From contig OY759214.1 of the NCBI GenBank assembly GCA_963662175.1, positions 5,146,001 through 5,210,000 on the forward strand: a stretch of 64,000 nucleotides of DNA. Reading direction: 5' to 3'. Under the pieces are notes generated by a model. That model made no database searches, was not told the origin of the DNA, and saw nothing but the letters and a program-made list of their open reading frames with translations. This DNA comes from Aradus depressus (lineage: Eukaryota; Arthropoda; Insecta; Hemiptera; Aradidae). Both the position numbers and the translations under genes were made by a program. Positions 1-64,000 of this stretch are shown piece after piece. Position 1 is the first letter of the stretch, and each line of letters starts with the position of its first letter.

Positions 1-1504
1 TTGGGTCGGTGAGATTCGAACCTCTGGTCCTCGTGTTGGTAGCATAAGAGATCCGTTAAATAAGTTGATTTGGGTCGGTGAGATTCGAACCTCTGGTCCT
101 CGTGTTGGTAACATAAGAGATCCGTTAAATAAGTTGATTTGGGTCGGTGATTTTCGAACCTCTGGTCCTCGTGTTGGTAACATAAGAGATCCGTTAAATA
201 AGTTGTTTTGGGTCGGTGAGATTCGAACCTCTGGTCCTCGTGTTGGTAACATAAGAGATCCGTTAAATAAGTTGATTTGGGTCGGTGAGATTTGAACCTC
301 TGGTCCTCGTGTTGGTAACATAAGAGATCCGTTAAATAAGTTAATTTGGCTCGGTGGGATTCGAACCTCTGGTCCTCGTGTTGGTAACATAAGAGATCCG
401 TTAAATAAGTTTATTTGTCTCGGTGAGATTCGAACCTCTGGTCCTCGTGTTGGTAACATAAGAGATCCGTTAAATAAGTTGATTTGGGTCGGTGAGATTC
501 GAACCTCTGGTCCTCGTGTTGGTAACATAAGAGATCCGTTAAATAAGTTGATTTGGGTCGGTGAGATTCGAACCTCTGGTCCTCGTGTTGGTAACATAAG
601 AGATCCGTTAAATAAATTGATTTGGGTCGGTGAGATTCGTAACTCTGGTCGTCGTATTGGTAACATAAGAGATCCGTTAAATAAGTTGATTTGGGTCGGT
701 GAGATTCGAACCTCTGGTCCTCGTGTTGGTAACATAAGAGATCCGTTAAATAAGTTAATTTGGTTCGGTGAGATTCGAACCTCTGGTCCTCGTGTTGGTA
801 ACATAAGAGATCCGTTAAATAAGTTAATTTGGGTCGGTGAGATTCGAACCTCTGGTCCTCGTGTTGGTAACATAAGAGATCCGTTAAATAAGTTGATTTG
901 GGTCGGTGATTTTCGAACCTCTGGTCCTCGTGTTGGTAACATAAGAGATCCGTTAAATAAGTTAATTTGGCTCGGTGGGATTCGAACCTCTGGTCCTCGT
1001 GTTGATAACATAAGTGATCCGTTAAATAAGTTGATTTGGGTCGGTGAGATTCGAACCTCTGGTCCTCGTGTTGGTAACATAAGAGATCCGTTAAATAAAT
1101 TGATTTGGGTCGGTGAGATTCGAAACTCTGGTCGTCGTATTGGTAACATAAGAGATCCGTTAAATAAGTTAATTTGGGTCGGTGAGATTCGAACCTCTGG
1201 TCCTCGTGTTAGTAACATAAGAGATCCGTTAAATAAGTTGATTTGGGTCGGTGAGATTCGAACCTCTGGTCCTCGTGTTGGTAACTTAAGAGATCCGTTA
1301 AATAAGTTGATTTGGGTCGGTGAGATTCGAACCTCTGGTCCTCGTGTTGGTAACATAAGAGATCCGTTAAATAAGTTAATTTGGGTCGGTGAGATTCGAA
1401 CCTCTGGTCCTCGTGTTGGTAACATAAGAGATCCGTTAAATAAGTTGATTTGGGTCGGTGAGATTCGAACCTCTGGTCCTCGTGTTGGTAACATAAGAGA
1501 TCCG

Positions 1505-4389
1505 TTAAATTTGGGTCGGTGAGATTCGAACTTCTGGTCCTCGTGTTGGTAACATAAGAGATCCGTTAAATAAGTTGATTTGGGTCGGTGAGATTCGAAT
1601 CTCTGGTCCTCGTGTTGGTAACATAAGAGATCCGTTAAATAAGTTGATTTGGATCGGTGAGATTCGAACCTCGGGTCCTCGTGTTGGTAACATAAGAGAT
1701 CCGTTAAATAAGTTTATTTGGGTCGGTGATTTTCGAACCTCTGGTCCTCGTGTTGGTAACATAAGAGATCCGTTAAATAAGTTAATTTGGCTCGGTGGGA
1801 TTCGAACCTCTGGTCCTCGTGTTGATAACATAAGTGATCCGTTAAATAAGTTGATTTGGGTCGGTGAGATTCGAACCTCTGGTCCTCGTGTTGGTAACAT
1901 AAGAGATCCGTTAAATAAGTTTATTTGGCTCGGTGGGATTCGAACCTCTGGTCCTCGTGTTGGTAACATAAGAGATCCGTTAAATAAGTTGATTTGGGTC
2001 AGTGGGATTCGAACCTCTGGTCCTCGTGTTGGTAACATAAGAGATCCGTTAAATAAATTGATTTGGGTCGGTGAGATTCGAAACTCTGGTCGTCGTATTG
2101 GTAACATAAGAGATCCGTTAAATAAGTTAATTTGGGTCGGTGAGATTCGAACCTCTGGTCCTCGTGTTAGTAACATAAGAGATCCGTTAAATAAGTTGAT
2201 TTGGGTCGGTGAGATTCGAACCTCTGGTCCTCGTGTTGGTAACATAAGAGATCCGTTAAATAAGTTAATTTGGGTCGGTGAGATTCGAACCTCTGGTCCT
2301 CGTGTTGGTAACATAAGAGATCCGTTAAATAAGTTGATTTGGGTCGGTGATTTTCGAACCTCTGGTCCTCGTGTTGGTAACATAAGAGATCCGTTAAATA
2401 AGTTAATTTGGCTCGGTGGGATTCGAACCTCTGGTCCTCGTGTTGATAACATAAGTGATCCGTTAAATAAGTTGATTTGGGTCGGTGAGATTCGAACCTC
2501 TGGTCCTCGTGTTGGTAACATAAGAGCTCCGTTAATAAGTTTATTTGGCTCGGTGGGATTCGAACCTCTGGTCCTCGTGTTGGTAACATAAGAGATCCGT
2601 TAAATAAGTTGATTTGGGTCAGTGGGATTCGAACCTCTGGTCCTCGTGTTGGTAACATAAGAGATCCGTTAAATAAATTGATTTGGGTCGGTGAGATTCG
2701 AAACTCTGGTCGTCGTATTGGTAACATAAGAGATCCGTTAAATAAGTTAATTTGGGTCGGTGAGATTCGAACCTCTGGTCCTCGTGTTAGTAACATAAGA
2801 GATCCGTTAAATAAGTTGATTTGGGTCGGTGAGATTCGAACCTCTGGTCCTCGTGTTGGTAACTTAAGAGATCCGTTAAATAAGTTGATTTGGGTCGGTG
2901 AGATTCGAACCTCTGGTCCTCGTGTTGGTAACATAAGAGATCCGTTAAATAAGTTAATTTGGGTCGGTGAGATTCGAACCTCTGGTCCTCGTGTTGGTAA
3001 CATAAGAGATCCGTTAAATAAGTTGATTTGGGTCGGTGAGATTCGAACCTCTGGTCCTCGTGTTGGTAACATAAGAGATCCGTTAAATTTGGGTCGGTGA
3101 GATTCGAACTTCTGGTCCTCGTGTTGGTAACATAAGAGATCCGTTAAATAAGTTGATTTGGGTCGGTGAGATTCGAATCTCTGGTCCTCGTGTTGGTAAC
3201 ATAAGAGATCCGTTAAATAAGTTGATTTGGATCGGTGAGATTCGAACCTCGGGTCCTCGTGTTGGTAACATAAGAGATCCGTTAAATAAGTTTATTTGGG
3301 TCGGTGATTTTCGAACCTCTGGTCCTCGTGTTGGTAACATAAGAGATCCGTTAAATAAGTTAATTTGGCTCGGTGGGATTCGAACCTCTGGTCCTCGTGT
3401 TGATAACATAAGTGATCCGTTAAATAAGTTGATTTGGGTCGGTGAGATTCGAACCTCTGGTCCTCGTGTTGGTAACATAAGAGATCCGTTAAATAAGTTT
3501 ATTTGGCTCGGTGGGATTCGAACCTCTGGTCCTCGTGTTGGTAACATAAGAGATCCGTTAAATAAGTTGATTTGGCTCGGTGGGATTCGAACCTCTGGTC
3601 CTCGTGTTGATAACATAAGTGATCCGTTAAATAAGTTGATTTGGGTCGGTGAGATTCGAACCTCTGGTCCTCGTGTTGGTAACATAAGAGATCCGTTAAA
3701 TAAGTTTATTTGGCTCGGTGGGATTCGAACCTCTGGTCCTCGTGTTGGTAACATAAGAGATCCGTTAAATAAGTTGATTTGGGTCAGTGGGATTCGAACC
3801 TCTGGTCCTCGTGTTGGTAACATAAGAGATCCGTTAAATAAATTGATTTGGGTCGGTGAGATTCGAAACTCTGGTCGTCGTATTGGTAACATAAGAGATC
3901 CGTTAAATAAGTTAATTTGGGTCGGTGAGATTCGAACCTCTGGTCCTCGTGTTAGTAACATAAGAGATCCGTTAAATAAGTTGATTTGGGTCGGTGAGAT
4001 TCGAACCTCTGGTCCTCGTGTTGGTAACATAAGAGATCCGTTAAATAAGTTAATTTGGGTCGGTGAGATTCGAACCTCTGGTCCTCGTGTTAGTAACATA
4101 AGAGATCCGTTAAATAAGTTGATTTGGGTCGGTGAGATTCGAACCTCTGGTCCTCGTGTTGGTAACATAAGAGATCCGTTAAATAAGTTGATTTGGGTCG
4201 GTGAGATTCGAACCTCTGGTCCTCGTGTTGGTAACATAAGAGATCCGTTAAATACGTTAATTTGGGTCGGTGAGATTCGAACCTCTGGTCCTCGTGTTGG
4301 TAACATAAGAGATCCGTTAAATAAGTTGATTTGGGTCGGTGAGATTCGAACCTCTGGTCCTCGTGTTGGTAACATAAGAGATCCGTTAA
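1505..4389. repeat. Higher-order repeat of 1,578 bp in the satellite
   Basis: Diagnostic variants recur 1,578 bp apart: the 8-bp-shorter junction unit at 1,508 and 3,086, and 'cgaatctctgg' near 1,597 and 3,175. The spacing equals 23 units minus an 8-bp deletion and a 1-bp deletion near 2,533. The second copy then diverges by gaining extra units before the next short unit at 4,389. Confidence 0.85.
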
Positions 4390-7300
4390 ATTTGGGTCGG
4401 TGAGATTCGAACTTCTGGTCCTCGTGTTGGTAACATAAGAGATCCGTTAAATAAGTTGATTTGGGTCGGTGAGATTCGAACCTCTGGTCCTCGTGTTGGT
4501 AACATAAGAGATCCGTTAAATAAGTTGATTTGGGTCGGTGAGATTCGAACCTCTGGTCCTCGTGTTGGTAACATAAGAGATCCGTTAAATAAGTTGATTT
4601 GGGTCGGTGAGATTCGAACCTCTGGTCCTCGTGTTGGTAACATAAGAGATCCGTTAAATAAATTGATTTGGGTCGGTGAGATTCGAAACTCTGGTCGTCG
4701 TATTGGTAACATAAGAGATCCGTTAAATAAGTTGATTTGGGTCGGTGAGATTCGAACCTCTCGTCCTCGTGTTGGTAACATAAGAGATCCGTTAAATAAG
4801 TTAATTTGGTTCGGTGAGCTTCGAACCTCTGGTACTCGTGTTGGTAACATAAGAGATCCGTTAAATAAGTTAATTTGGGTCGGTGAGATTCGAACCTCTG
4901 GTCCTCGTGTTGGTAACATAAGAGATCCGTTAAATCAGTTGATTTGGGTCGGTGAGATTCGAACCTCTGGTCCTCGTGTTGGTAACATAAGAGATCCGTT
5001 AAATAAGTTGATTTAGATCGGTGAGATTCGAACCTCTGGTCCTCGTGTTGGTAACATAAGAGATCCGTTAAATAAGTTGATTTGGGTCGGTGAGATTCGA
5101 ACCTCTGGTCCTCGTGTTGGTAACATAAGAGATCCGTTAAATAAGTTAATTTGGGTCGGTGAGATTCGAACCTCTGGTCCTCGTGTTGGTAACATAAGAG
5201 ATCCGTTAAATAAGTTAATTTGGCTCGGTGGGATTCGAACCTCTGGTCCTCGTGTTGGTAACATAAGAGATCCGTTAAATAAGTTAATTTGGCTCGGTGG
5301 GATTCGAACCTCTGGTCCTCGTGTTGATAACATAAGTGATCCGTTAAATAAGTTGATTTGGGTCGGTGAGATTCGAACCTCTGGTCCTCGTGTTGGTAAC
5401 ATAAGAGATCCGTTAAATAAGTTTATTTGGCTCGGTGGGATTCGAACCTCTGGTCCTCGTGTTGGTAACATAAGAGATCCGTTAAATAAGTTGATTTGGG
5501 TCAGTGGGATTCGAACCTCTGGTCCTCGTGTTGGTAACATAAGAGATCCGTTAAATAAATTGATTTGGGTCGGTGAGATTCGAAACTCTGGTCGTCGTAT
5601 TGGTAACATAAGAGATCCGTTAAATAAGTTAATTTGGGTCGGTGAGATTCGAACCTCTGGTCCTCGTGTTGGTAGCATAAGAGATCCGTTAAATAAGTTG
5701 ATTTGGGTCGGTGAGATTCGAACCTCTGGTCCTCGTGTTGGTAACATAAGAGATCCGTTAAATAAGTTGATTTGGGTCGGTGATTTTCGAACCTCTGGTC
5801 CTCGTGTTGGTAACATAAGAGATCCGTTAAATAAGTTGTTTTGGGTCGGTGAGATTCGAACCTCTGGTCCTCGTGTTGGTAACATAAGAGATCCGTTAAA
5901 TAAGTTGATTTGGGTCGGTGAGATTTGAACCTCTGGTCCTCGTGTTGGTAACATAAGAGATCCGTTAAATAAGTTAATTTGGCTCGGTGGGATTCGAACC
6001 TCTGGTCCTCGTGTTGGTAACATAAGAGATCCGTTAAATAAGTTGATTTGGGTCGGTGAGATTCGAACCTCTGGTCCTCGTGTTGGTAACATAAGAGATC
6101 CGTTAAATAAGTTAATTTGGCTCGGTGGGATTCGAACCTCTGGTCCTCGTGTTGGTAACATAAGAGATCCGTTAAATAAGTTGATTTGGGTCGGTGAGAT
6201 TCGAACCTCTGGTCCTCGTGTTGGTAACATAAGAGGTCCGTTAAATAAGTTGATTTGGGTCGGTGAGATTCGAACCTCTGGTCCTCGTGTTGGTAACATA
6301 AGAGATCCGTTAAATAAGTTGATTTGGGTCGGTGAGATTCGAACCTCTGGTCCTCGTGTTGGTAACATAAGAGATCCGTTAAATAAGTTGATTTGGGTCG
6401 GTGAGATTCGAACTTCTGGTCCTCGTGTTGGTAACATAAGAGATCCGTTAAATAAGTTGATTTGGATCGGTGAGATTTGAACCTCTGGTCCTCGTGTTGG
6501 TAACATAAGAGATCCGTTAAATAAGTTTATTTGGCTCGGTGAGATTCGAACTTCTGGTCCTCGTGTTGTTAACATAAGAGATCCGTTAAATAAATTGATT
6601 TGGGTCGGTGAGATTCGAACTTCTGGTCCTCGTGTTGTTAACATAAGAGATCCGTTAAATAAGTTGATTTGGGTCGGTGAGATTCGAAACTCTGGTCGTC
6701 GTATTGGTAACATAAGAGATCCGTTAAATAAGTTAATTTGGGTCGGTGAGATTCGAACCTCTGGTCCTCGTGTTAGTAACATAAGAGATCCGTTAAATAA
6801 GTTGATTTGGGTCGGTGAGATTCGAACCTCTGGTCCTCGTGTTGGTAACATAAGAGATCCGTTAAATAAGTTAATTTGGGTCGGTGAGATTCGAACCTCT
6901 GGTCCTCGTGTTAGTAACATAAGAGATCCGTTAAATAAGTTGATTTGGGTCGGTGAGATTCGAACCTCTGGTCCTCGTGTTGGTAACATAAGAGATCCGT
7001 TAAATAAGTTGATTTGGGTCGGTGAGATTCGAACCTCTGGTCCTCGTGTTGGTAACATAAGAGATCCGTTAAATAAGTTAATTTGGGTCGGTGAGATTCG
7101 AACCTCTGGTCCTCGTGTTGGTAACATAAGAGATCCGTTAAATAAGTTGATTTGGGTCGGTGAGATTCGAACCTCTGGTCCTCGTGTTGGTAACATAAGA
7201 GATCCGTTAAATTTGGGTCGGTGAGATTCGAACTTCTGGTCCTCGTGTTGGTAACATAAGAGATCCGTTAAATAAGTTGATTTGGGTCGGTGAGATTCGA

Positions 7301-9050
7301 ACCTCTGGCCCTCGTGTTGGTAACATAAGAGATCCGTTAAATAAGTTGATTTGGGTCGGTGAGATTCGAACCTCTGGTCCTCGTGTTGGTAACATAAGAG
7401 ATCCGTTAAATAAGTTGATTTGGGTCGGTGAGATTCGAACCTCTGGTCCTCGTGTTGGTAACATAAGAGATCCGTTAAATAAATTGATTTGGGTCGGTGA
7501 GATTCGAAACTCTGGTCGTCGTATTGGTAACATAAGAGATCCGTTAAATAAGTTGATTTGGGTCGGTGAGATTCGAACCTCTGGTCCTCGTGTTGGTAAC
7601 ATAAGAGATCCGTTAAATAAGTTAATTTGGTTCGGTGAGCTTCGAACCTCTGGTACTCGTGTTGGTAACATAAGAGATCCGTTAAATAAGTTAATTTGGG
7701 TCGGTGAGATTCGAACCTCTGGTCCTCGTGTTGGTAACATAAGAGATCCGTTAAATCAGTTGATTTGGGTCGGTGAGATTCGAACCTCTGGTCCTCGTGT
7801 TGGTAACATAAGAGATCCGTTAAATAAGTTGATTTAGATCGGTGAGATTCGAACCTCTGGTCCTCGTGTTGGTAACATAAGAGATCCGTTAAATAAGTTG
7901 ATTTGGGTCGGTGAGATTCGAACCTCTGGTCCTCGTGTTGGTAACATAAGAGATCCGTTAAATAAGTTAATTTGGGTCGGTGAGATTCGAACCTCTGGTC
8001 CTCGTGTTGGTAACATAAGAGATCCGTTAAATAAGTTAATTTGGCTCGGTGGGATTCGAACCTCTGGTCCTCGTGTTGGTAACATAAGAGATCCGTTAAA
8101 TAAGTTAATTTGGCTCGGTGGGATTCGAACCTCTGGTCCTCGTGTTGATAACATAAGTGATCCGTTAAATAAGTTGATTTGGGTCGGTGAGATTCGAACC
8201 TCTGGTCCTCGTGTTGGTAACATAAGAGATCCGTTAAATAAGTTTATTTGGCTCGGTGGGATTCGAACCTCTGGTCCTCGTGTTGGTAACATAAGAGATC
8301 CGTTAAATAAGTTGATTTGGGTCAGTGGGATTCGAACCTCTGGTCCTCGTGTTGGTAACATAAGGGATCCGTTAAATAAATTGATTTGGGTCGGTGAGAT
8401 TCGAAACTCTGGTCGTCGTATTGGTAACATAAGAGATCCGTTAAATAAGTTAATTTGGGTCGGTGAGATTCGAACCTCTGGTCCTCGTGTTGGTAGCATA
8501 AGAGATCCGTTAAATAAGTTGATTTGGGTCGGTGAGATTCGAACCTCTGGTCCTCGTGTTGGTAACATAAGAGATCCGTTAAATAAGTTGATTTGGGTCG
8601 GTGATTTTCGAACCTCTGGTCCTCGTGTTGGTAACATAAGAGATCCGTTAAATAAGTTGTTTTGGGTCGGTGAGATTCGAACCTCTGGTCCTCGTGTTGG
8701 TAACATAAGAGATCCGTTAAATAAGTTGATTTGGGTCGGTGAGATTTGAACCTCTGGTCCTCGTGTTGGTAACATAAGAGATCCGTTAAATAAGTTAATT
8801 TGGCTCGGTGGGATTCGAACCTCTGGTCCTCGTGTTGGTAACATAAGAGATCCGTTAAATAAGTTGATTTGGGTCGGTGAGATTCGAACCTCTGGTCCTC
8901 GTGTTGGTAACATAAGAGATCCGTTAAATAAGTTAATTTGGCTCGGTGGGATTCGAACCTCTGGTCCTCGTGTTGGTAACATAAGAGATCCGTTAAATAA
9001 GTTGATTTGGGTCGGTGAGATTCGAACCTCTGGTCCTCGTGTTGGTAACA
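4389..9050. repeat. Higher-order repeat of 2,821 bp in the satellite
   Basis: Landmarks at 4,389, 5,013, 5,928 and 6,043 reappear at 7,210, 7,834, 8,749 and 8,864, always 2,821 bp later. This equals 41 units minus one 8-bp deletion. Rare variants such as 'ggtactcgtg' and 'taaatcagttg' are shared. Similarity between copies is lost after about 6,230 and 9,050. Confidence 0.87.
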
Positions 9051-9689
9051 TAAGAGATCCGTTAAATAAGTTGATTTGGGTCGGTGAGATTCGAACCTCT
9101 GGTCCTCGTGTTGGTAACATAAGAGATCCGTTAAATAAGTTGATTTGGGTCGGTGAGATTCGAACCTCTGGTCCTCGTGTTGGTAACATAAGAGATCCGT
9201 TAAATAACTTGATTTGGGTCGGTGAGATTCGAACCTCTGGTCCTCGTGTTGGTAACATAAGAGATCCGTTAAATAAGTTGATTTGGGTCGGTGAGATTCG
9301 AACTTCTGGTCCTCGTGTTGGTAACATAAGAGATCCGTTAAATAAGTTGATTTGGGTCGGTGAGATTCGAACCTCTGGTCCTCGTGTTGGTAACATAAGA
9401 GATCCGTTAAATAAGTTAATTTGGCTCGGTGGGATTCGAACCTCTGGTCCTCGTGTTGGTAACATAAGAGATCCGTTAAATAAGTGGATTTGGGTCGGTG
9501 AGATTCGAACCTCTGGTCCTCGTGTTGGTAACATAAGAGATCCGTTAAATAAGTTGATTTGGGTCGGTGAGATTCGAACCTCTGGTCCTCGTGTTGGTAA
9601 CATAAGAGATCCGTTAAATAATTTAATTTGGCTCGGTGGGATTCGAACCTCTGGTCCTCGTGTTGGTAACATAAGAGATCCGTTAAATA

Positions 9690-10470
9690 AGTTTAATTGG
9701 GTCGGTGAGATTCGAACCTCTGGTCCTCGTGTTGGTAACATAAGAGATCCGTTAAAAAAGTTGATTTGGGTCGGAGAGATTCGAACGTCTGGTCCTCGTG
9801 TTGGTAACATAAAAGATCCGTTAAATAAGTTGATTTGGCTCGGTGGGATTCGAACCTCTGGTCCTCGTGTTGGTAACATAAGAGATCCGTTAAATAAGTT
9901 GAATTGGGTCGGTGAGATTCGAACCTCTGGTCCTTGTGTTGGTAACATAAGAGATCCGTTAAATAAGTTGATTTGGGTCGGAGAGATTCGAACGTCTGGT
10001 CCTCGTGTTGGTAACATAAGAGATCCGTTAAATAATTTAATTTGGCTCGGTGGGATTCGAACCTCTGGTCCTCGTGTTGGTAACATAAGAGATCCGTTAA
10101 ATAAGTTGAATTGGGTCGGTGAGATTCGAACCTCTGGTCCTCGTGTTGGTAACATAAGAGATCCGTTAAAAAAGTTGATTTGGGTCGGAGAGATTCGAAC
10201 GTCTGGTCCTCGTGTTGGTAACATAAGAGATCCGTTAAATAAGTTGATTTGGCTCGGTGGGATTCGAACCTCTGGTCCTCGTGTTGGTAACATAAGAGAT
10301 CCGTTAAATAAGTTGAATTGGGTCGGTGAGATTCGAACCTCTGGTCCTTGTGTTGGTAACATAAGAGATCCGTTAAATAAGTTGATTTGGGTCGGAGAGA
10401 TTCGAACGTCTGGTCCTCGTGTTGGTAACATAAGAGATCCGTTAAATAATTTAATTTGGCTCGGTGGGAT
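9690..10470. repeat. Six-unit (414-bp) higher-order repeat in the satellite
   Basis: The rare variants 'gttaaaaaagttg' (9,755 and 10,169) and 'ccttgtgttgg' (9,932 and 10,346) recur exactly 414 bp apart, which is six units. This marks a short local duplication. Confidence 0.75.
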
Positions 10471-13400
10471 TCGAACCTCTGGTCCTCGTGTTGGTAACAT
10501 AAGAGATCCGTTAAATAAGTTGATTTGGGTCGGAGAGATTCGAACGTCTGGTCCTCGTGTTGGTAACATAAGAGATCCGTTAAATAAGTTGATTTGGGTC
10601 GGTGAGATTCGAACCTCTGGTCCTCGTGTTGGTAACATAAGAGATCCGTTAAATAAGTTGATTTGGGTCGGTGAGATTCGAACCTCTGGTCCTCGTGTTG
10701 GTAACATAAGAGATCCGTTAAATAAGTTGATTTGGGTCGGAGAGATTCGAACGTCTGGTCCTCGTGTTGGTAACATAAGAGATCCGTTAAATAAGTTGAT
10801 TTGGGTCGGTGAGATTCGAACATCTGGTCCTCGTGTTGGTAACATAAGAGATCCGTTAAACAAGTTGATTTGGGTCGGTGAGATTCGAACCTCTGGTCCT
10901 CGTGTTGGTAACATAAGAGATCCGTTAAATAATTTAATTTGGCTCGGTGGGATTCGAACCTCTGGTCCTCGTGTTGGTAACATAAGAGATCCGTTAAATA
11001 AGTTGAATTGGGTCGGTGAGATTCGAACCTCTGGTCCTCGTGTTGGTAACATAAGAGATCCGTTAAATAAGTTGATTTGGGTCGGAGAGATTCGAACGTC
11101 TGGTCCTCGTGTTGGTAACATAAGAGATCCGTTATATAAGTTGATTTGGGTCGGTGAGATTCGAACCTCTGGTCCTCGTGTTGGTAACATAAGAGATCCG
11201 TTAAATAAGTTGATTTGGGTCGGTGAGATTCGAACCTCTGGTCCTCGTGTTGGTAACATAAGAGATCCGTTAAATAAGTTGATTTGGGTCGGTGAGATTC
11301 GAACCTCTGGTCCTCGTGTTGGTAACATAAGAGATCCGTTAAATAAGTTGATTTGGGTCGGTGAGATTCGAACCTCTGGTCCTCGTGTTGGTAACATAAG
11401 AGATCCGTTAAATAAATTGATTTGGGTCGGTGAGATTCGAAACTCTGGTCGTCGTATTGGTTACATAAGAGATCCGTTAAATAAGTTGATTTGGGTCGGT
11501 GAGATTCGAACCTCTGGTCCTCGTGTTGGTAACATAAGAGATCCGTTAAATAAGTTGATTTGGGTCGGTGAGATTCGAACCTCTGGTCCTCGTGTTGGTA
11601 ACATAAGAGATCCGTTAAATAAGTTGATTTGGGTCGGTGAGATTCGAACCTCTGGTCCTCGTGTTGGTAACATAAGAGATCCGTTAAATAAGTTGATTTG
11701 GGTCGGTGAGATTCGAACCTCTGGTCCTCGTGTTGGTAACATAAGAGATCCGTTAAATAACTTGATTTGGGTCGGTGAGATTCGAACCTCTGGTCCTCGT
11801 GTTGGTAACATAAGAGATCCGTTAAATAATTTAATTTGGCTCGGTGGGATTCGAACCTCTGGTCCTCGTGTTGGTAACATAAGAGATCCGTTAAATAAGT
11901 TGATATGGGTCGGTGAGATTCGAACCTCTGGTCCTCGTGTTGGTAACATAAGAGATCCGTTAAATAAGTTAATTTGGCTGGGTGGGATTCGAACCTCTGG
12001 TCCTCGTGTTGGTAACATAAGAGATCCGTTAAATAAGTTAATTTGGGTCGGTGAGATTCGAACCTCTGGTCCTCGTGTTGGTAACATAAGAGATCCGTTA
12101 AATAAGTTGATTTGGGTCGGTGAGATTCGAACCTCTGGTCCTCGTGTTGGTAACATAAGAGATCCGTTAAATAATTTAATTTGGCTCGGTGGGATTCGAA
12201 CCTCTGGTCCTCGTGTTGGTAACATAAGAGATCCGTTAAATAAGTTGATTTGGGTCGGAGAGATTCGAACGTCTGGTCCTCGTGTTGGTAACATAAGAGA
12301 TCCGTTAAATAAGTTGATTTGGCTCGGTGGGATTCGAACCTCTGGTCCTCGTGTTGGTAACATAAGAGATCCGTTAAATAAGTTGAATTGGGTCGGTGAG
12401 ATTCGAACCTCTGGTCCTTGTGTTGGTAACATAAGAGATCCGTTAAATAAGTTGATTTGGGTCGGAGAGATTCGAACGTCTGGTCCTCGTGTTGGTAACA
12501 TAAGAGATCCGTTAAATAAGTTGATTTGGGTCGGTGAGATTCGAACCTCTGGTCCTCGTGTTGGTAACATAAGAGATCCGTTAAATAAGTTGATTTGGGT
12601 CGGTGGGATTCGAACCTCTGGTCCTCGTGTTGGTAACATAAGAGATCCGTTAAATAAATTGATTTGGGTCGGTGAGATTCGAAACTCTGGTCGTCGTATT
12701 GGTAACATAAGAGATCCGTTAAATAAGTTGATTTGGGTCGGTGAGATTCGAACCTCTGGTCCTCGTGTTGGTAACATAAGAGATCCGTTAAATAAGTTGA
12801 TTTGGGTCGGTGAGATTTGAACCTCTGGTCCTCGTGTTGGTAACATAAGAGATCCGTTAAATAAGTTGATTTGGGTCGGTGAGATTCGAACCTCTGGCCC
12901 TCGTGTTGGTAACATAAGAGATCCGTTAAATAAGTTGATTTGGGTCGGTGAGATTCGAACCTCTGGTCCTCGTGTTGGTAACATAAGAGATCCGTTAAAT
13001 AAATTGATTTGGGTCGGTGAGATTCGAACCTCTGGTCCTCGTGTTGGTAACATAAGAGATCCGTTAAATAAGTTGATTTGGGTCGGTGAGATTCGAACCT
13101 CTGGTCCTCGTGTTGGTAACATAAGAGATCCGTTAAATAAGTTGATTTGGGTCGGTGAGATTCGAACCTCTGGTCCTCGTGTTGGTAACATAAGAGATCC
13201 GTTAAATAAGTTGATTTGGGTCGGTGAGATTCGAACTTCTGGTCCTCGTGTTGGTAACATAAGAGATCCGTTAAATAAGTTGATTTGGGTCGGTGAGATT
13301 CGAACCTCTGGTCCTCGTGTTGGTAACATAAGTGATCCGTTAAATAAGTTTATTTGGCTCGGTGAGATTCGAACTTCTGGTCCTCGTGTTGGTAACATAA

Positions 13401-14728
13401 GAGATCCGTTAAATAAGTTGATTTGGGTCGGTGAGATTCGAACCTCTGGTCCTCGTGTTGGTAACATAAGAGATCCGTTAAATAAGTTGATTTGGGTCGG
13501 TGAGATTCGAACCTCTGGTCCTCGTGTTGGTAACATAAGAGATCCGTTAAATAACTTGATTTGGGTAGGTGAGATTCGAACCTCTGGTCCTCGTGTTGGT
13601 AACATAAGAGATCCGTTAAATAATTTAATTTGGCTCGGTGGGATTCGAACCTCTGGTCCTCGTGTTGGTAACATAAGAGATCCGTTAAATAAGTTGAATT
13701 GGGTCGGTGAGATTCGAACCTCTGGTCCTCGTGTTGGTAACATAAGAGATCCGTTAAATAAGTTGATTTGGGTCGGTGAGATTCGAACCTCTGGTCCTCG
13801 TGTTGGTAACATAAGAGATCCGTTAAATAATTTAATTTGGCTCGGTGGGATTCGAACCTCTGGTCCTCGTGTTGGTAACATAAGAGATCCGTTAAATAAG
13901 TTGAATTGGGTCGGTGAGATTCGAACCTCTGGTCCTCGTGTTGGTAACATAAGAGATCCGTTAAATAAGTTGATTTGGGTCGGAGAGATTCGAACGTCTG
14001 GTCCTCGTGTTGGTAACATAAGAGATCCGTTAAATAAGTTGATTTGGGTCGGTGAGATTCGAACCTCTGGTCCTCGTGTTGGTAACATAAGAGATCCGTT
14101 AAATAATTTAATTTGGCTCGGTGGGATTCGAACCTCTGGTCCTCGTGTTGGTAACATAAGAGATCCGTTAAATAAGTTGAATTGGGTCGGTGAGATTCGA
14201 ACGTCTGGTCCTCGTGTTGGTAACATAAGAGATCCGTTAAATAAGTTGATTTGGGTCGGTGAGATTCGAACCTCTGGTCCTCGTGTTGGTAACATAAGAG
14301 ATCCGTTAAATAAGTTGATTTGGGTCGGTGAGATTCGAACCTCTGGTCCTCGTGTTGGTAACATAAGAGATCCGTTAAATAATTTAATTTGGCTCGGTGG
14401 GATTCGAACCTCTGGTCCTCGTGTTGGTAACATAAGAGATCCGTTAAATAAGTTGAATTGGGTCGGTGAGATTCGAACCTCTGGTCCTAGTGTTGGTAAC
14501 ATAAGAGATCCGTTAAATAAGTTGATTTGGGTCGGAGAGATTCGAACGTCTGGTCCTCGTGTTGGTAACATAAGAGATCCGTTATATAAGTTGATTTGGG
14601 TCGGTGAGATTCGAACCTCTGGTCCTCGTGTTGGTAACATAAGAGATCCGTTAAATAAGTTGATTTGGGTCGGTGAGATTCGAACCTCTGGTCCTCGTGT
14701 TGGTAACATAAGAGATCCGTTAAATTAG

Positions 14729-17700
14729 TTGATTTGGGTCGGTGAGATTCGAACCTCTGGTCCTCGTGTTGGTAACATAAGAGATCCGTTAAATAAGTTG
14801 ATTTGGGTCGGTGAGATTCGAACCTCTGGTCCTCGTGTTGGTAACATAAGAGATCCGTTAAATAAGTTGATTTGGGTCGGTGAGATTCGAACCTCTGGTC
14901 CTCGTGTTGGTAACATAAGAGATCCGTTAAATAAATTGATTTGGGTCGGTGAGATTCGAAACTCTGGTCGTCGTATTGGTAACATAAGAGATCCGTTAAA
15001 TAAGTTGATTTGGGTCGGTGAGATTCGAACCTCTGGTCCTCGTGTTGGTAACATAAGAGATCCGTTAAATAAGTTGATTTGGGTCGGTGAGATTCGAACC
15101 TCTGGTCCTCGTGTTGGTAACATAAGAGATCCGTTAAATAAGTTGATTTGGGTCGGTGAGATTCGAACCTCTGGTCCTCGTGTTGGTAACATAAGAGATC
15201 CGTTAAATAAGTTGATTTGGGTCGGTGAGATTCGAACCTCTGGTCCTCGTGTTGGTAACATAAGAGATCCGTTAAATAACTTGATTTGGGTCGGTGAGAT
15301 TCGAACCTCTGGTCCTCGTGTTGGTAACATAAGAGATCCGTTAAATAAGTTGATTTGGGTCGGTGAGATTCGAACTTCTGGTCCTCGTGTTGGTAACATA
15401 AGAGATCCGTTAAATAAGTTGATTTGGGTCGGTGAGATTCGAACCTCTGGTCCTCGTGTTGGTAACATAAGAGATCCGTTAAATAAGTTAATTTGGCTCG
15501 GTGGGATTCGAACCTCTGGTCCTCGTGTTGGTAACATAAGAGATCCGTTAAATAAGTGGATTTGGGTCGGTGAGATTCGAACCTCTGGTCCTCGTGTTGG
15601 TAACATAAGAGATCCGTTAAATAAGTTGATTTGGGTCGGTGAGATTCGAACCTCTGGTCCTCGTGTTGGTAACATAAGAGATCCGTTAAATAATTTAATT
15701 TGGCTCGGTGGGATTCGAACCTCTGGTCCTCGTGTTGGTAACATAAGAGATCCGTTAAATAAGTTGAATTGGGTCGGTGAGATTCGAACCTCTGGTCCTC
15801 GTGTTGGTAACATAAGAGATCCGTTAAATAAGTTGATTTGGGTCGGAGAGATTCGAACGTCTGGTCCTCGTGTTGGTAACATAAGAGATCCGTTAAATAA
15901 GTTGATTTGGCTCGGTGGGATTCGAACCTCTGGTCCTCGTGTTGGTAACATAAGAGATCCGTTAAATAAGTTGAATTGGGTCGGTGAGATTCGAACCTCT
16001 GGTCCTTGTGTTGGTAACATAAGAGATCCGTTAAATAAGTTGATTTGGGTCGGAGAGATTCGAACGTCTGGTCCTCGTGTTGGTAACATAAGAGATCCGT
16101 TAAATAAGTTGATTTGGGTCGGTGAGATTCGAACCTCTGGTCCTCGTGTTGGTAACATAAGAGATCCGTTAAATAAGTTGATTTGGGTCGGTGAGATTCG
16201 AACCTCTGGTCCTCGTGTTGGTAACATAAGAGATCCGTTAAATAAATTGATTTGGGTCGGTGAGATTCGAAACTCTGGTCGTCGTATTGGTAACATAAGA
16301 GATCCGTTAAATAAGTTGATTTGGGTCGGTGAGATTCGAACCTCTGGTCCTCGTGTTGGTAACATAAGAGATCCGTTAAATAAGTTGATTTGGGTCGGTG
16401 AGATTTGAACCTCTGGTCCTCGTGTTGGTAACATAAGAGATCCGTTAAATAAGTTGATTTGGGTCGGTGAGATTCGAACCTCTGGTCCTCGTGTTGGTAA
16501 CATAAGAGATCCGTTAAATAAGTTGATTTGGGTCGGTGAGATTCGAACCTCTGGTCCTCGTGTTGGTAACATAAGAGATCCGTTAAATAAGTTGATTTGG
16601 GTCGGTGAGATTCGAACCTCTGGTCCTCGTGTTGGTAACATAAGAGATCCGTTAAATAAATTGATTTGGGTCGGTGAGATTCGAACCTCTGGTCCTCGTG
16701 TTGGTAACATAAGAGATCCGTTAAATAAGTTGATTTGGGTCGGTGAGATTCGAACCTCTGGTCCTCGTGTTGGTAACATAAGAGATCCGTTAAATAAGTT
16801 GATTTGGGTCGGTGAGATTCGAACCTCTGGTCCTCGTGTTGGTAACATAAGAGATCCGTTAAATAAGTTGATTTGGGTCGGTGAGATTCGAACTTCTGGT
16901 CCTCGTGTTGGTAACATAAGAGATCCGTTAAATAAGTTGATTTGGGTCGGTGAGATTCGAACCTCTGGTCCTCGTGTTGGTAACATAAGTGATCCGTTAA
17001 ATAAGTTTATTTGGCTCGGTGAGATTCGAACTTCTGGTCCTCGTGTTGGTAACATAAGAGATCCGTTAAATAAGTTGATTTGGGTCGGTGAGATTCGAAC
17101 CTCTGGTCCTCGTGTTGGTAACATAAGAGATCCGTTAAATAAGTTAATTTGGCTCGGTGGGATTCGAACCTCTGGTCCTCGTGTTGGTAACATAAGAGAT
17201 CCGTTAAATAAGTTGATTTGGGTCGGTGAGATTCGAACCTCTGGTCCTCGTGTTGGTAACATAAGAGATCCGTTAAATAAGTTGATTTGGGTCGGTGAGA
17301 TTCGAACCTCTGGTCCTCGTGTTGGTAACATAAGAGATCCGTTAAATAATTTAATTTGGCTCGGTGGGATTCGAACCTCTGGTCCTCGTGTTGGTAACAT
17401 AAGAGATCCGTTAAATAAGTTGAATTGGGTCGGTGAGATTCGAACCTCTGGTCCTCGTGTTGGTAACATAAGAGATCCGTTAAATAAGTTGATTTGGGTC
17501 GGAGAGATTCGAACGTCTGGTCCTCGTGTTGGTAACATAAGAGATCCGTTAAATAAGTTGATTTGGCTCGGTGGGATTCGAACCTCTGGTCCTCGTGTTG
17601 GTAACATAAGAGATCCGTTAAATAAGTTGAATTGGGTCGGTGAGATTCGAACCTCTGGTCCTTGTGTTGGTAACATAAGAGATCCGTTAAATAAGTTGAT

Positions 17701-19100
17701 TTGGGTCGGAGAGATTCGAACGTCTGGTCCTCGTGTTGGTAACATAAGAGATCCGTTAAATAAGTTGATTTGGGTCGGTGAGATTCGAACCTCTGGTCCT
17801 CGTGTTGGTAACATAAGAGATCCGTTAAATAAGTTGATTTGGGTCGGTGAGATTCGAACCTCTGGTCCTCGTGTTGGTAACATAAGAGATCCGTTAAATA
17901 AATTGATTTGGGTCGGTGAGATTCGAAACTCTGGTCGTCGTATTGGTAACATAAGAGATCCGTTAAATAAGTTGATTTGGGTCGGTGAGATTCGAACCTC
18001 TGGTCCTCGTGTTGGTAACATAAGAGATCCGTTAAATAAGTTGATTTGGGTCGGTGAGATTTGAACCTCTGGTCCTCGTGTTGGTAACATAAGAGATCCG
18101 TTAATTAAGTTGATTTGGGTCGGTGAGATTCGAACCTCTGGTCCTCGTGTTGGTAACATAAGAGATCCGTTAAATAAGTTGATTTGGGTCGGTGAGATTC
18201 GAACCTCTGGTCCTCGTGTTGGTAACATAAGAGATCCGTTAAATAAGTTGATTTGGGTCGGTGAGATTCGAACCTCTGGTCCTCGTGTTGGTAACATAAG
18301 AGATCCGTTAAATAAATTGATTTGGGTCGGTGAGATTCGAACCTCTGGTCCTCGTGTTGGTAACATAAGAGATCCGTTAAATAAGTTGATTTGGGTCGGT
18401 GAGATTCGAACTTCTGGTCCTCGTGTTGGTAACATAAGAGATCCGTTAAATAAGTTGATTTGGGTCGGTGAGATTCGAACCTCTGGTCCTCGTGTTGGTA
18501 ACATAAGTGATCCGTTAAATAAGTTTATTTGGCTCGGTGAGATTCGAACTTCTGGTCCTCGTGTTGGTAACATAAGAGATCCGTTAAATAAGTTGATTTG
18601 GGTCGGTGAGATTCGAACCTCTGGTCCTCGTGTTGGTAACATAAGAGATCCGTTAAATAAGTTAATTTGGCTCGGTGGGATTCGAACCTCTGGTCCTCGT
18701 GTTGGTAACATAAGAGATCCGTTAAATAAGTTGATTTGGGTCGGTGAGATTCGAACCTCTGGTCCTCGTGTTGGTAACATAAGAGATCCGTTAAATAACT
18801 TGATTTGGGTAGGTGAGATTCGAACCTCTGGTCCTCGTGTTGGTAACATAAGAGATCCGTTAAATAATTTAATTTGGCTCGGTGGGATACGAACCTCTGG
18901 TCCTCGTGTTGGTAACATAAGAGATCCGTTAAATAAGTTGAATTGGGTCGGTGAGATTCGAACCTCTGGTCCTCGTGTTGGTAACATAAGAGATCCGTTA
19001 AATAAGTTGATTTGGGTCGGAGAGATTCGAACGTCTGGTCCTCGTGTTGGTAACATAAGAGATCCGTTAAATAAGTTGATTTGGGTCGGTGAGATTCGAA
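14729..19100. repeat. 24-unit (1,656-bp) higher-order repeat in the satellite
   Basis: The variant 'gagatttgaacc' occurs at about 16,403 and 18,059, a spacing of 1,656 bp or 24 units, with matching variant order on either side. The same marker at 12,814 lies 52 units before 16,403, so an older, larger register is also present. Confidence 0.8.
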
Positions 19101-20299
19101 CCTCTGGTCCTCGTGTTGGTAACATAAGAGATCCGTTAAATAAGTTGATTTGGGTCGGTGAGATTCGAACCTCTGGTCCTCGTGTTGGTAACATAAGAGA
19201 TCCGTTAAATAAGTTGATTTGGGTCGGTGAGATTCGAACCTCTGGTCCTCGTGTTGGTAACATAAGAGATCCGTTAAATAAATTGATTTGGGTCGGTGAG
19301 ATTCGAACCTCTGGTCCTCGTGTTGGTAACATAAGAGATCCGTTAAATAAGTTGATTTGGGTCGGTGAGATTCGAACCTCTGGTCCTCGTGTTGGTAACA
19401 TAAGAGATCCGTTAAATAAGTTGATTTGGGTCGGTGAGATTCGAACCTCTGGTCCTCGTGTTGGTAACATAAGAGATCCGTTAAATAAGTTGATTTGGGT
19501 CGGTGAGATTCGAACCTCTGGTCCTCGTGTTGGTAACATAAGAGATCCGTTAAATAAGTTGATTTGGGTCGGTGAGATTCGAACCTCTGGTCCTCGTGTT
19601 GGTAACATAAGAGATCCGTTAAATAAGTTGATTTGGGTCGGTGAGATTCGAACCTCTGGTCCTCGTGTTGGTAACATAAGAGATCCGTTAAATAAGTTGA
19701 TTTGGGTCGGTGAGATTCGAACCTCTGGTCCTCGTGTTGGTAACATAAGAGATCCGTTAAATAAGTTGATTTGGGTCGGTGAGATTCGAACCTCTGGTCC
19801 TCGTGTTGGTAACATAAGAGATCCGTTAAATAAGTTGATTTGGGTCGGTGAGATTCGAACCTCTGGTCCTTGTGTTGGTAACATAAGAGATCCGTTAAAT
19901 AAATTGATTTGGGTCGGTGAGATTCGAAACTCTTGTCGTCGTATTGGTAACATAAGAGATCCGTTAAATAAGTTGATTTGGGTCGGTGAGATTCGAACCT
20001 CTGGTCCTCGTGTTGGTAACATAAGAGATCCGTTAAATAAGTTAATTTGGTTCGGTGAGATTCGAACCTCTGGTCCTCGTGTTGGTAACATAAGAGATCC
20101 GTTAAATAAGTTAGTTTGGGTCGGTGAGATTCGAACCTCTTGTCCTCGTGTTGGTAACATAAGAGATCCGTTAAATAAGTTGATTTGGGTCGGTGAGATT
20201 CGAACCTCTGGTCCTCGTGTTGGTAACATAAGAGATCCGTTAAATAAGTTAATTTGGGTCGGTGAGATTCGAACCTCTGGTCCTCGTTTTGGTAACATA

Positions 20300-21760
20300 A
20301 GAGATCCGTTAAATAAGTTAATTTGGCTCGGTGGGATTCGAACCTCTGGTCCTCGTGTTGGTAACATAAGAGATCCGTTAAATAAGTTGATTTGGTTCGG
20401 TGAGATTCGAACCTCTGGTCCTCGTTTTGGTAACATAAGAGATCCGTTAAATAAGTTGATTTGGTTCGGTGAGATTCGAACCTCGGGTCCTCGTGTTGGT
20501 AACATAAGAGATCCGTTAAATAAGTTAATTTGGCTCGGTGGGATTCGAACCTCTGGTCCTCGTGTTGGTAACATAAGAGATCCGTTAAATAAGTTGATTT
20601 GGGTCGGTGAGATTCGAACCTTTAGTCCTCGTGTTGGTAACATAAGAGATCCGTTAAATAAGTTGATTTGGTTCGGTGAGATTCGAACCTCTGGTCCTCG
20701 TGTTGGTAACATAAGAGATCCGTTAAATAAGTTAATTTGGGTCGGTGAGATTCGAACCTCTGGTCCTCGTGTTGGTAACATAAGAGATCCGTTAAATAAG
20801 TTGATTTGGGTCGGTGAGATTCGAACCTCTGGTCCTCGTGTTGGTAACATAAGAGATCCGTTAAATAAGTTGATTTGGGTCGGTGAGATTCGAACCTCTG
20901 GTCCTCGTGTTGGTAACATAATTGATCCGTTAAATAAGTTGATTTGGGTCGGTGAGATTCGAACCTCTGGTCCTCGTGTTGGTAACATAAGAGATCCGTT
21001 AAATAAGTTGATTTGGGTCGGTGAGATTCGAACCTCTGGTCCTCGTGTTGGTAACAAAAGAGATCCGTTAAATAAGTTAATTTGGCTCGGTGGGATTCGA
21101 AACTCTTGTCGTCGTATTGGTAACATAAGAGATCCGTTAAATAAGTTAATTTGGCTCGGTGGGATTCGAACCTCTGGTCCTCGTGTTGGTAACATAAGAG
21201 ATCCGTTAAATAAGTTGATTTGGGTCGGTGAGATTCGAACCTTTAGTCCTCGTGTTGGTAACATAAGAGATCCGTTAAATAAGTTGATTTGGTTCGGTGA
21301 GATTCGAACCTCTGGTCCTCGTGTTGGTAACATAAGAGATCCGTTAAATAAGTTAATTTGGGTCGGTGAGATTCGAACCTCTGGTCCTCGTGTTGGTAAC
21401 ATAAGAGATCCGTTAAATAAGTTGATTTGGGTCGGTGAGATTCGAACCTCTGGTCCTCGTGTTGGTAACATAAGAGATCCGTTAAATAAGTTGATTTGGG
21501 TCGGTGAGATTCGAACCTCTGGTCCTCGTGTTGGTAACATAATTGATCCGTTAAATAAGTTGATTTGGGTCGGTGAGATTCGAACCTCTGGTCCTCGTGT
21601 TGGTAACATAAGAGATCCGTTAAATAAGTTGATTTGGGTCGGTGAGATTCGAACCTCTGGTCCTCGTGTTGGTAACAAAAGAGATCCGTTAAATAAGTTA
21701 ATTTGGCTCGGTGGGATTCGAAACTCTTGTCGTCGTATTGGTAACATAAGAGATCCGTTA
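20300..21760. repeat. Nine-unit (621-bp) higher-order repeat in the satellite
   Basis: The markers 'aacctttagtcctcg' (about 20,619 and 21,240) and 'aacaaaagagatcc' (21,053 and 21,674) repeat 621 bp apart, equal to nine units. Confidence 0.78.
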
Positions 21761-22079
21761 AATAAGTTGATTTGGGTCGGTGAGATTCGAACCTCTGGTC
21801 CTCGTGTTGGTAACATAAGAGATCCGTTAAATAAGTTGATTTGGTTCGGTGAGATTCGAACCTCTGGTCCTCGTGTTGGTAACATAAGAGATCCGTTAAA
21901 TAAGTTAATTTGGGTCGGTGAGATTCGAACCTCTGGTGCTCGTGTTGGTAACATAAGAGATCCGTTAAATAAGTTGATTTGGGTCGGTGAGATTCGAACC
22001 TCTGGTCCTCGTGTTGGTAACATAAGAGATCCGTTAAATAAGTTGATTTGGGTCGGTGAGATTTGAACCTCTGGTCCTC

Positions 22080-25000
22080 GTGTTGGTAACATTATTGATC
22101 CGTTAAATAAGTTGATTTGGGTCGGTGAGATTCGAACCTCTGGTCCTCGTGTTGGTAACATAAGAGATCCGTTAAATAAGTTGATTTGGGTCGGTGAGAT
22201 TCGAACCTCTGGTCCTCGTGTTGGTAACACAAGAGATCCGTTAAATAAGTTGATTTGGGTCGGTGAGATTCGAACCTCTGGTCCTCGTGTTGGTAACATA
22301 AGAGATCCGTTAAATAAATTGATTTGGGTCGGTGAGATTCGAAACTCTTGTCGTCGTATTGGTAACATAAGAGATCCGTTAAATAAGTTGATTTGGGTCG
22401 GTGAGATTCGAACCTCTGGTCCTCGTGTTGGTAACATAAGAGATCCGTTAAATAAGTTAATTTGGTTCGGTGAGATTCGAACCTCTGGTCCTCGTGTTGG
22501 TAACATAAGAGATCCGTTAAATAAGTTAATTTGGGTCGGTGAGATTCGAACCTCTGGTCCTCGTGTTGGTAACATAAGAGATCCGTTAAATAAGTTGATT
22601 TGGGTCGGTGAGATTCGAACCTCTGGTCCTCGTGTTGGTAACATAAGAGATCCGTTAAATAAGTTAATTTGGGTCGGTGAGATTCGAACCTCTGGTCCTC
22701 GTGTTGGTAACATGAGAGATCCGTTAAATAAGTTAATTTGGCTCGGTGGGATTCGAACCTCTGGTCCTCGTGTTGGTAACATAAGAGATCCGTTAAATAA
22801 GTTGATTTGGGTCGGTGAGATTCGAACCTCTGGTCCTCGTGTTGGTAACATAAGAGATCCGTTAAATAAGTTGATTTGGGTCGGTGAGATTCGAACCTCT
22901 GGTCCTCGTGTTGGTAACTTAAGAGATCCGTTAAATAATTTAATTTGGCTCGGTGGGATTCGAACCTCTGGTCCCCGTGTTGGTAACATAAGAGATCCGT
23001 TAAATAAGTTGAATTGGGTCGGTGAGATTCGAACCTCTGGTCCTCGTGTTGGTAACATAAGAGATCCGTTAAAAAAGTTGATTTGGGTCGGAGAGATTCG
23101 AACGTCTGGTCCTCGTGTTGGTAACATAAGAGATCCGTTAAATAAGTTGATTTGGGTCGGTGAGATTCGAACCTCTGGTCCTCGTGTTGGTAACATAAGA
23201 GATCCGTTGAATAAGTTGATTTGGGTCGGTGAGATTCGAACCTCTGGTCCTCGTGTTGGTAACATAAGAGATCCGTTAAATAAGTTAATTTGGGTCGGTG
23301 AGATTCGAACCTCTGGTCCTCGTGTTGGTAACATAAGAGATCCGTTAAATAAGTTGATTTGGGTCGGTGAGATTCGAACCTCTGGTCCTCGTGTTGGTAA
23401 CATAAGAGATCCGTTAAATAAGTTGATTTGGGTCGGTGAGATTCGAACCTCTGGTCCTCGTGTTGGTAACATAAGAGATCCGTTAAATAAGTTAATTTGG
23501 GTCGGTGAGATTCGAACCTCTGGTCCTCGTGTTGGTAACATAAGAGATCCGTTAAATAAGTTGATTTGGGTCGGTGAGATTCGAACCTCTGGTCCTCGTG
23601 TTGGTAACATAAGAGATCCGTTAAATAAGTTGATTTGGGTCGGTGAGATTCGAACCTCTGGTCCTCGTGTTGGTAACACAAGAGATCCGTTAAATAAGTT
23701 GATTTGGGTCGGTGAGATTCGAACCTCTGGTCCTCGTGTTGGTAACATAAGAGATCCGTTAAATAAATTGATTTGGGTCGGTGAGATTCGAAACTCTGGT
23801 CCTCGTGTTGGTAACATAAGAGATCCGTTAAATAAGTTAATTTGGTTCGGTGAGATTCGAACCTCTGGTCCTCGTGTTGGTAACATATGAGATCCGTTAA
23901 ATAAGTTGATTTGGGTCGGTGAGATTCGAACCTCTGGTCCTCGTGTTGGTAACATAAGAGATCCGTTAAATAAGTTGATTTGGGTCGGTGAGATTCGAAC
24001 CTCTGGTCCTCGTGTTGGTAACATAATTGATCCGTTAAATAAGTTGATTTGGGTCGGTGAGATTCGAACCTCTGGTCCTCGTGTTGGTAACATAAGAGAT
24101 CCGTTAAATAAGTTGATTTGGGTCGGTGAGATTCGAACCTCTGGTCCTCGTGTTGGTAACAAAAGAGATCCGTTAAATAAGTTAATTTGGCTCGGTGGGA
24201 TTCGAAACTCTTGTCGTCGTATTGGTAACATAAGAGATCCGTTAAATAAGTTGATTTGGGTCGGTGAGATTCGAACCTCTGGTCCTCGTGTTGGTAACAT
24301 AAGAGATCCGTTAAATAAGTTGATTTGGTTCGGTGAGATTCGAACCTCTGGTCCTCGTGTTGGTAACATAAGAGATCCGTTAAATAAGTTAATTTGGGTC
24401 GGTGAGATTCGAACCTCTGGTCCTCGTGTTGGTAACATAAGAGATCCGTTAAATAAGTTGATTTGGGTCGGTGAGATTCGAACCTCTGGTCCTCGTGTTG
24501 GTAACATAAGAGATCCGTTAAATAAGTTGATTTGGGTCGGTGAGATTTGAACCTCTGGTCCTCGTGTTGGTAACATTATTGATCCGTTAAATAAGTTGAT
24601 TTGGGTCGGTGAGATTCGAACCTCTGGTCCTCGTGTTGGTAACATAAGAGATCCGTTAAATAAGTTGATTTGGGTCGGTGAGATTCGAACCTCTGGTCCT
24701 CGTGTTGGTAACACAAGAGATCCGTTAAATAAGTTGATTTGGGTCGGTGAGATTCGAACCTCTGGTCCTCGTGTTGGTAACATAAGAGATCCGTTAAATA
24801 AATTGATTTGGGTCGGTGAGATTCGAAACTCTTGTCGTCGTATTGGTAACATAAGAGATCCGTTAAATAAGTTGATTTGGGTCGGTGAGATTCGAACCTC
24901 TGGTCCTCGTGTTGGTAACATAAGAGATCCGTTAAATAAGTTAATTTGGTTCGGTGAGATTCGAACCTCTGGTCCTCGTGTTGGTAACATAAGAGATCCG

Positions 25001-28000
25001 TTAAATAAGTTAATTTGGGTCGGTGAGATTCGAACCTCTGGTCCTCGTGTTGGTAACATAAGAGATCCGTTAAATAAGTTGATTTGGGTCGGTGAGATTC
25101 GAACCTCTGGTCCTCGTGTTGGTAACATAAGAGATCCGTTAAATAAGTTAATTTGGGTCGGTGAGATTCGAACCTCTGGTCCTCGTGTTGGTAACATGAG
25201 AGATCCGTTAAATAAGTTAATTTGGCTCGGTGGGATTCGAACCTCTGGTCCTCGTGTTGGTAACATAAGAGATCCGTTAAATAAGTTGATTTGGGTCGGT
25301 GAGATTCGAACCTCTGGTCCTCGTGTTGGTAACATAAGAGATCCGTTAAATAAGTTGATTTGGGTCGGTGAGATTCGAACCTCTGGTCCTCGTGTTGGTA
25401 ACTTAAGAGATCCGTTAAATAATTTAATTTGGCTCGGTGGGATTCGAACCTCTGGTCCTCGTGTTGGTAACATAAGAGATCCGTTAAATAAGTTGAATTG
25501 GGTCGGTGAGATTCGAACCTCTGGTCCTCGTGTTGGTAACATAAGAGATCCGTTAAAAAAGTTGATTTGGGTCGGAGAGATTCGAACGTCTGGTCCTCGT
25601 GTTGGTAACATAAGAGATCCGTTAAATAAGTTGATTTGGGTCGGTGAGATTCGAACCTCTGGTCCTCGTGTTGGTAACATAAGAGATCCGTTAAATAAGT
25701 TGATTTGGGTCGGTGAGATTCGAACCTCTGGTCCTCGTGTTGGTAACATAAGAGATCCGTTAAATAAGTTGATTTGGGTCGGTGAGATTCGAACCTCTGG
25801 TCCTCGTGTTGGTAACATAAGAGATCCGTTAAATAAGTTGATTTGGGTCGGTGAGATTCGAACCTCTGGTCCTCGTGTTGGTAACATAAGAGATCCGTTA
25901 AATAAGTTGATTTGGGTCGGTGAGATTCGAACCTCTGGTCCTCGTGTTGGTAACATAAGAGATCCGTTAAATAAGTTGATTTGGGTCGGTGAGATTTGAA
26001 CCTCTGGTCCTCGTGTTGGTATCATTATTGATCCGTTAAATAAGTTGATTTGGGTCGGTGAGATTCGAACCTCTGGTCCTCGTGTTGGTAACATAAGAGA
26101 TCCGTTAAATAAGTTGATTTGGGTCGGTGAGATTCGAACCTCTGGTCCTCGTGTTGGTAACACAAGAGATCCGTTAAATAAGTTGATTTGGGTCGGTGAG
26201 ATTCGAACCTCTGGTCCTCGTGTTGGTAACATAAGAGATCCGTTAAATAAATTGATTTGGGTCGGTGAGATTCGAAACTCTGGTCCTCGTGTTGGTAACA
26301 TAAGAGATCCGTTAAATAAGTTAATTTGGTTCGGTGAGATTCGAACCTCTGGTCCTCGTGTTGGTAACATAAGAGATCCGTTAAATAAGTTAATTTGGGT
26401 CGGTGAGATTCGATCCTCTGGTCCTCGTGTTGGTAACATAAGAGATCCGTTAAATAAGTTGATTTGGGTCGGTGAGATTCGAACCTCTGGTCCTCGTGTT
26501 GGTAACATAAGAGATCCGTTAAATAAGTTAATTTGGGTCGGTGAGATTCGAACCTCTGGTCCTCGTGTTGGTAACATGAGAGATCCGTTAAATAAGTTAA
26601 TTTGGCTCGGTGGGATTCGAACCTCTGGTCCTCGTGTTGGTAACATAAGAGATCCGTTAAATAAGTTGATTTGGGTCGGTGAGATTCGAACCTCTGGTCC
26701 TCGTGTTGGTAACATAAGAGATCCGTTAAATAAGTTGATTTGGGTCGGTGAGATTCGAACCTCTGGTCCTCGTGTTGGTAACTTAAGAGATCCGTTAAAT
26801 AATTTAATTTGGCTCGGTGGGATTCGAACCTCTGGTCCTCGTGTTGGTAACATAAGAGATCCGTTAAATAAGTTGAATTGGGTCGGTGAGATTCGAACCT
26901 CTGGGCCTCGTGTTGGTAACATAAGAGATCCGTTAAAAAAGTTGATTTGGGTCGGAGAGATTCGAACGTCTGGTCCTCGTGTTGGTAACATAAGAGATCC
27001 GTTAAATAAGTTAATTTGGTTCGGTGAGATTCGAACCTCTGGTCCTCGTGTTGGTAACATAAGAGATCCGTTAAATAAGTTGATTTGGGTCGGTGAGATT
27101 CGAACCTCTGGTCCTCGTGTTGGTAACATAAGAGATCCGTTAAATAAGTTGATTTGGGTCGGTGAGATTCGAACCTCTGGTCCTCGTGTTGGTAACATAA
27201 TTGATCCGTTAAATAAGTTGATTTGGGTCGGTGAGATTCGAACCTCTGGTCCTCGTGTTGGTAACATAAGAGATCCGTTAAATAAGTTGATTTGGGTCGG
27301 TGAGATTCGAACCTCTGGTCCTCGTGTTGGTAACAAAAGAGATCCGTTAAATAAGTTAATTTGGCTCGGTGGGATTCGAAACTCTTGTCGTCGTATTGGT
27401 AACATAAGAGATCCGTTAAATAAGTTGATTTGGGTCGGTGAGATTCGAACCTCTGGTCCTCGTGTTGGTAACATAAGAGATCCGTTAAATAAGTTGATTT
27501 GGTTCGGTGAGATTCGAACCTCTGGTCCTCGTGTTGGTAACATAAGAGATCCGTTAAATAAGTTAATTTGGGTCGGTGAGATTCGAACCTCTGGTCCTCG
27601 TGTTGGTAACATAAGAGATCCGTTAAATAAGTTGATTTGGGTCGGTGAGATTCGAACCTCTGGTCCTCGTGTTGGTAACATAAGAGATCCGTTAAATAAG
27701 TTGATTTGGGTCGGTGAGATTTGAACCTCTGGTCCTCGTGTTGGTAACATTATTGATCCGTTAAATAAGTTGATTTGGGTCGGTGAGATTCGAACCTCTG
27801 GTCCTCGTGTTGGTAACATAAGAGATCCGTTAAATAAGTTGATTTGGGTCGGTGAGATTCGAACCTCTGGTCCTCGTGTTGGTAACACAAGAGATCCGTT
27901 AAATAAGTTGATTTGGGTCGGTGAGATTCGAACCTCTGGTCCTCGTGTTGGTAACATAAGAGATCCGTTAAATAAATTGATTTGGGTCGGTGAGATTCGA

Positions 28001-30240
28001 AACTCTTGTCGTCGTATTGGTAACATAAGAGATCCGTTAAATAAGTTGATTTGGGTCGGTGAGATTCGAACCTCTGGTCCTCGTGTTGGTAACATAAGAG
28101 ATCCGTTAAATAAGTTAATTTGGTTCGGTGAGATTCGAACCTCTGGTCCTCGTGTTGGTAACATAAGAGATCCGTTAAATAAGTTAATTTGGGTCGGTGA
28201 GATTCGAACCTCTGGTCCTCGTGTTGGTAACATAAGAGATCCGTTAAATAAGTTGATTTGGGTCGGTGAGATTCGAACCTCTGGTCCTCGTGTTGGTAAC
28301 ATAAGAGATCCGTTAAATAAGTTAATTTGGGTCGGTGAGATTCGAACCTCTGGTCCTCGTGTTGGTAACATGAGAGATCCGTTAAATAAGTTAATTTGGC
28401 TCGGTGGGATTCGAACCTCTGGTCCTCGTGTTGGTAACATAAGAGATCCGTTAAATAAGTTGATTTGGGTCGGTGAGATTCGAACCTCTGGTCCTCGTGT
28501 TGGTAACATAAGAGATCCGTTAAATAAGTTGATTTGGGTCGGTGAGATTCGAACCTCTGGTCCTCGTGTTGGTAACTTAAGAGATCCGTTAAATAATTTA
28601 ATTTGGCTCGGTGGGATTCGAACCTCTGGTCCTCGTGTTGGTAACATAAGAGATCCGTTAAATAAGTTGAATTGGGTCGGTGAGATTCGAACCTCTGGTC
28701 CTCGTGTTGGTAACATAAGAGATCCGTTAAAAAAGTTGATTTGGGTCGGAGAGATTCGAACGTCTGGTCCTCGTGTTGGTAACATAAGAGATCCGTTAAA
28801 TAAGTTGATTTGGGTCGGTGAGATTCGAACCTCTGGTCCTCGTGTTGGTAACATAAGAGATCCGTTAAATAAGTTGATTTGGGTCGGTGAGATTCGAACC
28901 TCTGGTCCTCGTGTTGGTAACATAAGAGATCCGTTAAATAAGTTGATTTGGGTTGGTGAGATTCGAACCTCTGGTCCTCGTGTTGGTAACATAAGAGATC
29001 CGTTAAATAAGTTAATTTGGGTCGGTGAGATTCGAACCTCTGGTCCTCGTGTTGGTAACATAAGAGATCCGTTAAATAAGTTGATTTGGGTCGGTGAGAT
29101 TCGAACCTCTGGTCCTCGTGTTGGTAACATAAGAGATCCGTTAAATAAGTTGATTTGGGTCGGTGAGATTTGAACCTCTGGTCCTCGTGTTGGTATCATT
29201 ATTGATCCGTTAAATAAGTTGATTTGGGTCGGTGAGATTCGAACCTCTGGTCCTCGTGTTGGTAACATAAGAGATCCGTTAAATAAGTTGATTTGGGTCG
29301 GTGAGATTCGAACCTCTGGTCCTCGTGTTGGTAACACAAGAGATCCGTTAAATAAGTTGATTTGGGTCGGTGAGATTCGAACCTCTGGTCCTCGTGTTGG
29401 TAACATAAGAGATCCGTTAAATAAATTGATTTGGGTCGGTGAGATTCGAAACTCTGGTCCTCGTGTTGGTAACATAAGAGATCCGTTAAATAAGTTAATT
29501 TGGTTCGGTGAGATTCGAACCTCTGGTCCTCGTGTTGGTAACATAAGAGATCCGTTAAATAAGTTAATTTGGGTCGGTGAGATTCGATCCTCTGGTCCTC
29601 GTGTTGGTAACATAAGAGATCCGTTAAATAAGTTGATTTGGGTCGGTGAGATTCGAACCTCTGGTCCTCGTGTTGGTAACATAAGAGATCCGTTAAATAA
29701 GTTAATTTGGGTCGGTGAGATTCGAACCTCTGGTCCTCGTGTTGGTAACATGAGAGATCCGTTAAATAAGTTAATTTGGCTCGGTGGGATTCGAACCTCT
29801 GGTCCTCGTGTTGGTAACATAAGAGATCCGTTAAATAAGTTGATTTGGGTCGGTGAGATTCGAACCTCTGGTCCTCGTGTTGGTAACATAAGAGATCCGT
29901 TAAATAAGTTGATTTGGGTCGGTGAGATTCGAACCTCTGGTCCTCGTGTTGGTAACTTAAGAGATCCGTTAAATAATTTAATTTGGCTCGGTGGGATTCG
30001 AACCTCTGGTCCTCGTGTTGGTAACATAAGAGATCCGTTAAATAAGTTGAATTGGGTCGGTGAGATTCGAACCTCTGGGCCTCGTGTTGGTAACATAAGA
30101 GATCCGTTAAAAAAGTTGATTTGGGTCGGAGAGATTCGAACGTCTGGTCCTCGTGTTGGTAACATAAGAGATCCGTTAAATAAGTTGATTTGGGTCGGTG
30201 AGATTCGAACCTCTGGTCCTCGTGTTGGTAACATAAGAGA
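22080..30240. repeat. 3,174-bp (46-unit) higher-order repeats with 21-, 25- and 36-unit substructure
   Basis: The 'attattgatcc' variant falls at about 22,089, 24,573, 26,022, 27,747 and 29,196. The intervals are 2,484, 1,449, 1,725 and 1,449 bp (36, 21, 25 and 21 units). The further variant 'tatcattattg' is found only at the third and fifth positions, so the true repeat is 3,174 bp (46 units) present nearly twice. This is the largest periodicity seen and probably a recent amplification. Confidence 0.87.
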
Positions 30241-30939
30241 TCCGTTAAATAAGTTGATTTGGGTCGGTGAGATTCGAACCTTTAGTCCTCGTGTTGGTAA
30301 CATAAGAGATCCGTTAAATAAGTTGATTTGGGTCGGTGAGATTCGAACCTCTGGTCCTCGTGTTGGTAACATAAGAGATCCGTTAAATAAGTTGATTTGG
30401 GTCGGTGAGATTCGAACCTCTGGTCCTCGTGTTGGTAACATAAGAGATCCGTTAAATAAATTGATTTGGGTCGGTGAGATTCGAAACTCTGGTCGTCGTA
30501 TTGGTAACATAAGAGATCCGTTAAATATGTTGATTTGGGTCGGTGAGATTCGAACCTCTGGTCCTCGTGTTGGTAACATAAGAGATCCGTTAAATAAGTT
30601 AATTTGGTTCGGTGAGATTCGAACCTCTGGTCCTCGTGTTGGTAACATAAGAGATCCGTTAAATAAGTTAATTTGGGTCGGTGAGATTCGAACCTCTGGT
30701 CCTCGTGTTGGTAACATAAGAGATCCGTTAAATAAGTTGATTTGGGTCGGTGAGATTCGAACCTCTGGTCCTCGTGTTGGTAACATAAGAGATCCGTTAA
30801 ATAAGTTAATTTGGGTCGGTGAGATTCGAACCTCTGGTCCTCGTGTTGGTAACATAAGAGATCCGTTAAATAAGTTAATTTGGCTCGGTGGGATTCGAAC
30901 CTCTGGTCCTCGTGTTGGTAACATAAGAGATCCGCTAAA

Positions 30940-32540
30940 TAAGTTAATTTGGCTCGGTGGGATTCGAACCTCTGGTCCTCGTGTTGATAACATAAGTGAT
31001 CCGTTAAATAAGTTGATTTGGGTCGGTGAGATTCGAACCTCTGGTCCTCGTGTTGGTAACATAAGAGATCCGTTAAATAAGTTTATTTGGCTCGGTGGGA
31101 TTCGAACCTCTGGTCCTCGTGTTGGTAACATAAGAGATCCGTTAAATAAGTTGATTTGGGTCAGTGGGATTCGAACCTCTGGTCCTCGTGTTGGTAACAT
31201 AAGAGATCCGTTAAATAAATTGATTTGGGTCGGTGAGATTCGAAACTCTGGTCGTCGTAATGGTAACATAAGAGATCCGTTAAATAAGTTGATTTGGGTC
31301 GGTGATTTTCGAACCTCTGGTCCTCGTGTTGGTAACATAAGAGATCCGTTAAATAAGTTGTTTTGGGTCGGTGAGATTCGAACCTCTGGTCCTCGTGTTG
31401 GTAACATAAGAGATCCGTTAAATAAGTTGAATTGGGTCGGTGAGATTCGAACCTCTGGTCCTCGTGTTGGTAACATAAGAGATCCGTTAAATAAGTTAAT
31501 TTGGCTCGGTGGGATTCGAACCTCTGGTCCTCGTGTTGGTAACATAAGAGATCCGTTAAATAAGTTAATTTGGCTCGGTGGGATTCGAACCTCTGGTCCT
31601 CGTGTTGATAACATAAGTGATCCGTTAAATAAGTTGATTTGGGTCGGTGAGATTCGAACCTCTGGTCCTCGTGTTGGTAACATAAGAGATCCGTTAAATA
31701 AGTTAATTTGGCTCGGTGGGATTCGAACCTCTGGTCCTCGTGTTGGTAACATAAGAGATCCGTTAAATAAGTTGAATTGGGTCGGTGAGATTCGAACCTC
31801 TGGTCCTCGTGTTGGTAACATAAGAGATCCGTTAAATAAGTTAATTTGGGTCGGTGAGATTCGAACCTCTGGTCCTCGTGTTGGTAACATAAGAGATCCG
31901 TTAAATAAGTTAATTTGGGTCGGTGAGATTCGAACCTCTGGTCCTCGTGTTGGTAACATAAGAGATCCGTTAAATAAGTTAATTTGGCTCGGTGGGATTC
32001 GAACCTCTGGTCCTCGTGTTGGTAACATAAGAGATCCGTTAAATAAGTTAATTTGGCTCGGTGGGATTCGAACCTCTGGTCCTCGTGTTGATAACATAAG
32101 TGATCCGTTAAATAAGTTGATTTGGGTCGGTGAGATTCGAACCTCTGGTCCTCGTGTTGGTAACATAAGAGATCCGTTAAATAAGTTAATTTGGCTCGGT
32201 GGGATTCGAACCTCTGGTCCTCGTGTTGGTAACATAAGAGATCCGTTAAATAAGTTGATTTGGGTCAGTGGGATTCGAACCTCTGGTCCTCGTGTTGGTA
32301 ACATAAGAGATCCGTTAAATAAATTGATTTGGGTCGGTGAGATTCGAAACTCTGGTCGTCGTAATGGTAACATAAGAGATCCGTTAAATAAGTTGATTTG
32401 GGTCGGTGATTTTCGAACCTCTGGTCCTCGTGTTGGTAACATAAGAGATCCGTTAAATAAGTTGTTTTGGGTCGGTGAGATTCGAACCTCTGGTCCTCGT
32501 GTTGGTAACATAAGAGATCCGTTAAATAAGTTGATTTGGG
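30940..32540. repeat. 16-unit (1,104-bp) higher-order repeat in the satellite
   Basis: The private variant 'gtcgtcgtaatgg' is found at 31,251 and 32,355, 1,104 bp or 16 units apart, with the same order of neighbouring variants ('gttgataacataagtg', 'gggtcagtggg'). Confidence 0.8.
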
Positions 32541-33169
32541 TCGGTGAGATTCGAATCTCTGGTCCTCGTGTTGGTAACATAAGAGATCCGTTAAATAAGT
32601 TAATTTGGCTCGGTGGGATTCGAACCTCTGGTCCTCGTGTTGGTAACATAAGAGATCCGTTAAATAAGTTGATTTGGGTCGGTGAGATTCGAACCTCTGG
32701 TCCTCGTGTTGTTAACATAAGAGATCCGTTAAATAAGTTGATTTGGGTCGGTGAGATTCGAACCTCTGGTCCTCGTGTTGGTAACATAAGAGATCCGTTA
32801 AATAAGTTGATTTGGGTCGGTGAGATTCGAACCTCTGGTCCTCGTGTTGGTAACATAAGAGATCTGTTAAATAAGTTAATTTGGCTCGGTGGGATTCGAA
32901 CCTCTGGTCCTCGTGTTGGTAACATAAGAGATCCGTTAAATAAGTTGATTTGTGTCGGTGAGATTCGAACCTCTGGTCCTCGTGTTGGTAACATAAGAGA
33001 TCCGTTAAATAAGTTGATTTGGGTCGGTGAGATTCGAACCTCTGGTCCTCGTGTTGGTAACATAAGAGATCTGTTAAATAAGTTAATTTGGCTCGGTGGG
33101 ATTCGAACCTCTGGTCCTCGTGTTGGTAACATAAGAGATCCGTTAAATAAGTTGAATTGGGTCGGTGAG

Positions 33170-34250
33170 ATTCGAACTTCTGGTCCTCGTGTTGGTAACA
33201 TAAGAGATCCGTTAAATAAGTTGATTTGGGTCGGAGAGATTCGAACGTCTGGTCCTCGTGTTGGTAACATAAGAGATCCGTTAAATAAGTTGATTTGGGT
33301 CGGTGAGATTCGAACCTCTGGTCCTCGTGTTGGTAACATAAGAGATCCGTTAAATAAGTTAATTTGGGTCGGTGAGATTCGAACCTCTGGTCCTCGTGTT
33401 GGTAACATAAGAGATCCGTTAAATAAGTTGATTTGGGTCGGTGAGATTCGAACCTCTGGTCCTCGTGTTGGTAACATAAGAGATCCGCTAAATAAGTTGA
33501 TTTGGGTCGGTGAGATTCGAACCTCTGGTCCTCGTGTTGGTAACATAAGAGGTCCGTTAAATAAGTTGATTTGGGTCGGTGAGATTCGAACCTCTGGTCC
33601 TCGTGTTGGTAACATAAGAGATCCGTTAAATAAGTTGATTTGGGTCGGTGAGATTCGAACTTCTGGTCCTCGTGTTGGTAACATAAGAGATCCGTTAAAT
33701 AAGTTGATTTGGGTCGGAGAGATTCGAACGTCTGGTCCTCGTGTTGGTAACATAAGAGATCCGTTAAATAAGTTGATTTGGGTCGGTGAGATTCGAACCT
33801 CTGGTCCTCGTGTTGGTAACATAAGAGATCCGTTAAATAAGTTAATTTGGGTCGGTGAGATTCGAACCTCTGGTCCTCGTGTTGGTAACATAAGAGATCC
33901 GTTAAATAAGTTGATTTGGGTCGGTGAGATTCGAACCTCTGGTCCTCGTGTTGGTAACATAAGAGATCCGTTAAATAAGTTGATTTGGGTCGGTGAGATT
34001 CGAACCTCTGGTCCTCGTGTTGGTAACATAAGAGGTCCGTTAAATAAGTTGATTTGGGTCGGTGAGATTCGAACCTCTGGTCCTCGTGTTGGTAACATAA
34101 GAGATCCGTTAAATAAGTTGATTTGGGTCGGTGAGATTCGAACCTCTGGTCCTCGTGTTGGTAACATAAGAGATCCGTTAAATAAGTTGATTTGGGTCGG
34201 TGAGATTCGAACCTCTGGTCCTCGTGTTGGTAACATAAGAGATCCGTTAA
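33170..34250. repeat. Seven-unit (483-bp) higher-order repeat at the right end of the satellite
   Basis: The marker 'ggagagattcgaacg' (33,233 and 33,716) and 'agaggtccg' (33,550 and 34,033) repeat 483 bp apart, equal to seven units. This is the last higher-order block before the array ends. Confidence 0.78.
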
Positions 34251-34582
34251 ATAAGTTAATTTGGGTCGGTGAGATTCGAACCTCCGGTCCTCGTGTTGGT
34301 AACATAAGAGATCCGTTAAATAAGTTGATTTGGGTCGGTGAGATTCGAACCTCTGGTCCTCGTGTTGGTAACATAAGAGATCCGTTAAATAAGTTGATTT
34401 GGGTCGGTGAGATTCGAACCTCTGGTCCTCGTGTTGGTAACATAAGAGATCCGTTAAATAAGTTAATTTGGGTCGGTGAGATTCGAACCTCTGGTCCTCG
34501 TGTTGGTAACATAAGAGATCCGGTTAAATAAGTTAATTTGGGTCGGTGGGATTCTCTACAAATGGGGTTGATTGCTACATGA

Positions 34583-34636
34583 TGTGCTCACAATTTCTCA
34601 GGTAATTGTGAGCACATACAATTACCTGAGAAATTG
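34583..34636. repeat. Two overlapping, mutually exclusive inverted repeats at the satellite edge
   Basis: A 12-bp perfect inverted repeat ('tgtgctcacaat' at 34,583-34,594 with its complement at 34,605-34,616) overlaps a 19-bp perfect inverted repeat (34,591-34,609 with 34,618-34,636). The right arm of the first and the left arm of the second share bases, so the strand could fold either hairpin but not both. The motif 'ttacctgagaaat' recurs near 40,310, tying this edge to the composite repeat family. Confidence 0.8.
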
Positions 34637-36078
34637 AAAGAATGAAGAATTTCTATAATTTAATCATTTAAGAAATTAGAAAATTCAAAAAGTAAATAAA
34701 TAAAATAAAGAACATTTGTTTTTTAAATATGTTTGAAAAATAAAAGAGGAGTTGAAAATTTGTTATTGAAGTGCCCGAGACTTGAGATGAGATGATATGT
34801 AGTGTAAACAATCGTCGCCATAGCAACAAGGGACTATAGAACATTTTCGTTTTAAGAACTTAAAGTTAAGAAAAAGAAGAAGACTAACATGACATCAGGA
34901 AGGATTTTAAGCACCAAATAAAGAAATTAGAGCCAACAAATAAACAGTAAAAGCACCAAGAACCAAATTTGAAGAATGAAGAGAAGGAGAAGACATCTTA
35001 TAACATCAAGGCTTAGAGTGAAAGCGTTTTGACATCAAGAATAACTTAAAAACTGAAGGATGAAAAATAAAGAAGACATCACAAATAAAGGAAATTTTAT
35101 AAGCTTGAAGAGGAAAGCAACAGAAACACTAAGTTTATTCAGTATATAGATAAATTTTACAACGCAAATGAAGAAAGTACGAGGCAACAGAAGACGGGCA
35201 CTTTTCATAATTAATTTTTGCAACTTTACATGAATCGAACAGGAACCAAATTTATTGAAAAGATAAAATAGAGATCCAAGAACAAAACAAGACCAAGAGG
35301 CAGCAAAGTAATACAAAAAAAGAGGAGAAATAAAATAAATAAAAACAAAAATCTATAAGAAGAAAACTGGTCTGTAGGCTCCTTTGAAAATTTCCAACAA
35401 AGGGCCAATAATTATTTGAAGAAGATTGAAAAGAAAAAATATGTAAAATTACTGATTTAACGAAATATAGAAGATGCAAAATTGCCCATCCAACATTAGT
35501 TCCAATTTTTCCCGCCTAGCGTGATACAGACCAAAAGTGTATATTTCCATGTGTATAAGTCCAATTTAAGAAAAATAAAAGTTAAAATTAAAAAGTAAGT
35601 TCATAGAAAATTTAAATAGTATATAAGAAAACAAAAGCAAAGGAAGAAAGAATAGAAAACGTTCAAAACATTTCCACATTTATGTAAGCCAGCCGCTCTA
35701 GAAGGCAAAAATCAGTCATCCTCCAGGCTTCGAATTGGTCAAACCTGTGTTACGAAGTCTCTTCTTTAAAGTTATAATTACTGTAAAAAGTGAGAAAAGT
35801 GGATTCAAAATGTAGAGTGACAGTGAAAGAGTGTGTAAAATGGTGGAAGATGTAAATTTTTGTTCCATATTCACATGTAAATAGTGTTAATTTGTAAAGT
35901 AGTCCCATGGCGCCATGTAAGTAATAACATTCCGATAAAATAGTTTTGAATACAATTTTTTTTCATTTTGTATAAATCAATTACCATTTTTTAATTTTTT
36001 TTGTTGTTCCCTCAATCTTTTTTAAATAAATTTAAGAATTCGAGATTTATAGTGATCCACGGACTCATGCCAAGGAGT

Positions 36079-36160
36079 GTAGGTACCAATGCGCGGGACA
36101 TCTAAGTTTTTATTTCAATAATATTAAAATCGGGTAACCTTTTGATTCATTGGTACCTAC
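36079..36160. repeat. 13-bp perfect inverted repeat
   Basis: 'gtaggtaccaatg' at 36,079-36,091 is matched by its exact reverse complement at 36,148-36,160, with a 56-nt spacer. It may be the end of a small decayed element; no target duplication was recognised. Confidence 0.55.
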
Positions 36161-36490
36161 GCAAGTAGAGTAGCTTCACATTTTTTATTGAGTTATTTAT
36201 ACTAAGTGTTCTTGGAGCTTCACTCAATATAATTAATAAAGTGTCTTTCAATATTACTAATGATTTCTTTTATGTTTTTTTTACGTAAATCATTTAGTTA
36301 AATTTGTTGGTGATTATTTTTTTAGTAAATTCTTTAGATTCATTTTTTAGTAAATTAATTTCACGACAATTTTATCTTAAATATTTAAATTTTGTTGAGT
36401 AATATTATTTTTTTATTAGAATCATTTAATTATTTTTAAATTATTATTTAGTAAATATTAGCAACAGTTTTTATATATATAAAATATTTA

Positions 36491-36945
36491 CTTCACCTTG
36501 ACACAGAACATGACATTTACCCATATACAGGGTCCAATTCTGCGTCTAGACCTGGGTAACTTCACCTTGGCACAGAACATGACATTTACCCATATACAGG
36601 GTGCAATTCTGCGTCTAGACCTGGGTAACTTCACCTTGGCACAGAACATGACATTTACCCATATACAGGGTCCACTTCTGCTTCAAGACCTGGGTAACTT
36701 CACCTGGGCACAGAACATGACATTTACCCATATACAGGGTCCACTTCTGCTTCAAGACCTGGGTAACTTCACCTTGGCACAGAACATGACATTTACCCAT
36801 ATACAGGGTCCACTTCTGCTTCAAGACCTGAGTAACTTCACCTTGGCACAGAACATGACATTTACCCATCTACAGGGTCCACTTCTGCTTCAAGATCTGG
36901 GTAACTTCACCTTGGCACAGAACATGACATTTACCTCTACTGAAC
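36491..36945. repeat. Second 69-bp minisatellite, about 6.5 copies, unrelated to the large array
   Basis: Copies start at 36,491, 36,560, 36,629, 36,698, 36,767, 36,836 and 36,905, each with 'cttcacc' followed by 'cacagaacatgacattta'. The last copy runs into non-repeated sequence. Both strands stay open because the unit is 23 codons long; I do not regard this as coding. A single copy of the unit is present in the second composite repeat near 37,890. Confidence 0.9.
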
Positions 36946-37228
36946 TGCCAAAATGCACTCTTGTCCCAGGGCGCCGCATCACGAAAAACAAGGGACATAT
37001 TAGTATATGCCTTCTCCTGGAAATTTACTAATTTCATTTTCTTTTTTTTCAGGAAGCGACTTCGAGTTCGTTTTGGGCAAGTTCTGTTATTTTTCTCTAA
37101 ATAAAGGAAGCCTAGAGTATTGTCTCCAGATAATATCAGATTTATGTGCAGTCACAGGAAATAAAACATTAATTGAAATTGAAGTTTCTCATTCCTAGTA
37201 TCCTCCCAGCCAGCTCTTTCTCTAAAGC

Positions 37229-37680
37229 CTTGGGCAATGGGAAGCTTGGCGTTTTGGTCAGTGGTAAGATGGGCGCAGGTAACCTCAGGTGGATCAGAGC
37301 TCAGTGGTTAGATTGGCTACAGATCTACCTTGGGCGATGGGAAGCTTGGCGTATTGGTCAGTGGTAAGAGATGGGCGCAGGTAACCTCAGGTGGATCAGA
37401 GCTCAGTGGTTAGATTGGCTACAGATCTACCTTGGGCAATGGGAAGCTTGGCGTTTTGGTCAGTGGTAAGATGGGCGCAGGTAACCTCAGGTGGATCAGA
37501 GCTCAGTGGTTAGATTGGCTACAGATCTACCTTGGGCGATGGGAAGCTTGGTGTATTGGTCAGTGGTAAGAGATGGGCGCAGGTCACTTCAAGTAAATCT
37601 AAACACAGTAATAAGGTGGGCGCAGGTAAACTCAGGTAGATCGGAGCCCAATGATGAGATGAGTGCAGGTAATCTGCGAA
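37229..37680. repeat. 100-bp tandem repeats, alternating two subtypes
   Basis: Units beginning 'cttgggc(a/g)atgggaagctt' start at 37,229, 37,329, 37,431 and 37,531. Copies 1 and 3 ('gttttggtcagtggtaagatg') differ from copies 2 and 4 ('gtattggtcagtggtaagagatg'), so the repeat grew as a dimer of about 202 bp. More degenerate copies follow to about 37,680. Confidence 0.85.
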
Positions 37681-38052
37681 TATCTGAGAAATGGAAAGTA
37701 TAACCTACAGTACTACCTGTGGCACGTATACCTGACCTGGTAGTGGACCCTAACGTTCTTAATTCTGTTAGATATAAAGAGGGAAACTTTTGTAAGGAGC
37801 TTATTGAGAATTATACAGTACTACCTGTATCTGGCCTTGTAGTTAATAATAACGTTAATCTACAGTGTCCACTTCAGCGTCAAGACTAACTCCACCTTGG
37901 CACAGAACATGACATTTATCTCTACTGGGCTGCCAAAATGCACTCTTGCCCCGGTGCGGCGCATCACGAAAAACAAGGGACATATACTGCTGAACACTCG
38001 AAGTGGAACACATAAAAATTCGATAGTATACTTCGTTTTTTGTCATTTTATC

Positions 38053-38706
38053 GAAGCTTGAACCAAGGTGAGCGTTCATATGTTGTAACACGAGGCCTCT
38101 TGAGTGAGAAAACAAAAAAAAATTGGGAAAATTCTACCTTTGTATCTTAGCAGTGTGAAAGATTGTAAGTGGGTATACTTTTACCTTGTTGTTATTTACC
38201 GGATCAGTCATATTGTATCATGGAATTTCTTATCTTTTGAACAGTCTAATGTTTTCATCAGTGGATTAACAGTTTCTGAGTTGTTCTGACCAGTGAATCT
38301 GTTCAAAATGAACCGTTTAGGTTACGAATCCCTTAATCAGGCGATGGGAATGTTAAACATCGGTGAATCCATGCGTGCAGAAGCTTGAACCAAGGTGAGC
38401 GTTCATATGTTGTAACACGAGGCCTCTTGAGTGAGAAAACAAAAAAAAATGGGAAAATTCTATCTTTGTATCTTAGCAGTGTGAAAGATTGTAAGTGCGT
38501 ATACTTTTACCTTGTTGTTATTTACCGGATAAGTCATATTGTATCATGGGATTTCTTATCTTTTGAACAGTCTAATGTTTTCATCAGTGGATTAACAGTT
38601 TCTGAGTTGTTCTGACCAGTGAATCTGTTCAAAATGAACCGTTTAGGTTACGAATCCCTTAATCAGGCGATGGGAATGTTAATCATCGGTGAATCCATGC
38701 GTGCAG
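38053..38706. repeat. 327-bp tandem duplication inside the Tc1 element
   Basis: 38,053-38,379 and 38,380-38,706 are near-identical, differing by a few substitutions and one base in an A-run. The duplicated segment covers the 5' leader and the first roughly 24 transposase codons. The upstream ATG (38,308) therefore opens a short frame that stops soon after the junction, while the downstream ATG (38,634) leads into the transposase. Confidence 0.92.
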
Positions 38707-39652
38707 TCGCAAATCGCTTCAATGTGAGTGCTAGTGTGATCCATCAAGCTAGGACAAGATTCCTGGATACTGGTAGTGTGCGATACAGGAATGGGAGAGG
38801 GGGTGGGCGGCTAACATCAGTAGTTCAAGACAGATTTTTAGTGATCCAAGCTCGTAGAAGGCGTACTGTTACAGCCAGAATCCTTCAAGCTGAGCTTAGA
38901 CGTCCAACAGGTGCATTGATTTAAACGCAGACAATACGCAGAAGACTTTACGAGCGTAATTTGAGGTCCAGGGTGGCCAAGAATATCCCCAGGCTAACTC
39001 GAGATCACAAGCTAAGGCGGCTGCATTGGACTCGTGATCATCCAACTGGACTCCTGACCAGTGGAACAACTGCATATTCTCCGATGAAACCCGAGTACGT
39101 TTGCACAGTTCAGATGGACGCAACAGAGTGTGGGTACGCCCAAATGAGCGCTATGACGAGGCTAATATGGCCAGTGTAGAAGCTTATGGGGATCGTTCCA
39201 TTTCAGTCTGGGGCGGAATATCTGCCTTTCAACCTATCCCGCTCGTGGTTTTTGGGAACACCACTATGACTGACCAGATGTACTTGAACATAGTTCTTAA
39301 GCCTATTGTAATGCCTTTAGCTCATGAAATTGGAGCAAATTGCAATTATGCTGATGACAATGCTCGACCGCATCACTCCATAGTCAACAATTTTTTTCGT
39401 GAGCAGTCAATTACGCGTATGGTGTGGCCTGCACAATCACCAGACCTTAATCCAATTGAGACCATTTGGGATCATCTCAAGAGGCAGATCAGGGCTCGTG
39501 GAGTTACCCCTGACAATTTTGAAGAGCTTCGACAGGCTGTTATTGAGGAATGGGAACGCATCCCACGGGAAGCAGTTTTGGACCTCATCAACAGCATGCC
39601 CAGGAGTTGCCCAGAAGTGATAAGTCAAAGAGGAGGCCCCACTCACTACTAA
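38634..39652 (+). pseudogene. Tc1-type transposase, broken by a stop codon and a frameshift
   Basis: The first part (from 38,634) has a paired-like N-terminal helix-turn-helix region ('RAVANRFNVSASVIHQ', 'GSVRYRNGRGGGR') typical of Tc1 transposases that bind their own TIRs. An in-frame TAA at 38,922 interrupts it, and the same frame continues in family-like sequence ('TIRRRLYERNLRSR'). Near 39,040 the reading frame shifts. The shifted frame contains the first catalytic Asp ('FSDETRV'), 'SDGRNRVWVRP', the second Asp ('DDNARPHHS') and the Glu in 'SPDLNPIETIWD', 33 residues after the second Asp by my count. It ends at 39,652. The DDE catalytic residues survive but no continuous protein can be made. 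Start chosen at the second of two duplicated ATGs. Confidence 0.92.
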
Positions 39653-40340
39653 AGACCACCATACTAAACCAGTGGTATTTTTCAATTTTCTTTTCAGTTT
39701 CAAGATTATTTTCATTTTTGTAAAAAGTAGGTAAATGTTGTTTAAAATCTTTTTTCAATAAAGTTGCTTCATTATTTCTTAAACTTGTAATTTTCTATTT
39801 GCCCATTTACTCTCTTGATTAAGGGGAACATTCTGGAGAGGAAACATACCTCATTAAGCCAGAAGAAAATTTAGGGGAATCAAAGAATCGTCAGATTTTT
39901 ATGTGTTCCACTTCGAGTGTTGAGCAGTGTATTAGTATCTGCCTTCTCCTGGAAATTTACTGACTAATTTCATTTTCCCTTTTTTTTTTTTTCAGAAATC
40001 GACTAACTTTTTTACAAGTTCTGTTATTTTTCTCTAAAGAAAGAAGGCTAAGAGTATTGTCTCCAGATAATATCAGATTTATGTACAGTCACAGGAAATA
40101 AAGTATTAATTGAAATTGAAGTTTCTCATTTCTAATACCCTCCCAGCCAGCTATTTCTCTAAAGCCTTGGTGGATGGAAAGCTTGGCGTTTTGATCAGTG
40201 GTAAGATGGGCGCAGGTAATCTCAAGTGGATCGGAGTGCGATAGTAAGGTGGGCGCAGGTAACCTCAGATGGATCAGAGCCCTGTGGTGGTTGATGCAGG
40301 TAATCTGCGAAATTACCTGAGAAATGGAAATCGTATAACC

Positions 40341-40710
40341 TCCAGTACTAGCTGTGGTACCTGTACTTGACCTGGCAGTGAAGCATAACGTTTTTAATTC
40401 TGTTAGGTATAAAGTGGAAGTCATGAGATAGAGTTTTGTAAGGAGCTTATTGAGAATTATACTGTGGTACCTGTACCTGATTTGGCAGTGAAGCATAACG
40501 TTTTTAATTCTGTTAGGTATAAAGTGGAAGTAATTAGATAGTGTTTTGTAAGGAGCTTATTGAGAATTATACAGTACCTGTACCTGACCTGACAGTGAAG
40601 CATAACGTTTTTAATTCTGTTAGGTATAAAGTGGAAGTAATTAGATAGTGTTTTGTAAGGAGCTTATTGAGAATTATACAGTACTAGTTGTGGTACCTGT
40701 ACCTGACCTA
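40341..40710. repeat. 110-bp tandem repeats, three copies
   Basis: 'aagcataacgtttttaattc' recurs at 40,381, 40,491 and 40,598, embedded in units that also carry 'ggtacctgtac' and 'aaggagcttattgagaatta'. A more diverged copy of the same unit lies at 37,710-37,850 in composite copy 1. Confidence 0.85.
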
Positions 40711-40889
40711 TTATTGCGTAGAAGCTGTCCTTGTCTCTTCACTTTTTATTTTATGTGAAATATAATTTTATTTTATTTGTTTTAATATGCAACATGTTTC
40801 CCAGACTCTTCTGCCACTGAACCTTGCTTTCCCTTACTCCAAATAAAAGTATTGCCATTTATAATTAATTGTATTTTTATACATTTACA

Positions 40890-41902
40890 TCTATAATAAT
40901 AAAGCTGAAACGGGGTTTGTGTGTTTGCATGTTTGTTCCAGCATCACGTCCAAACGGCTGGACAGATTTTTATGAAACTTCATATGTAGCATCCTTTTGA
41001 GTCCGATTGAATAATAGGCTATGTGGCGTCCCTAAATATTGAACGGGAGGGGGGGGGGGGGAGTTGTGGGGGGCCTAAATATAAATATAGTACTAGCTCA
41101 TTAACACTTGGTCGGATTGTCACGAAATTTCATATGTAGTATTCCTGAAAGCCAAATAGAAAAATAACGTATGTGGCGTCACAAAATTTTGAACAGGAGG
41201 GAGGCTGTGGGGGTAGGCCTAAATATAAAGATGCCTGTATCGGATTGTCATGGAATTTCATATGTAGTATTTTTAAAGGCGAAATAGAAAAATACACGAT
41301 ATGTGACATCACAAAAATTTCAACGGGATGGGGGGTTGTGGTGGTAGGCTTTAGCATAAAGATAGTGTTGGCTCATTAACGAATGGTCGGATTATCATGG
41401 GATTTCACATGTAGTAGCCCTAACTACGTATTAGCTGTGGGGTCCGCCGCTGCAAGGCACATATTATCTGTGATGGCCAGTGGTCCTAGTTACCTACTAG
41501 CAGTGGGGTCCGGCGTTGCAAGGCACATACTAGCTGTGGTGTCCAGCGTTCCTAACTACGTACTAGCTGTGGGGTCCGCCGCTGCAAGACACATACTAGC
41601 TGTGATGGCCAGTGGTCCTAGTTACCTACTAGCAGTGGGGTCCGCCGTTGCAAAGCACATACTAGCTGTGGTGTCCAGCGTTCGTAACTATGTACTAGCT
41701 GTGGGTTCCGCCGTTGCAAGACACATACTACCTGTGGTGTCCAGGGGTCCAAAAGACTTACTGGTGTCTGCCGTTTAAGGACTATAAGCCTTATTCCGTA
41801 TGAATAATTGAAAATTACTGTTGGAGAATTGAATAGAATTCGAACTAGAGATATTAGGAGAAAAGTCAAAGTTCCCCGGGCAAAGCCGGGTATTACTGCT
41901 AG
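40890..41902 (+). mobile_element. Helitron-like non-autonomous element 1
   Basis: It starts with TC ('tctataataataaagctga') after an A and ends with CTAG before a T, with no target duplication, as Helitrons do. Shortly before the end lies a short GC hairpin (cccgg-gcaaag-ccggg). It has no Rep/helicase coding and so is a passive derivative. Internally it holds repeats of about 110 bp ('cggattgtca...aatttcatatgtagta'), a G13 tract at about 41,049 and a 66-bp minisatellite. A second copy of the family follows directly. Confidence 0.78.
41418..41765. repeat. 66-bp minisatellite inside Helitron 1
   Basis: Units recur at 41,421, 41,487, 41,553, 41,619 and 41,685. Two subtypes alternate ('taactacgta(t/c)tagctg' and 'tagttacctactagcag'), so the expansion unit is 132 bp. 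The 22-codon unit leaves an open frame with no other sign of coding. Confidence 0.88.
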
Positions 41903-42288
41903 TTATATTAATAAAGCTGAAATGTTTTTTTTTTGTTTGTTCCAGCATCACGCTCAAACCGCTGGACGGATTTTTATGAAACTTCACATGTAGCATTCTT
42001 TTGAACCCGATTGAATAATAGGCTATGTTGGGTCCCAAAATTTTAACGGGAGGGGGGTTTGTTTGACCTGAGTATAAATATAGTGCTAGCTCATTAAAGG
42101 ATGGTCGGATTCTCATGAAATTTCACATGTAGTATTCTTAAAAGCTAAATTGAAAAATACGCTATGTGACAACTTAAAATTTTGCACATCATAAATGTAG
42201 GAGTTGTTGAAGAATTAAATAGAATTCGAATGAGAGATATTAGGAGAAAAGTCAAACTTCCCCGGGCAACGCCGGGTATTACTGCTAG
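41903..42288 (+). mobile_element. Helitron-like non-autonomous element 2, directly adjoining element 1
   Basis: It begins immediately after the CTAG of element 1 ('ttatattaataaagctga') and ends at 42,288 in 'cccgggcaacgccgggta...ctag', the same terminal hairpin, before a T. At 386 bp it shares both ends with element 1 but lacks the minisatellite. The two form a head-to-tail pair. Confidence 0.75.
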
Positions 42289-43095
42289 TTATACAATATA
42301 ACAATATTATATTTTTTAATATCATGATTTTTGTTCCAAAATCCTTCATTGAAATTATCCAAATTTCAAAGTTTTTCCGTTATGATAATTTTCTTTATGA
42401 TTAATTTTATTTATAGTAAATCCCAATTACCAAAAGATTCTTTCCCTCAATTGTTCTAATTGTGAATTGCCACAAACAATAACATTTTTACAATTACAAC
42501 TAACTATAAATGTTTCCTAATTTCTGATGAATTTTCTCGGAAACTCTGAGAAATATTTTATTTGTCTGTTCTTTAAGGCTTTCTTATTCTATCTTCTTTC
42601 TTCTGTTATTGTTACTTGAATTTTTTTCGTGAATAATTTAAAAAAAATTATTTTTAGAGTTAAATGTTTGTAAACGGAACTCGGGGGCCTCGTAAAATTC
42701 TGGCACACAGGTCCTCCCTGGCTATGCGTTACTGGTGTTGGCACGGCTATATAAAATTTATTTAATTAGGTATGCCAAATAGAAAGTTTGGGAACCGCTA
42801 CCTAACGATAAGTCGGTAACGGCATAAACCCCACAATCCTCCAACCAACGAAAATGTTTCATTTAGTATGATCATTACATTATCTCTATCATATGTTTAG
42901 TCACTTCCGTCGCAGAAACATCTCGTTTTTATCAGAATACATCGCCAATAATAACATTTTTAATGTTTTTAAAAAAAGTTATAAAATGGTGAGATCTGCA
43001 AATAAATGTTGTTGAAAGTCTGTAAAACTGAACGTGTCTTGTGGGGTGTGATATCGTGGAGCTCTAGCATTGGCTGCCCATGGCACGGGTCCTCT
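42289..43095. other. AT-rich upstream region of the OBP-like gene, no gene seen
   Basis: No open frame of note and no recognised element. 42,660-42,830 is less AT-rich ('gtttgggaaccgct' at about 42,790) and could be a decayed transposon end, but no terminal repeat pair was found. Distal control sequences of the downstream gene would lie here. Confidence 0.4.
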
Positions 43096-43099
43096 TCTC

Positions 43100-43152
43100 A
43101 TTGGTCGGCGCTAGAACCCCTCATATATATACAACCTGCCTTCTCTTCACTC
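43100..43152 (+). promoter_or_regulatory. Core promoter of the OBP-like gene
   Basis: An inverted CCAAT motif (ATTGG, 43,100-43,104) precedes a TATA box (TATATATA, 43,124-43,131). An initiator-like 'TTCACTC' lies at 43,147-43,153, placing a likely start near 43,149, 25 bp from the start of the TATA box. The predicted 5' UTR is only about 19 nt. Position is inferred from motifs alone. Confidence 0.55.
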
Positions 43153-43167
43153 CCATTTCTCTTCAAC

Positions 43168-43239
43168 ATGTCTCTCAAGTTTGTTTCCTTCATCTATATT
43201 CTACTTCTCTACTTACTTCCTTCAGCCAAGTCAGATCCA
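43168..43239 (+). CDS. OBP-like gene exon 1 (signal peptide)
   Basis: 24 codons ending in phase 0 at 'gatcca|gtaagt'. A Lys near the N-terminus is followed by a hydrophobic core rich in Leu, Ile and Phe, then 'PSAKSDP', where signal peptidase would cut. The first ATG after the TATA box was chosen. Confidence 0.85.
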
Positions 43240-43293
43240 GTAAGTTATATGTTTCATTTTCCATACATACATATATATTTATATATATATATT

Positions 43294-43346
<53 letters not shown>

Positions 43347-46300
43347 AGAAAAAATACCTACATCAAAAATTGTTTGAAAGAAAAGTTGGCGAATCTCCTC
43401 TGAAACCAATTTACCGATTTAGATGAAAATCACGCCCTATTCAATATTAGCGCAAACGGTCGACTGGTTTTGGAGGGGAGCAAAAAGCTAATAGATTAAT
43501 TCGTTGTGGGAATTCACCGACCACTTTCTATTTCTTCAGAAATAAGAATGTTCTGTCATGGCCACATCACATTATATATTTTTATATGTAAAAACGCCCT
43601 GTGGATATTATGACCACGTCAGACATTTTTTTCACATTCTCTGTATATTTGAACACTCGTATCCACACCAGCCATGAGGTTGACAATATGACGTTTTTCC
43701 TTTTTTTTTTTTACGTGATATCTCCATTAGTTCTAGTCCACGATATCTGTCCATAATACCCGTACGAAATTAGTACTTGTACTAAAAGTAACAATGCTGA
43801 ATATATGTACTAAAAGTTGAGAGATTGATACTACAAAACTAAAAAACAGTACTAAAACTGAAACGACATACGTTTATCTTAAGAAGTACTAATTAAAAAA
43901 ATTAATAAATAATAATTAAAAGTGAATGAAAAATCCGACCGGAAAAAGAGATAAACTCTATAATGTGATCTGGTACCTAAAGGTAACATAATAGCAAATC
44001 TGAGAAAAGGACAGTTGCAACAATTTACAGCAACACAAGCTAAACCTCGGATTTTTTCAGAAATTATAAAGATATTTTGCAAAATCAGTGAACGGGCACC
44101 GTCCTTTATGTCTTCTGTAATGTAATGAGGTCGCACGCCTTCGGATTTTGTGAAATTTATTTATAGTTTGTGAAAATCTCCGAGGTTTATTTTGTGTTGC
44201 ACTAAATAGTTCCGAAAGACCTTTTCTCGGATTTGGTGTTTTGTCATCATTTGATTCCACAAACTTTTACAGATTTTTACTTGATTTTCAATTTTGTTTT
44301 GAAGTTGGGTTTTTATTCATTTATAATTAATTTATAAATGTTGAGTTGTGGTTTTGAGAGGTTATGCAGTCTGGCGGTGTGTCACTGAACCAACTCAAAG
44401 CACACTCACACTTTTAAATCGAATTGAGATTTCGCTCCAAATTTAATGAGATCAGTTAGCTCATGAGACATGTTCAGTTAAAGTTCATTGTTACAATCCT
44501 TTCTCAGTCAGAGCCAGGGTTGCCACCTTTTTTTTTTTTGCAAATAAAGTACATTGGTTATTAAAGGTAGAAAAAAAAAGTGCAATGTGTCAAAATAAAG
44601 TTCGATTTATTTGACTTTATTATTTTGCTTAAAAACATATTTTTCATTACTTTCAGCAACTTTTAACAAATAATTATCACTGCTAAACAGCTTCACACCA
44701 TCTTTACAGTCGATATTTAAGTTAAAGTAAATAAGTAATTCAATTTTTATCAGATTCAGAGACGCTTTGTTTCTTTCGTCTCGCCATTTGCTATTTATCA
44801 CAGGAAAAACTCTCTGTGAATGCTGACGTGGCCGGAATCGATATCATCGGTTCCACTATCAAAATTAGGTTTTGTAAGTGTGCATGGAGTACTTTGTTTA
44901 CTAAGGTTGTCCCTGTCCATGATTTACTACAACATATAAAGCTATAAAACCGATTAATCGTATTTTTATTACACTCAATCCGCCTTACACAAAACGAACA
45001 AGAAGTTTTGACAATGATATTGACAATGTTGACATTTGAGGTTAGGATGCGTTCAAAAACGAACGTTTATGTGGCGACCGCCACAGAGTATATTCGTCAA
45101 CTATCGATCCTATTCGGCAACAATCGCTAACATCACCAACCCCAGTAAATCTGTCGTTTTGTTTTACGCAAAAATTCTTACGACCAACCTTTTTTTGTAT
45201 GTTATATGTAAAATGAATCCCAGAGAAATCAAATCATGCGAAATAAAGTATTTTCGCATACTTTATTGTTCCCATAAAGTATAGAGTACAATTACCCGAA
45301 ATAACGTACAGTACTTTATAATAAAGTACGGGTGGCAACCCTAGTCAGAGCCCTCACAAAGTCCCAATCACTGATAGACTTTTTCAGGAGACCACAAACG
45401 ACGGAAAACTCCATCTAGGATTTCATAGGATTATCATGATCACAATACTTCCGTTTGACAAAGTAAAACATAGGCTTTAATTGCAAGTTCATTTTATTAT
45501 GAATGGCCTTCGTAACACACAAAGATACATTAGGGAGGAGAGGCTGAGGACCTCCTCCTTTTTTTAAAGTCGGTTAAATCTGACTGCTTTAATAATTTTT
45601 TTAAATAACTAATATGATATCGTGTTGCGTACAAACAAGTAAACGTTTCTCGACCCTTAACAAAAAAAAGTTGGATAAAGATAAAAAATTAAGAAAAAGA
45701 ACAACGATTGAAAGTAAATGAAACTTTTAAACAACGCTGAATAATAATCATAATAAGTACCTTTATATAAAAAATAATTTAAAAATTAATTTTTTAAAAA
45801 CTCAGATAAAAGTTTATAAAAAAAAAGATATTTGCAAAAAGAGTAATTTTAAATATCAAGATTACAAAAGTTATATTAAAATTAAAAAAAAAAAAAGCCA
45901 CTTTTTTTTTTACTAAAACCTTGGTGGGGAGTTTTTTTTTTCGGGGGGGGGGGGGGGGGGGCTTGGCTTTTTAAACATGTGAGGGAGTTTGAGCTCTCTA
46001 GCTGTAATAGAGACCGAGATCCCTACACAGGCTCTGATGAAACCTGAACATCTTGGACACGGCCAACCCGATTTGCACCAAACATGGCTAAGAACCATCT
46101 CGCAAATACCAGATTTTGAAACGAAAAAACCGCTTTGAAATCTGTTCAGCCGTCTTGGAGCTACGGTGCCACAGACACACACAGACAAAGGCTTCAAACT
46201 TATAACACCCCTCCTTTTTCGTCGGGATAAAAAAATGCAACTAATATGTTAAATATAAAAACATTTTTAGGTCGCATATTTTTTTTCATATCCTGCCGTA

Positions 46301-49300
46301 AACTTCGGATGGATGACCAAATATCAAATCCTGATTATAATAGTACTGACAAGGAAGAAGTCATCTGACGAAGAAGCGCACGAATATGATGAGCGAATGG
46401 CGAATTTGGACGAAAAAGAAATTCAGTGTTTTAATAAATTAATTTTGAAAAAATTGATTTTATTATTTTCTTGCTTAATTAATTTTGTCTTCGTTTTGTT
46501 CAATGGTATTGAACTTGCCAATATGTAAGACATTAATCATATCAATAGTGAGGCGGTCGCACCATAACCTCTGAATACTTAGGGCATCGAATAGTCTTAC
46601 TCCGGCACTGGATCTAGGTGTGACTGAACTGCCTGCTTCAGGGAAGAAGGAGAAATATTTTTATAAAATAGATTCTAAAATATTAGCTAGGATCCGTCTG
46701 GAAGGATTGCATGATTATCTGGGTGCGATAGTGATTATACCCCTACAAAACCAACTTGGATCTAGGCGTGTCATATGTACGCTTCGCATCGTCAATAATA
46801 ATTATTAATGAAAAGAAAAAGTATAATATATATATATATATATCTTTTTTTTTTCTTTAGTCTATGGAAGAGATCAGATTGTCCGATTATACAGAATTGC
46901 TACTAGCAAAACAGTGCTGGTTCTACAATAATTTTGAGGATGGTAAGCTAATTCGAAATATAGTTAGTTATTATGACTCATGCCCGGGCTTTTAACTACG
47001 AGCTCATATCGCCTACTACCAGAGCGCTCTTTTGTCACTCTGTTGGACATGAGTCCGACTCTACTATGGGAGTCCTAAATTGTCTACCCTATTTCTTTAT
47101 TCACCTAGGGCAAGGGTGTTTAACGAGAATCTAACTTCGTACAGGCTCGGGACCATAGCTTAACGTCCCATCCGAAGGACGGCGTGCTTAAGTTTATTTT
47201 ACCTCCCAGATAATAAGCTAAGGAGCCTCGGCCGGGTTTCGAACCCACGATCTTGAGAAGGCAAGCACGCATACCTCTGGCGCCCTCATTTGAAATATAT
47301 TCAGTTTACCTAACACGGTGTGTAGCGGCTATCACTATTCAGAAAATAGAAAATAATGTTGCGTTACTCATACTAAGTTGCAGAGTATGTTCATAAAGTG
47401 AAAAAAAGCATATACCTTTAAGAGATGCAGCGCCGACGAATGGTGTAGTGGTCGAGGTAGCTGCTTTCTATAGTGAAGGTTCCCTGATCCATTCTCGAGA
47501 AGCCATTTACTTTTTCTTCGTTTTTCTCAATTGAAAATAAGTTTAATAAATTAAGCAAAAACTGTGTTTGTGATTGACGTGATCTTAAAGTTATATAAGT
47601 GTAAGAAGCTGTATAGAGCTCGTCCTTTCTGCCCCAGTTGTTAGTTGGTATTTAAGGACCTAAGGAGCTGTATAGAGCTCGTCCTTTCTGCCCCAGTTGT
47701 TAGTTGGTACTTAAGGACTTAAGGAGCTGTATAGAGCTCGTCCTTTCTGCCCCAGTTGTTAGTTGGTACTTAAGGACCTAAGGAGCTGTATAGAGCTCGT
47801 CCTTTCTGCCCCAGTTGTTAGTTGGTACTTAAGGACCTAAGGAGTTGTATAGAGCTCGTCCTTTCTGCCCCAGTTGTTAGTTGGTACTTAAGGACCTAAG
47901 GAGCTGTATAGAGCTCGTCCTTTCTGCCCCAGTTGTTAGTTGGTACTTAAGGACCTAAGGAGCTGTATAGAGCTCGTCCTTTCTGCCCCAGTTGTTAGTT
48001 GGTACTTAAGGACCTAAGGAGCTGTATAGAGCTCGTCCTTTCTGCCCCAGTTGTTAGTTGGTATTTAAGGACCTAAGGAGCTGTATAGAGCTCGTCCTTT
48101 CTGTCCCAGTTGTTAGTTGGTACTTAAGGACCTAAGGAGCTGTATAGAGCTCGTCCTTTCTGCCCCAGTTGTTAGTTGGTATTTAAGGACCTAAGGAGCT
48201 GTATAGAGCTCGTCCTTTCTGCCCCAGTTGTTAGTTGGTATTTAAGGACCTAAGGAGCTGTATAGAGCTCGTCCTTTCTGCCCCAGCTGTTAGTTGGTAT
48301 ATAAGGACCTAAGGAGCTGTATAGAGCTCGTCCTTTCTGCCCCAGCTGTTAGTTGGTATATAAGGACCTAAGGAGCTGTATAGAGCTCGTCCTTTCTGCC
48401 CCAGTTGTTAGTTGGTATTTAAGGACCTAAGGAGCTGTATAGAGCTCGTCCTTTCTGCCCCAGTTGTTAGTTGGTATTTAAGGACCTAAGGAGCTGTATA
48501 GAGCTCGTCCTTTCTGCCCCAGTTGTTAGTTGGTATTTAAGGACCTAAGGAGCTGTATAGAGCTCGTCCTTTCTGCCCCAGTTGTTAGTTGGTACTAAGG
48601 ACCTAAGCCACAACAATACAATAAATATATCTGTGTACTTTTCCTCTTCGGCCTATCTGGCTGAATATCACGTTTTGTATCGATACATTGACTACATTGG
48701 TAGTTAAGAGAGTTTTTGAATTGAACCCCTCTAACGCCCCGATTCCCTTTGAACGATTTAGCTAAAAATCAGTAAGTGTTGTCCGGTTCTGGATCTACAT
48801 ATAAAATTCCGATTCAATATATTCATTCTACCGGTAGGTTTATATTTTACTTCCCAAATAAAGAGTCTCAGGGGTTTCGAACCCGCGATCTAAAGTTCAG
48901 TTGGCAAGCAAGCTATCGGTGCACTGGTACACTCTGTAAATTTTTTATGCTATGTATCTTTCGCTTGTCTACATCTTTGAAGGTTGTTGTAAAGATGTTC
49001 TTTATAATAAACGAAACTATTCAAATACGATTCCGACGAAGTTTGTTTCAGTCAAATCGGTTAGGTTCAACCGAAATTATAGGTTTAGACGCTAGATTCT
49101 CAAGATAGTCGGTTCGAATCCATGGTTACTCGGTTCAATTATTTATTTAAATTATACAAAAATATATTTTACATTGTGAGTGTTATGGTGTCATTAGCTT
49201 TCCAACGAGCGCCCTTTCATATCCCTGCCAAAATAATTATTAGAACTCGACTTACTAATAAAATTCATTCGTCTGTATGTTCGAAACTTACTGTACTGTC

Positions 49301-52300
49301 CGTTCGCGATTAGTAGGCTCAACAAGCCTTGAAGGAAAGGCAATAGATCACCTCCCACTCATCCAGATCCCACCCCTCTCAGCTCCCAACCCTCGTTCTC
49401 CCACTGTACTCACCACGAGCCTTCAAATCGCTCACATACCGTATGTCACGTTCATAATTCTTCACCAGTTAACTTTTTATTCCAAATGGTAAGGAACGTT
49501 GTTTAATGTAAATCATTCAAGTAAAAAACTCTGGAGTTATTGTTATTTAAGATAAATTAATTGTTTCAGGAAAAAATATAATTATCAATAAATTTTCGCC
49601 GTATAATGACGAAGAAAAGGTAAGTGTATCTTTTTTTTTTTTTTTTTTTACGGGTGTACCGGCCCCTGAAGGAGGCTCAACGTCACACGTCCGCTTCGTA
49701 GGGGGGAATAAGGGCACCATAGAATTCTCGTTTATTGCTGTTATGGACGGTTGTAGGACCTCGCCAATCACCAGAGCGATCGGTTGGGTGGTCCAGAGAA
49801 CTCGGGACCAGGCACCTACGTTCTTGGCTGCGTTGCGCCGAGGATGGTCGCAGGTGGGCCGTGATACCAGCATTCAACGGTCATCCCCGGAACCACGTTA
49901 AACTGCCTTCTTTACCTTCCGCCAGGAGGCGACGAATCTTCCGAACTCCGGGTAGTCAGCCTCACTCATCAGCTTCCTCGGGTTTAGTCCCAGGTACGAT
50001 CCTGTCCGGCGTATCAACTCCACCCTAGGCCCGTCGTACAGCGGGCATTCGAGAACTACATGTTCTGCAATCTCGACACGCCACACGAGCAGTTCGGGCT
50101 GTCCTTCTTCTTGAAAAAGAAGAGCTTGGAGTTGAAATCCCCGTGACCCGATAGTATCTGGGACGTCCAGTGGTCCGGCTTTACCCAAACCGACTCAAGT
50201 CTTTCCCGGACGTTTGGGAAGTAAGCCCAGGTTGTTCGGCCGTCTGATGATTGTGACCATCGCTGCTGCCATTTATCTACTATCCACTCTTGGACTATGT
50301 CCTTACAACGCTCTGGTCTGGACTGTCCGTGTAGTTCCTCCTCCAGGGCTAGTCGCAAAGGCTCGTCGGTCTCTGCGCGTTGGGTCAGAGCAGCGCGACT
50401 ATCTGCGTGCACCGTGACCATGAGATCGTCGACGTAGGCTATTGCCTTGAATCCTCGGTTCTCTAGGTCACGGAGCAGCTCGTCAAAGAGTATGCCCCAC
50501 AGAGTAGGTCCGAGGACCGAGCCCTGGGGACATCCTCTGGTGACCTCCGCAGTAGTGCTGGCATAGCGCTGGCTCATGGTTGCAGAGCGCTCGCGAAGGA
50601 AGCCGGAGATCAGCACAAATAGATTCCCAGGTGGTCCCATCATCCGCAGTCGCGTGAGGACCGCAGGCCACCAGGCGCTGTCGAAGGCTGCTGCAATGTC
50701 GAAGAAGACACAGAGTGCATATTTGCCCCCGTCTTCCTCCACATCCGCCCTTAGCCTCCTCAAGGCGTCCTCAGTGGACCTACCCCTTAGGCAACCGTAC
50801 TGCCGATGGGACACGTAGGCATGAACCTGGACGAAAATTCTGTTGAGGATTAGAGTCTCTAGCACCTTACCGAGCACGGGAAGGAGGCTGATTGGTCTAT
50901 AACTCCCTGCTAAAGCAGGGTCCCTGTCCCCAGGCATGAGAAACGTGCAAACAATCGCCCGTTTCCATGCTCTCGAGAAGTGGCCCCGCCTCAAGCAGGC
51001 ATTGTACAGGTGCATCAGATCTGGCCTGATGGCCGGGAGAGCTTTCTTGATTATGGCCGCGTCTATGAGATCACTACCAGGGGCGCCGCCACTCTTCTGC
51101 TTCCCAACCGCCAAATCCAAATCGATCACATCCCAATCAGGCTCATCCTCCGTATCCGGCAGTGTACGAGATGCAAACCTGATGTCATGCTGGCTGGGTG
51201 TATCTTCCTCCGGGTTATCCGCCGGGAAGGCCTCCTTCAGGTACATCCTACCGGCCTCCTCCAGAGACAAGGCGTACAAACCGCCGTCTCTGATGGAGGC
51301 TACGGGGGCGACCGCTTTGAGCCTGCCGGTGGCAACCCGGTAGGGGATCCCCCACGGGTTTTTGCTGCTCTCATCCTCAATGAACTTCCTCCAGCTTTCC
51401 TTTTTTGCGGTTTCGATCCGCTTACCATAAGCCTTGCTTAGTTGCCTGTACTCTTCCCTTCGCATCCACCTTAGGAGAAGGTCTCGGCACCGTTGGCTCC
51501 TTCTCCTGGCACGATGAACGGCCCTTTTGGCAAGGGTGAGGTCCTCGCTCCACCAGGGGACCTTCTTGGGCCGGTTGACTTTCCTCGGGATGGTTTCGTC
51601 GGCAGCTCGCAGCAAAATGCTGCTGAGTTTGCCAACCTCCTCCTCAATCTGGTCAACCGGGTCCAAGCCCTTGAGGCCCTCCCATTCCTCGTCACAGGAG
51701 TAAGTGGTGCAGACGCCACGAAGGCGTCAGGTATGGGCTTGCGAGTAGCAAAGCGGGGGTCCCTAGGCCTGACTGCAGGGGGCTGGGCGTCAAAGAGCCG
51801 AACGTCTAGGACACTATGGTCGCTAGATGTGTTCTCTCGGACGCTCCAGCCGCCCACAGCTCGGTATAGGGCACTCGACACCAACGTGACATCTATGTGA
51901 GACTCTCCATTGGGGCCACGGAAGGTGGGAGAGGAGTGCGGGTCATTGCGGGCGATCACGTCCAGCAGTCTGTTGCCCCGGCGGTCGGTGCGAACCGACC
52001 CCCACGCGGCAGACCAGGCATTGACGTCAGCCATGACCATGACACTGCGCCCCGCGAGAGTGTCCAGGACCAGCTCCAGGTGGCCCAGCTGTCGCTCTAT
52101 GTTTTCATTCGGCGGGAAATATCCACTGATCACATAGCAACTCGCGTTGGAGTGCCTGATACAAGCCACAGCTACATGGCTGGTGGACAGATGGTGGAGT
52201 GCCATCACGTCCACTTGGGGGCCGGTCACGACGATCGCTGCCATTGGGCGATCGCCGTTCCATGCGCCAGTGATAATTCTGTGGCCAGTACCAAGGCCTG

Positions 52301-55300
52301 CCACGCAGCCTCTGACGCAGTAGGGCTCCTGGAGAGCTAATACATCAACACTCTCGGCAGTCACCAAATGCCGCAGTTCCTCCGCCACTATCCTGCGCCT
52401 ATGCATGTTGATCTGCCACAGGCGGAGGCCCTCGCGCATCCTACCCGCCATAATCGGTGCGTGAGACTAGGGCCTCTAAGGCACGGATGTATGACGGGCA
52501 GGTCTCGCTATCAGCCGTGTGTGCGGCGCGAGGACCCCGTCTGCGGCAGTTCGGCGCTTGGGCCTTATTGGGACAGCTGGTGCTGTAATGACCCTCCACC
52601 GAACACCGCGCACATACCTGTGGTCTGTTGCACGTTGCTGCAACGTGTCCGAAGACCTGGCATCTCCAGCACCTCGAAACCTCCACGCAGTCTTTGACTC
52701 TGAAAAGGAACCATCCTAGGGTTATCCTCCCGGAGCTGATGAGGGCTCCCCTGGGTGCTGCAGTCGCCTCGACTACCCAGTTTTCGGTCGACCCGCCCCT
52801 GGGGCCCCTCTTGTACACCAGCCTGGGGGACTCCAAGCCGGGGTACTGAGCCTGGAACCTCCCGGCGAAATCCCCCTCCGACCAACCAGAGGGTATGCCG
52901 TAGACGACCAGACGCGGGCTCCTTTTAGGAAGCGCCTGCGCTTTCAGGCCTGCTTCCCGGAGCCTCGCACTGGTCGCCAGCACCTCCAGCTCGTCGGCGG
53001 TGGAGACCTCCAGGAGGATTCCCCCTCTCCTGGCGGCTCGGCAGGACCTGATGTTGATCCCAAGCTCTCTCGGGGTCAGCCTGTCAAGGGCATGCTCCAG
53101 TGAGCATGTGTCCGTCCCCTGGTTGGGAGCTACCAGCGCCACACAGGTTCTCGGTCTGGTGGAGCCCCCAGCGGCTGCGGTCCTCGCCAGCTCCTTCAAG
53201 ATGATATGTTTCTTGATGGCTGCTGGTGGGGCGGCTGGTTGAGTTGGTGGGGCTGCTGGGGCGGCGGATGAGGCCGTCCTCGGCTTCTTCTTTTTCCTTC
53301 TCAGCACCTCGGTCCACTTTTCTTCCGGGGGGCCAGGGTTTGGTCCAGGGGAGCTAGGGGGTTATTGAGGGGGGGTAAATTTTTAGCTGCAGGCTGGGTG
53401 TTGGGCTTCATGGGGGGGGGGGGGGGGGCAAGAGAAGTAGAGGAGGTTGGGGCTGGTACAGCCTCTGCTCTGCGACCAACTGAGCAGAGCTTTGGGGCCG
53501 GTGCCTTTGGTCCACCCAGCCTAGTGGCGATGGCCTCCGCCATTACTTCAGGCCGAAAAGTCTCCAGGATCTCCGAAGAAACCCGGGCCCTCGTCTCGGC
53601 CTCAAGCTGCCTGATGAAGGAGGCCGCCAGCAGCTCAATGAGTCGTTGTACGCCGTCGTTAACTTTCCGCTGACTGGCCTTACCCATTTTTTGGGTTTTA
53701 TAACTGCCTTGCGCCGGGGATGATCGCAGGTGGGCCGTGTTAGAGCACCCAGCGGTCATCCCCGGCGCTTGGTTATACTGCTTTATTTTCCCTCCGCCAG
53801 GAGGCGACGAATCGACTGAATTCTGGGTAATCAGCCTCACTCGTCAGCTTCCGAGGGTTCAGTCCGAAGCACGATCCTGTCTGGCGTATCAACTCCACCC
53901 TAGGCCTGTCGTACAGCGAACATTCGAGAAATACATGTTCTGCAGTCTCAACGCCGCTACACGAGCAGTTCTAGCTGTCTATCTTTATGAAAAAGAAGAA
54001 CTTGGAGTTGAAATCCCAGTTTTATCTGACTGCCTTCTCCGTGATTCTAAAGAAAAAATGGGAGAGTACCCTGATACACCTTTATGTTATGTATCTTTCA
54101 CTTCCTAAACTCATTGTGGGTATGTTCTAAGCATATTATAAACGAAACTGTTCAACTAGACAATCATGACAAAGTTTGTTTCACTCAAATGGGTCCTCTA
54201 TAGCCTGGGCTGGAGTTCTGGTCTAGGGGAGGGGTATCTTTTGTTTATCATTAACATTTTTCTTTTTTGAGCAAAATGACTAATCTGTACTCGTAAGTGT
54301 GTAGAGTCAAAAAAAAACGGGTGGGTAAAGGAACCACAGTTGGTCTTTCAAAAAAGCTAGTAATTAAATAATGTATTTTTTCCTTTCCATTTTCAGGAAT
54401 TCCTGAATTGTTATTTACGAGAGAAAGAATTAGTAAGTATTAAAAAGAAAATATCTAAATCTCAACGAAAAAACTATGTACAAAAAAAACAAAAATGTAT
54501 TTTTCTCATTTTTTAGGTAAATTTGGTGACCATTGAAAATTATTGAAAAATAAATGTTCATGTGGGGGCGCCACAAGTACTCTTTCTAAGTCTGCCTAAG
54601 AAATTAGGAAATGATTTCAGAGATCATAATTTGACGAGTATACGGAAAAAATCATGTGTATAAAACATTTTTTTTAAATTACACTGTTTTATAACAACGT
54701 GTTCTACAAGATATGTCACAACTAGGGATGAGCATCGAAATGTTTGCAATCGAATATAACATCGAAGTGCACAAATCTATATCCTGAAAACCTCGACCTT
54801 ATTCCATCGATAGTCAAATTAAATTTCATAACGTGTAAAGCGAAAAGTAAAAAATAATAAATAATATTTATTTTATAACTGTCATTATTGTCTTCAGAAA
54901 AATGAGAGATAATGAAAAAATAATAAATTGACAAATTAACAAAACAAGAATTACTTTTGATGTTGATAACTGAGGATATGTTCTACTGTTGGATTCCCTC
55001 TGGTAACAGAAGACATGTCCTACTGTTGGATTCCCTCTGGTAACAGAGGGTATGTCCTACGGTTGGATTCCCGGTAACCCTAATTACAGTACCGCCCTCG
55101 TTGTTTTCTTTTTACTCCTGATTTATTATGCGGTATTTATTTATGTTTTTTTTTTCTTGTTTTCGTAGGTTGTGAATAGCCAATTTGACTGGGACGCATA
55201 TTATAATGTATTAGTTTCGCTAAATACAAATGTTGCCGACCTTCACAGGAAGATCATGCTCTGGTGTGGTTTCACAGGTAAGCTCCACTCTCTATCCCAT

Positions 55301-58300
55301 TCCATATAATAGCCTAAATCTAATTCAAACACCTAATTTAACTGGAAATATTTTGTAAGTTATTTAATAAGTACACCATATATGTTTCATTATAAACATT
55401 TTATTATACAACTCAACTCACATATTTATCTAACCTGCCTCACATCTGTAGTTGATATTGTTTTTGATCATATGGTACATTACATACCCCCTTTCTTAGG
55501 AGCTTCATTGCTCCTGCAATGATAGACCGCCACATTCCTGATGGCAGCCTTCTGCCCTGCTCCGAAGTCGTCCTCATACAGACCTCATATTCTTTGGGAA
55601 CCCATTCAATCTGATGACTTTCTTGATTTTGAAAGGTCCTTTAACAACAGAATTCTTCCCTCGATATCCGGCCTGCACCAGGATTTGGTTCTCTTCTTTT
55701 ATTTTTGGGATAACATTTGCACATTGGATAACATGTTTACCAAAATAGGACTTCATATTTTCCTTGCATTTCTTCATCTTTTTCTTGGAGATGGATCTCT
55801 TCTGAATCATGTCGGCGGAGATTCCAAACTTTTTGTCAGCCGGAAAGATAGATTCAACTCCAAACGCTTTGAACTGGGGAGAACAACCAAGGCACGCTGT
55901 GTACGATCTATTCAGATGCCTTACAGCTGCCTCCAAACAGTTTTCCCATCCTCCTTTAAAGTTGGGATACAGAGAGATGAACCGTTTGATGTCACTTATT
56001 TTACGGTCGGCCAACCCATCTCCAACAGGACGATACGGCGCTGTGGCAACTAGCCTGATTTGTCTCTCTTCGGCGAATTTATTTAAAGCCTCAGAGGCAA
56101 ACTGTAGTCCGTTATCACTAACTATTTTCTTTACTTTGCTAAGGTGGGGATATTCTTCAAGGAATTTTATTACAGCATTTGCGCTTTCCTTGATTGCCTT
56201 GGCGCTAACATATCTTGAATATTCATCCACAGCGGCAATAAATGGTTGTGTCTTTCCATTTGATTCGGCTTCCTTCAGTCTCTCAGCAAAGTGCAAATGC
56301 AGGCACTGGAAAGGCTCTGTAGCTGTATCCGGAACAACCATTATGTCTGGTTTGTGCTTAAAGTTAAATTTTGCAATTTGACAATCATGACAACTTTTGA
56401 CGTATTTTGAAATACTTTCATTCATATGGGGCCAATAAAACCTGTCCCTTATCTTGATATATGTTTTCCAAAACCCGTCGTGACCTCCTGAGTCGGGATC
56501 GTCATGATAAGAGCGAAGAATATCTGGCACCAAATCAGGTTTAACTTCAATTTTCCTTTCGCTATTGTCTGTGCAAGCCTGATTCAATAAACGAATTTGA
56601 GGTACCTTAGAAATGAAACATGATCTTGAATAAATATCATTATCCACTCCTTCATCACCGTCTATATTATTAATTCCTTTTTTTATTATCTCGCTCGGCT
56701 TCTTTCTTCTCTCCTGAGAGCTCCAAGATCTTCCAAAAGATTGGAAAGTAGCGGCGGCCGGCTTCAGCCTGACGAGAGCTGCCCGGAGTTCCTCCCTTGT
56801 CTCTATGTTCAGGATGGACAACTGGCTCTGGAGATCTTCGGGTAGTCCCAACATAACCATTATGAGAAAGGCCCTATCTGAGAGACTGCCGTAGGCAAGA
56901 TTAATAAGACGTTCTTTCTCCAAGAAATACTCCAACATTGTCCCTCCACGATAGATATAGTTATTGCATCTTATCGCTAGTTCCAAAAGGTTCTGTTGAA
57001 ACGAAACCAGAAATGAGCTTTTCCAAAGGGCCCATTCATTTGGAGTTTCTTTGGCCATGAGGGAATGGTACCATTTCTCTGCATTACTCTGGGGTACCAG
57101 ATGGGAAACTAGATTACTAATTTTCAAATAGTCACTGTCCCAGTTGTTGGAGGAACAGGCTTTTTCATATATAAGTAGCCAGGTTTTGGGATCTTCATTT
57201 TTTCCGTCGAATTTCTTAATACCCATCTTTTCCGGTTTACTGTTCAATTTCGTTATAACTTCAGCAAAAGATGCCATCATTGCTTCCATCATTTTCTGTA
57301 CCCCCTGCTGACTACTTTGTATCAGCTCCTGGTTGAGGCGCTGTTGATATTCTAATAGTGTCAACAACATCTGCCGCTCCGAACTTTGACCAAGGGACAC
57401 CGATGGATCCAAAGAATGAGAGTCAACCCCTTCTTCTTCATGATCCGAATCTTCTATGGCCTGAGTGGAGGATGAACGATAAGCCTCAGCCAATTCTTTA
57501 GTAATGCTTATTGATATAGACTTTTGCCTGAAATCCTCTTGGAGGGTATGTCGAACACCCTCAACCGACAGAAGCCCTGTATGGAATTGCAGGTCTCGAA
57601 ATGCGGGTTCAACTGTAACCCAATCATTGCTATTTTTTTCTTTGAATGCATATAAAATGCATTTGTCTCCAAATTTCTTAAATCTGAACTTGAACTCTAT
57701 GGAAGACATAATTTATAGTATAATGAATAATACCTTATTCACTTCAGTCTTCAGTTCGTGGTCCTACCGGCTCCAAATGTAAGTTATTTAATAAGTACAC
57801 CATATATATTTCATTATAAACATTTTATTATACAACTCAACTCACATATTCATCTAACCTACCTCACATCTGTCGTTGATATTGTTTTTGATCATATGGT
57901 ACATTACATATTTGTCTTGGGTAGGCAAAATTTGGGACTTTCACAATTGAATCGGAATCATGACCACTAGAGTGTGTGTTGGAAAATAGAAACAAGTGTA
58001 GATAAGAACTTGAAATTTGGAATGGAGAAGTTACGTATGCTAATTTAGATCAAGTTAGACTTTGAAATGAAATGAAAATAAATTTTATTCTGGAACCGAG
58101 GTCCCCTAAGAATAAATACATGACAGTTACTGGACAGAGCAACAAATAAAATGAAATATCAGTGACGAGATAAAGGTGCTACAGTGGATAGAACCAAGAG
58201 CAAAATAAATAAAACTAAATAAGAAAAATCATTAAATAAAAGTAAAATAGATAGTTATGACAGAATTAAAAATAAATAATAAACTGAAAAAATAATAGTA

Positions 58301-61300
58301 AAAAAAAGTTAAAATACAGATTCATTAAAAAGAAATCAATAAAAGATAAATGTGTCCAAATAAATATGTAGATGATAAAATAAATTGAAATAAAAAGAAA
58401 AAACATTCTGTACATAAAAATCGAGATTATGGAGGAGGGAATCTAGCCCAGGCTTCCTATAAAGTTAATTTAAGACAAACTAATGAAAATAAATAAATAA
58501 ATAAAATAAGAGGATGAAGATGAAAAGATCAATAATATAAATAAGAAAAAGACAAAGAAACAAGAAATTGATGTTAAGAAGAGGGAAAGTATGGAAGATG
58601 GGGAAGAAGAGGCTAATCAGAGGGAGAAGATTGTTTATTGAGGAGGAATTGGAATAGCGAGGATTTGGAGGAGGCCATGGAAGGAGAGTGACGGATGAGG
58701 GGAGGCAGGGAGTTGTAGAGGGAGGAGGCTTGGACAAGGAATGAATTGTGGAGGGCAGAGGAGCGATGGGAGGGGATGAAGAGGTCCGAAGGACGGGATC
58801 TGGTGTGTCTTTGGTGGACAGAGGACATGAAGGAGGCCACGAAAGGCGCGTGAAGGGTGAGGGGAGGCAGGGAGTTGTAGAGGGAGGAGGCTTGGACAAG
58901 CAATGAAGTCCCCTCACCCGTCAAGCGCCTTTCGTGGCCTCCTTCATGTCCTCTGTCCACCAAAGACACACCAGATCCCGTCCTTCGGACCTCTTCATCC
59001 CCTCCCATCGCTCCTCTGCCTTCCACAACTCTTTCCTTGTCCAAGCCTCCTCCCTCTACAACTCCCTGCCTCCCCCAATCCGTCACTCTCCTTTCGTGGC
59101 CTCCTTCATGTCCTCTGTCCACCAAAGACACACCAGATCCCGTCCTTCAGACCTCTTCATCCCCTCCCATCGCTCCTCTGCCTTCCACAACTCTTTCCTT
59201 GTCCAAGCCTCCTCCCTCTACAACTCCCTGCCTCCCCTCACCCGCCACGCGCCTTTCGTGGCCTCCTTCAAGTCCTCTGTCCACCAAAGACACACCAGAT
59301 CCCGTCCTTCGGACCTCTTCATCCCCTCCCATCGCTCCTCTGCCCTCCACAATTCATTCCTTGTCCAAGCCTCCTCCCTCTACAACTCCCTGCCTCCCCT
59401 CACCCGTCACTCTCCTTCCGTGGCCTCCTTCAAGTCCTCTGTCCACCAAAGACACACCAGATCCCGTCCTTCGGACCTCTTCATCCACTCCCATCGCTCC
59501 TCTGCCCTCCACAATTCATTCCTTGTCCAAGCCTCCTCCCTCTACAACTCCCTGCCTCCCCTCATCCGTCACTCTCCTTCCCTGGCCTCCTCCAAATCCT
59601 CGCTATTCCAATTCCTCCTCAATAAACAATCTTCTCCCTCTGATTAGCCTCTTCTTCCCCATCTTCCATACTTTCCCTCTTCTTAACATCAATTTCTTGT
59701 TTCTTTGTCTTTTTCTTATTTATATTATTGATCTTTTCATCTTCATCCTTTTATTTTATTTATTTATTTTCATTAGTTTGTCTTTGGTGGACAGAGGACT
59801 CGAAGGAGGCCACGAAAGGCGCGTGACGGGTGAGGGGAGGCAGGGAGTTGTAGAGGGAGGAGGCTTGGACAAGGAAAGAGTTGTGGAAGGCAGAGGAGCG
59901 ATGGGAGGGAATGAAGAGGTCTGAAGGACGGGATCTGGTGTGTCTTTGGTGGACAGAGGACATGAAGGAGGCCACGAAAGGAGAGTGACGGATTGGGGGA
60001 GGCAGGGAGTTGTAGAGGGAGGAGGCTTGGACAAGGAAAGAGTTGTGGAAGGCAGAGGAGCGATGGGAGGGGATGAAGAGGTCCGAAGGACGGGATCTGG
60101 TGTGTCTTTGGTGGACAGAGGACATGAAGGAGGCCACGAAAGGCGCGTGACGGGTGAGGGGAGGCAGGGAGTTGTAGAGGGAGGAGGCTTGGACAAGGAA
60201 AGAGTTGTGGAAGGCAGAGGAGCGATGGGAGGGGATGAAGAGGTCCGAAGGACGGGATCTGGTGTGTCTTTGGTGGACAGAGGACTTGAATTGGTAAAGG
60301 TAGTGGGGTTCTTTGGATTTTAACATTAGCTGGTTAGGGTCATTTGGTAGTATACTAGCTGGTTAGGTTCATGTGGTAGTATACTAGCCGGTAAGGGTCA
60401 TGTGGTAGTATACTAGCTGGCAAGGGTCATGTGTTTATATTGTCTAATTCCACAAAATTGTATGTATCGGTTTCGGCTTACACAATCGACAGCACAAAGT
60501 TCAAAGTGACATGTCAGTTTACTAGGTTATCATATTAATACAATCCTCGGTTGCCTACGGCTGTGACTCCCTGTCCTCTAGTTGAATCCATGGGGAAGGA
60601 GGGGGGAGGGAGGGGGGGAGGGGGATATGAGAGTTTGAAACAACAAGAAAATATAATATAAGACATTCAAAAAACTAAAACATGGGGTTTATAGTAGAGT
60701 ACGTAATATATATAAGAAATAAATGAAATTATAGCTATATGATATATTACCGTAGTATAAGAACATAAAATAACTAGATGCGTACATATTATTTATAATA
60801 AATTATATATTATATTAACTTAGTGGCGTTAACAGAGGTGAGGATTTGAATTGAATTTGGTCGGTCAAAAAATTCACATTTTCCCAGTCTGTGCAAGACC
60901 TAAAAGATGGTGTTAAGATATATAAATTGTTGTTTTCAATTAATTTATATGTGTATTTTATATTATTCAGCTCCAGAGGATAAAGCCGGCTATGACCTAG
61001 TTAATCTGCAAATAGAGATCTTTAGGTGTGTCAACTATGCTTTCAAGAAATATGTAAGTTTATTTATTTTATTAGTTGGTTGTCCTGGAATAACTATATT
61101 AGTATGTTGGTTCTGTCAAAAATGCGCACAGAATTTTGTGAACAAATAGAAGTTGTGTGAACAGATTTTCTAAGCTCATAAAGAAAGTTTTCGTGACACT
61201 TGCACTCTTTAAATCCACTTCCTTCTCCCCTTTCAACTCATTTCGTCGAACCACTTGAAATTATATGCCACTATTTGTTGACAAAAACTATACTTTAAGA

Positions 61301-61533
61301 GATTAAAAGGTTGTAAAACGGACCTCATATGATCCAGTTACCTACTTCTACTAACATAGTTGTTTATATGACTTGAACACGAATACAAAAAGGGGTCTAA
61401 CGAAACCACGTCAGCCGTGTTCCATTTGTTGACTAATCAAGGTTTAACATCTTGTAAACTTTGCTCTGCACAGATGGTTGCAGAGGACAAAACCACAATG
61501 CCATGCTCTGCTAATTTTTTATTCATTCTGTAA
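43168..61533 (+). CDS. Odorant-binding-protein-like secreted protein, minus-C pattern, seven exons, 163 aa
   Basis: Exons: 43168-43239, 46861-46942, 49570-49619, 54397-54432, 55169-55277, 60971-61053, 61474-61533. All introns are GT-AG with strong donors (GTAAGT or GTAAGC) and the phases (0,1,0,0,1,0) chain without a stop. Residues 1 to about 20 form a signal peptide (MSLKFVSFIYILLLYLLPSA). The mature part follows the insect OBP (PBP/GOBP family) pattern: C1=43, C3=73, C4=113, C6=136. The C2 and C5 positions are Glu69 and Val127. Spacings C1-x25-C2, x3, C3-x39-C4, x13, C5-x8-C6 fit the family. Losing exactly C2 and C5, which normally pair, is the minus-C signature. Such proteins carry small hydrophobic ligands in sensillar lymph, though some act elsewhere. 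Cys155 in the tail is extra. The intron structure is well supported; the family call is pattern-based. Confidence 0.78.
43265..43343. repeat. (TA)n microsatellite in intron 1
   Basis: Nearly pure TA dinucleotides, about 80 bp with a 'cacacac' interruption near 43,296, starting about 25 bp after the exon 1 donor. Confidence 0.95.
44515..45343. mobile_element. Non-autonomous hAT-like element
   Basis: Termini 'cagggttgccacc' and, inverted, 'tagggttgccacc' form 13-bp inverted repeats of hAT type. They are flanked by the identical 8-bp 'gtcagagc' (44,507-44,514 and 45,344-45,351), the target-duplication length of hAT transposons. The 829-bp interior has no transposase; both ends carry 'ataaagta' motifs. 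It lies in intron 1 of the OBP-like gene. Confidence 0.9.
45943..46240. repeat. Unclassified interspersed repeat with a G19 tract
   Basis: A 19-bp G run (45,943-45,961) is followed by about 280 bp ending 'cttataacacccctccttt' and 'cgtcggga' plus A7. I recall similar 'ttataacacccct...cgtcggg' tails in dispersed repeats of several insects, but the class cannot be settled here. A poor-quality 94-codon frame on the minus strand is not considered real. Confidence 0.4.
46822..46843. repeat. (TA)n microsatellite before exon 2
   Basis: A short TA run just upstream of the polypyrimidine tract of the exon 2 acceptor. Confidence 0.85.
46861..46942 (+). CDS. OBP-like gene exon 2 (helix 1, C1)
   Basis: The acceptor is a long pyrimidine tract ending 'tttctttag'; the donor is 'gatg|gtaagc'. 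82 nt, phase 0 in and 1 out. It encodes an amphipathic stretch ('SDYTELLLAKQCWFYNNFED') holding C1. Confidence 0.82.
46975..47300 (-). mobile_element. tRNA-derived SINE-like element, minus strand
   Basis: On the minus strand a tRNA-like head has a B box 'GGTTCGAAACC' (about 47,237-47,247) and a GC-rich 'ggcgccagagg' A-box-like stretch (about 47,275). A body follows with the short palindrome 'cgtcccatccgaaggacg' (about 47,166-47,183). Lies in intron 2. The right edge is uncertain and no target duplication was found. Confidence 0.6.
47430..47530 (+). mobile_element. tRNA-like SINE head remnant, plus strand
   Basis: 'tggtgtagtgg' (about 47,440) fits an A box. 'aggttccctgatccattc' about 45 bp later could be a decayed B box. 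The spacing suits a tRNA-derived SINE, and the 59-bp array starts shortly downstream. Confidence 0.45.
47603..48607. repeat. 59-bp tandem array, about 17 copies
   Basis: Units with 'ggagctgtatagagctcgtc' recur every 59 bp with very few differences (tatt/tact/tata before 'aaggacc', 'agttg'/'agctg'). Its homogeneity implies recent expansion. It lies inside intron 2. Confidence 0.95.
48840..48935 (-). mobile_element. tRNA-like SINE head, minus strand
   Basis: The minus strand reads 'gcgGGTTCGAAACCcc', a good B box, preceded by 'gatagcttgcttgcc'. The layout resembles the SINE at 46,975-47,300 and is probably a related fragment. Confidence 0.5.
48944..49060 (+). repeat. Dispersed repeat, copy 1
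   Basis: Shares 'tatgtatctttc', 'ataataaacgaaact' (here 'tataataaacgaaac') and 'aagtttgtttca.tcaaat' in order with 54,081-54,190. The two copies lie on either side of the LINE in the same orientation. Confidence 0.65.
49055..49130 (+). other. tRNA-like segment with perfect B box
   Basis: 'gtcGGTTCGAATCCatgg' at about 49,108-49,125 matches the B-box consensus exactly. No cloverleaf or clear A box is seen, so this is a SINE fragment rather than a tRNA gene. Confidence 0.4.
49570..49619 (+). CDS. OBP-like gene exon 3
   Basis: 50 nt between 'ttgtttcag' and 'gaaaag|gtaagt', phase 1 in and 0 out. It encodes 'KNIIINKFSPYNDEEK', the C1-C2 spacer. The donor is 11 bp from the poly(A) end of the LINE in intron 3. 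Confidence 0.78.
49898..52451 (-). pseudogene. LINE ORF2: endonuclease and reverse transcriptase, broken
   Basis: From 52,451: an endonuclease domain with 'LWQINMHRRR', the catalytic Glu in 'LALQEPY', 'VISGYFPPN', 'MADVNAWSAAWGS', 'HIDVTLVS' and 'SSDHSVLDV'. The frame changes near 51,695. The RT domain then runs from 51,666 with 'GSYRPISLLPVLGK', motif A 'FFDIAAAFDSAWW', motif B 'GCPQGSVLGPTLW' and motif C 'YVDD' (50,425-50,436). Soon after, near 50,340-50,380, the sequence jumps to the C-terminal region, so the thumb and linker are missing. A second frameshift near 50,080 splits the terminal Cys-His motif ('CSCG' then 'EHVVLECP'). Stop at 49,898. Intact endonuclease and RT active-site motifs suggest fairly recent inactivation. 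Confidence 0.9.
52441..53687 (-). pseudogene. LINE ORF1: Gag-like nucleic-acid-binding protein, frameshifted
   Basis: The frame opens with MGKASQRK at 53,687 and includes a proline run coded by a G-rich tract at 53,412-53,428. A one-base loss in a C-run near 53,330 (read on the minus strand) shifts the frame; the remainder continues from about 53,320 to 52,441. The C-terminal part has two intact CCHC knuckles ('CWRCQVFGHVAATC' and 'CARCSVEGHYSTSC') and a third, degenerate one. ORF1 proteins of this clade package element RNA. The homopolymer could also be a sequencing error. Confidence 0.85.
53705..54017 (-). mobile_element. 3'-end fragment of a second copy of the same LINE
   Basis: This stretch aligns with 49,829-50,146, the ORF2 C-terminus and start of the 3' UTR, in the same orientation and with scattered substitutions. 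Its 3' side directly abuts the ORF1 start region of the main copy, giving a head-to-tail arrangement. It lacks the last 180 bp or so of 3' UTR and the poly(A). Confidence 0.85.
54081..54190 (+). repeat. Dispersed repeat, copy 2
   Basis: Counterpart of 48,944-49,060 (shared 'atgtatctttc', 'attataaacgaaactgttca', 'aaagtttgtttca'). Downstream 'tatagcctgggctgg' is A-box-like, suggesting an old tRNA-derived SINE. Confidence 0.6.
54397..54432 (+). CDS. OBP-like gene exon 4 (C3, C2 position substituted)
   Basis: A 36-nt micro-exon between 'ccattttcag' and 'gtaagt', phase 0 throughout, encoding 'EFLNCYLREKEL'. The Cys aligns with C3 of the 'C-x3-C-[LY]-x-E-K' OBP signature, and the first codon (Glu) sits where C2 belongs. 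Confidence 0.78.
54976..55075. repeat. 37-bp tandem repeat, nearly three copies
   Basis: Units with 'tactgttggattccctctgg' start near 54,981, 55,018 and 55,055. Located in intron 4. Confidence 0.85.
55169..55277 (+). CDS. OBP-like gene exon 5 (C4)
   Basis: 109 nt between 'tttcgtag' and 'cacag|gtaagc', phase 0 in and 1 out. 'FDWDAYYNVL' resembles the region after C3 in OBPs, and 'HRKIMLWCGF' holds C4. Confidence 0.82.
55354..55484 (-). repeat. 3' LTR (131 bp)
   Basis: TG...CA ends with inverted TGTAA/TTACA, matching 57,778-57,908. Confidence 0.93.
55574..57709 (-). CDS. Gag-integrase fusion polyprotein, 711 aa
   Basis: An uninterrupted frame starts 68 nt after the 5' LTR. Residues 1-160 are polar, with a Gln-rich probable coiled coil (110-150). 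Residues 165-325 look like a Ty3/Gypsy-type Gag capsid region ('IKKFDGKNEDPKTW', 'MLEYFLEKERLINLAYG', 'MLGLPEDLQSQL'). After a basic linker comes an integrase zinc finger (H402, H410, C440, C443; 'FYWPHMN') and then an rve-like core. At the three catalytic positions I read His473 ('HLHFAE', where families have Asp), Asp532 ('SDNGLQF') and Asp568 (where Glu is expected, 35 residues on). A C-terminal segment ('GPFKIKKVIR') completes the integrase. The Gag-integrase junction (about 340-390) replaces the protease-RT-RNase H segment without breaking the frame. Transposition would need a helper. The fold is probably preserved; catalysis probably not. Confidence 0.88.
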   Translation of the reverse strand: MSSIEFKFRFKKFGDKCILYAFKEKNSNDWVTVEPAFRDLQFHTGLLSVEGVRHTLQEDFRQKSISISITKELAEAYRSSSTQAIEDSDHEEEGVDSHSLDPSVSLGQSSERQMLLTLLEYQQRLNQELIQSSQQGVQKMMEAMMASFAEVITKLNSKPEKMGIKKFDGKNEDPKTWLLIYEKACSSNNWDSDYLKISNLVSHLVPQSNAEKWYHSLMAKETPNEWALWKSSFLVSFQQNLLELAIRCNNYIYRGGTMLEYFLEKERLINLAYGSLSDRAFLIMVMLGLPEDLQSQLSILNIETREELRAALVRLKPAAATFQSFGRSWSSQERRKKPSEIIKKGINNIDGDEGVDNDIYSRSCFISKVPQIRLLNQACTDNSERKIEVKPDLVPDILRSYHDDPDSGGHDGFWKTYIKIRDRFYWPHMNESISKYVKSCHDCQIAKFNFKHKPDIMVVPDTATEPFQCLHLHFAERLKEAESNGKTQPFIAAVDEYSRYVSAKAIKESANAVIKFLEEYPHLSKVKKIVSDNGLQFASEALNKFAEERQIRLVATAPYRPVGDGLADRKISDIKRFISLYPNFKGGWENCLEAAVRHLNRSYTACLGCSPQFKAFGVESIFPADKKFGISADMIQKRSISKKKMKKCKENMKSYFGKHVIQCANVIPKIKEENQILVQAGYRGKNSVVKGPFKIKKVIRLNGFPKNMRSV
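57778..57908 (-). repeat. 5' LTR (131 bp)
   Basis: Near-identical to 55,354-55,484 with the same ends. Primer-binding-site candidate adjoins at about 57,760-57,775. Confidence 0.93.
57909..58470. other. A-rich intron sequence
   Basis: Mostly A/T-rich on the + strand (58,190-58,430 is almost entirely 'aataaa'-type sequence). No gene or element ends were identified. Confidence 0.5.
58473..58905 (-). repeat. 162-bp repeat block, left arm (minus orientation)
   Basis: Read on the minus strand, about two 162-bp units are followed by a final diverging segment and an A/T-rich 3' tail (58,473-58,600). The whole is the reverse complement of about 59,350-59,783. It joins the next block near 58,905 as a palindrome with almost no spacer. 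Confidence 0.85.
58906..59783 (+). repeat. 162-bp repeat block, central (plus orientation)
   Basis: 'ctctgtccaccaaagacaca' recurs at 58,951, 59,113, 59,275 and 59,437 (period 162), then a final unit and a tail ending 'cattagtttgtcttt'. The 54-codon unit encodes 'RSRPSDLFIPSHRSSAFHN' and 'SFLVQASSLYNSLPP', which resembles the conserved C-terminus of LINE ORF2 proteins. The last unit ends in a stop at 59,645. I read this as a LINE 3' end whose final coding segment has been tandemly multiplied. Confidence 0.75.
59775..60290 (-). repeat. 162-bp repeat block, right arm (minus orientation)
   Basis: 'tctttggtggacagagga' recurs near 59,781, 59,943, 60,105 and 60,267, again 162 bp apart, in the opposite orientation to the central block and without its own tail. 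It ends at unrelated sequence near 60,290. Confidence 0.82.
60327..60442. repeat. 29-bp tandem repeat, four copies
   Basis: 'tagctggttagggtcat' variants start at 60,327, 60,356, 60,385 and 60,414, 29 bp apart. Confidence 0.9.
60592..60626 (+). other. G-quadruplex-capable tract in intron 5
   Basis: Five or more G-runs of three to seven within 35 bp, separated mostly by single A residues, about 345 bp upstream of the exon 6 acceptor. It is on the coding strand and so would be present in the pre-mRNA. Confidence 0.6.
60971..61053 (+). CDS. OBP-like gene exon 6 (C6, C5 position substituted)
   Basis: 83 nt between 'atattattcag' and 'aaatat|gtaagt', phase 1 in and 0 out. 'LVNLQIEIFRCVNYAFKKY' matches the terminal OBP helix ending in C6. 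Val127 is at the C5 position, eight residues earlier. Confidence 0.82.
61474..61533 (+). CDS. OBP-like gene exon 7 and stop
   Basis: The acceptor is 'ctctgcacag'. 19 codons plus TAA at 61,531-61,533 give a short C-terminal tail with one extra Cys (residue 155) and a hydrophobic end ('ANFLFIL'). Confidence 0.72.
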   Translation: MVAEDKTTMPCSANFLFIL

Positions 61534-62470
61534 CCCCATTGCCTTGCATTCTGTAATGCAAGTTATATTTGCAGTGATAGGACAGTCATTTTTGCGATGC
61601 AACAGAGCAGGTATTTGGTTTCATCAAAAGGAAAGTAAGGACACGGGGTCAACAAACACAGCCAACTACCCATTTGTTGAAAAATTGGGAAAATACTGGA
61701 ATAATTTTGCAAAAGGTCGGTGGAACTTCTAAAGCCAAAATGTTCATTTTGCGAAAAACAAAAAGCAGGAATGTTCTCACTTAGAATGAACTCAACTACA
61801 ACGCATACATTTAGAAACATTTTGTAACGAACGGAAGAATACAAAGCAGACTTTTTTTATAAAGACTAGGTATATACATACGTATTGTGATGTATAAAAT
61901 TACATACATTATAATTATTAAAATATTATAAAATTAATTATATTTATTTGAATAAAAAACAGTGGAGTAACTAAATTAATGAATAAATAAAAATATATGA
62001 AGTCGCATTTTTTTGAATGAATAAAAAAAAACAATAAATACCATTAGCTGTTTTAATGAGTATAGACCAGTGTAAGCTGGGTTGTGGTGTGGACGAATCT
62101 ATGTTGGGGTGGTGGAGGTGAGATAGTTTTGTAAATATGTTCTCATTAAAATAAATATGTTGCAGTTCTAAGTTGATTCATTCCATTTCCTCCCACTCAT
62201 GCTTCTTCAAGTTTGCAACAGTAGTTAATTATTATTAATTACTGGTGACAACTACACATTAGGAACTTGTAACCGTTCTTCTCGTGAGGAGTGTACCCAG
62301 CTATCCAAGGCATTTTTCATTTAAAGTCGCGATATAAGAATTTCTATTTTAATAATAATTATTAAATTATTTTTCGATTAAAATGTTTTATTTACTAATT
62401 AGACATGTCACACACACTCTCTCAAGAAGGGGAAAGGTGGTTTCAATATATATATATATACTCAATATAT
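61534..62470 (+). other. 3' UTR of the OBP-like gene and following intergenic DNA
   Basis: After the stop, AATAAA appears at 61,951 and again within the next 35 bp, giving a 3' UTR of about 420-450 nt if used. From about 62,000 on the sequence is AT-rich with no gene; TA-rich runs at 62,445-62,472 lead into the next element. Confidence 0.5.
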
Positions 62471-62473
62471 ATA

Positions 62474-64000
62474 CAGGGTGTCCCAGATCATAATGGCCAA
62501 ACTGTGGGGATCAATTGTATGGTTCAAAAGCAACAACAAATGCCTCTTAGAAATTTTTCAAAAAGAGCTGCCTTCGGAGATATATGACATTTTGTGTTAC
62601 TCGAACTCTGTCCTCTCTTTCTGTATTAAAACGCAATTACGTTCAGAAATACTGCGGCTACGTCAAAACTGATTACACTATTAGATACAGCATTAAATTT
62701 CCTATCAGAATGTCATATATTCAATTTTCAGAGTATCTAAATAATGCGACCAATATCAGTGCAACTATTTGAAAATTTCAAAAACTTGAAATTTTGGAAA
62801 ATGTTGTATGTTTTCTGGATTTATTTAAGGGATCCCTACAACAAGTAAAATTTCAGAAAAACTTCTTCATTTAATGGACTTTGCATTGGAATATTAATAT
62901 TCGAAAATGAAGTAGTGGTTTACTAGAAAATGTTTATTGAATTCGAGAAAACATGGCAAATTTATATGTTTTTCGGGATTGAAGGCAATGATTTACAACG
63001 CATTGGAAAATAAAACAAAAACGTCTTTATTAAAAAAATAAAAGATAAATTACAGCTTGAAAAAAGTTATTTTTAATTTTTAAAATCAAGTACATTTTCT
63101 GAGAAAAGAAGAAAAAGAAAAGAAATTCATACATTATAATACTTAATGAGTTTTATGTTCAGATAAATTGCTCAAATTGTCTGCCATCTTCTCGAATGCA
63201 AAGCTGACATCTTCGACGTAGTGAATTCACAGCTCTCAGAGTTGAACGGCGATTTTCTTTAACTCTGTCACAGGCATCTAATATCCTCTGCTGCAACTGA
63301 TCGCAATTTCTCTCTCCAGAGTCTCTTATTCATGGAACCGAACCTGTTTCGTCTAGGATTCGACTAGTCGTTATAAACGTATTTTTATTTGGAATTCGAC
63401 GATCTGGAAAACGTCGAGTGTATTCCACCACGGCAGCTGTACTGCTGCAGTTGCAGTACCCATAGATGAGCAGCATATCTCGGTATTCTTGGTTTGTGTA
63501 ATAGTATGGCATAATTATTTGTAGACATATTTCCGCTTAACTTCTTAAATTTCAACTGAGGATAAAGAACTGAACAGACTCTATGTATTGTGTAAATAAA
63601 ATCATGTTTCTTTAATAACTATCAATTCTTTTTTGATCTTTGATCAATTCACCATTGTTGGCGTTTAATGCAAGAAATATTGTAAGAAACCCACATTTTC
63701 TAGTGAACCACTACTTTATTTTCGAATATTGATATTACCAATGCAAAGTCCATTAAATGAAGAAGTTTTGTAAAATTTTACGTGTTGTAGGGATCCCTTA
63801 AATAAATCCAGAAAACATGCAAAATTTTCCAAAATTTTAAGTTTTGAAATTTTCAAATAGTTGCACTGATATTGGTAGCATTCTTTAGATACTCTGAAAA
63901 TTGAATATATGATATTCTGATAGGAAATTTAATGCTGTATCTAATAGTGTAATCAGTTTTGTCGTAACTGCAGTATTTCTGAACTTAATTGCGTTTTAAT
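62474..64000 (-). mobile_element. Mariner-like element with very long terminal inverted repeats, right end cut by window
   Basis: It starts after TA with 'cagggtgtcccaga', a common start of insect mariner-like elements. The first about 460 bp (62,474-62,932) are the reverse complement of 63,694 to the window end. By extrapolation the right terminus should lie about 150 bp beyond 64,000. Between the arms is a short transposase remnant on the minus strand. The structure is that of a foldback or MITE-like deletion derivative. Confidence 0.88.
63159..63512 (-). pseudogene. Transposase remnant: N-terminal HTH and C-terminal end only
   Basis: From ATG at 63,512, 60 codons encode a helix-turn-helix segment ('YTNQEYRDMLLIYG', 'RRFPDRRIPNKNTF', 'ILDETGSVP') like the DUF4817-type domain of insect mariner-like transposases. 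A TGA follows, and the same frame then encodes a transposase C-terminus ('RILDACDRVKENRRSTLRAV', 'RRRCQLCIREDGRQFEQF') ending at 63,159. The whole catalytic DDE core is missing, so the element has an internal deletion and needs a transposase supplied elsewhere. Confidence 0.85.

What the first reader, a model, noticed from the sequence alone, without database searches (positions are those of the whole stretch)
1..34554. A ~34.5-kb satellite in which every 69-bp unit carries a Pol III B box
About 500 consecutive units contain GGTTCGAATC[TC] on the minus strand, matching the TFIIIC-bound B box, with no A box seen. B-box-only loci (extra-TFIIIC sites) are known to bind TFIIIC and shape chromatin in yeast and animals. 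An array this dense could act as a TFIIIC sink, boundary or non-coding RNA source. The likely origin is amplification of a tRNA- or SINE-derived T-arm; SINE-like heads with the same B box occur elsewhere in the window.
Basis: partly seen in the sequence, partly recalled or inferred. Interest (0 to 1): 0.75.

Follow-up and report, generated by a model that had tools for sequence, protein, structure and literature searches.

The report
B-box satellite kin to Helentron repeats
A long run of a 69-letter repeat in an unnamed, probably insect, genome carries a tRNA-gene docking motif in most copies; it belongs to a family of such repeats, one of which is spread around the genome inside a rolling-circle type transposon, but nothing here shows that the motif is used.

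Summary
Window 1-34554 is a 69-bp satellite (501 full units); 401 of 501 carry the exact B box GGTTCGAATC[T/C] and 448 of 501 keep five bases contacted by human TFIIIC. No A box rises above chance. The array continues left of the window to about 106.5-108.3 kb.

It is not isolated. The genome holds a family of 66-70-bp B-box satellites (53-89% alike). One member is the central repeat of a dispersed ~3.1-kb element (two copies compared: 99.7% identical) with Helentron-like ends, whose 5' region is shared with Rep-bearing Helitrons at 3 of 4 loci tested. The same monomer forms long arrays on C4 and C14, and matches a tRNA-Arg 3' half in 27 of 33 columns; the window's monomer alone does not.

Best reading: a tRNA-3'-half-like monomer, spread at least in part by Helentron-like elements and amplified locally; the B box is inherited and perhaps TFIIIC-competent. 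Across ten family types the B box is the best-conserved stretch (rank 1 of 70, with an ascertainment caveat), so constraint is not excluded.

The parts
1..34554 (-). 69-bp satellite array (right part of an array of about 106.5-108.3 kb); B box GGTTCGAATC[T/C] on the minus strand in 401 of 501 full units; B box at positions 48-57 of the minus-strand unit that starts ATCAACTTATTT
   Evidence: left extent
34540..34554 (-). last, broken unit: the array stops inside the B-box region
   Evidence: sequence read; TRF end
34583..34636 (.). two overlapping inverted repeats just right of the array edge (TGTGCTCACAATT/AATTGTGAGCACA and CAATTTCTCAGGTAATTG/CAATTACCTGAGAAATTG)
   Evidence: read by eye; one search also lists a self match of 34591-34636 in reverse
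34798..36480 (+). dispersed repeat of unknown class that borders the array (start approximate; 36480 is only where my query stopped)
   Evidence: 59 matches in the genome incl. the locus itself, many beginning near query position 240

Best explanation
The array is a large member of a family of 66-70-bp satellites whose monomer carries a TFIIIC B box, probably from the 3' half of a tRNA gene, and no A box. One branch of the family is the central tandem repeat of a dispersed non-coding element with Helentron-like ends; that branch most likely spread by rolling-circle transposition with the enzymes of a Rep-bearing Helitron family that shares its 5' region, and in places the repeats grew into long arrays. 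The window's branch (69% identical to the element's monomer) most likely arose in a similar way and was amplified and homogenised by unequal exchange or rolling-circle copying. Shown: the family, the element, the shared 5' region, the homogeneity, the missing A box. Inferred: that the window's own branch passed through such an element, that the tRNA-like segment is a true tRNA relic, and that the B boxes are carried along without being needed. They may still bind TFIIIC; without an A box they should not drive Pol III transcripts.
For: Family of 66-70-bp arrays in one register. Dispersed element with the repeat inside: 10 of 10 dispersed loci read show the same irregular 69-bp array; two copies 99.7% identical over 2740 bp. 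Start TCAGG after A in the 6 of 7 5'-end windows that held the start; 3' palindrome and T run in 3 of 7 3'-end windows (A, B, L110; the others fell elsewhere in or outside the copy); GGCCAAGT[C/A]CGAAAAAA inverted near both ends. Rep-bearing copies carry parts of the element's first 389 bp at 3 of 4 loci. Same monomer as long arrays on C4 (117 copies) and C14 (495 of 522 cut units kept). tRNA-Arg 3' half 27 of 33 columns, score 34 against shuffle maximum 23. In the window array units with a broken contact base are also multiplied (53 copies, 20 distinct, up to 7 each), and the B box ranks 44 of 69.
Against: No transposon end was found at the window array, and its monomer is only 69% identical to the element's. 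The window monomer alone is not significantly tRNA-like, and Rfam and ARAGORN find no tRNA. The B box ranks first across ten family types and third of 69 in the C14 arrays, which a pure relic would not predict. The target is A-T, not the TT reported for Helentrons. One of the four Rep loci does not share the 5' region. An endonuclease domain and a shared 3' end in the partner were not tested.
Confidence: 0.6

Rival explanations
1. Local amplification only: a tRNA- or SINE-derived T-arm segment was duplicated in place and grew into the array; the transposon branch is a side line that picked up the repeat.
For: No element ends seen at the window array; arrays of several other branches (C2, C12) have no shared flanks in the loci compared, apart from arrays and other repeats (output cut, and 97).
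Against: One branch is certainly carried by a dispersed element; no SINE source was found for any branch. L006, L007 and L009 do share long flanks, so a window-type short array is also part of a larger repeated segment.
Confidence: 0.18
2. TFIIIC-binding array under selection: extra-TFIIIC-like sites in tandem that act as a boundary, nuclear anchor or TFIIIC sink.
For: 448 of 501 units keep five contact bases; B box is the best-conserved ten columns across ten family types (0.93 against 0.83) and ranks 3 of 69 in C14.
Against: Rank 44 of 69 in the window array; contact columns no better than random columns (window P 0.65; C14 P 0.29, base-matched 0.12); other single arrays rank 19, 18, 11, 52, 21 and 6; families were found with a query containing the B box, which biases.
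Confidence: 0.12
3. The B box is a chance likeness: a satellite that happens to hold a TTCGAA palindrome, with no tRNA ancestry.
For: Window monomer is not significantly tRNA-like alone (25 against shuffle maximum 26); no Rfam match up to E 10 in window 1-2000; no RNA fold beyond shuffles.
Against: The sister monomer's likeness to a tRNA-Arg 3' half extends over 33 columns, and the box recurs in the other branches, exactly or with a change.
Confidence: 0.07
4. A Pol III-transcribed satellite, like Xenopus OAX, making short non-coding RNA.
For: B box present; 238 of 495 C14 units hold a TTTT run that could stop Pol III.
Against: No A box; TTTT in only 12 of 501 window units; no stable RNA fold.
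Confidence: 0.03

Closest known systems
Helentron non-autonomous elements (HINE, DINE-1, Cg_HINE) with central tandem repeats
   Same: Dispersed, non-coding, central tandem array; 5' inverted repeat, short inverted motif near both ends, 3' palindrome, T run at the end; Rep-bearing partner shares the 5' region; repeats also occur as long satellites (compare PMC4067079 and PMC7492417, passages read; PMC9659126 passages).
   Different: The monomer is 69 bp (oyster elements mostly 140-180 bp) and carries a B box; the target is A-T in the copies seen, not TT; extra 286-bp inverted repeat around a loop at the 3' side. Shown for the sister monomer, not for the window's array.
tRNA-containing tandem families: Xenopus OAX/satellite 1, newt PolIII/TAN, Rana/polIII, SINE-derived satellites of reptiles
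   Same: Tandem repeats with a tRNA-like part (PMC10702118, Background section read).
   Different: Those units are much longer (about 200-750 bp; the 750 of OAX is recalled) and the newt repeat is transcribed in vitro; here the unit is 69 bp with a B box only, and no SINE was found.
ETC (extra TFIIIC) loci
   Same: B box without evidence of a Pol III gene.
   Different: ETC sites are defined by TFIIIC occupancy without TFIIIB and Pol III (PMC12409998, passages read); here there are hundreds of boxes in tandem and no occupancy data.

Membership tests
Satellite DNA | Long head-to-tail array of a homogeneous unit | tested here: met
   501.2 copies in the window, total about 106.5-108.3 kb by samples; mean pairwise identity 95.9%
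ETC locus | B box present | tested here: met
   401 of 501 exact, 448 of 501 with five contact bases
ETC locus | TFIIIC bound, TFIIIB and Pol III absent | not testable with these tools
   needs ChIP
Pol III type 2 (tRNA-like) gene | A box upstream of the B box | tested here: not met
   best A-box score 3.4 against 13.6-17.7 in tRNAs; shuffle fraction 0.24
tRNA gene or pseudogene | Recognised by a tRNA model | tested here: not met
   ARAGORN 0; Rfam 0 in the window at gathering and 0 at E<=10 in 1-2000; no tRNA match at E<=1 in five related loci
HINE (Helentron non-autonomous), for the sister element | 5' inverted repeat, inverted motif near both ends, 3' palindrome, T run, central tandem repeats | tested here: met
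   read in the C1 and C3 copies; T run also at the C4 copy (L110)
HINE (Helentron non-autonomous), for the sister element | Insertion at TT | tested here: not met
   A before TCAGG in 6 of 6 copies whose start was seen; one empty-site reading by eye points to A-T (L109/L110). PMC4067079 describes an A-T intermediate
HINE (Helentron non-autonomous), for the sister element | Autonomous partner with the same ends and a Rep/helicase/endonuclease protein | tested here: inconclusive
   5' region shared at 3 of 4 Rep loci; 3' end and endonuclease not tested
HINE central repeat, for the window array itself | Array lies inside an element with those ends | tested here: not met
   right flank 34555-36480 read and searched: no such end seen; left edge not read
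SINE | Interspersed tRNA-headed element with A and B boxes and a LINE-type tail | tested here: not met
   no A box in the unit; the dispersed copies read are array-carrying elements

The most novel reading that the evidence does not exclude
A rolling-circle transposon disperses ready-made clusters of TFIIIC docking sites (16 good B boxes in about 25 units in the copy counted) and seeds giant B-box arrays; TFIIIC bound there gives the element or the host something, such as open chromatin, a boundary or a nuclear address, and this keeps the B box while the rest of the monomer drifts.
Probability: 0.12. Interest if true: 0.8.

Novelty: new variant of a known kind. Interest (0 to 1): 0.48.

Why it matters
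Helentron-borne satellites and tRNA-containing satellites are each known. A Helentron-like element whose central repeat is a B-box monomer joins the two, and gives a natural test of whether TFIIIC binds, or is titrated by, hundreds to thousands of B boxes that have no A box. One ChIP experiment in this species could settle it.

Tried and rejected
Higher-order repeat: lag identity is flat (best 0.965 against median 0.960), rejected. RNA-level function: no fold beyond shuffles in four sequences, rejected. Rfam and ARAGORN: no tRNA; the one Rfam line, MIR6019 in L002 outside its array, is far under its cut-off (39 against 100) and was set aside. Public viral contigs: 0 matches to one pattern. Papers holding four stretches of the monomers' letters: 0. 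Naming the organism: not possible; the one protein search gave three distant hits and no useful name. 'Insect' is inference from genome size, repeats and gene style, not from a call. No search gave a count of the window's own monomer elsewhere in the genome (skips very common words), and the search with the B box masked did not complete, so the bias stands.
Full report
OBSERVATION. The array is real: 1-34554, period 69, 501.2 copies. Cut into units, 501 are full and 98 distinct; mean pairwise identity is 95.9% (5000 random pairs) and identity to the consensus 97.7%. The exact 10-mer GGTTCGAATC is in 401 of 501 units, followed by T in 326 and C in 75; 402 in the window against 0.29 expected. 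So 'every unit' is too strong. Samples of the assembly show that the window cuts the array: 14 of 14 samples from C1:5,074,001 to 5,146,000 are array; those at 5,072,001 and 5,060,001 are not. The total is about 106.5-108.3 kb, the stretches between samples being unread.

B BOX AND A BOX. The human TFIIIC structure paper (PMC11811891, passages read) lists base contacts which I map, through its own statement that C69 and G70 correspond to C56 and G57, to G53, T55, C56, G57, C61 and C62. The first five are kept together in 448 of 501 window units, all six in 76 of 501, since C62 is kept in only 16%. In the C14 arrays the figures are 315 of 495 and 296 of 495. A matrix from eight A boxes of this genome's own tRNA genes finds nothing above shuffles in either monomer on either strand. 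TTTT runs, possible Pol III stops, are in 12 of 501 window units and 238 of 495 C14 units. RNA folds are no better than shuffles.

A FAMILY OF B-BOX SATELLITES. A search of the window's own genome (698 Mb, 74 contigs, unnamed) with 2 kb of the array returned 36 places, all on other contigs; the tool skips very common words, so the array itself and close copies are not listed. Of the 30 loci held, 26 show a 66-70-bp tandem array by TRF; L010, L022, L026 and L027 show none even at a lower cut-off and were dropped. Thirteen consensuses align in one register with conserved blocks near ATCAACTTATTT, GTTACCAAC and the B box. For counts I dropped three rows that are near-copies of the element's monomer (L003, L087, L023); the remaining ten are 53-89% identical to each other.

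A TRANSPOSON CARRIES ONE BRANCH. A pattern for the family has 184 exact matches genome-wide and none in the reversed control; 100 are listed, at about 60 places on seven contigs by my own count. All ten dispersed loci that I read hold the same irregular 69-bp array, with the same 25- and 94-bp sub-repeats; an eleventh, L087 on C4, is a long array. The C1 and C3 copies are 99.7% identical over 2740 bp. The element starts TCAGGAGACACGGCAGTGTCTC. Of seven 5'-end windows looked at (A, B, L105, L107, L109, L111, L113) six held the start, each after an A; L107 did not hold it; a seventh start after A is. The 3' end, a palindrome and T run, was seen in 3 of 7 windows (A, B, L110); L106, L108 and L114 missed it and L112 fell inside the element. 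GGCCAAGT[C/A]CGAAAAAA lies inverted near both ends. The 3' part is a 286-bp inverted repeat around a loop of about 130 bp that lies in opposite orientations in the two copies. One copy sits in a reverse-transcriptase-like frame that, read by eye, continues on the other side (L109, L110). [quoted passage not shown]

THE PARTNER. The genome has 93 matches to Helitron_like_N, none in 14 control genomes; many lie in long open frames, 1484 codons in one group and 2300 or so in another. For the second group, a stretch read 4 kb before one Rep match (L121) proved to hold parts of the element's first 389 bp. I then predicted the place at three further Rep loci: L122 and L123 hold it, in rearranged pieces at 89.5-100% identity, L124 (a shorter frame) does not. 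In all, 3 of 4. At C1:24.636-24.639 Mb a B-box element lies just upstream of such a copy; the 1.3 kb between the two stretches was not read. The same monomer also forms long arrays: 117 copies over 8 kb on C4 (L087) and, in six stretches read (36.6 kb) between 14.65 and 15.02 Mb of C14, 522 cut units, of which 495 passed a 60% identity filter.

WHERE THE B BOX CAME FROM. The element's monomer matches tRNA-Arg(CCT) of this genome in 27 of 33 alignment columns, from the anticodon loop to the acceptor: score 34, against 16.4 mean and 23 maximum in 300 single-base shuffles. Only 12 tRNA sequences of seven isoacceptors were at hand, so the true source may be another tRNA. The window monomer scores 25 against a shuffle maximum of 26: not significant alone.

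IS THE B BOX KEPT BY SELECTION? In the window array, no: rank 44 of 69 ten-column windows, contact columns like random columns (P 0.65), and units with a broken contact base multiplied too (53 copies of 20 kinds). In C14 the box ranks 3 of 69, or 4 when distinct units are counted once, but the contact bases alone do not stand out (P 0.29, base-matched 0.12). Six other sets rank 19, 18, 11, 52 (of 66), 21 and 6 (of 70). Across ten family types the box ranks 1 of 70, 0.93 against 0.83. These loci were found with a B-box-bearing query, which biases that rank upward; the search that would remove the bias did not complete. 'Relic' and 'weakly constrained' both remain open; relic is simpler.

WHAT IS KNOWN. 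Satellite-like repeats carried by Helentron non-autonomous elements are described in oyster (PMC7492417, passages), and DINE repeats giving satellites are tabulated in PMC9659126 (passages). tRNA-containing tandem families are listed in PMC10702118 (Background section and passages). ETC sites are reviewed in PMC12409998 (passages). PMC5874043 (passages) searched scallop satellites for A and B boxes; its result on that was not in the passages seen. My ten paper searches showed no title or abstract start that describes a Helentron-borne B-box satellite; they cover open-licence PMC texts only, and most hits were seen as listings.

VERDICT. A genuine, large B-box satellite; no SINE source found; member of a satellite family of which one branch rides an element with Helentron-like ends. 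The route of the window's own branch is inferred. TFIIIC binding is plausible and untested.

Noticed in passing
window 55574-57709 (-), with flanks about 55345-55485 and 57779-57910: 711-codon frame with distant hits to proteins bearing integrase domains (27% identity at best) and, as far as read, no reverse transcriptase; flanked by near-identical direct repeats of about 130 bp, so perhaps a non-autonomous LTR-type element.
   Followed up: partly
window 58660-60290: 162-bp tandem repeats on both strands (58909-59601 and 59779-60290) that read as repeated HNSFLVQASSLYNSLPP-type peptides.
   Followed up: no
window 36490-36935: A second, unrelated tandem array that also has a period of 69 bp (6.5 copies).
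   Followed up: no
window 38053-39652: Tc1-like transposase relic with a 326-bp direct duplication at its 5' side (family name from recall).
   Followed up: no
L092+L081+L093 (C1:3412500-3423500) and L094+L086+L095 (C3:10602400-10612500): The element's 286-bp inverted repeat flanks a loop of about 130 bp that is inverted between the two copies.
   Followed up: partly
L090 (C6:10822000-10828300): An element copy in which the internal array seems expanded, with pattern matches spaced about 990-1128 bp.
   Followed up: no
G000:C14 (16.4 Mb contig): A small contig very rich in family arrays and Helitron copies, including six 2343-codon frames between 2.73 and 2.86 Mb; L006, L007 and L009 there share long flanks.
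   Followed up: no
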